From Saccoglossus kowalevskii (taxonomy: Eukaryota > Hemichordata > Enteropneusta > Harrimaniidae), in the NCBI RefSeq assembly GCF_000003605.2, contig NW_003146345.1, positions 1 to 35,637 of the forward strand: a stretch of 35,637 nt of DNA, given 5' to 3'. Positions 1 to 35,637 of this stretch are shown piece after piece; within the stretch, counting starts at the first letter, position 1; every line of letters starts with the position of its first letter. The position numbers and the translations under genes were made by a program. Under the pieces are notes generated by a model that saw only the letters and a list, made by a program, of their open reading frames with translations, ran no database searches and was not told the origin of the DNA.

Positions 1-321
1 ACAAAGTAGAGAAATTTAATAAAAGCCAATTGAAAGCAGCCTGTAGATGTTGCCATGAGGTGAGGGCAAAATGTTTGAAAACACCGTGCAATGTTGGAAA
101 AAACGAAGGAAATGTTGGCGGAGTTGTTTATATATTTAACGTAAGTCATTTTCATGAAAACCCCGCAGTTAAATTTAGAAAACATTAAGTAAATGTTCCG
201 AGAATGTCTTATATATAAGCAGATTATCACAACAGCCAACGGAAAAATCGACAAGAAACTGCTTAAAAAGTTGTAAAAAGCAATTGCAAAGTTGCTAGTT
301 TCATTCGGGATTGTTACCTGT
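1..321 (+). repeat. Monomer M0, partial (left edge)
   Basis: Type II 3' part of a monomer, cut by the window start. CTTATATATAAG palindrome at 218-229. Confidence 0.95.
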
Positions 322-1262
322 GATATCATATTAACAAGTCCAATAGTTAAAAGTTCGAAAATGTGAATAAATGTTTCGTTAATTGGTGTTAAATTATCGT
401 AGTGTTACTCAAAGTATGTAGAGGTCATAGGTCAATTATAGGAGGTACCTGTGAAAGCGATATCGTTTTTGAAACATTAAAAAATCTGAAATAGCCGGAA
501 ATTCATCTGAATTTCAAATAATCGATGCAGCTGTGAGGTTAGGTGATCGACCAATGTTTAAAGTAAAGCACAAACGGGCGTGGTTAGATCTTGCATAGGA
601 GACTGCCTGAGTAAATGAGCTGTTGAGTTTATTTTTTTGTTTCATCACGCATATCGAAAATATATAACGCAACGTTCCTGCATTCTTTCTTACTGTGATG
701 TCGATCATTTATAGTGGAAAATCGTGGAATTGTAGTAACTGTTTTAATTAATGGAAAGTTTTCAATTTCCTTCTAATTTTCAAGACAAGTTGCTGAGCTG
801 TCGGCACGTAGTGGGATTTACGCTGTTAACACTCCCGGCAAAGTTGTTCAAAGTGATTGCAAAATTGTGCAAAGTTATTGCAAATTGGTAGATGGATTTG
901 TATGTGTGACATATGTTGTTGGCATATTGAAACACGCAGTTGTATAGTTGAGAAATTTAATAAAACCCGATTGAAAGCTGCCTATAGATGTTCCCATGAG
1001 CTGAGGGTAAAATGTTAGAACACACCGTGCAAAGTTGGAAAAAGCGAAGGAAATGTTGGCGGAGTTGCTTATATATTTAACGTAAGTCATTTTCGTGACA
1101 GCCCCGCAGTTAAATTTCGAAAACATTAAGTAAATGTTCCTAGAATGTCTTATATATAAGCAGATTATCACAACAGCCAACGGAAAAATCGACAAGAAAC
1201 TGCTTACAAAGTTGTAAAAAGCGATTGCAAAGTTGGTAGTTTCATTCGGGATTGTTACCTGT
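322..1262 (+). repeat. Monomer M1, type I
   Basis: 941 bp. DR1 at 422-434; 5S-like segment 561-638, with the private change TTAGATCTTG. The upstream dyad reads AATTCATCTG, neither of the two usual forms. Confidence 0.95.
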
Positions 1263-2209
1263 GATATCATATTAACAAGTCCAATAGTTAAAAGTTCGAA
1301 AATGTGAATAAATGTTTCGTTAATTGGTGTTAAATTATCGAAGTGTTAATCAAAGTATGTAGAGGTCATAGGTCAATTATAGGAGGTACCTGTGAAAGCG
1401 ATATCGTTTTTGAAACATTAAAATATATGAAATAGCCGGCAATTCGGCTGAATTTCAAATAATCGATGCAGCTGTGTGATTAGGTGATCGACCAATATTT
1501 TTAAAGTAAAGCACAAATAGGCGTGGTTAGTTCTTGCAAGGGAGACTGATTGAGTAAATGAGCTGTTGAGTTTATTTTTTTTTGTTACATCACGCATATC
1601 AAAAACATATAAGGAAACGTTCCTGCATTCTTTCTTACTGTGATGTCGATCATTTGTAGTGGAAAATCGTGGAATTTTTGTAACTGTTTTAATTAATGGA
1701 AAGTTTTCAAATTCCTTCTAATTTTCAAGAACAAGTTGCTGAGCTGTCGGCACGTAGTGGTATTTACGCTGTTACCACTCCGTGCAAAGTTGTTCAAAGT
1801 GATTGCAAAGTTGTGCAAAGTTATTGAAAAGTTGGTAGATGTATTTGTATATATGGCCTAAGTTGTTGGCATGTAGAAACGCGCAGTTGTAAAGTCGAGA
1901 AATTTAATAAAAACCGATTGAAAGCAGTCTATAGTTGTTCCCATGAGCTGAAGGTAAAATGTTAGAAAACACCGTGCAATGTTGGAATAAGCGAAGGAAA
2001 TGTTGGCGGAGTTGCTTATATATTTAACGTAAGTCATTTTCATGACAACCCCGCAGTTAAATTTAGAAAACATTAAGTAAATGTTCCGAGAATGTCTTAT
2101 ATATAAGCAGATTATCACAACAGCCAACGGAAAAATCGACAAGAAACTGCTTACAAAGTTGTAAAAAGCGATTGCAAAGTTGGTAGTTTCATTCGGGATT
2201 GTTACCTGT
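1263..2209 (+). repeat. Monomer M2, type I/III hybrid
   Basis: 947 bp. 5S-like segment 1504-1583 with the CAAGGGAGACTGATTG variant. Variable part begins as type I (AAAACCGATTG) and continues as type III (CATGAGCTGAAGG, GGAATAAGCG). Confidence 0.95.
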
Positions 2210-3152
2210 GATATCATATTAACAAGTCCAACAGTTAACAGTTTGAAAATGTGAATAAATGTTTCGCTAATTGGTGTTAAATTATCGTAGTGTTACTCAA
2301 AGTATGTAGAGGTCATAGGTCAATTATAGGAGGCGCCTGTGAAAGCGATATCGTTTTTGAAACATTAAAAAATCTGAAATAGCCGGCAATTCAGCTGAAT
2401 TTCAAATAATCGATGCAGCTGTGTGGTTAGGTGATCGACAAATGTTTAAAGTAAAGCACAAACGGGCGTGGTTAGTTCTTGCATAGGAGACTGCCTGAGT
2501 AAATGACCTGTTGAGTTTAATTTTTTTGTTTCATCACGCATATCGAAAATATATAAGGCAACGTTCCTGCATTTTTCTTACTGTGATGTAGATCATTTAT
2601 AGTGGAAAATCGTAGAAATTTTGTAACTGTTTTAATTAATACAAAGTTTTCTAAATCCTTCTAGATTTCAAGAACAAGTTGCTGAGCTGTCGGCACGTAG
2701 TGAGATTTACGCTGTTAACACTCCCGGCAAAGTTATTCAAAGTGATTGCAAAATTGTGCAAAGTTATTGCAAAGTTGGTAGATGGATTTGTATGTATGAA
2801 CTAAGTGTTTGGCATATAGAAACACGCAGTTGTAAAGTCGAGAAATTTAATAAAAACCGATTGAAAGCAGTCTATAGATGTTCCCATGAGCTGAGGGCAA
2901 AATGTTTGAAAACACCGTGCAATGTTGGAAAAAACGAAGGAAATGTTAGCGGAGTTGTTTATATATTTAACGTAAGTCATTTTCATGACAATCCCGCAGT
3001 TAAATTTAGAAAACATTAAGTAAATGTTCCGAGAATGTCTTATATATAAGCAGATTATCACAACAGCCAACGGAAAAATCGACAAGAAACTGCTTACAAA
3101 GTTGTAAAAAGCGATTGCAAAGTTGGTAGTTTCATTCGGGATTGTTACCTGT
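2210..3152 (+). repeat. Monomer M3, type I/II hybrid
   Basis: 943 bp. 5S-like segment 2449-2527. CAGCTG palindrome form at 2388-2401. Variable part starts as type I and ends as type II (TTTGAAAACACC, AAAAAACGAAGG). Confidence 0.95.
2388..2401. repeat. Perfect 14 bp palindrome, CAGCTG form of the dyad (M3)
   Basis: AATTCAGCTGAATT equals its own reverse complement. Other copies of this form include those near 4271, 5208, 6151, 9295, 11175, 13065, 15585, 26915, 27864, 32575, 33235 and 35445. It lies just upstream of the 5S-like segment. Confidence 0.8.
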
Positions 3153-4095
3153 GATATCATATTAACAAGTCCAATAGTTAAAAGTTCGAAAATGTGAATA
3201 AATGTTTCGTTAATTAGTGTTAAATTATCGTAGTGTTACTCAAAGTATGTAGAGGTCATAGGTCAGTTATAGGAGGTACATGTGAAAGCGATATCAGTTT
3301 TGAAACATAAAAAAATCTGAAATAGCCGGCAATTCGGCTGAATTTCCAATAATCGATGCAGCTGTGTGGTTAGGTGATTGACCAATGTTTAAAGTAAAGT
3401 ACAAACGGGCGTGGCTAGTTCTTGCATGGGAGACTGCTTGAGTAAATGAGCTGTTGAGTTTATTTTTTTAGTTCCATCACGCATATCGAAAATATATAAG
3501 GCAACGTTCCTGCATTCTTTTTACTGTGATGTAGATCATTTATAGTGGAAAATCGTAGAAATTTTGTAACTGTTTTAATTAATACAAAGTTTTCAAATTC
3601 CTTCTAGATTTCAAGAACAAGTTGCTGATCTGTCGGCACGTAGTGGGATTTACGCTGTTACTACTCCGTGCAAAGTTGTTCAAAGTGATTGCAAAGTTGT
3701 GCAAAGTTATTGCAAAGTTGGTAGATGTATTTGTATATATGACTTAAGTTGTTGGCATATAGAAACGCGCAGTTGTAAAGTCTAGAAATTCAATAAAAGC
3801 CAATTGAAAGCAGTCTATAGATGTTGCCATGAGGTGAGGGCAAAATGTTTGAAAACACCGTGCAAAGTTGGAAAAAACAAAGAAAATGTTGGCGGAGTTG
3901 CTTATACATTTAATGTAAGTCATTTTCATGACAACCTCGCAGTTAAATTTAGAAAACATTAAGTAAATGTTCCGATAATGTCTTATATATAAGCAGATTA
4001 TCACAACAGCCAACGGAAAAATCGACAAGAAACTGCTTACAAAGTTGTAAAAAGCGATTGCAAAGTTGGTAGTTTCATTCGGGATTGTTACCTGT
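3153..4095 (+). repeat. Monomer M4, type II
   Basis: 943 bp. 5S-like segment 3392-3469 with the CTTGAG variant of box C. Dyad in AGCCG/CGGCT form at 3324-3339. Confidence 0.95.
3324..3339. repeat. AGCCG/CGGCT hairpin dyad, alternative form (M4)
   Basis: AGCCG, a six-base loop GCAATT, then CGGCT. This is the same site as the CAGCTG palindrome of other monomers with A changed to G: the change weakens the 14 bp palindrome but completes a different inverted repeat. Flanking AAAT and GAATTT could extend the stem with a bulge. It is the commoner form in the window. Confidence 0.7.
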
Positions 4096-5030
4096 GATAT
4101 CATATTAACAAGTCCAATAGTTAAAAGTTCGAAAATGTGAATAAATGTTTCGTTAATTGGTGTTAAATTATCGTAGTGTTACTCAAAGTATGTAGAGGTC
4201 ATAGGTCAATTATAGGAGGTACCTGTGAAAGCAATATCGTTTTTGAAACATTAAACAATCTGAAATAGCCGGCAATTCAGCTGAATTTCAAATAATCGAT
4301 GCAGCTGTGTGGTTAGGTGATCGACCAATGTTTAAAGTAAAGCACAAACGGGCGTGGTTAGTTCTTGCATAGGAGACTGGCTGAGTAAATGACCTGTGGA
4401 GTTTATTTTTTTTTGTTTCATCACGCATATCGAAAACATATAAGGCAACGTTCCTGCATTCTTTCTTACTGTGATGTCGATCATTTATAGTGGAAAATCG
4501 TGGAATTTTTAATTTATGGAAAGTTTTCAAATTCCTTCTAATATTCAAGAACAAGTTGCTGAGCTGTCGGCACGTAGTGGGATTTACGCTGTCACTACTC
4601 CGTGCAAAATTGTTCAAAGTGATTGCAAAGTTGTGCAAAGTTATTGAAAGGTTGGTAGATGTATTTGTATATATGACCTAAGTTGTTGGCATATAGAAAC
4701 GCGCAGTTGTAAAGTCGAAAAAATCAATAAAAGCCAATTGAAAGCAGTCTATAGTTGTTCCCATGAGCTGAAGATAAAATGTTAGAAAACACCGTGCAAT
4801 GTTGGAATAAGCGAAGGAAATGTTGGCGGAGTTGCTTATATATTTAACCTAAAGTCATTGTCATGACAACCCCGCAGTTAAATTTCGAAAACATTAAGTA
4901 AGTGTTCCAAGAATGCCTCATATATAAGCAGATTATCACCACAGCCTACCAAAAAATCGACAAGAAACTGCTTACAAAGTTGTAAAAAGCGATTGCAAAG
5001 TTGGTAGTTTCATTCGGGATTGTTACCTGT
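4096..5030 (+). repeat. Monomer M5, type III
   Basis: 935 bp; shorter because of an 11 bp deletion that gives GAATTTTTAATTTATGG (near 4505), shared with M7 and M8. 5S-like segment 4335-4414. Shares the inserted A in CCTAAAGTCATT with M8. Confidence 0.95.
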
Positions 5031-5974
5031 GATATCATATTAACAATTCCAATAGTTAAAAGTTCGAAAATGTGAATAAATGTTTCGTTAATTGGTGTTA
5101 AATTATCGTAGTGTTAATCAAAGTATGTAGAGGTCATAGGTCAATTATAGGATGTACCTGTGAAAGCGATATCGTTTTTGAAACATTAAAAATCTGAAAT
5201 AGCCGGCAATTCAGCTGAGTTTCAAATAATCTATGCAGCTGTGTGGTTAGGTGATCGACCAATGTTTAAAGTAAAGTACAAACGGGTGTGGTTAGTTATT
5301 GCATGGGAGACTGCCTGAGTAAATGACCTGTTGAGTTTATTTTTTTTTGTTTCATCACGCATATCGAAAATATATAAGGCAACGTTCCTGCATTCTTTCT
5401 TACTGTGATGTCGATCATTTATAGTGGAAAATCGTGGAATTTTTGTAACTGTTTTAATTAATGGAAAGTTTTCAAATTCCTTCTAATTTTCAAGAACAAG
5501 TTGCTGAGCTGTCGGCACGTAGTGGGATTTACGCTGTTACCACTCCGTGCAAAGTTGTTCAAAGTGATTGCAAAGTTGTGCAAAGTTATTGAAAGGTTGG
5601 TAGATGTATTTGTATATATGACCTAAGTTGTTGGCATATAGAAACGCGCAGTTGTAAAGTCGAGAAATTCAATAAAAGCCAATTGAAAGCAGTCTATAGA
5701 TGTTGCCATGAGGTGAGGGCAAAATGTTTGAAAACACCGTGCAATATTGGAAAAAACGAAGGAACTGTTGGCGGAGTTGCTAATATATTTAACGTAAGTA
5801 ATTTGAATGACAACCCCGCAGTTAAATTTCGAAAACATTTAGTAAATGTTCCGAGAATGTCTTATATATAAGCAGATTATCACAACAGCCAACGGAAAAA
5901 TCGACAAGAAACTGCTTACAAAGTTGTAAAAAGCGATTGCAAAGTTGGTAGTTTCATTCGGGATTGTTACCTGT
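5031..5974 (+). repeat. Monomer M6, type II
   Basis: 944 bp. 5S-like segment 5269-5348. Carries rare changes TAGGATGTACC and GGAACTGTTGG that recur in M9, marking a shared duplication. Confidence 0.95.
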
Positions 5975-6907
5975 GATATCATATTAACAAGTCCAATAGT
6001 TAAAAGTTCGAAAATGTGAATAAATGTTTCGTTAATTGGTGTTAAATTATCGTAGTGTTACTCAAAGTATGTAGAGGTCATAGGTCAATTATAGGAGGTA
6101 CCTGTGAAAGCAATATCGTTTTTGAAACATTAAACAATCTGAAATAGCCGGCAATTCAGCTGAATTTCAAATAATCGATGCAGCTGTGTGGTTAGGTGAT
6201 TGATCAATGTTTAAAGTAAAGCACAAACGGGCGTGGTTAGTTTTTGCATAGGAGACTGCCTGAGTAAATGACCTGTTGAGTTTATTTTTTTTGTTTCATC
6301 ACGCATATCGAAAATATATAAGGCAACGTTCCTGCATTCTTTCTTACTGTGATGTCGATCATTTATAGTGGAAAATCGTGGAATTTTTAATTTATGGAAA
6401 GTTTTCAAATTCCTTCTAATATTCAAGAACAAGTTGCTGAGCTGTCGGCACGTAGTGGGATTTACGCTGTCACTACTCCGTGCAAAATTGTTCAAAGTGA
6501 TTGCAAAGTTGTGCAAAGTTATTGAAAAGTTAGTAGATGTATTTGTATGTATAACCTAAGTTGTTGGCATAAAGAAACGCGCAGTTGTAAAGTAGAGAAA
6601 TTTAATAAAAGCCAATTGAAAGCAGTCTATAGTTGTTGCCATGAGCTGAGGGCAAAATGTTTGAAAACACCGTGCAATGTTGGAAAAAACGAAGGAAATT
6701 TTGGCGGAGTTGTTTATATATTTAACGTAAGTCATTTTCATGACAACCCCGCAGTTAAATTTCGAAAACATTAAGTAAAAGTTCCATGAATGCCTCATAT
6801 ATAAGCAGATTATCACCACAGCCTACCAATAAATCGACAAGAAACTGCTTACAAAGTTGTAAAAAGCGATTGCAAAGTTGGTAGTTTCATTCGGGATTGT
6901 TACCTGT
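5975..6907 (+). repeat. Monomer M7, type II-like
   Basis: 933 bp with the same 11 bp deletion as M5. 5S-like segment 6214-6292. GCTGTCACTACTCC and CTAATATTCAAG are shared with M5. Variable part is II with CATGAGCTGAGGG. Confidence 0.95.
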
Positions 6908-7842
6908 GATATCATATTAACAATTCCAATAGTTAAAAGTTCGAAAATGTGAATAAATGTTTCGTTAATTGGTGTTAAATTATCGTAATGTTACCTAAAG
7001 TATGTAGAGGTCATAGGTCAATTATAGGAGGTACCTGTGAAAGCAATATCGTTTTTGAAACATTAAACAATCTGAAATAGCCGGCAATTCGGCTGAATTT
7101 CAAATAATCGATGCAGCTGTGTGGTTAGGTGATCGACCAATGTTTAAAGTAAAGCACAAACGGGCGTGGTTAGTTCTTGCATAGGAGACTGCCTGAGTAA
7201 ATGACCTGTTGAGTTTTTTTTTTTTTGTTTCATCACGCATATCGAAAATATATAAGGTAACGTTCCTGCATTCTTTCTTACTGTGATGTCGATCATTTAT
7301 AGTGGAAAATCGTGGAATTTTTAATTTATGGAAAGTTTTCAAATTCCTTCTAATTTTCAAGAACAAGTTGCTGAGCTGTCGGCACGTAGTGGGATTTACG
7401 CTGTTACCACTCCGTGCAAAGTTGTTCAAAGTGATTGCAAAGTTGTGCAAAGTTATTGAAAGGTTGGTAGATGTATTTGTATATATGACCTAAGTTGTTG
7501 GCATATAGAAACGCGCAGTTGTAAAGTCGAAAAAATCAATAAAAGCCAATTGAAAGCAGTCTATAGATGTTCCCATGAGCTGAAGGTAAAATGTTTGAAA
7601 ACACCGTGCAATATTGGAAAAAACGAAGGAAATGTTGGCGGAGTTGCTTATATATTTAACCTAAAGTCATTGTCATGACAACCCCGCAGTTAAATTTCGA
7701 AAACATTAAGTAAGTGTTCCAAGAATGCCTCATATATAAGCAGATTATCACCACAGCCTACCAAAAAATCGACAAGAAACTGCTTACAAAGTTGTAAAAA
7801 GCGATTGCAAAGTTGGTAGTTTCATTCGGGATTGTTACCTGT
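6908..7842 (+). repeat. Monomer M8, type III/II hybrid
   Basis: 935 bp with the 11 bp deletion. 5S-like segment 7147-7226, where the TTTA before the T-run has become all T (7214-7226). Confidence 0.95.
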
Positions 7843-7886
7843 GATATCATATTAACAATTCCAATAGTTAAAAGTTCGAAAATGTG

Positions 7887-7892
7887 AATAAA
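7887..7892 (+). promoter_or_regulatory. AATAAA hexamer with downstream GT-rich stretch (representative, M9)
   Basis: GTGAATAAATG occurs about 45 bp after the phase motif in nearly all monomers and is followed by GGTGTTAAATT and GTAGTGTT. This is the layout of a poly(A) signal, but AATAAA is expected by chance in DNA this AT-rich, and conservation of the whole block may have another cause. Confidence 0.2.
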
Positions 7893-7942
7893 TGTTTCGT
7901 TAATTGGTGTTAAATTATCGTAGTGTTAATCAAAGTATGTAG

Positions 7943-7955
7943 AGGTCATAGGTCA
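7943..7955 (+). promoter_or_regulatory. Perfect DR1 nuclear-receptor half-site repeat (representative, M9)
   Basis: AGGTCATAGGTCA is two perfect AGGTCA half-sites in direct orientation separated by one base. This DR1 arrangement is the preferred site of RXR/USP, HNF4, COUP-TF/SVP and related nuclear receptors. It lies about 100 bp after the phase motif in nearly every monomer; I count 37 intact among 41 visible sites. M17 has AGGTCAAAGGTCA (15174-15186), the textbook form. Lost or damaged in M16 (one half-site deleted), M35, M36 and M37. Binding is not shown by sequence alone. Confidence 0.5.
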
Positions 7956-8081
7956 ATTATAGGATGTACCTGTGAAAGCGATATCGTTTTTGAAACATTA
8001 AAAAATCTGAAATAGCCGGCAATTTAGCTGAATTTCAAATAATCGATGCAGCTGTGTGGTTAGGTGATTGACCAATGTTTA

Positions 8082-8161
8082 AAGTAAAGCACTAACGGGC
8101 GTGGTTAGTTCTTGCATGGGAGACTGCCTGAGTAAATGATCTGTTGAGTTTATTTTTTTTT
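8082..8161 (+). pseudogene. 5S rRNA-like relic (representative copy, M9)
   Basis: From AAGTAAAGC to the end of a T-run, this stretch follows the 3' half of eukaryotic 5S rRNA. The core (GGGCGTGGTTAG, CTTGCATGGGAGAC, GCCTGAG) matches about 31 of 36 positions of the animal 5S sequence as I remember it, and covers the box C part of the internal promoter bound by TFIIIA. Upstream, AAGTAAAGCAC resembles the box A region AAGTTAAGCA. Downstream, AGCTGTTGAG or CTGTTGAG can be laid on the 5S 3' end before the T-run, which sits where a Pol III terminator would. The 5' half of 5S is not clearly recognisable; GGCTGAAT about 80 bp upstream is only a hint. Such a diverged molecule cannot be a normal 5S rRNA, so this is a relic carried in every monomer; coordinates of the other copies are under each monomer. 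Confidence 0.78.
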
Positions 8162-8183
8162 GTTTCATCACGCATATCGAAAA

Positions 8184-8190
8184 TATATAA
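8184..8190 (+). promoter_or_regulatory. TATA-like box after the T-run (representative, M9)
   Basis: TATATAAGG within GAAAATATATAAGG lies about 25 bp after the T-run in most monomers (variant AACATATAAGG in many type II monomers). It fits a Pol II TATA box, but no convincing initiator or conserved reading frame follows, so function is doubtful in AT-rich DNA. Confidence 0.25.
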
Positions 8191-8362
8191 GGCAACGTTC
8201 CTGCATTCTTTCTTACTGTGATGTCGATCATTTATAGTGGAAAATCGTGGAATTTTTGTAACTGTTTTAATTAATGGAAAGTTTTCAAATTCCTTCTAAT
8301 TTTCAAGAACAAGTTGCTGAGCTGTCGGCACGTAGTGGGATTTACGCTGTTACCACTCCGTG

Positions 8363-8391
8363 CAAAGTTGTTCAAAGTGATTGCAAAGTTG
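8363..8391 (+). repeat. Internal duplication, left copy (M9)
   Basis: A 29 bp block built on CAAAGTTG matches 26 of 29 positions with 8732-8760 in the same monomer, 369 bp further on. More CAAAGTT motifs follow at once (GTGCAAAGTTATTG), so this part looks like a degenerate short-period repeat within the monomer. Confidence 0.7.
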
Positions 8392-8673
8392 TGCAAAGTT
8401 ATTGAAAGGTTGGTAGATGTATTTGTATATATGACCTAAGTTGTTGGCATATAGAAACGCGCAGTTGTAAAGTCGAGAAATTCAATAAAAGCCAATTGAA
8501 AGCAGTCTATAGATGTTGCCATGAGGTGAGGGCAAAATGTTTGAAAACACCGTGCAATATTGGAAAAAACGAAGGAACTGTTGGCGGAGTTGCTAATATA
8601 TTTAACGTAAGTCATTTTCATGACAACCCCGCAGTTAAATTTCGAAAACATTAAATAAATGTTCCGAGAATGT

Positions 8674-8685
8674 CTTATATATAAG
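8674..8685. repeat. CTTATATATAAG palindrome (representative, M9)
   Basis: Perfect 12 bp self-complementary site that reads TATATAAG on both strands. Many monomers keep it exactly (for example 218-229); others have CTCATATATAAG, which breaks the symmetry. Confidence 0.6.
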
Positions 8686-8731
8686 CAGATTATCACAACA
8701 GCCAACGGAAAAATCGACAAGAAACTGCTTA

Positions 8732-8760
8732 CAAAGTTGTAAAAAGCGATTGCAAAGTTG
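8732..8760 (+). repeat. Internal duplication, right copy (M9)
   Basis: Partner of 8363-8391 (26 of 29 identical, three substitutions). It runs straight into the most conserved part of the monomer, GGTAGTTTCATTCGGG, ahead of the phase motif. Confidence 0.7.
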
Positions 8761-8787
8761 GTAGTTTCATTCGGGATTGTTACCTGT

Positions 8788-10052
8788 GATATCATATTAA
8801 CAAGTCCAATAGTTAAAAGTTCGAAAATGTGAATAAATGTTTCGTTAATTGGTGTTAAATTATCGTAGTGTTACTCAAAGTATGTAGAGGTCATAGGTCA
8901 ATTATAGGAGGTACCTGTGAAAGCGATATTGTTTTTGAAATATTAAAAAATCTGAAATAGCCGGTAATTCGGCTGAATTTCAAATAATCGATGCAGCTGT
9001 TTGATTATGTGATCGACCAATGTTTTTAAAGTAAAGCACAAACGGGCGTGGTTAGTTCTTGCATGGGAGACTTCCTGAGTAAATGATAATATATAAGGCA
9101 ACGTTCCTGCATTCTTTCTTACTGTGATGTCGATTATTTAAAGTGGAAAATCTTGGAATTTTTGTAACTGTAAATTGGTGTTAAATTATCGTAGTGTTAC
9201 TCAAAGTATGTTGAGGTCATAGGTCAATTATAGGAGGTACCTGTGAAAGCGATATCGTTTTTGAAACATTAAACAATCTGAAATAGCCGGCAATTCAGCT
9301 GAATTTCAAATAATCGATGCAGCTGTGTGGTTAGGTGATCGACGAATGTTTAAAGTAAAGCACATACGGGCGTGGTTAGTTCTTGAATAGGAGACTGCCT
9401 GAGTAAATGAGCTGTTGAGTTTATTTTTTTTTGTTTCATCGCGCATATCGAAAATATATAAGGCAACGCTCCTGCATTCTTTCTTACTGTGATGTCGATC
9501 ATTTATAGTGGCAAATCGTGGAATTGTTGTAACTGTTTTAATTAATGGACAGTTTTCAAATTCCTTCTAATTTCAAGAACAAGTTGCTGAGCTGTCGGCA
9601 CGTAGTGGGATTTAAGCTGTTACCACTCCGCGGAAAGTTGTTCAAAGTGATTGCAAAGTTTTGCAAAGTTATTGAAAAGTTGGTAGATGTATTTGTGTAT
9701 ATGACCTAAATTGTTGGCATATAGAAACGCGCAGTTGTAAAGTCGAGAAATTCATAAAGCCATGAAAGCAGTCTATAGATGTGCCATGAGTGAGGGCAAA
9801 ATGTTTGAAAACACCGTGCAAAGTTGGAAAAAAACGATGGAAATGTTGGCGGAGTTGCTTATATATTTAACGTAAGTCATTTTCATGACAACCCCGCAGT
9901 TAAATTTCGAAAACATTAAGTAAATGTTCCGAGAATGTCTTATATATAAGCAGATTATCACCACAGCCTACCAAAAAATCGACAAGAAACTGCTTACAAA
10001 GTTGTAAAAAGCGATTGCAAAGTTGGTAGTTTCATTCGGGATTGTTACCTGT
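8788..10052 (+). repeat. Compound unit M10: short monomer A plus a full type II monomer
   Basis: 1265 bp. Two 5S-like segments, 9029-9086 (no T-run) and 9353-9432. At 9742-9800 there is a cluster of single-base losses (ATTCATAAAGCCATGAAAG) unlike the rest of the array. Confidence 0.93.
8851..9176 (+). repeat. Short 326 bp monomer, copy A
   Basis: Between two GGTGTTAAATT motifs there are only 326 bp. Two deletions relative to a full monomer: about 50 bp at AAATGA/TAATATATAAGG, removing the T-run after the 5S-like core (9029-9086), and about 570 bp at GTAACTG/TAAATTGG (9170/9171). The phase motif and variable region are absent. Confidence 0.9.
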
Positions 10053-10997
10053 GATATCATATTAACAAGTCCAATAGTTAAAAGTTCGAAAATGTGAATA
10101 AATGTTTCGTTAATTGGTGTTAAATTATCGTAGTGTTACTCTAAGTATGTAGAGGTCATAGGTCAGTTATAGGAGGTACATGTGAAAGCGATATCATTTT
10201 TGAAACATAAAAAAATCTGAAATAGCCGGCAATTCGGCTGAATTTCCAATAATCGATGCAGCTGTGTGATTAGGTGATCGACCAATGTTTTTAAAGTAAA
10301 GCACAAACAGGCGTGGTTAGTTCTTGCAAGGGAGACTGATTCAGTAAATGAGCTGTTGAGTTTATTTTTTTTTGTTCCACCACGCATATCAAAAACATAT
10401 AAGGAACGTTCCTGCATTCTTTCTTACTGTGATGTCGATCATTTGTAGTGGAAAATCGTGGAATTTTTGTAACTGTTTTAATTAATGGAAAGTTTTCAAA
10501 TTCCTTCTAATTTCAAGAACAAGTTGCTGATCTGTCGGCACGTAGTGGGATTTACGCTGTTAACACTCCCGGCAAAGTTATTCAAAGTGATTGCAAAATT
10601 GTGCAAAGTTATTGCAAAGTTGGTAGATGTATTTGTATGTATGACCTAAGTTGTTGGCATATAGAAACGCGCAGTTGTAAAGTCGAGAAATTTAATAAAA
10701 GCCAATTGAAAGCAGCCTGTAGATGTTGCCATGAGGTGAGGGCAAAATGTTTGAAAACACCGTGCAATGTTGGAAAAAACGAAGGAAATTTTGGCGGAGT
10801 TGTTTATATATTTAACGTAAGTCATTTTCATGACAACCCCGCAGTTAAATTTCGAAAACATTAAGTAAATGTTCCGAGAATGTCTTATATATAAGCAGAT
10901 TATCACAACAGCCAACGGAAAAATCGACAAGAAACTGCTTACAAAGTTGTAAAAAGCGATTGCAAAGTTGGTAGTTTCATTCGGGTTTGTTACCTGT
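10053..10997 (+). repeat. Monomer M11, type II
   Basis: 945 bp. 5S-like segment 10294-10373 with CAAGGGAGACTGATTC. Carries AGCCTGTAGATG as in M0. Confidence 0.95.
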
Positions 10998-11940
10998 GAT
11001 ATCATATTAACAAGGCCAATAGATAAAAGTTCGAAAATGTGAATAAATGTTTCGTTAATTGGTGTTAAATTATCGTAGTGTTACTCAAAGTATGTAGAGG
11101 TCATAGGTCAATTATAGGAGGTACCTGTGAAAGCGATATCGTTTTTGAAACATTAAAAAATCTGAAATAGCCGGCAATTCAGCTGAATTTCAAATAATCG
11201 ATGCACCTGTGAGGTTAGGTGATCGACCAATGTTTAAAGTAAAGCACGAACGGGCGTGGTTAGTTCTTGCATAGGAGACTGCCTGAGTAAATGAGCTGTT
11301 GAGTTTATTTTTTTTGTTTCATCACGCATATCGAAAATATATAAGGCAACGTTCCTGCATTATTTCTCACTGTGATGTCGATCATTTATAGTGGGAAATC
11401 GTGGAATTGTTGTAACTGTTTTAATTAATGGACAGTTTTCAAATTCCTTCTAATTTCAAGAACAAGTTGCTGATCTGTCGGCACGTAGTGGGATTTACGC
11501 TGTTACCACTCCGTGCAAAGTTGTTCAAAGTGATTGCAAAGTTGTGCAAAGTTATTGAAATGTTAGTAGATGTATTTGTATGTATGACCTAAGTTGTTGG
11601 CATATAGAAACGCGCAGTTGTAAAGTCGAAAAAATCAATAAAAGCCTATTGAAAGCAGTCTATAGTTGTTCCCATGAGCTGAAGGTAAAATGTTAGAAAA
11701 CACCGTGCAATGTTGGAATAAGCGAAGGAAATGTTGGCGGAGTTGCTTATATATTTAACCTAAGTTATTGTCATGACAACCCCGCAGTTAAATTTCGAAA
11801 ACATTAAGTAAATGTTCCAAGAATGCCTCATATATAAGCAGATTATCACCACAGCCTACCAAAAAATCGACAAGAAACTGCTTACAAATTTGTAAAAAGC
11901 GATTGCAAAGTTGGTAGTTTCATTCGGGATTGTTACCTGT
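10998..11940 (+). repeat. Monomer M12, type III
   Basis: 943 bp. 5S-like segment 11237-11315. CAGCTG palindrome form of the dyad. Confidence 0.95.
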
Positions 11941-12886
11941 GATATCATATTAACAAGTCCTATAGTTAAAAGTTCGAAAATGTGAATAAATGTTTCGTTA
12001 ATTGGTGTTAAATTATCGAAGTGTTAATCAAAGTATGTAGAGGTCATAGGTCAATTATAGGAGGTACCTGTGAAAGCGATATCGTTTTTGAAACATTAAA
12101 ATATCTGAAATAGCCGGCAATTCGGCTGAATTTCCAATAATCGATGCAGCTGTGTGATTAGGTGATCGACCAATATTTTTAAAGTAAAGCACAAACAGGC
12201 GTGGTTAGTTCTTGCAAAGGAGACTGATTGAGTAAATGAGCTGTTGAGTTTATTTTTTTTGTTCCATCACGCATATCAAAAACATATAAGGAAACGTTCC
12301 TGCATTCTTTCTTACTGTGATGTCGATCATTTGTAGTGGAAAATCGTGGAATTTTTGTAACTGTTTTAATTAAAGGAAAGTTTTCAAATTCCTTCTAATT
12401 TTCAAGAACAAGTTGCTGAGCTGTCGGCACGTAGTGGGATTTACGCTGTTACCACTCCGTGCAAAGTTGTTCAAAGTGATTGCAAAGTTGTGCAAAGTTA
12501 TTGAAAAGTTGGTAGATGTATTTGTATATATGGCCTAAGTTGTTGGCATGTAGAAACGCGCAGTTGTAAAGTCGAGAAATTCAATAAAAGCCAATTGAAA
12601 GCAGTCAATAGATGTTGCCATGAAGTGAGCGCAAAATGTTTGAAAACACCGTGCAAAGTTGGAAAAAACAAAGGAAATGTTTGCGGAGTTGCTTATATAT
12701 TTAACGTAAGTCATTTTCATGACAACCCCGCAGTTAAATTTCGAAAACATTAAGTAAATGTTCCGATAATGTCTTATATATAAGCAGATTATCACAACAG
12801 CCAACGGAAAAATCGACAAGAAACTGCTTACAAAGTTGTAAAAAGCGATTGCAAAGTTGGTAGTTTCATTCGGGATTGTTACCTGT
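11941..12886 (+). repeat. Monomer M13, type II
   Basis: 946 bp. 5S-like segment 12182-12260, CAAAGGAGACTGATTG variant. Confidence 0.95.
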
Positions 12887-13828
12887 GATATCATATTAAC
12901 AAGTCCAATAGTTAAAAGTTCGAAAATGTGAATAAATGTTTCGTTAATTGGTGTTAAATTATCGTAGTGTTACTCAAAGTATGTAGAGGTCATAGGTCAA
13001 TTATAGGAGGTACCTGTGAAAGCGATATCGTTTTGGAAACATTAAAAAATCTGAAATAGCCGGCAATTCAGCTGAATTTCAAATAATCGATGCAGCTGTG
13101 AGGTTAGATGATCGACCAATGTTTAAAGTAAAGCACAAACGGGCGTGGTTAGTTCTTGCATAGGAGACTGCCTGAGTAAATGAGCTGTTGATTTTATTTA
13201 TTTTGTTTCATCACGCATATCGAAAATATATAAGGCAACGTTCCTGCATTCTTTCTTACTGTGATGTCGATCATTTATAGTGGGAAATCGTGGAATTGTT
13301 GTAACTGTTTTAATTAATGGACAGTTTTCAAATTCCTTCTAATTTCAAGAACAAGTTGCTGATCTGTCGGCACGTATTGGGATTTACGCTGTTACCACTC
13401 CGTGCAAAGTTGTTCAAAGTGATTGCAAAGTTGTGCAAAGTTATTGAAAAGTTAGTAGATGTATTTATATGTATGACCTAAGTTGTTGGCATATAGAAAC
13501 GCGCAGTTGTAAAGTCGAAAAAATCAATAAAAGCCAATTGAAAGCAGTCTATAGATGTTGGCATGAGGAGAGGGCAAAATGTTTGAAACACCGTGCAATA
13601 TTGGAAAAAACGAAGGAAATGTTGGCGGAGTTGCTTATATATTTAACCTAAGTCATTGTCATGACAACCGCGCAGTTAAATTTCGAAAACATTAAGTAAG
13701 TGTTCCAAGAATGCCTCATATATAAGCAGATTATCACCACAGCCTACCAAAAAATCGACAAGAAACTGCTTACAAAGTTGTAAAAAGCGATTGCAAAGTA
13801 GGTAGTTTCATTCGGGATTGTTACCTGT
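12887..13828 (+). repeat. Monomer M14, type IV
   Basis: 942 bp. 5S-like segment 13126-13204 with an interrupted T-run (TTTTATTTATTTTG). Has TTTGAAACACCG, one A shorter than type II. Confidence 0.95.
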
Positions 13829-14140
13829 GATATCATATTAACAATTCCAATAGTTAAAAGTTCGAAAATGTGAATAAATGTTTCGTTAATTGGTGTTAAA
13901 TTATCGTAGTGTTAATCAAAGTATGTAAAGGTCATAGGTCAATTATAGGAGGTACCTGTGAAAGCGATATCGTTTTTGAAACATTAAAAAATCTGAAATA
14001 GCCGGCAATTCGGCTGAAATTCAAATAATCGATGCAGCTGTGTGGTTAGGTGATNNNNNNNNNNNNNNNNNNNNNNNNNNNNNNNNNNNNNNNNNNNNNN
14101 NNNNTCAATGTTGGTAGTTTCATTCGGGATTGTTACCTGT
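13829..14140 (+). repeat. Monomer M15, broken by the assembly gap
   Basis: Only phases 0-225 and the last ~36 bp are present around the 50 N. DR1 intact. Confidence 0.9.
14055..14104. other. Assembly gap of 50 N
   Basis: The left flank stops at monomer phase ~226 (after GTGGTTAGGTGAT) and the right flank resumes at phase ~907. If the array is continuous, about 680 bp, or 680 plus a whole number of 943 bp monomers, is missing, not 50. The 5S-like segment of M15 lies in the gap. Any open frame crossing it is meaningless. Confidence 0.95.
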
Positions 14141-15073
14141 GATATCATATTAACAAGTCCAATAGTTAAAAGTTTGAAAATGTGAATGAATGTTTCGTTA
14201 ATTGGTGTTAAATTATCGTAGTGTCCAAAGTATATAGAGGTCAATTATAGGAGGTACCTGTGAAAGCGATATCGTTATTGAAACATAAAAAAATCTGAAA
14301 TAGCCGGCAATTCGGCTGAATTTCCAATAATCGATGCAGCTGTGTGGTCAGGTGATCGAGAAACGTTTAAAGTAAAGTACAAACGGGCGTGGTTAGTTCT
14401 TGCATGGGAGACTGCTTGAGTAAATGAGCTGTTGAGTTTATTTTTTTAGTTCCATCACGCATATCGAAAATATATAAGGCAACGTTCGTGCATTCTTTTT
14501 ACTATGATGTCGATCATTTATAGTGGAAAATCGTGGAATTTTTGTAACTGTTTTAATTATTACAAAGTTTTCAAATTCCTTCTAAATTTCAAGAACAAGT
14601 TGCTGAGCTGTCGGCACGTAGTGGGATTTACGCTGTTAACACTCCCGGCAAAGTTGTTCAAAGTGATTGCAAAATTTTGCAAAGGTATTGCAAAGTTGGT
14701 AGATGGATTTGTATGTATGATCTAAGTTGTTGGCATATAGAAACACGCAGTTGTAAAGTCGAGAAATTCAATAAAAGCCAATTGAAAGCAGTCTATAGAT
14801 GTTCCCATGACCTGAAGGTAAAATGTTAGAAAACACCGTGCAATGTTAGAATAAGCGAAGGAAATGTTTGCGGAGTTGCCTATATATATAACCTAAGTAA
14901 TTGTCATGACAACCCCGCAGTTAAATTTCGGAAACATTAAGAAAATGTTCCGAGAATGTCTCATAAATAAGCAGATTATCACAACATCCAACGGAAAAAT
15001 CGACAAGGAACTGCTTACAAAGTTGTAAACAGCGAATGCAAAGTTGGTAGTCTCATTCGGGATTGTTACCTGT
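14141..15073 (+). repeat. Monomer M16, type III-like
   Basis: 933 bp. The DR1 has lost one half-site (AGAGGTCAATTATAGG at about 14236). 5S-like segment 14368-14447. Variable part reads CATGACCTGAAGG and TTAGAATAAGCG, as in M33. Confidence 0.95.
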
Positions 15074-16341
15074 GATATCATATTAACAAATCCAATAGTT
15101 AAAAGTTAGAAAATGTGAATAAATGTTTCGTTAATTGGTGTTAAATTATCGTAGTGTTACTCAAAGTATGTTGAGGTCAAAGGTCAATTATAGGAGGTAC
15201 CTGTGAAAGTGATATCGTTTTTGAAACATTAAAAAATCTGAAATAGCCGGCAATTCGGCTGAATTTCAAATAATCGATGCAGCTGTGTGATTAGGTGATC
15301 GACCAATGTTTAAAGTAAAGAACAAACGGGCGTGGTTAGTTCTTGCATGGGAGACTTCCTGAGTAAATGATAATATATAAGGCAACGTTCCTGCATTCTT
15401 TCCTACTGTGATGTCGATCATTTAAAGTGGAAAATCTTGGAATTTTTGTAACTGTAAATTGGTGTTAAATTATCGTAGTGTTACTCAAAGTATGTTGAGG
15501 TCATAGGTCAATTATAGGAGGTACCTGTGAAAGCGATATCGTTTTTGAAACATTAAACAATCTGAAATAGCCGGCAATTCAGCTGAATTTCAAATAATCG
15601 ATGCAGCTGTATGGTTAGGTGATCGACGAATGTTTAAAGTAAAGAACAAACGGGCGTGGTTAGTTCTTGCATGGGAGACTTCCTGAGTAAATGAGCTGTT
15701 GAGTTTATTTTTTTTGTTCCATCACGCATATCAAAAACATATAAGGAAACGTTCCTGCATTCTTTCTTACTGTGATGTCGATCATTTGTAGTGGAAAATC
15801 GTGGAATTGTTGTAACTGTTTTAATTAATGGAAAGTTTTCAAATTCCTTCTAATTTTCAAGAACAAGTTGCTGAGCTGTCGGCACGTAGCGGGATTTACG
15901 CTGTTACCACTCCGTGCAAAGTTGTTCAAAGTGATTGCAAAGTTGTGCAAAGTTATTGAAAAGTTGGTAGATGTATTTGTATATATGGCCTAAGTTGTTG
16001 GCATGTAGAAACGCGCAGTTGTAAAGTCGATAAATTCAATAAAAGCCAATTGAAAGCAGTCTATAGATGTTGCCATGAAGTGAGGGCAAAATGTTTGAAA
16101 ACACCGTGCAAAGTTGGAAAAAACAAAGGAAATGTTGGCGGAGTTGCTTATATATTTAACGTAAGTCATTTTCAGGGCAACCCCGCAGTTAAATTTCGAA
16201 AACATTAAGTAAATGTTCCGATAATGTCTTATATATAAGCAGATTATCACAACAGCCAACGGAAAAATCGACAAGAAACTGCTTACAAAGTGGTAAAAAG
16301 CGATTGCAAAGTTGGTAGTTTCATTCGGGATTGTTACCTGT
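15074..16341 (+). repeat. Compound unit M17: short monomer B plus a full type II monomer
   Basis: 1268 bp. 5S-like segments 15313-15370 (no T-run) and 15637-15715. DR1 variant AGGTCAAAGGTCA at 15174-15186. Confidence 0.93.
15137..15460 (+). repeat. Short 324 bp monomer, copy B
   Basis: Same two deletion junctions as copy A (second at 15454/15455) and the same private changes ATTTAAAGTGG and AATCTTGG. Its 5S-like core (15313-15370) lacks a T-run. It shares AAGAACAAACGGG with copy C, not A. Confidence 0.9.
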
Positions 16342-17289
16342 GATATCATATTAACAAGTCCAATAGTTAAAAGTTCGAAAATGTGAATAAATGTTTCGTT
16401 AATTGGTGTTAAATTATCGTAGTGTTAATCAAAGTATGTAGAGGTCATAGGTCAATTATAGGAGGTACCTGTGAAAGCGATATCGTTTTTGAAACATTAA
16501 AAAATCTGAAATAGCCGGCAATTCGGCTGAATTTCAAATAATCGATGCAGCTGTGTGGTTAGGTGATCGACCAATGTTTTTAAAGTAAAGTACAAAAGGG
16601 CGTGGTTAGTTCTTGCATGGGAGACTGCCTGAGTAAATGACCTGTTGAGTTTATTTTTTTTTTGTTTCATCACGCATATCGAAAATATATAAGGCAACGT
16701 TCCTGCATTCTTTCTTACTGTGATGTCGATCATTTATAGTGGAAAATCGTGGAATTTTTGTAACTGTTTTAATTAATGGAAAGCTTTCAAATTCCTTCTA
16801 ATTTTCAAGAACAAGTTGCTGAGCTGTCGGCACGTAACAGGATTTACGCTGTTACCACTCCGTGCAAAGTTGTTCAAAGTGATTGCAAAGTTGTGCAAAG
16901 TTATTGAAAAGTTGGTAGATGTATTTGTATATATGACCTAAGTTGTTGGCATATAGAAACGCGCAGTTGTAAAGTCGAGAAATTCAATAAAAGCCAATTG
17001 AAAGCAGTCTATAGATGTTGGCATGAGGTGAGGGCAAAATGTTTGAAACACCGTGCAATATTGGAAAAAACGAAGGAAATGTTGGGCGGAGTTGCTTATA
17101 TATTTAACGTAAGTCATTTTCATGACAACCCCGCAGTTAAATTTCGAAAACATTAAGTAAATGTTCCGAGAATGTCTTATATATAAGCAGATTATCACCA
17201 CAGCCAACGGAAAATCGAAAAGAAACTGCTTACAAAGTTGTAAAAAGCGATTGCAAAGTTGGTAGTTTCATTTCGGGATTGTTACCTGT
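16342..17289 (+). repeat. Monomer M18, type IV
   Basis: 948 bp. 5S-like segment 16583-16663. TTTGAAACACCG variant. Confidence 0.95.
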
Positions 17290-18233
17290 GATATAATATT
17301 AACAAGTCCAATAGTTAAAAGTTCGAAAATGTGAATAAATGTTTCGTAAATTGGTGTTAAATTATCGTAGTGTTACTCAAAGTATGTAGAGGTCATAGGT
17401 CAATTATAGGAGGTACCTGTGAAAGCAATATCGTTTTTGAAACATTAAAAAATCTGAAATAGCCGGCAATTCGGCTGAATTTCAAATAATCGATGCAGCT
17501 GTGTGGTTAGGTGATCGACCAATGTTTAAAGTAAATCACAAACGGGCGTGGATAGTTCTTGCATGGGAGACTGCCTGAGTAAATGAGCTGTTGAGTTTAT
17601 TTTTTTTGTTTCATCACGCATATCGAAAATATATAAGGCAACGTTCCTGCATTCTTTCTTACTGTGATGTCGATCATTTATAGTGGGAAATCGTGGAATT
17701 ATTGTAACTGTTTTAATTAATGGAAAGTTTTCAAATTCCTTCTAGATTTCAAGAACAAGTTGCTGAGCTGTCGGCACGTAGTGGGATTTACGCTGTTAAC
17801 ACTCCCGGCAAAGTTATTCAAAGTGATTGCAAAATTGTGCAAAGTTATTGCAAAGTTGGTAGATGGATTTGTATGTATGACCTAAGTTGTTGGCATATAG
17901 AAACACGCAGTTGTAAAGTCGAGAAATTTAATAAAAACCGATTGAAAGCAGTCTATAGATGTTCCCATGAGCTGAGGGTAAAATGTTAGAACACACCGTG
18001 CAAAGTTGGAAAAAGCGAAGGAAATGTTGGCGGAGTTGCTTATATATTTAACCTAAGTCATTGTCATGAAAACCCCGCAGTTAAATTTCGAAAACATTAA
18101 GTAAATGTTCCGAGAATGTCTCATATATAAGCAGATTATCACAACAGCCAACGGAAAAATCGACAAGAAACTGCTTACAAAGTTGTAAAAAGCGATTGCA
18201 AAGTTGGTAGTTTCATTCGGGTTTGTTACCTGT
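17290..18233 (+). repeat. Monomer M19, type I
   Basis: 944 bp; phase motif is GATATAATATT. 5S-like segment 17529-17607. Has CGTAAATTGG near 17346, the reading also found at the right junction of the short monomers. Confidence 0.95.
17720..17989 (+). other. Plus-strand open frame of 89 codons, probably not a gene
   Basis: Starts MESFQIPSRFQEQVAELSAR and is fairly rich in Cys. Overlapping parts of this frame are open at 2756-3019, 6547-6774, 10601-10864 and 30118-30411, but the common variant TTATTGAAAAG puts a TGA in this frame in most monomers. No family recognised; weak candidate only. Confidence 0.15.
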
Positions 18234-19176
18234 GATATCATATTAACAAGTCCAATAGTTAAAAGTTCGAAAATATGAATAAATGTTTCGTTAATTGGTG
18301 TTAAATTATCGTAGTGTTAATCAAAGTATGTAGAGGTCATAGGTCAAATATAGGAGGTACCTGTGAAAGCGATATCGTTTTTGAAACATTAAAAAATCTG
18401 AAAAAGCCGGCAATTCGGCTGAATTTCAAATAATCGATGCAGCTGTGTGATTAGTGATCGACCAATGTTTTTAAAGTAAAGCACAAACAGGCGTGGTTAG
18501 TTCTTGCAAGGGAGACTGATTGAGTAAATGAGCTGTTGAGTTTATTTTTTTTGTTCCATCACGCATATCGAAAATATATAAGGCAACGTTCCTGCATTCT
18601 TTCTTACTGTGATGTCGATCATTTATAGTGGAAAATCGTGGAATTGTTGTAACTGTTTTAATTAACGGACAGTTTTCAAATTCCTTCTAATTTCAAGAAC
18701 AAGTTGCTGATCTGTCGGCACGTAGTGGGATTTACGCTGTTACCACTCCGTGCAAAGTTGTTCAAAGTGATTGCAAAGTTGTGCAAAGTTATTGAAAAGT
18801 TGGTAGATGTATTTGTATATATGGCCTAAGTTGTTGGCATGTAGAAACGCGCAGTTGTAAAGTCGAGAAATTCAATAAATCCATTTGAAAGCAGTCTATA
18901 GATGTTGCCATGAGGTGAGGGCAAAATGTTTGAAAACACCGTGCAAAGTTGGAAAAAACAAAGAAAATGTTGGCGGAGTTGCTTATGTATTTAACGTAAG
19001 TCATTTTCATGACAACCCCGCAGTTAAATTTCGAAAACATTAAGTAAATGTTCCGAGAATGTCTTATATATAAGCAGATTATCACCACAGCCTACCAAAA
19101 AATCGACAAGAAACTGCTTACAAAGTTGTAAAAAGCGATTGCAAAGTTGGTAGTTTCATTCGGGATTGTTACCTGT
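18234..19176 (+). repeat. Monomer M20, type II
   Basis: 943 bp. 5S-like segment 18474-18552. Confidence 0.95.
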
Positions 19177-20120
19177 GATATCATATTAACAAGTCCAATA
19201 GTTAAAAGTTCGAAAATGTGAATAAATGTTTCGTTAATTGGTGTTAAATTATCGTAGTGTTACTCAAAGTATGTAGAGGTCATAGGTCAGTTATAGGAGG
19301 TACATGTGAAAGCGATATCGTTTTTGAAACATAAAAAAATCTGAAATAGCCGGCAATTCGGCTGAATTTCGAATAATCGATGCAGCTGTGTGGTTAGGTG
19401 ATCGACCAATGTTTAAAGTAAAGTACAAACGGGCGTGGTTAGTTCTTGCATGGGAGACTGCTTGAGTAAATGAGCTGTTGAGTTTATTTTTTTTAGTTCC
19501 ATCACGCATATCGAAAATATATAAGGCAACTTTCCTGCATTCTTTTTACTGTGATGTCGATCATTTATAGTGGAAAATCGTGGAATTTTTGTAACTGTTT
19601 TAATTTATGGAAAGTTTTCAAATTCCTTCTAATTTTCAAGAACAAGTTGCTGAGCTGTCGGCACGTAGTGGGATTTACGCTGTCACCACTCCGTGCAAAA
19701 TTGTTCAAAGTGATTGCAAAGTTGTGCAAAGTTATTGAAAAGTTAGTAGATGTATTTGTATGTATGACCTAAGTTGTTGGCATATAGAAACGCGCAGTTG
19801 TAAAGTCGGAAAAATCAATAAAAGCCAATTGAAAGCAGTCTATAATTGTTCCCATGAGCTGAAGGTAAAATGTTAGAAAACACCGTGCAATGTTGGAATA
19901 AGCGATGGAAATGTTGGCGGAGTTGCTTATATATTTAACCTAAGTCATTGTCATGACAACCCCGCAGTTAAATTTCGAAAACATTAAGTAAATGTTCCAA
20001 GAATGCCTCATATATAAGCAGATTATCACCACAGCCTACCAAAAAATCGACAAGAAACTGCTTACAAAGTTGTAAAAAGCGATTGCAAAGTTGGTAGTTT
20101 CATTCGGGATTGTTACCTGT
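19177..20120 (+). repeat. Monomer M21, type III
   Basis: 944 bp. 5S-like segment 19416-19494. Confidence 0.95.
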
Positions 20121-21066
20121 GATATCATATTAACAAGTCCAATAGTTAAAAGTTCGAAAATGTGAATAAATGTTTCGTTAATTGGTGTTAAATTATCGAA
20201 GTGTTAATCAAAGTATGTAGAGGTCATAGGTCAATTATAGGAGGTACCTGTGAAAGCGATATCGTTTTTGAAACATTAAAAAATCTGAAATAGCCGGCAA
20301 TTCGGCTGAATTTCAAATAATCGATGCAGCTGTGTGATTAGGTGATCGACCAATGTTTTTAAAGTAAAGCACACACAGGCGTGGTTAGTTCTTGCAAGGG
20401 AGACTGATTGAGTAAATGAGCTGTTGAGTTTATTTTTTTTATTCCATCACGCATATCAAAAACATATAAGGAAACGTTCCTGCATTCTTTCTTACTGTGA
20501 TGTCGATCATTTGTAGTGGAAAATCGTGGAATTTTTGTAACTGTTTTAATTAATGGAAAGTTTTCAAATTCCTTCTAATTTTCAAGAACAAGTTGCTGAG
20601 CTGTCGGCACGTAGTGGGATTTACGCTGTTACCACTCCGTGCAAAGTTGTTCAAAGTGATTGCAAAGTTGTGCAAAGTTATTGAAAAGTTGGAAGATGTG
20701 TTTGTATATATGGCCTAAGTTGTTGGCATGTAGAAACGCGCAGTTGTAAAGTCGAGAAATTCAATAAAAGCCAATTGAAAGCAGTCTATAGATGTTGCCA
20801 TGAAGTGAGGGCAAAATGTTTGAAAACACCGTGCAAAGTTGGAAAAATCAAAGAAAATGTTGGCGGAGTTGCTTATATATTTAACGTAAGTCATTGTCAT
20901 GACAACCCCGCAGTTAAATTTCGAAAACATTAAGTAAATGCTCCAAGAATGCCTCATATATAAGCAGATTATCACCACAGCCTAACAAAAAATCGACAAG
21001 AAACTGCTTACAAAGTTGTAAAAAGCGATTGCAAAGTTGGTAGTTTCATTCGGGATTGTTACCTGT
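20121..21066 (+). repeat. Monomer M22, type II
   Basis: 946 bp. 5S-like segment 20362-20440. Forms a closely similar run with M23 and M24 (CACAAACAGG or CACACACAGG, GACTGATTG). Confidence 0.95.
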
Positions 21067-22011
21067 GATATCATATTAACAAGTCCAATAGTTAAAAGTT
21101 CGAAAATGTGAATAAATGTTTCGTTAATTGGTGTTAAATTATCGAAGTGTTAATCAAAGTATGTAGAGGTCATAGGTCAATTATAGGAGGTACCTGTGAA
21201 AGCGATATCGTTTTTGAAACATTAAAAAATCTGAAATAGCCGGCAATTCGGCTGAATTTCAAATAATCGATGCACCTGTGTGATTAGGTGATCGACCAAT
21301 GTTTTTAAAGTAAAGCACAAACAGGCGTGGTTAGTTATTGCAAGGAAGACTGATTGAGTAAATGAGCTGTTGAGTTTATTTTTTTTGTTCCATCACGCAT
21401 ATCAAAAACATATAAGGAAACGTTCCTGCATTCTCTCTTACTGTGATGTCGATCATTTGTAGTGGAAAATCGTGGAATTTTTGTAACTGTTTTAATTAAT
21501 GGAAAGTTTTCAAATTCCTTCTAATTTTCAAGAACAAGTTACTGAGCTGTCGGCACGTAGTGGGATTTACGCTGTTACCACTCCGTGCAAAGTTGTTCAA
21601 AGTGATTGCAAAGTTGTGCAAAGTTATTGAAAAGTTGGTAGATGTATTTGTATATATGGCCTAAGTTGTTGGCATGTAGAAACGCGCAGTTGTAAAGTCT
21701 AGAAATTCAATAAAAGCCAATTGAAAGCAGTCTATAGATGTTGCCATGAGGTGAGGGCAAAATGTTTGAAAACACCGTGCAAAGTTGGAAAAAACAAAGA
21801 AAATGTTGGCGGAGTTGCTTATATATTTAACGTAAGTAATTTTCATGACAACCCCGCAGTTAAATTTCGAAAACATTAAGTAAATGTTCCGAGAATGTCT
21901 TATATATAAGCAGATTATCACCACAGCCTAAAAAAAATCGACAAGAAACTGCTTACAAAATTGTAAAAAGCGATTGCAAAGTTGGTAGTTTCATTCGGGA
22001 TTGTTACCTGT
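21067..22011 (+). repeat. Monomer M23, type II
   Basis: 945 bp. 5S-like segment 21308-21386 with CAAGGAAGACTGATTG. Confidence 0.95.
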
Positions 22012-22958
22012 GATATCATATTAACAAGTCCAATAGTTAAAAGTTCGAAAATGTGAATAAATGTTTCGTTAATTGGTGTTAAATTATCGAAGTGTTAATC
22101 AAAGTATGTAGAGGTCATAGGTCAATTATAGGAGGTACCTGTGAAAGCGATATCGTTTTTGAAACATTAAAAAATCGGAAATAGCCGGCAATTCGGCTGA
22201 ATTTCAAATAATCGATGCAGCTGTGTGATTAGGTGATCGACCAATGTTTTTAAAGTAAAGCACAAACAGGCGTGGTTAGTTATAGCAAGGGAGACTGATT
22301 GAGTAAATGAGTTGTTGAGTTTATTTTTTTTTGTTCCATCACGCATATCGAAAACATATAAGGCAACGTTCCTGCATTCTTTCTTACTGTGATGTTGATC
22401 ATTTATAGTGGAAAATTGTGGAATTGTTGTAACTGTTTTAATTAATGGAAAGTTTTCAATTTCCTTCTAATTTTCAAGAACAAGTTGCTGAGCTGTCGGC
22501 ACGTAGTGGGATGTACGCTGTTACCACTCCGTGCAAAGTTGTTCAAAGTGATTGCAAAGTTGTGCAAAGTTATTGAAAAGTTGGTAGATGTATTTGTATA
22601 TATGACCTAAGTTGTTGGCATATGTAAACGCGCAGTTGTAAAGTCGAGAAATTCAATAAAAGCCAATTGAAAGCAGTCTATAGATGTTGGCATGAGGTGA
22701 GGGCAAAATGTTTGAAAACACCGTGCAAAGTTGGAAAAAACGAAGGAAATGTTGGCGGAGTTGCTTATATATTTAACCTAAGTCATTGTCATGACAACCC
22801 CGCAGTTAAATTTCGAAAACATTAAGTAAATATTCCGAGAATGTCTTATATATAAGCAGATTATCACAACAGCCAACGGAAAAATCGACAAGAAACTGCT
22901 TACAAAGTTGTAAAAAGCGATTGCAAAGTTGGTAGTTTCATTCGGGATTGTTACCTGT
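22012..22958 (+). repeat. Monomer M24, type IV without the one-base loss
   Basis: 947 bp. 5S-like segment 22253-22332. Variable part has GTTGGCATGAGGTG but keeps TTTGAAAACACC, so it may be the parent form of type IV. Confidence 0.95.
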
Positions 22959-23900
22959 GATATCATATTAACAAGTCCAATAGTTAAAAGTTCGAAAATG
23001 TGAATAAATGTTTCGTTAATTGGTGTTAAATTATCGTAGTATTACTCAAAGTATGTAGAGGTCATAGGTCAATTATAGGAGGTACCTGTGAAAGCGATAT
23101 CGTTTTTGAAATATTAAAAAATCTGAAATAGCCGGTAATTCAGCTGAGTTTCAAATAATCGATGCAGCTGTGAGGTTAGGTAATCGACCAATGTTTAAAG
23201 TAAAGCACAAACGGGCGTGGTTAGTTCTTGCATAGGAGACTGCCTGAGTAAATGAGCTGTTGAGATTATTTTTTTGTTTCATCACGCATATCGAAAATAT
23301 ATAAGGCAACGTTCCTGCATTCTTTCTTACTGTGATGTCGATCATTTATAGTGGAAAATCGTGGAATGTTTGTAACTATTTTAATTTATGGAAAGTTTTC
23401 AAATTCCTTCTAATTTTCAAGAACAAGTTGCTGAGCTGTCGGCACGTAGTGGGATTTACGCTGTTACCACTCTGTGCAAAGTTGTTCAAAGTGATTGCAA
23501 AGTTGTGCAAAGTTATTGAAAGTTTGGTAGATGTATTTGTATATATGACCTAAGTTGTTGGCATATAGAAACGCGCAGTTGTAAAGTCGAGAAATTCAAT
23601 AAAAGCCAATTGAAAGCAGTCTATAGATGTTGGCATGAGGTGAGGTCAAAATGTGTGAAACACCGTGCAATATTGGAAAAAACGAAGGAAATGTTGGCGG
23701 AGTTGCTTATATATTTAACCTAAGTCATTGTCATGACAACCGCGCAGTTAAATTTCGAAAACATTAAGTAAGTCTTCCAAGAATGCCTCATATATAAGCA
23801 GATTATCACCACAGCCTACCAAAAAATCGACAAGAAACTGCTTACAAAGTTGTAAAAAGCGATTGCAAAGTTGGTAGTTTCATTCGGGATTGTTACCTGT
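22959..23900 (+). repeat. Monomer M25, type IV
   Basis: 942 bp. 5S-like segment 23198-23275. Confidence 0.95.
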
Positions 23901-24848
23901 GATATCATATTAACAATTCCAATAGTTAAAAGTTCGAAAATGTGAATAAATGTTTCGTTAATTGGTGTTAAATTATCGTAGTGTTAATCAAAGTATGTAG
24001 AGGTCATAGGTCAATTATAGGAGGTACCTGTGAAAGCGATATCGTTTTTGAAACATTAAAAAATCTGAAATACCCGGCAATTCGGCTGAATTTCAAATAA
24101 TCGATGCAGCTGTGTGGTTAGGTGATCGAACAATGTTTTTAAAGTAAAGTACAAACGGGCGTGGTTAGTTCTTGCATGGGAGACTGTCTGAGTAAATGAC
24201 CTGTTGAGTTTTTTTTTTTTTTTGTTTCATCACGCATATCGAAAATATATAAGGCAACGTTCCTGCATTCTTTCTTACTGTGATGTCGATCATTTATAGT
24301 GGAAAATTGTGGAATTTTTGTAACTGTTTTAATTAATGGAAAGTTTTCAAATTCCTTCTAATTTTCAAGAACAAGTTGCTGAGCTGTCGGCACGTAGTGG
24401 GATTTACGCTGTTACCACTCCGTGCAAAGTTGTTCAAAGTGATTGCAAAGTTGTGCAAAGTTATTGAAAGGTTGGTAGATGTATTTGCATATATGACCTA
24501 AGTTGTTGGCATATAGAAACGCGCAGTTGTAATGTCGAGAAATTCAATAAAAGCCAATTGAAAGCAGTCTATAGATGTTGGCATGAGGTGAGGGCAAAAT
24601 GTTTGAAACACCGTGCAATATTGGAAAAAACGAAGGAAATGTTGGCGGAGTTGCTTATATATTTAACGTAAGTCATTGTCATGACAACCGCGCAGTTAAA
24701 TTTCGAAAACATTAAGTAAGTCTTCCAAGAATGCTTCATATATAAGCAGATTATCACCACAGCCTACCAAAAAATCGAAAAGTAACTGCTTACAAAGTTG
24801 TAAAAAGCGATTGCAAAGTTGGTAGTTTCATTCGGGATTGTTACCTGT
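23901..24848 (+). repeat. Monomer M26, type IV
   Basis: 948 bp. 5S-like segment 24142-24223 with the longest T-run in the window (15 T, 24209-24223). Confidence 0.95.
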
Positions 24849-25796
24849 GATATCATATTAACAATTCCAATAGTTAAAAGTTCGAAAATGTGAATAAATG
24901 TTTCGTTAATTGGTGTTAAATTATCGTAGTGTTAATCAAAGTATGTAGAGGTCATAGGTCAATTATAGGAGGTACCTGTGAAAGCGATATCGTTTTTGAA
25001 ACATTAACAAATCTGAAATAGCCGGCAATTCGGATGAATTTCAAATAATCGATGCAGCAGTGTGGTTAGGTGATCGACCAATGTTTTTAAAGTAAAGTAC
25101 AAACGGGCGTGGTTAGTTCTTGCATGGGAGACTGCCTGAGTAAATGACCTGTTGAGTTTATTTTTTTGTTTGTTTCATCACGCTTATCGAAAATATATAA
25201 GGCAACGTTCCTGCATTCTTTCTTACTGTGATGTCGATCATTTATAGTGGAAAATCGTGGAATTTTTGTAACTGTTTTAATTAATGGAAAGTTTTCAAAT
25301 TCCTTCTAATTTTCAAGAACAAGTTGCTGAGCTGTCGGCACGTAGTGGGATTTACGCTGTTACCACTCCGTGCAAAGTTGTTCAAAGTGATTGCAAAGTT
25401 GTGCAAAGTTATTGAAAAGTTGGTAGATGTATTTGCATATATGACCTAAGTTGTTGGCATATAGAAACGCGCAGTTGTAAAGTCGAGAAATTCAATAAAA
25501 GCCAATTGAAAGCAGTTTATAGATGTTGGCATGAGGTGAGGGCAAAATGTTTGAAACACCGTGCAATATTGGAAAAAACGAAGGAAATGTTGGCGGAGTT
25601 GCTTATATATTTAACGTAAGTCATTGTCATGACAGCCGCGCAGTTAAATTTCGAAAACATTAAGTAAGTGTTCCAAGAATGCCTCATATATAAGCAGATT
25701 ATCACCACAGCCTACCAAAAAATCGACAAGAAACTGCTTACAAGGTTGTAAAAAGCGATTGCAAAGTTGGTAGTTTCATTCGGGATTGTTACCTGT
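24849..25796 (+). repeat. Monomer M27, type IV
   Basis: 948 bp. 5S-like segment 25090-25167; the T-run is followed by GTTTG. Confidence 0.95.
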
Positions 25797-26736
25797 GATA
25801 TCATATTAACAATTCCAATAGTTAAAAGTTCGAAAATGTGAATAAATGTTTCGTTAATTGGTGTTAAATTATCGTAGTGTTACTCAAAGTATGTAGAGGT
25901 CATAGGTCAATTATTGGAGGTACCCGTGAAAGCGATATCGTTTTTGAAACATAAAAAAATCTGAAATAGCCGGCAATTCGGCTGAATTTCCAATAATCGA
26001 TGCAGCTGTGTGGTTAGGTGATCGAGCAATGTTTAAAGTAAAGTACAAACGGGCGTGGTTAGTTCTTGCATGGGTGACTGCTTGAGTAAATGAGCTGTTG
26101 AGTTTATTTTTTTAGTTCCATCACGCATATCGAAAATATATAAGGCAACTTTCCTGCATTCTTTTTACTGTGATGTCGATCATTTATAGTGGAAAATCGT
26201 AGAATTTTTGTAACTGTTTTAAATATTACAAAGTTTTCAAATTCCTTCTAGATTTCAAGAACAAGTTGCTGAGCTGTCGGCACGTAGTGGGATTTACGCT
26301 GTTAACACTCCGTGCAAAGTTATTCAAAGTGATTGCAAAATTGTGCAAAGTTATTGCAAAGTTGGTAGATGGATTTGTATGTATGACCTAAGTTGTTGGC
26401 ATATTGAAACACGCAGTTGTATAGTCGAGAAATTTAATAAAAACCGATTGAAAGCTGCCTATAGATGTTCCCATGAGCTGAGGGTAAAATGTTAGAACAC
26501 ACCGTGCAAAGTTCGAAAAGCGAAGAAAATGTTGGCGGAGTTGCTTATATATTTAACCTAAGTCATTGTCATGACAGACCCACAGTTAAATTTCGAAAAC
26601 ATTAAGTAAATGTTCCGAGAATGTCTCATATATAAGCAGATTATCACAACAGCAACCGTAAAATCGACAACCAACTGCAACAAAGTTGTAAAATGCTATT
26701 GCAAAGTTGGTAGTTTCATTCGAGATTGTTACCTGT
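25797..26736 (+). repeat. Monomer M28, type I
   Basis: 940 bp. 5S-like segment 26036-26113 with ATGGGTGACTGC, nearer to many animal 5S genes (GGGTGACCGC) than the usual ATGGGAGACTGC. Confidence 0.95.
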
Positions 26737-27684
26737 GATATTATATTAACAAGTCCATTAGTTAAAAGTTCGAAAATGTGAATAAATGTTTCGTTAATTG
26801 GTGTTAAATTATCGTAGTGTTAATCAAAGTATGTAGAGGTCATAGGTCAATTATAGGAGGTGCCTGTGAAAGCGATATCGTTTTTGAAACATTAAAAAAT
26901 CTGAAATAGCCGGCAATTCAGCTGAATTTCAAATAATCGATGCAGCTGTGTGGTTAGGTGATCGACAAATGTTTAAAGTAAAGCACAAACGGGCGTGGTT
27001 AGTTCTTGCATGGGAGACTGCTTGAGTAAATGAGCTGTTGAGTTTATTTTTTTTGTTCCATCACGCATATCAAAAACATATAAGGAAACGTTCCTGCATT
27101 CTTTCTTACTGTGATGTCGATCATTTGTAGTGGAAAATCGTGGAATTTTTGTAACTGTTTTAATTAATGGAAAGTTTTCAAATTCCTTCTAATTTCAAGA
27201 ACAAGTTGCTGATCTGTCGGCACGTAGTGGGATTTACGCTGTTACCACTCCGTGCAAAGTTGTTCAAAGTGATTGCAAAGTTGTGCAAAGTTATTGAAAG
27301 GTTGGTAGATGTATTTGTATATATGGCCTAAGTTGTTGGCATGTAGAAACGCGCAGTTGTAAAGTCGAGAAAACTCAATAAAAGCCAATTGAAAGCAGTC
27401 TATAGATGTTGCCATGAGGTGAGGGCAAAATGTTTGAAATCACCGTGCAAAGTTGGACAAAACAAAGGAAATGTTGGCGGAGTTGCTTATATATTTAACG
27501 TAAGTCATTATCATGGCAACCCCGCAGTTAAATTTCGAAAACATTAAGTAAATGTTCCGATAATGTCTGTCTTATATATAAGCAGATTATCACAACAGCC
27601 AACGGAGAAATCGACAAGAAACTGCTTACAAAGTTGTAAAAAGCGATTGCAAAGTTGGTAGTTTCATTCGGGATTGTTACCTGT
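26737..27684 (+). repeat. Monomer M29, type II
   Basis: 948 bp. 5S-like segment 26976-27054. A 4 bp tandem duplication gives TGTCTGTCTTATATATAAG near 27566. Confidence 0.95.
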
Positions 27685-28627
27685 GATATCATATTAACAA
27701 GTCCAATAGTTAAAAGTTCGAAAATGGGAATAAATGTTTCGTTAATTGGTGTTAAATTATCGTAGTGTTACTCAAAGTATGTAGAGGTCATAGGTCAATT
27801 ATAGGAGGTACCTGTGAAAGCGATATCGTTTTTGAAACATTAAAAAATCTGAAATAGCAGGCAATTCAGCTGAATTTCAAATAATCGATGCAGCTGTGAA
27901 GTTAGGTCATCGACCAATGTTTAAAGTAAAGCACAAACGGGCGTGGTTAGTTCTTGCATAGGAGACTGCCTGAGTATATGAGCTGTTGAGTTTATTTTTT
28001 TGTTTCATCACGCATATCGAAAATATATAAGGCAACGTTCCTGCATTCTTTCTTACTGTGATGTCGATCATTTGTAGTGGGAAATCGTGGAATTATTGTA
28101 ACTGTTTTAATTAATGGACAGTTTTCAAATTCCTTCTAATTTCAAGAACAAGTTGCTGATCTGTCGGCACGTAGTGGGATTTACGCTGTTACCACTCCGT
28201 GCAAAGTTGTTCAAAGTGATTGCAAAGTTGTGCAAAGTTATTGAAAAGTTGGTAGATGTATTTGTATATATGATTTAAGTTGTTGGCATATAGAAACGCG
28301 CAGTTGTAAAGTCGAGAAATTCAATAAAAGCCAATTGAAAGCAGTCTATAGATGTTGCCATGAGGTGAGGGCAAAATGTTTGAAAACACCGTGCAAAGTT
28401 GGAAAAAAAACGATGGAAATGTTGGCGGAGTTGCTTATATATTTAACGTAAGTCATTTTCATGACAACCCCGCAGTTAAATTTCGAAAACATTAAGAAAA
28501 TGTTCCGAGAATGTCTTATATATAAGCAGATTATCACCACAGCCTACAAAAAATCGACAAGAAACTGCTTACAAAGTTGTAAAAATCGATTGCAAAGTTG
28601 GTAGTTTCATTCGGGATTGTTACCTGT
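27685..28627 (+). repeat. Monomer M30, type II
   Basis: 943 bp. 5S-like segment 27924-28001. Nearly the same as M31 in its second half (ACGATGGAAATG, GTAAAAATCGATTG). Confidence 0.95.
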
Positions 28628-29570
28628 GATATCATATTAACAAGTCCAATAGTTAAAAGTTCGAAAATGTGAATAAGTGTTTCATTAATTGGTGTTAAAT
28701 TATCGTAGTGTTACTCAAAGTATGTAGAGGTCATAGGTCAGTTATAGGAGGTACATGTGAAAGCGATATCGTTTTTGAAACAAAAGAAAATCTGAAATAG
28801 CCGGCAATTCGGCTGAATTTCTAATAATCGATGCAGCTGTGTGGTTAGGTTGTCGACCAATGTTTAAAGTAAAGTACAAACGGGCGTGGTTAGTTCTTGC
28901 ATGGGAGACTGCTTGAGTAAATGAGCTGTTAAGTTTATTTTTTTAGTTCCATCACGAATATCGAAAATATATAAGGCAACGTTCCTGCATTCTTTTTACT
29001 GTGATGTAGATAATTTATAGTGGAAAATAGTAGACATTTTGTAACTGTTTTAATTAATACAAAGTTTTCAAATTCCTTCTAGATTTCAAGAACAAGATGC
29101 TAAGCTGTCGGCACGTAGTGGGATGTACGCTGTTACCCCTCCGTGCAAAGTTGTTCAAAGTGATTGCAAAGTTGTGCAAAGTTATTGAAAAGTTGGTAGA
29201 TGTATTTGTATATATGACTTAAGTTGTTGGCATATAGAAACGCGCAGTTGTAAAGTCGAGAAATTCAATAAAAGCCAATTGAAAGCAGTCTATAGATGTT
29301 GCCATGAGGTGAGGGCAAAATGTTTGAAAACACCGTGCAAAGTTGGAAAAAAACGATGGAAATGTTGGCGGAGTTGCTTATATATTTAACGTAAGTCATT
29401 TTCATGACAACCCCGCAGTTAAATTTCGAAAACATTAAGAAAATGTTCCGAGAATGTCTTATATATAAGCAGATTATCACCACAGCCTACAAAAAATCGA
29501 CAAGAAACTGCTTACAAAGTTGTAAAAATCGATTGCAAAGTTGGTAGTTTCATTCGGGATTGTTACCTGT
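28628..29570 (+). repeat. Monomer M31, type II
   Basis: 943 bp. 5S-like segment 28867-28944. Shares private changes with M30. Confidence 0.95.
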
Positions 29571-30512
29571 GATATCATATTAACAAGTCCAATAGTTAAA
29601 AGTTCGAAAATGTGAATAAATGTTTCATTAATTGTGTTAAATTATCGTAGTGTTACTCAAAGTATGTAGAGGTCATAGGTCAGTAATAGGAAGTACATGT
29701 GAAAGCGACATCGTTTTTGAAACATTAAAAAATCTGAAATAGCCGGCAATTCGGCTGAATTTCAAATAATCGAAATAGCTGTGTGGTTAGGTGATCGAGC
29801 AATGTTTAAAGTAAAGTACAAACGGGCGTGGTTAGTTCTTGCATGGGAGACTGCTTGAGTAAATGAGCTGTTGAGTTTATTTTTTGTTTGTTTCATCACG
29901 CATATCGAAAATATATAAGGCAACGTTCCTGCATTCTTTCTTACTGTGATGTCGATCATTTATAGTGGAAAATCGTGGAATTGTTGTAACTGTTTTAATT
30001 AACGGACAGTTTTCAAATTCCTTCTAATTTCAAGAACAAGTTGCTGATCTGTCGGCACGTAGTGGGATTTACGCTGTTAACACTCCCTGCAAAGTTATTC
30101 AAAGTGATTGGAAAATTGTGCAAAGTTATTGCAAAGTTGTTAGATGGATTTGTATGTATGACCTAAGTTGTTGGCATATAGAAACACGCAGTTGTAAAGT
30201 CGAGAAATTTAATAAAAACCGATGGAAAGCAGTCTATAGATGTTCTCATGAGCTGAGGGTAAAATCATTGAACACACCGTGCAAAGTTGGAAAAAGCGAA
30301 GGAAATGCTGGCGGAGTTGCTTATATATTTAACCTAAGTCATTGTCATGACAGCACCGCAGTTAAATTTCGAAAACATTATGTAAATGTTCCGAGAATGT
30401 CTCTTATATAGGCAGATTATCGCAACAGCAACCGTAAAATCGACAACCAACTGCAACAAAGTTGTAAAAAGCTATTGCAAAGTTGGTAGTTTCATTCGAG
30501 ATTGTTACCTGT
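29571..30512 (+). repeat. Monomer M32, type I
   Basis: 942 bp. 5S-like segment 29809-29885. Shares GCAACCGTAAAATCG and CAACCAACTGCAAC with M28. Confidence 0.95.
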
Positions 30513-31456
30513 GATATTATATTAACAAGTCTATTAGTTAAAAGTTCGAAAATGTGAATAAATGTTTCGTTAATTGGTGTTAATTTAGCGTAGTGTTACT
30601 CAAAGTATGTAGAGGTCATAGGTCAATTATTGGAGGTACCCGTGAAAGCGATTTCGTTTTTGAAACATTAAAAAATCTGAAATAGCCGGCAATTTAGCTG
30701 AATTTCAAATAATCGATGCAGCTGTGTGATTAGGTGATCGACCAATTTTTTTAAAGTTAAGTACAAACGGGCGTGGTTAGTTCTTGCAAGGGAGACTGAT
30801 TGAGTAAATGAGCTGTTGAGTTTATTTTTTTTGTTTCATCACGCATATCGAAAATATATAAGGCAACGTTCCTGCATTCTTTCTTACTGTGATGTCGATC
30901 ATTTATAGTGGAAAATCGTGGAATTGTTGTAACTGTTTTAATTAACGGACAGTTTTCAAATTCCTTCTAATTTCAAGAACAAGTTGCTGATCTGTCGGCA
31001 CGTAGTGGGATTTACGCTGTTAACACTCCCTGCAAAGATATTCAAAGTGACTGCAAAGTTGTGCAAAGTTATTCAAAGTTGGTAGATGGATTTGTATGTA
31101 TGACCTATGTTGTTGGCATATAGAAACGCGCAGTTGTAAAGTCGAGAAATTCAATAAAAGCCAATTGAAAGCAGTCTATAGTTGTTCCCATGACCTGAAT
31201 GTAAAATGTTAGAAAACACCGTGCAATGTTAGAATAAGCGAAGGAAATGTTTGCGGAGTTGCTTATATATTTAATCTAAGTAATTGTCATGACAACCCCG
31301 CAGTTAAATTTCGAAAACATTAAGTAAATGTTCCAAGAATGCTTCCTATATAAGCAGATTATCACCACAGCCTACCAAAAAATCGACAAGAAACTGCTTA
31401 CAAAGTTGTAAAAAGCGATTGCAAAGTTGGTAGTTTCATCCGGGATTGTTACCTGT
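30513..31456 (+). repeat. Monomer M33, type III-like
   Basis: 944 bp; phase motif GATATTATATT. 5S-like segment 30754-30832, with AAGTTAAG as in canonical 5S. Confidence 0.95.
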
Positions 31457-32395
31457 GATATCATATTAACAAGTCCAATAATTACAAGTTCGAAAATGTG
31501 AATAAATGTTTCGTTAATTGGTGTTAAATTATCGTAGTGTTACTCAAAGTATGTAGAGGTCATAGGTCAGTTATAGGAGGTACATGTGAAAGCGATATCG
31601 TTTTTGAAACATAAACAAATCTGAAATAGCCGGCAATTTGACTGAATTTCCAATAATCGATGCAGCTGTGTGGTTAGGAGATCAACCAATGTTTAAAGTA
31701 AAGTACAAACGGGCGTGGTTAGTTCTTGCATGGGAGACTGCTTGAGTAAACAAGCTGTTGAGTTTATTTGTTTAGTTCCATCACGCATATCGAAAATATA
31801 TAAGGCAACGTTCCTGCATTCTTTTTACTGTGATGTCGATCATTTATAGTGGAAAATCGTAGAATTTTTGTAACTGTTTTAATTATTACAAAGTTTTCAA
31901 ATTCCTTTTAGATTTCAAGAACAAGTTGCTGAGCTGTCGGCACGTAGTGAGATTTACGCTGTTAACACTCCCGGCAAAGTTATTCAAAGTGATTGCAAAA
32001 TTGTGCAAAGTTATTGCAAAGTTGGTAGATGGATTTGTATGTATGACCTAAGTTGTTGGCATATAGAAACACGCAGTTGTAAAGTCGAGAATTTTAATAA
32101 AAACCGATTGAAAGCAGTCTATAGATGTTCCCATGAGCTGAGGGTAAAATCATAGAACACACCGTGCAAAGTTGGAAAAAGCGAAGAAATGTTGGCGGAG
32201 TTGCTTATATATTTAACGTATGTCATTTTCATGACAACCCCGCAGTTAAATTTCGAAAACATTAAGTAAATGTTCCGAGAATGTCTTATATATAATCAGA
32301 TATCACAACAGCCAACGGAAAAATCGACAGAAACTGCTTACAAAGTTGTAAAAGCGATTGCAAAGTTGGTAGTATCATTCGGAATTGTTACCTGT
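31457..32395 (+). repeat. Monomer M34, type I
   Basis: 939 bp. 5S-like segment 31696-31773 with a T-run broken by G (TTTATTTGTTTAG). Single-base losses cluster at 32297-32410. Confidence 0.95.
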
Positions 32396-33052
32396 GATAT
32401 CATATTAACAGTCCATAGTTAAAAGTTTGAAAATGTGAATAAATGTTTCGTTAATTGGTGTTAAATTATCGCAGTGTTACTCAAAGTATGCAGTGGTCAT
32501 AGGTCAATAATAGGAGGTACCTGTGAAAGCGATATCGTTTTTGAAACATTAAAAAATCTGAAATAGCCGGCAATTCAGCTGAATTTCAAATAATCGATGT
32601 AGCTGTGTGGCTAGGTGATCGACCAATTTTTTAAAATAAAGCACAAACGGGCGTGGCTAGTTCTTGCATGGGAGACTGCTTGAGTAAATGAGCTGTTGAG
32701 TTTATTTTTTAGTTCCATCACGCATATCGAAAATATATAAGGTAACGTTCCTGCATTCTTTTTACTGTGATGTCGATCATTTATAGTGGAAAATCGTAGA
32801 ATTTTTGTAACTGTTTTAATTATTACAAAGTTTTCAAATTCCTTCTAGATTTCAAGAACAAGTTGATGAGCTGTCGGCACATAGTGGGATTCAAGCTGTT
32901 AACACTCCCGGCAAAGTTATTCAAATTGATTGCAATGCTGTGCAAAGTTATTGAAAAGTTGGTAGATGTATTTGTATATATGACCTAAGTTGTTGGCAGA
33001 TAGAAACACGCAGTTGTAAAGTCGAGAAATTCAATTAAAGCTTGTTACCTGT
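32396..33052 (+). repeat. Monomer M35, 286 bp deletion
   Basis: 657 bp. The array jumps at about 33040/33041 from TCAATTAAAG to CTTGTTACCTG, removing the whole variable part and the right internal duplicate. 5S-like segment 32634-32710. Confidence 0.93.
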
Positions 33053-33997
33053 GATATCATATTAACAAGTCCAATAGTTAAAAGTTCGAAAATGTGAATA
33101 AATGTTTCGTTAATTGGTGTTAAATTATCGTAGTGTTACTCAAAGTATGTAGAGGTCATTGGTCAATTATAGGAGGTACCTGTGAAAGCGATATCGTTTT
33201 TGAAACATAAAAAAATCTGAAATAGCCGGCAATTCAGCTGAATTTCAAATAATCGATGCAGCTGTGTGATTGGGTGATCGACCAATTTTTTAAAGTTAAG
33301 CACAAACGGGCGTGGTTAGTTCTTGCAAGGGAGACTGATTGAGTAAATAAGCTGTTGAGTTTATTTTTTTTGTTTCATCACGCATATCGAAAATATATAA
33401 GGCAACGTTCCTGCATTCTTTCTTACTGTGATGTCGATCATTTATAGTGGAAAATCGTGTAATTTTTGTAACTGTTTTAATTAATGGAAAGTTTTCAAAT
33501 TCCTTCTAATTTTCAAGAACAGGTTGCTGAGCTGTCGGCACGTAGTGGGATTTACGTTGTTACCACTCCGTGCAAAGTTGTTCAAAGTGATTGCAAAGTT
33601 GTGCAAAGTTATTGAAAAGTTGGTAGATGTATTTGTATATATGACTTAAGTTGTTGGCATATAGAAACGCGCAGTTGTAAAGTCGAGAAATTCAATAAAA
33701 GCCAATTGAAAGCAGTCTATAGATGTTGCCATGTGGTGAGGGCAAAATGTTTGAAAACACCGTGCAAAGTTTGAAAAAGCGAAGGAAATGTTGGCGGAGT
33801 TGCTTATATATTTAACGTATGTCATTTTCATGACAACCCCGCAGTTAAATTTCGAAAATATTAAGTAAATGTTCCGAGAATGTCTTATATATAATCAGAT
33901 TATCACAACAACCAACGGAGAAATCGACAAGAAACTGCTTACAAAGTTGTAAAAAGCGATTGCAAAGTTGGTAGTTTCATTCGGGATTGTTACCTGT
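33053..33997 (+). repeat. Monomer M36, type II
   Basis: 945 bp. 5S-like segment 33293-33371 (annotated separately). DR1 damaged in its second half (TGGTCA). Confidence 0.95.
33293..33371 (+). pseudogene. 5S rRNA-like relic, closest to canonical in the A-box part (M36)
   Basis: This copy reads AAGTTAAGCACAAACGGGCG, in which the first ten bases equal the 5S box A region as remembered, where most copies read AAGTAAAGCA. M33 (from 30754) also has AAGTTAAG. The box C part here has the CTTGCAAGGGAGACTGATTG variant, which is further from 5S. A T-run (33364-33371) follows. Confidence 0.7.
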
Positions 33998-34938
33998 GAT
34001 ATCATATTAACAAGTCCATAGTTAAAGTTCGAAAATGTGAATAAATGTTTCGTTAATTGTGTTAAATTATCGTAGTGTTACTCAAAGTATGTAGAGATCA
34101 TAGGTCAGTTATAGGAGGTACATGTGAAAGCGATATCGTTTTTGAAACATAAAAAAAATCTGAAATAGCCGGCAATTCGGCTGAATTTCCAATAATCGAT
34201 GCAGCTGTGTGGTTAGGTGATAGACCAATGTTTAAAGTAAAGTACAAACGGGCGTGGTTAGTTCTTGCATGGGTGACTGCTTGAGTAAATGAGCTGTTGA
34301 GTTTATTTTTTTAGTTCCATCACGCATATCGAAAATATATAAGGCAACTTTCCTGCATTCTTTTTACTGTGATGTCGATCATTTATAGTGGAAAATCGTA
34401 GCATTTTTGTAACTGTTTTAAATATTACAAAGTTTTCAAATTCCTTCTAGATTTCAAGAACAAGTTGCTGAGCTGTCGGCACGTAGTGGGATTTACGCTG
34501 TTAACACTCCCGGCAAAGTTATTCAAAGTGATTGCAATGTTGTGCAAAGTTATTGAAAAGTTGGTAGATGTATTTGTATATATGACCTAAGTTGTTGGCA
34601 TATAGAAACGCGCAGTTGTAAAGTCGAGAAATTCAATAAAACCCAATTGAAAGCAGTCTATAATTGTTCCCATGAGCTGAAGGTAAAATGTTAGAAAACA
34701 CCGTGCAATGTTGGAATAAGCGATGGAAATGTTGGCGGAGTTGCTTATATATTTAACCTAAGTCATTGTCATGACAACCACGCAGTTAAATTTCGAAAAC
34801 ATTAAGTAAATGTTCCAAGAATGCCTCATATATAAGCAGATTATCACCACAGCCAACGGAAAAATCGACAAGAAACTGCTTACAAAGTTGTAAAAAGCGA
34901 TTGCAAAGTTGGTAGTTTCATTCGGGATTGTTACCTGT
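33998..34938 (+). repeat. Monomer M37, type III
   Basis: 941 bp. 5S-like segment 34235-34312 with ATGGGTGACTGC as in M28. DR1 first half damaged (AGATCA). Confidence 0.95.
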
Positions 34939-35637
34939 GATATCATATTAAAAAGTCCAATAGTTAAAAGTTCGAAAATATGAATAAATGTTTCGTTAAT
35001 TGGTGTTAAATTATCGTAGTGTTACTCAAAGTATGTAGAGGTCATAGGTCAATTATAGGAGGTACCTGTGAAAGCGATATCGTTTTTGAAACATTAAAAA
35101 ATCTGAAATAGCCGGCAATTCGGCTGAATTTCAAATAATCGATGCAGCTGTGTGGTTAGGTGATCGACCAATGTTTAAAGTAAAGAACAAACGGGCGTGG
35201 TTAGTTCTTGCATGGGAGACTTCCTGAGTAAATGATAATATATAAGGCAACGTTTCTGCATTCTTTCTTACTGTGATGTCGATCATTTAAAGTGGAAAAT
35301 CTTGGAATTTTTGTAACTGTAAATTGGTGTTAAATTATCGTAGTGTTACTCAAACTATGTTGAGGTCATAGGTCAATTATAGGAGGTACCTGTGAAAGCG
35401 ATATCGTTTTTGAAACATTAAACAATCTGAAATAGCCGGCAATTCAGCTGAATTTCAAATCATCGATGCAGCTGTGTGGTTAGGAGATCGACGAATGTTT
35501 AAAGTAAAGCACATACGGGCGTGGTTAGTTCTTGAATAGGAGACTGCCTGAGTAAATGAGCTGTTGAGTTTATTTTTTTTGTTTCATCGCGCATATCGAA
35601 AATATATAAGGCAACGCTCCTGCATCTTCTTACTTGA
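34939..35637 (+). repeat. Compound unit M38, partial (right edge): short monomer C plus start of a full monomer
   Basis: 5S-like segments 35178-35235 (no T-run) and 35502-35580. The window ends inside the unit, about 15 bp after GCAACGCTCC. Confidence 0.93.
35002..35325 (+). repeat. Short 324 bp monomer, copy C
   Basis: Same two junctions (second at 35319/35320). 5S-like core 35178-35235 without T-run. The following stretch shares GACGAATG, CACATACGGG, CTTGAATAGG, CATCGCGCAT and ACGCTCC with the stretch after copy A, 26 kb away. Confidence 0.9.

Follow-up and report, generated by a model that had tools for sequence, protein, structure and literature searches.

The window, that is, the whole 35,637-nucleotide stretch analysed from Saccoglossus kowalevskii (contig NW_003146345.1), is occupied from edge to edge (1–35637, plus strand) by a tandem satellite, as seen in a blastn comparison of one unit with the window and in the unit table. 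The array comprises 35 full units of 933–948 bp with a consensus of 944 bp, in agreement with the monomer of about 943 bp claimed in an earlier note on this DNA, as well as three short units and several partial or gapped ones. The full units share a mean pairwise identity of 94.2 %, and no higher-order repeat was detected among them, mean identity being flat (0.940–0.948) at lags of 1–19 units. No tRNA genes were found in the window by ARAGORN, and the 22 open reading frames of at least 80 amino acids displayed no coding pattern worth following.

The monomer itself is composite. With the 945-bp unit at 7901–8845 (plus strand) serving as the coordinate frame, approximately half of it consists of three diverged plus-strand copies of a repeat of about 175 bp, located at about 8355–8520 (A, consensus 455–620), 8545–8700 (B, consensus 645–800) and 8716–8845 (C, consensus 815–944). 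Their pairwise scores (A–B, 30.5; A–C, 36.0; B–C, 28.5) exceed the maxima of 200 shuffles each (21.5, 17.5 and 18.0, respectively). A fourth copy was not seen in the other half of the monomer; a comparison of copy B with consensus block 260–454 scored 14.5, equal to the highest of its 200 shuffles.

The 5S-like segment of the repeat unit

A segment resembling 5S rRNA is present at all 40 readable sites, always on the same (plus) strand and at the same place in the unit, and at every site it aligns ungapped to 5S nucleotides 49–97 (49 nt), with 33–39 of the 49 positions identical to human 5S and 34–40 to Bombyx 5S. The comparison 5S sequences (human, Bombyx, Drosophila and others) were entered by hand rather than taken from a database. 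Counted from position 380 onwards there are 41 units, of which one (13887–14198) carries its 5S site inside a 50-N gap (14055–14104), and the partial unit at 1–379 starts downstream of the site; the forty plus-strand segments reported previously are thus exactly forty. In the reference unit (copy 9) the segment occupies 8082–8130, where 39 of 49 positions equal human 5S, and includes box A (5S positions 50–64), the intermediate element (IE, 67–72) and box C (80–97), the box coordinates being those given in the available part of PMC6204057. The remaining plus-strand copies lie, in order from copy 1 to copy 8, at 561–609, 1504–1552, 2449–2497, 3392–3440, 4335–4383, 5269–5317, 6214–6262 and 7147–7195; from copy 10 to copy 20, at 9029–9077 (short unit), 9353–9401, 10294–10342, 11237–11285, 12182–12230, 13126–13174, 14370–14418, 15313–15361 (copy 17, short unit), 15637–15685, 16583–16631 and 17529–17577; from copy 21 to copy 30, at 18474–18522, 19416–19464, 20362–20410, 21308–21356, 22253–22301, 23198–23246, 24142–24190, 25090–25138, 26036–26084 and 26976–27024; and from copy 31 to copy 40, at 27924–27972, 28867–28915, 29809–29857, 30754–30802, 31696–31744, 32634–32682, 33293–33341, 34235–34283, 35178–35226 (copy 39, short unit) and 35502–35550.

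The likeness to 5S was assessed against randomised sequence. The unit stretch at 7900–8300 scored 29 against human 5S, compared with a maximum of 15 in two sets of 2,000 randomised comparisons, and 23 against Drosophila 5S; over four sets of 2,000 with the two 5S sequences (8,000 in total) the maxima were 14–16. A sequence profile built from three metazoan 5S genes found exactly 40 matches in the window, all on the plus strand, with E-values from 1.3e-9 to 6.9e-5 and often spanning model positions of about 30–114. The monomer consensus scored highest with Bombyx 5S (30), followed by human (27), Drosophila (26), C. elegans (18), Arabidopsis (14) and yeast (7), an order that indicates an animal source without narrowing it further; the 5S of that animal is probably arthropod-like.

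The covariance search proposed in the earlier note gave a different outcome, as the Rfam 5S model RF00001 had no match in the whole window at its gathering score and was absent from the four matches returned for one unit at E-values up to 10. A structured model built from the same three sequences recovered 21 of the 40 sites at E-values up to 10, the best being 0.019; hence the covariance match over the whole gene that marks a 5S rRNA gene is missing, while the internal control region is found at 40/40 sites. Since the sequence-only model detects every site and the structured model responds weakly, the promoter sequence appears to have been kept and the RNA fold lost; a 5S-like fold was likewise not found in four stretches (z from -1.75 to +0.46). 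Only the Rfam result leans towards chance convergence on 5S, which is extremely improbable given the separation of the real scores from 8,000 randomised comparisons, the profile E-values and an ungapped match that is co-linear across three promoter boxes. Taken together, the randomised scores, the ungapped sites and the profile matches support, at the level of sequence, the view that every readable unit carries a 5S-derived segment.

The surviving part corresponds to the RNA polymerase III (Pol III) internal control region, with box A, IE and box C recognizable at 40/40 sites. Averaged over the 40 copies, identity to human 5S is 8.4/15 in box A, 4.9/6 in IE and 14.5/18 in box C, and to Bombyx 5S 10.3, 4.9 and 13.6, respectively. 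The box A-like motif AAGTwAAGC described previously holds as far as AAGTwAAG, but C fills its last position in only 24 of 40 copies, T standing there in 13 and A in 3. Similarly, the proposed match to the 3' half of 5S is strong at nucleotides 49–97 but weak at 98–120, where it is not significant either alone or anchored to the segment.

Beyond the segment, weak likeness extends over 5S nucleotides 29–48 and 98–115, and nucleotides 1–28 are undetectable beside it. A possible continuation corresponding to 29–48 lies at 8062–8081 (plus strand), where the consensus equals Bombyx and Drosophila 5S at 10/20 positions, a value reached at 0.64 % of other offsets (human, 8/20, 6.4 %). A possible weak 3' end lies at 8131–8152 (plus strand); it is not significant as a whole and contains a 9-nt piece identical at 6/9 positions, for which 1–1.5 % of offsets are equally good. 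The presence of a full 5S gene in each unit was considered and rejected, as 5S nucleotides 1–48 did not rise above shuffles on either strand, whether next to the segment or in the rest of the monomer (the best placement, with Bombyx 5S on the plus strand, was equalled by 5.6 % of 500 shuffles), nor did the 5S head anchored to the segment match significantly. Where the 5S terminator would be expected there is a T-run (8153–8161, plus strand), the sole run of at least six T in the plus-strand consensus. The T-run reported behind the segment was confirmed in 36 of 40 copies, which have at least four T within 50 nt; the other four, with at most three consecutive T, are the three short units and the full unit 31515.

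Conservation within the array

Among the units of the array, the promoter segment has not been conserved better than the sequence around it. Mean pairwise difference, measured inside this one array only, is 0.082 in the segment and 0.058 in the monomer, with 89 % of 895 equal-sized windows giving lower values, and within the segment CpG, other C/G and A/T sites all vary more than their counterparts elsewhere. Box C varies at position 85 (A in 12 of 40 copies), position 84 (A in 9), position 94 (other than C in 11) and position 95 (T in 19). The segment thus seems to drift without constraint. That selection keeps it as a functional Pol III or TFIIIC element would be consistent with the largely intact box C and IE and with the retention of the T-run, but is unlikely, as its divergence ranks high among the windows compared and common variants strike box C itself. 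Still less probable is the bolder possibility that the array makes use of a bare 5S-type promoter and terminator kept in each monomer; about 40 regularly spaced TFIIIA/TFIIIC sites in 36 kb would then attract Pol III or TFIIIC, give rise to short RNAs from the satellite, or shape the chromatin of a heterochromatic or centromeric block.

Known systems and the origin of the segment

The closest parallel is the PcP190 satellite of hyloid frogs, which, according to the accessible part of PMC11675491, likewise combines a 5S-like region with unrelated sequence in every repeat; the array described here shares with satellites of that kind a tandem organization and a 5S-derived part in every readable unit. 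The same source gives an identity to 5S of about 69 % for the PcP190 region, compared with 75–77 % over 49 nt in this satellite, and a repeat of about 190 bp in which 120 conserved bp span the transcribed 5S, compared with about 944 bp and about 49 well-kept nucleotides here. In PcP190 the 5S-like region is described there as the slow-evolving part, whereas in the single array studied here the segment is not slower than the rest. Tandem satellites descended from 5S rDNA are also indicated, by the titles of the reports, for a centromeric repeat of Hoplias and for the B chromosome of Plantago lagopus. In Tribolium freemani, 5S arrays are joined to satellite DNA, so that 5S and satellite are interwoven as they are here, although most 5S genes there have the full length of 121 bp according to the part of PMC11202950 available, whereas no intact gene is present in this satellite.

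Mobile elements provide a second group of parallels. In the SINE3 elements HaSE3 of Helicoverpa and SINE3-1_TC of Tribolium, the best similarity to 5S also falls in boxes A, IE and C (PMC3272025, in the portion available), the same three boxes that are found in the satellite segment; these elements are dispersed and consist of a body and a LINE tail, whereas the satellite is tandem with its T-run directly behind the 5S part. The Cassandra and Ajax TRIMs also carry one 5S promoter per unit and are defined by LTRs, a primer-binding site and a polypurine tract (available parts of PMC7215508 and PMC10886601). Cassandra forms long tandem arrays, as here (PMC7215508), and Ajax, like the satellite, retains the promoter part of 5S only (PMC10886601).

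The sequence lends no support to the suggestion that an entire 5S rDNA repeat, spacer included, gave rise to the monomer, although this may still be the case: the clearly 5S-like part amounts to only about 50 bp, and the three repeats of about 175 bp make up roughly half of the unit. The presence of the relic in every readable copy suggests that the monomer had probably taken up a fragment of a 5S gene, or of a mobile element derived from 5S, before it multiplied. A genomic 5S gene, whether a pseudogene or a single 5S rDNA unit, that brought along its terminator and was truncated or decayed at its 5' end has close to an even chance of having been the source. Such an origin would account for the T-run at the expected gene end and for the in-register weak flanks at 29–48 (insect 5S) and in the tail, and it agrees with the extent of many profile matches; moreover, the available part of PMC11202950 describes truncated Tribolium 5S copies that are missing 30 bp from one end or the other. 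On the other hand, head and tail are not significant in either anchored or local tests, and flank identity (10/20 and 8/28) is far below that between human and Bombyx 5S (15/20 and 19/28), so that uniform decay of a whole 5S gene does not fit.

A second candidate, with a chance somewhat below even, is a mobile element with a 5S-derived head, either a SINE of the SINE3 type or a TRIM bearing a 5S promoter (Ajax or Cassandra type), whose head was caught in the satellite or founded it. The combination of well-kept promoter boxes alone with a diverged upstream part recalls what is reported for Ajax and lepidopteran SINE3 elements (PMC10886601, available part) and for HaSE3 (PMC3272025, available part), and Cassandra, whose tandem arrays are long and whose units each have one 5S domain, offers a precedent (PMC7215508, available part). 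However, an internal 175-bp repeat takes up half of the monomer, and in such a SINE Pol III would be halted by a T-run immediately after the 5S portion. A primer-binding-site-like pattern with at most one mismatch occurred nowhere in the window, compared with 5.2 occurrences expected by chance, the pattern being a strict one that misses shorter sites. Inverted repeats around the 5S block, sought as the termini of a DNA element, were rejected, the best pair being equalled by 7 % of 5,000 randomised pairs.

We consider it fairly probable that a 5S gene in decay, or a retroposon with a 5S head, was captured before amplification and that the segment is now a passive passenger. According to this scenario, the 5S gene (decayed or 5'-truncated) or retroposon would have entered, in a single capture, a composite monomer that also holds the three older repeats of about 175 bp, and would then have spread with it via unequal crossing-over and gene conversion. 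The segment would be carried along passively today, showing no sign of being maintained by selection, and weak TFIIIA binding or Pol III transcription may still occur. Why the similarity ends so near the promoter boundaries is not accounted for by a passive origin alone.

Relatives and significance

No paper describing such a satellite was noticed in searches of the open-licence literature. Exact-pattern scans gave no relatives in viral contigs, and none were found among phages or plasmids. An 18-mer scan of genome contigs matched three bacterial loci, in none of which the 5S profile finds anything; in one of them the 18-mer match, by eye, lies inside a bacterial coding gene.

5S-derived satellites and 5S-headed mobile elements are each known separately, and a satellite keeping only the 5S promoter boxes is intermediate between the two. 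It could show how a Pol III promoter enters satellite DNA and whether a captured promoter lets Pol III transcribe satellites. On the present evidence it is most likely a passive relic, and hence a modest addition.

The 5S-like segment

A 49-bp stretch (8082–8130 in the unit at 7901) aligns without gaps to nt 49–97 of 5S rRNA, the region of box A, IE and box C, in all 40 units readable at the site; per copy, human 5S is matched at 33–39 of the 49 positions (mean 74.8 %) and Bombyx 5S at 34–40 (mean 76.9 %). With box coordinates for the 5S control region following a passage of PMC6204057, the copies retain on average 8.4/15 human bases in box A, 4.9/6 in IE and 14.5/18 in box C; the corresponding Bombyx means are 10.3, 4.9 and 13.6. 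Alignment scores for the unit at 7901 are 29 with human 5S and 23 with Drosophila 5S, whereas 2,000 randomised comparisons of each of two null types per 5S reference had maxima of 14–16; these nulls include the AT-rich randomised control that the earlier note had called for. With a cut-off of E = 10, a sequence-only profile built from three metazoan 5S genes matched the window exactly 40 times (E-values 1.3e-9 to 6.9e-5), always on the plus strand and at 5S-segment sites; it had zero matches in unrelated bacterial loci totalling 20.4 kb. Both the gapless alignments and the profile bear out the 40 plus-strand 5S-like segments claimed from sequence reading.

Limits of the likeness, RNA structure and selection

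The likeness had been proposed for the 3′ half of 5S rRNA; it is strong in the promoter region (nt 49–97) and only weak in the tail (nt 98–120). Head and tail beside the segment are not significant in anchored or local alignments. In offset tests on the consensus, 5S nt 1–28 are at chance level against human and Bombyx (8/28 each) and reach 11/28 against Drosophila, equalled by 6.5 % of offsets. Nucleotides 29–48 match insect 5S at 10/20 (0.64 % of offsets as good) and human 5S at 8/20 (6.4 %), the match being patchy in single copies (3–11/20) because many have two additional T. A 9-nt tail piece is identical at 6/9 (1–1.5 % of offsets as good). The sole consensus T-run of at least six, eight T at 253–260, lies at the expected place of the 5S terminator, where 36 of the 40 copies have at least four T, in agreement with the T-run previously noted behind the segment. 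The 5S block is also flanked by an imperfect inverted repeat (7979–8006/8152–8179; 28 nt, 75 %), which is not significant on the consensus, as 7 % of 5,000 randomised pairs are as good.

The Rfam 5S covariance model, named earlier as a check on the 5S reading, gave zero matches, both for the whole window at the gathering score and for a single unit with the limit set at E = 10. A structured model of the three 5S sequences used in the profile, its structure computed by RNAalifold rather than being the canonical 5S structure, listed 21 sites with E no higher than 10, the lowest E-value being 0.019. Therefore, what is preserved is the promoter sequence, not the RNA structure. Folding of four stretches around the segment showed nothing special (z −1.75 to +0.46).

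Within this one array, the per-site difference between copies is 0.082 in the 5S segment versus 0.058 in the monomer, and 89 % of 895 segment-sized windows are less variable than the segment. The higher variation inside the segment than outside holds for CpG sites, the remaining C/G sites and A/T sites taken separately, and box C carries frequent variants among the 40 copies. Nothing points to maintenance of the segment by selection, in a single array whose signal is blurred by gene conversion. Promoter activity of the segment is no more than possible.

Array and monomer architecture

Comparison of one unit with the window by blastn reveals a single tandem array over the whole length: 44 pieces, none of them on the minus strand, span bases 3 to 35634 with 50 N as the sole break. 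These N (14055–14104) are an assembly gap within the array, the true length of which may exceed that shown. Cutting from position 380 onward yields 41 units, including 35 of full length (933–948 bp) with a mean identity of 94.2 % (range 90.9–98.5 %) and no higher-order period over unit lags 1–19. The others are three short units of 324–326 bp (8846–9171, 15132–15455 and 34997–35320), a 659-bp unit with a large deletion (start 32452), the unit holding the N gap (start 13887) and one cut off by the window end (start 35321). The short units share one internal deletion downstream of the 5S boxes and have neither the T-run nor the 175-bp repeats; as they are 96.6–98.2 % identical to one another, they probably stem from a single deletion event, later copied.

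One ~175-bp repeat is present in three diverged copies, at consensus positions 455–620, 645–800 and 815–944 (pair scores 28.5–36.0 versus at most 17.5–21.5 in 200 shuffles for each of three pairs), apparently an older satellite inside a newer one. They occupy about 8355–8845 and the equivalent positions of other units. A 21-bp sub-repeat, TGCAAAGTTGTGCAAAGTGAT, with ~2.5 copies at about 8361–8412, where the first ~175-bp copy begins, likewise recurs at the equivalent positions. Score comparison showed no relation between the ~175-bp repeats and the 5S block, and no tie to either was found for the remaining ~400 bp. A minus-strand ORF of 119 aa crosses the 175-bp repeats in seven units (1858–2217, 2801–3160, 3744–4103, 8436–8795, 10646–11005, 12535–12894 and 15990–16349) and looks incidental, because most units have no entry of that length for it among the listed ORFs. 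The consensus has a G+C content of 35.7 % and a CpG observed/expected ratio of 1.19, as in genomes with little germline CpG methylation.

Probable origin and similar known systems

A 5S-type Pol III unit was probably captured once, prior to array growth, and then spread along with the monomer. Its source is a nearly even choice. A genomic 5S gene, slightly favoured, accounts for the T-run and for the weak likeness of the flanks, which is in register, while a 5S-headed retroposon accounts for good preservation being limited to the promoter boxes, which are also the well-kept 5S part in Ajax and SINE3 (passages of PMC10886601) and in HaSE3 (passages of PMC3272025).

The literature search recognised no satellite as the present one. 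Frogs have 5S-derived satellites (described in part of PMC11675491), and such satellites are reported, by titles alone, for one fish and one plantain B chromosome. Sections of PMC7215508 describe Cassandra tandem arrays in which each unit has a single 5S promoter, and sections of PMC11202950 describe 5S genes joined to satellite DNA in Tribolium freemani. The Saccoglossus satellite differs in that it keeps the promoter boxes alone, within a composite monomer of ~944 bp.
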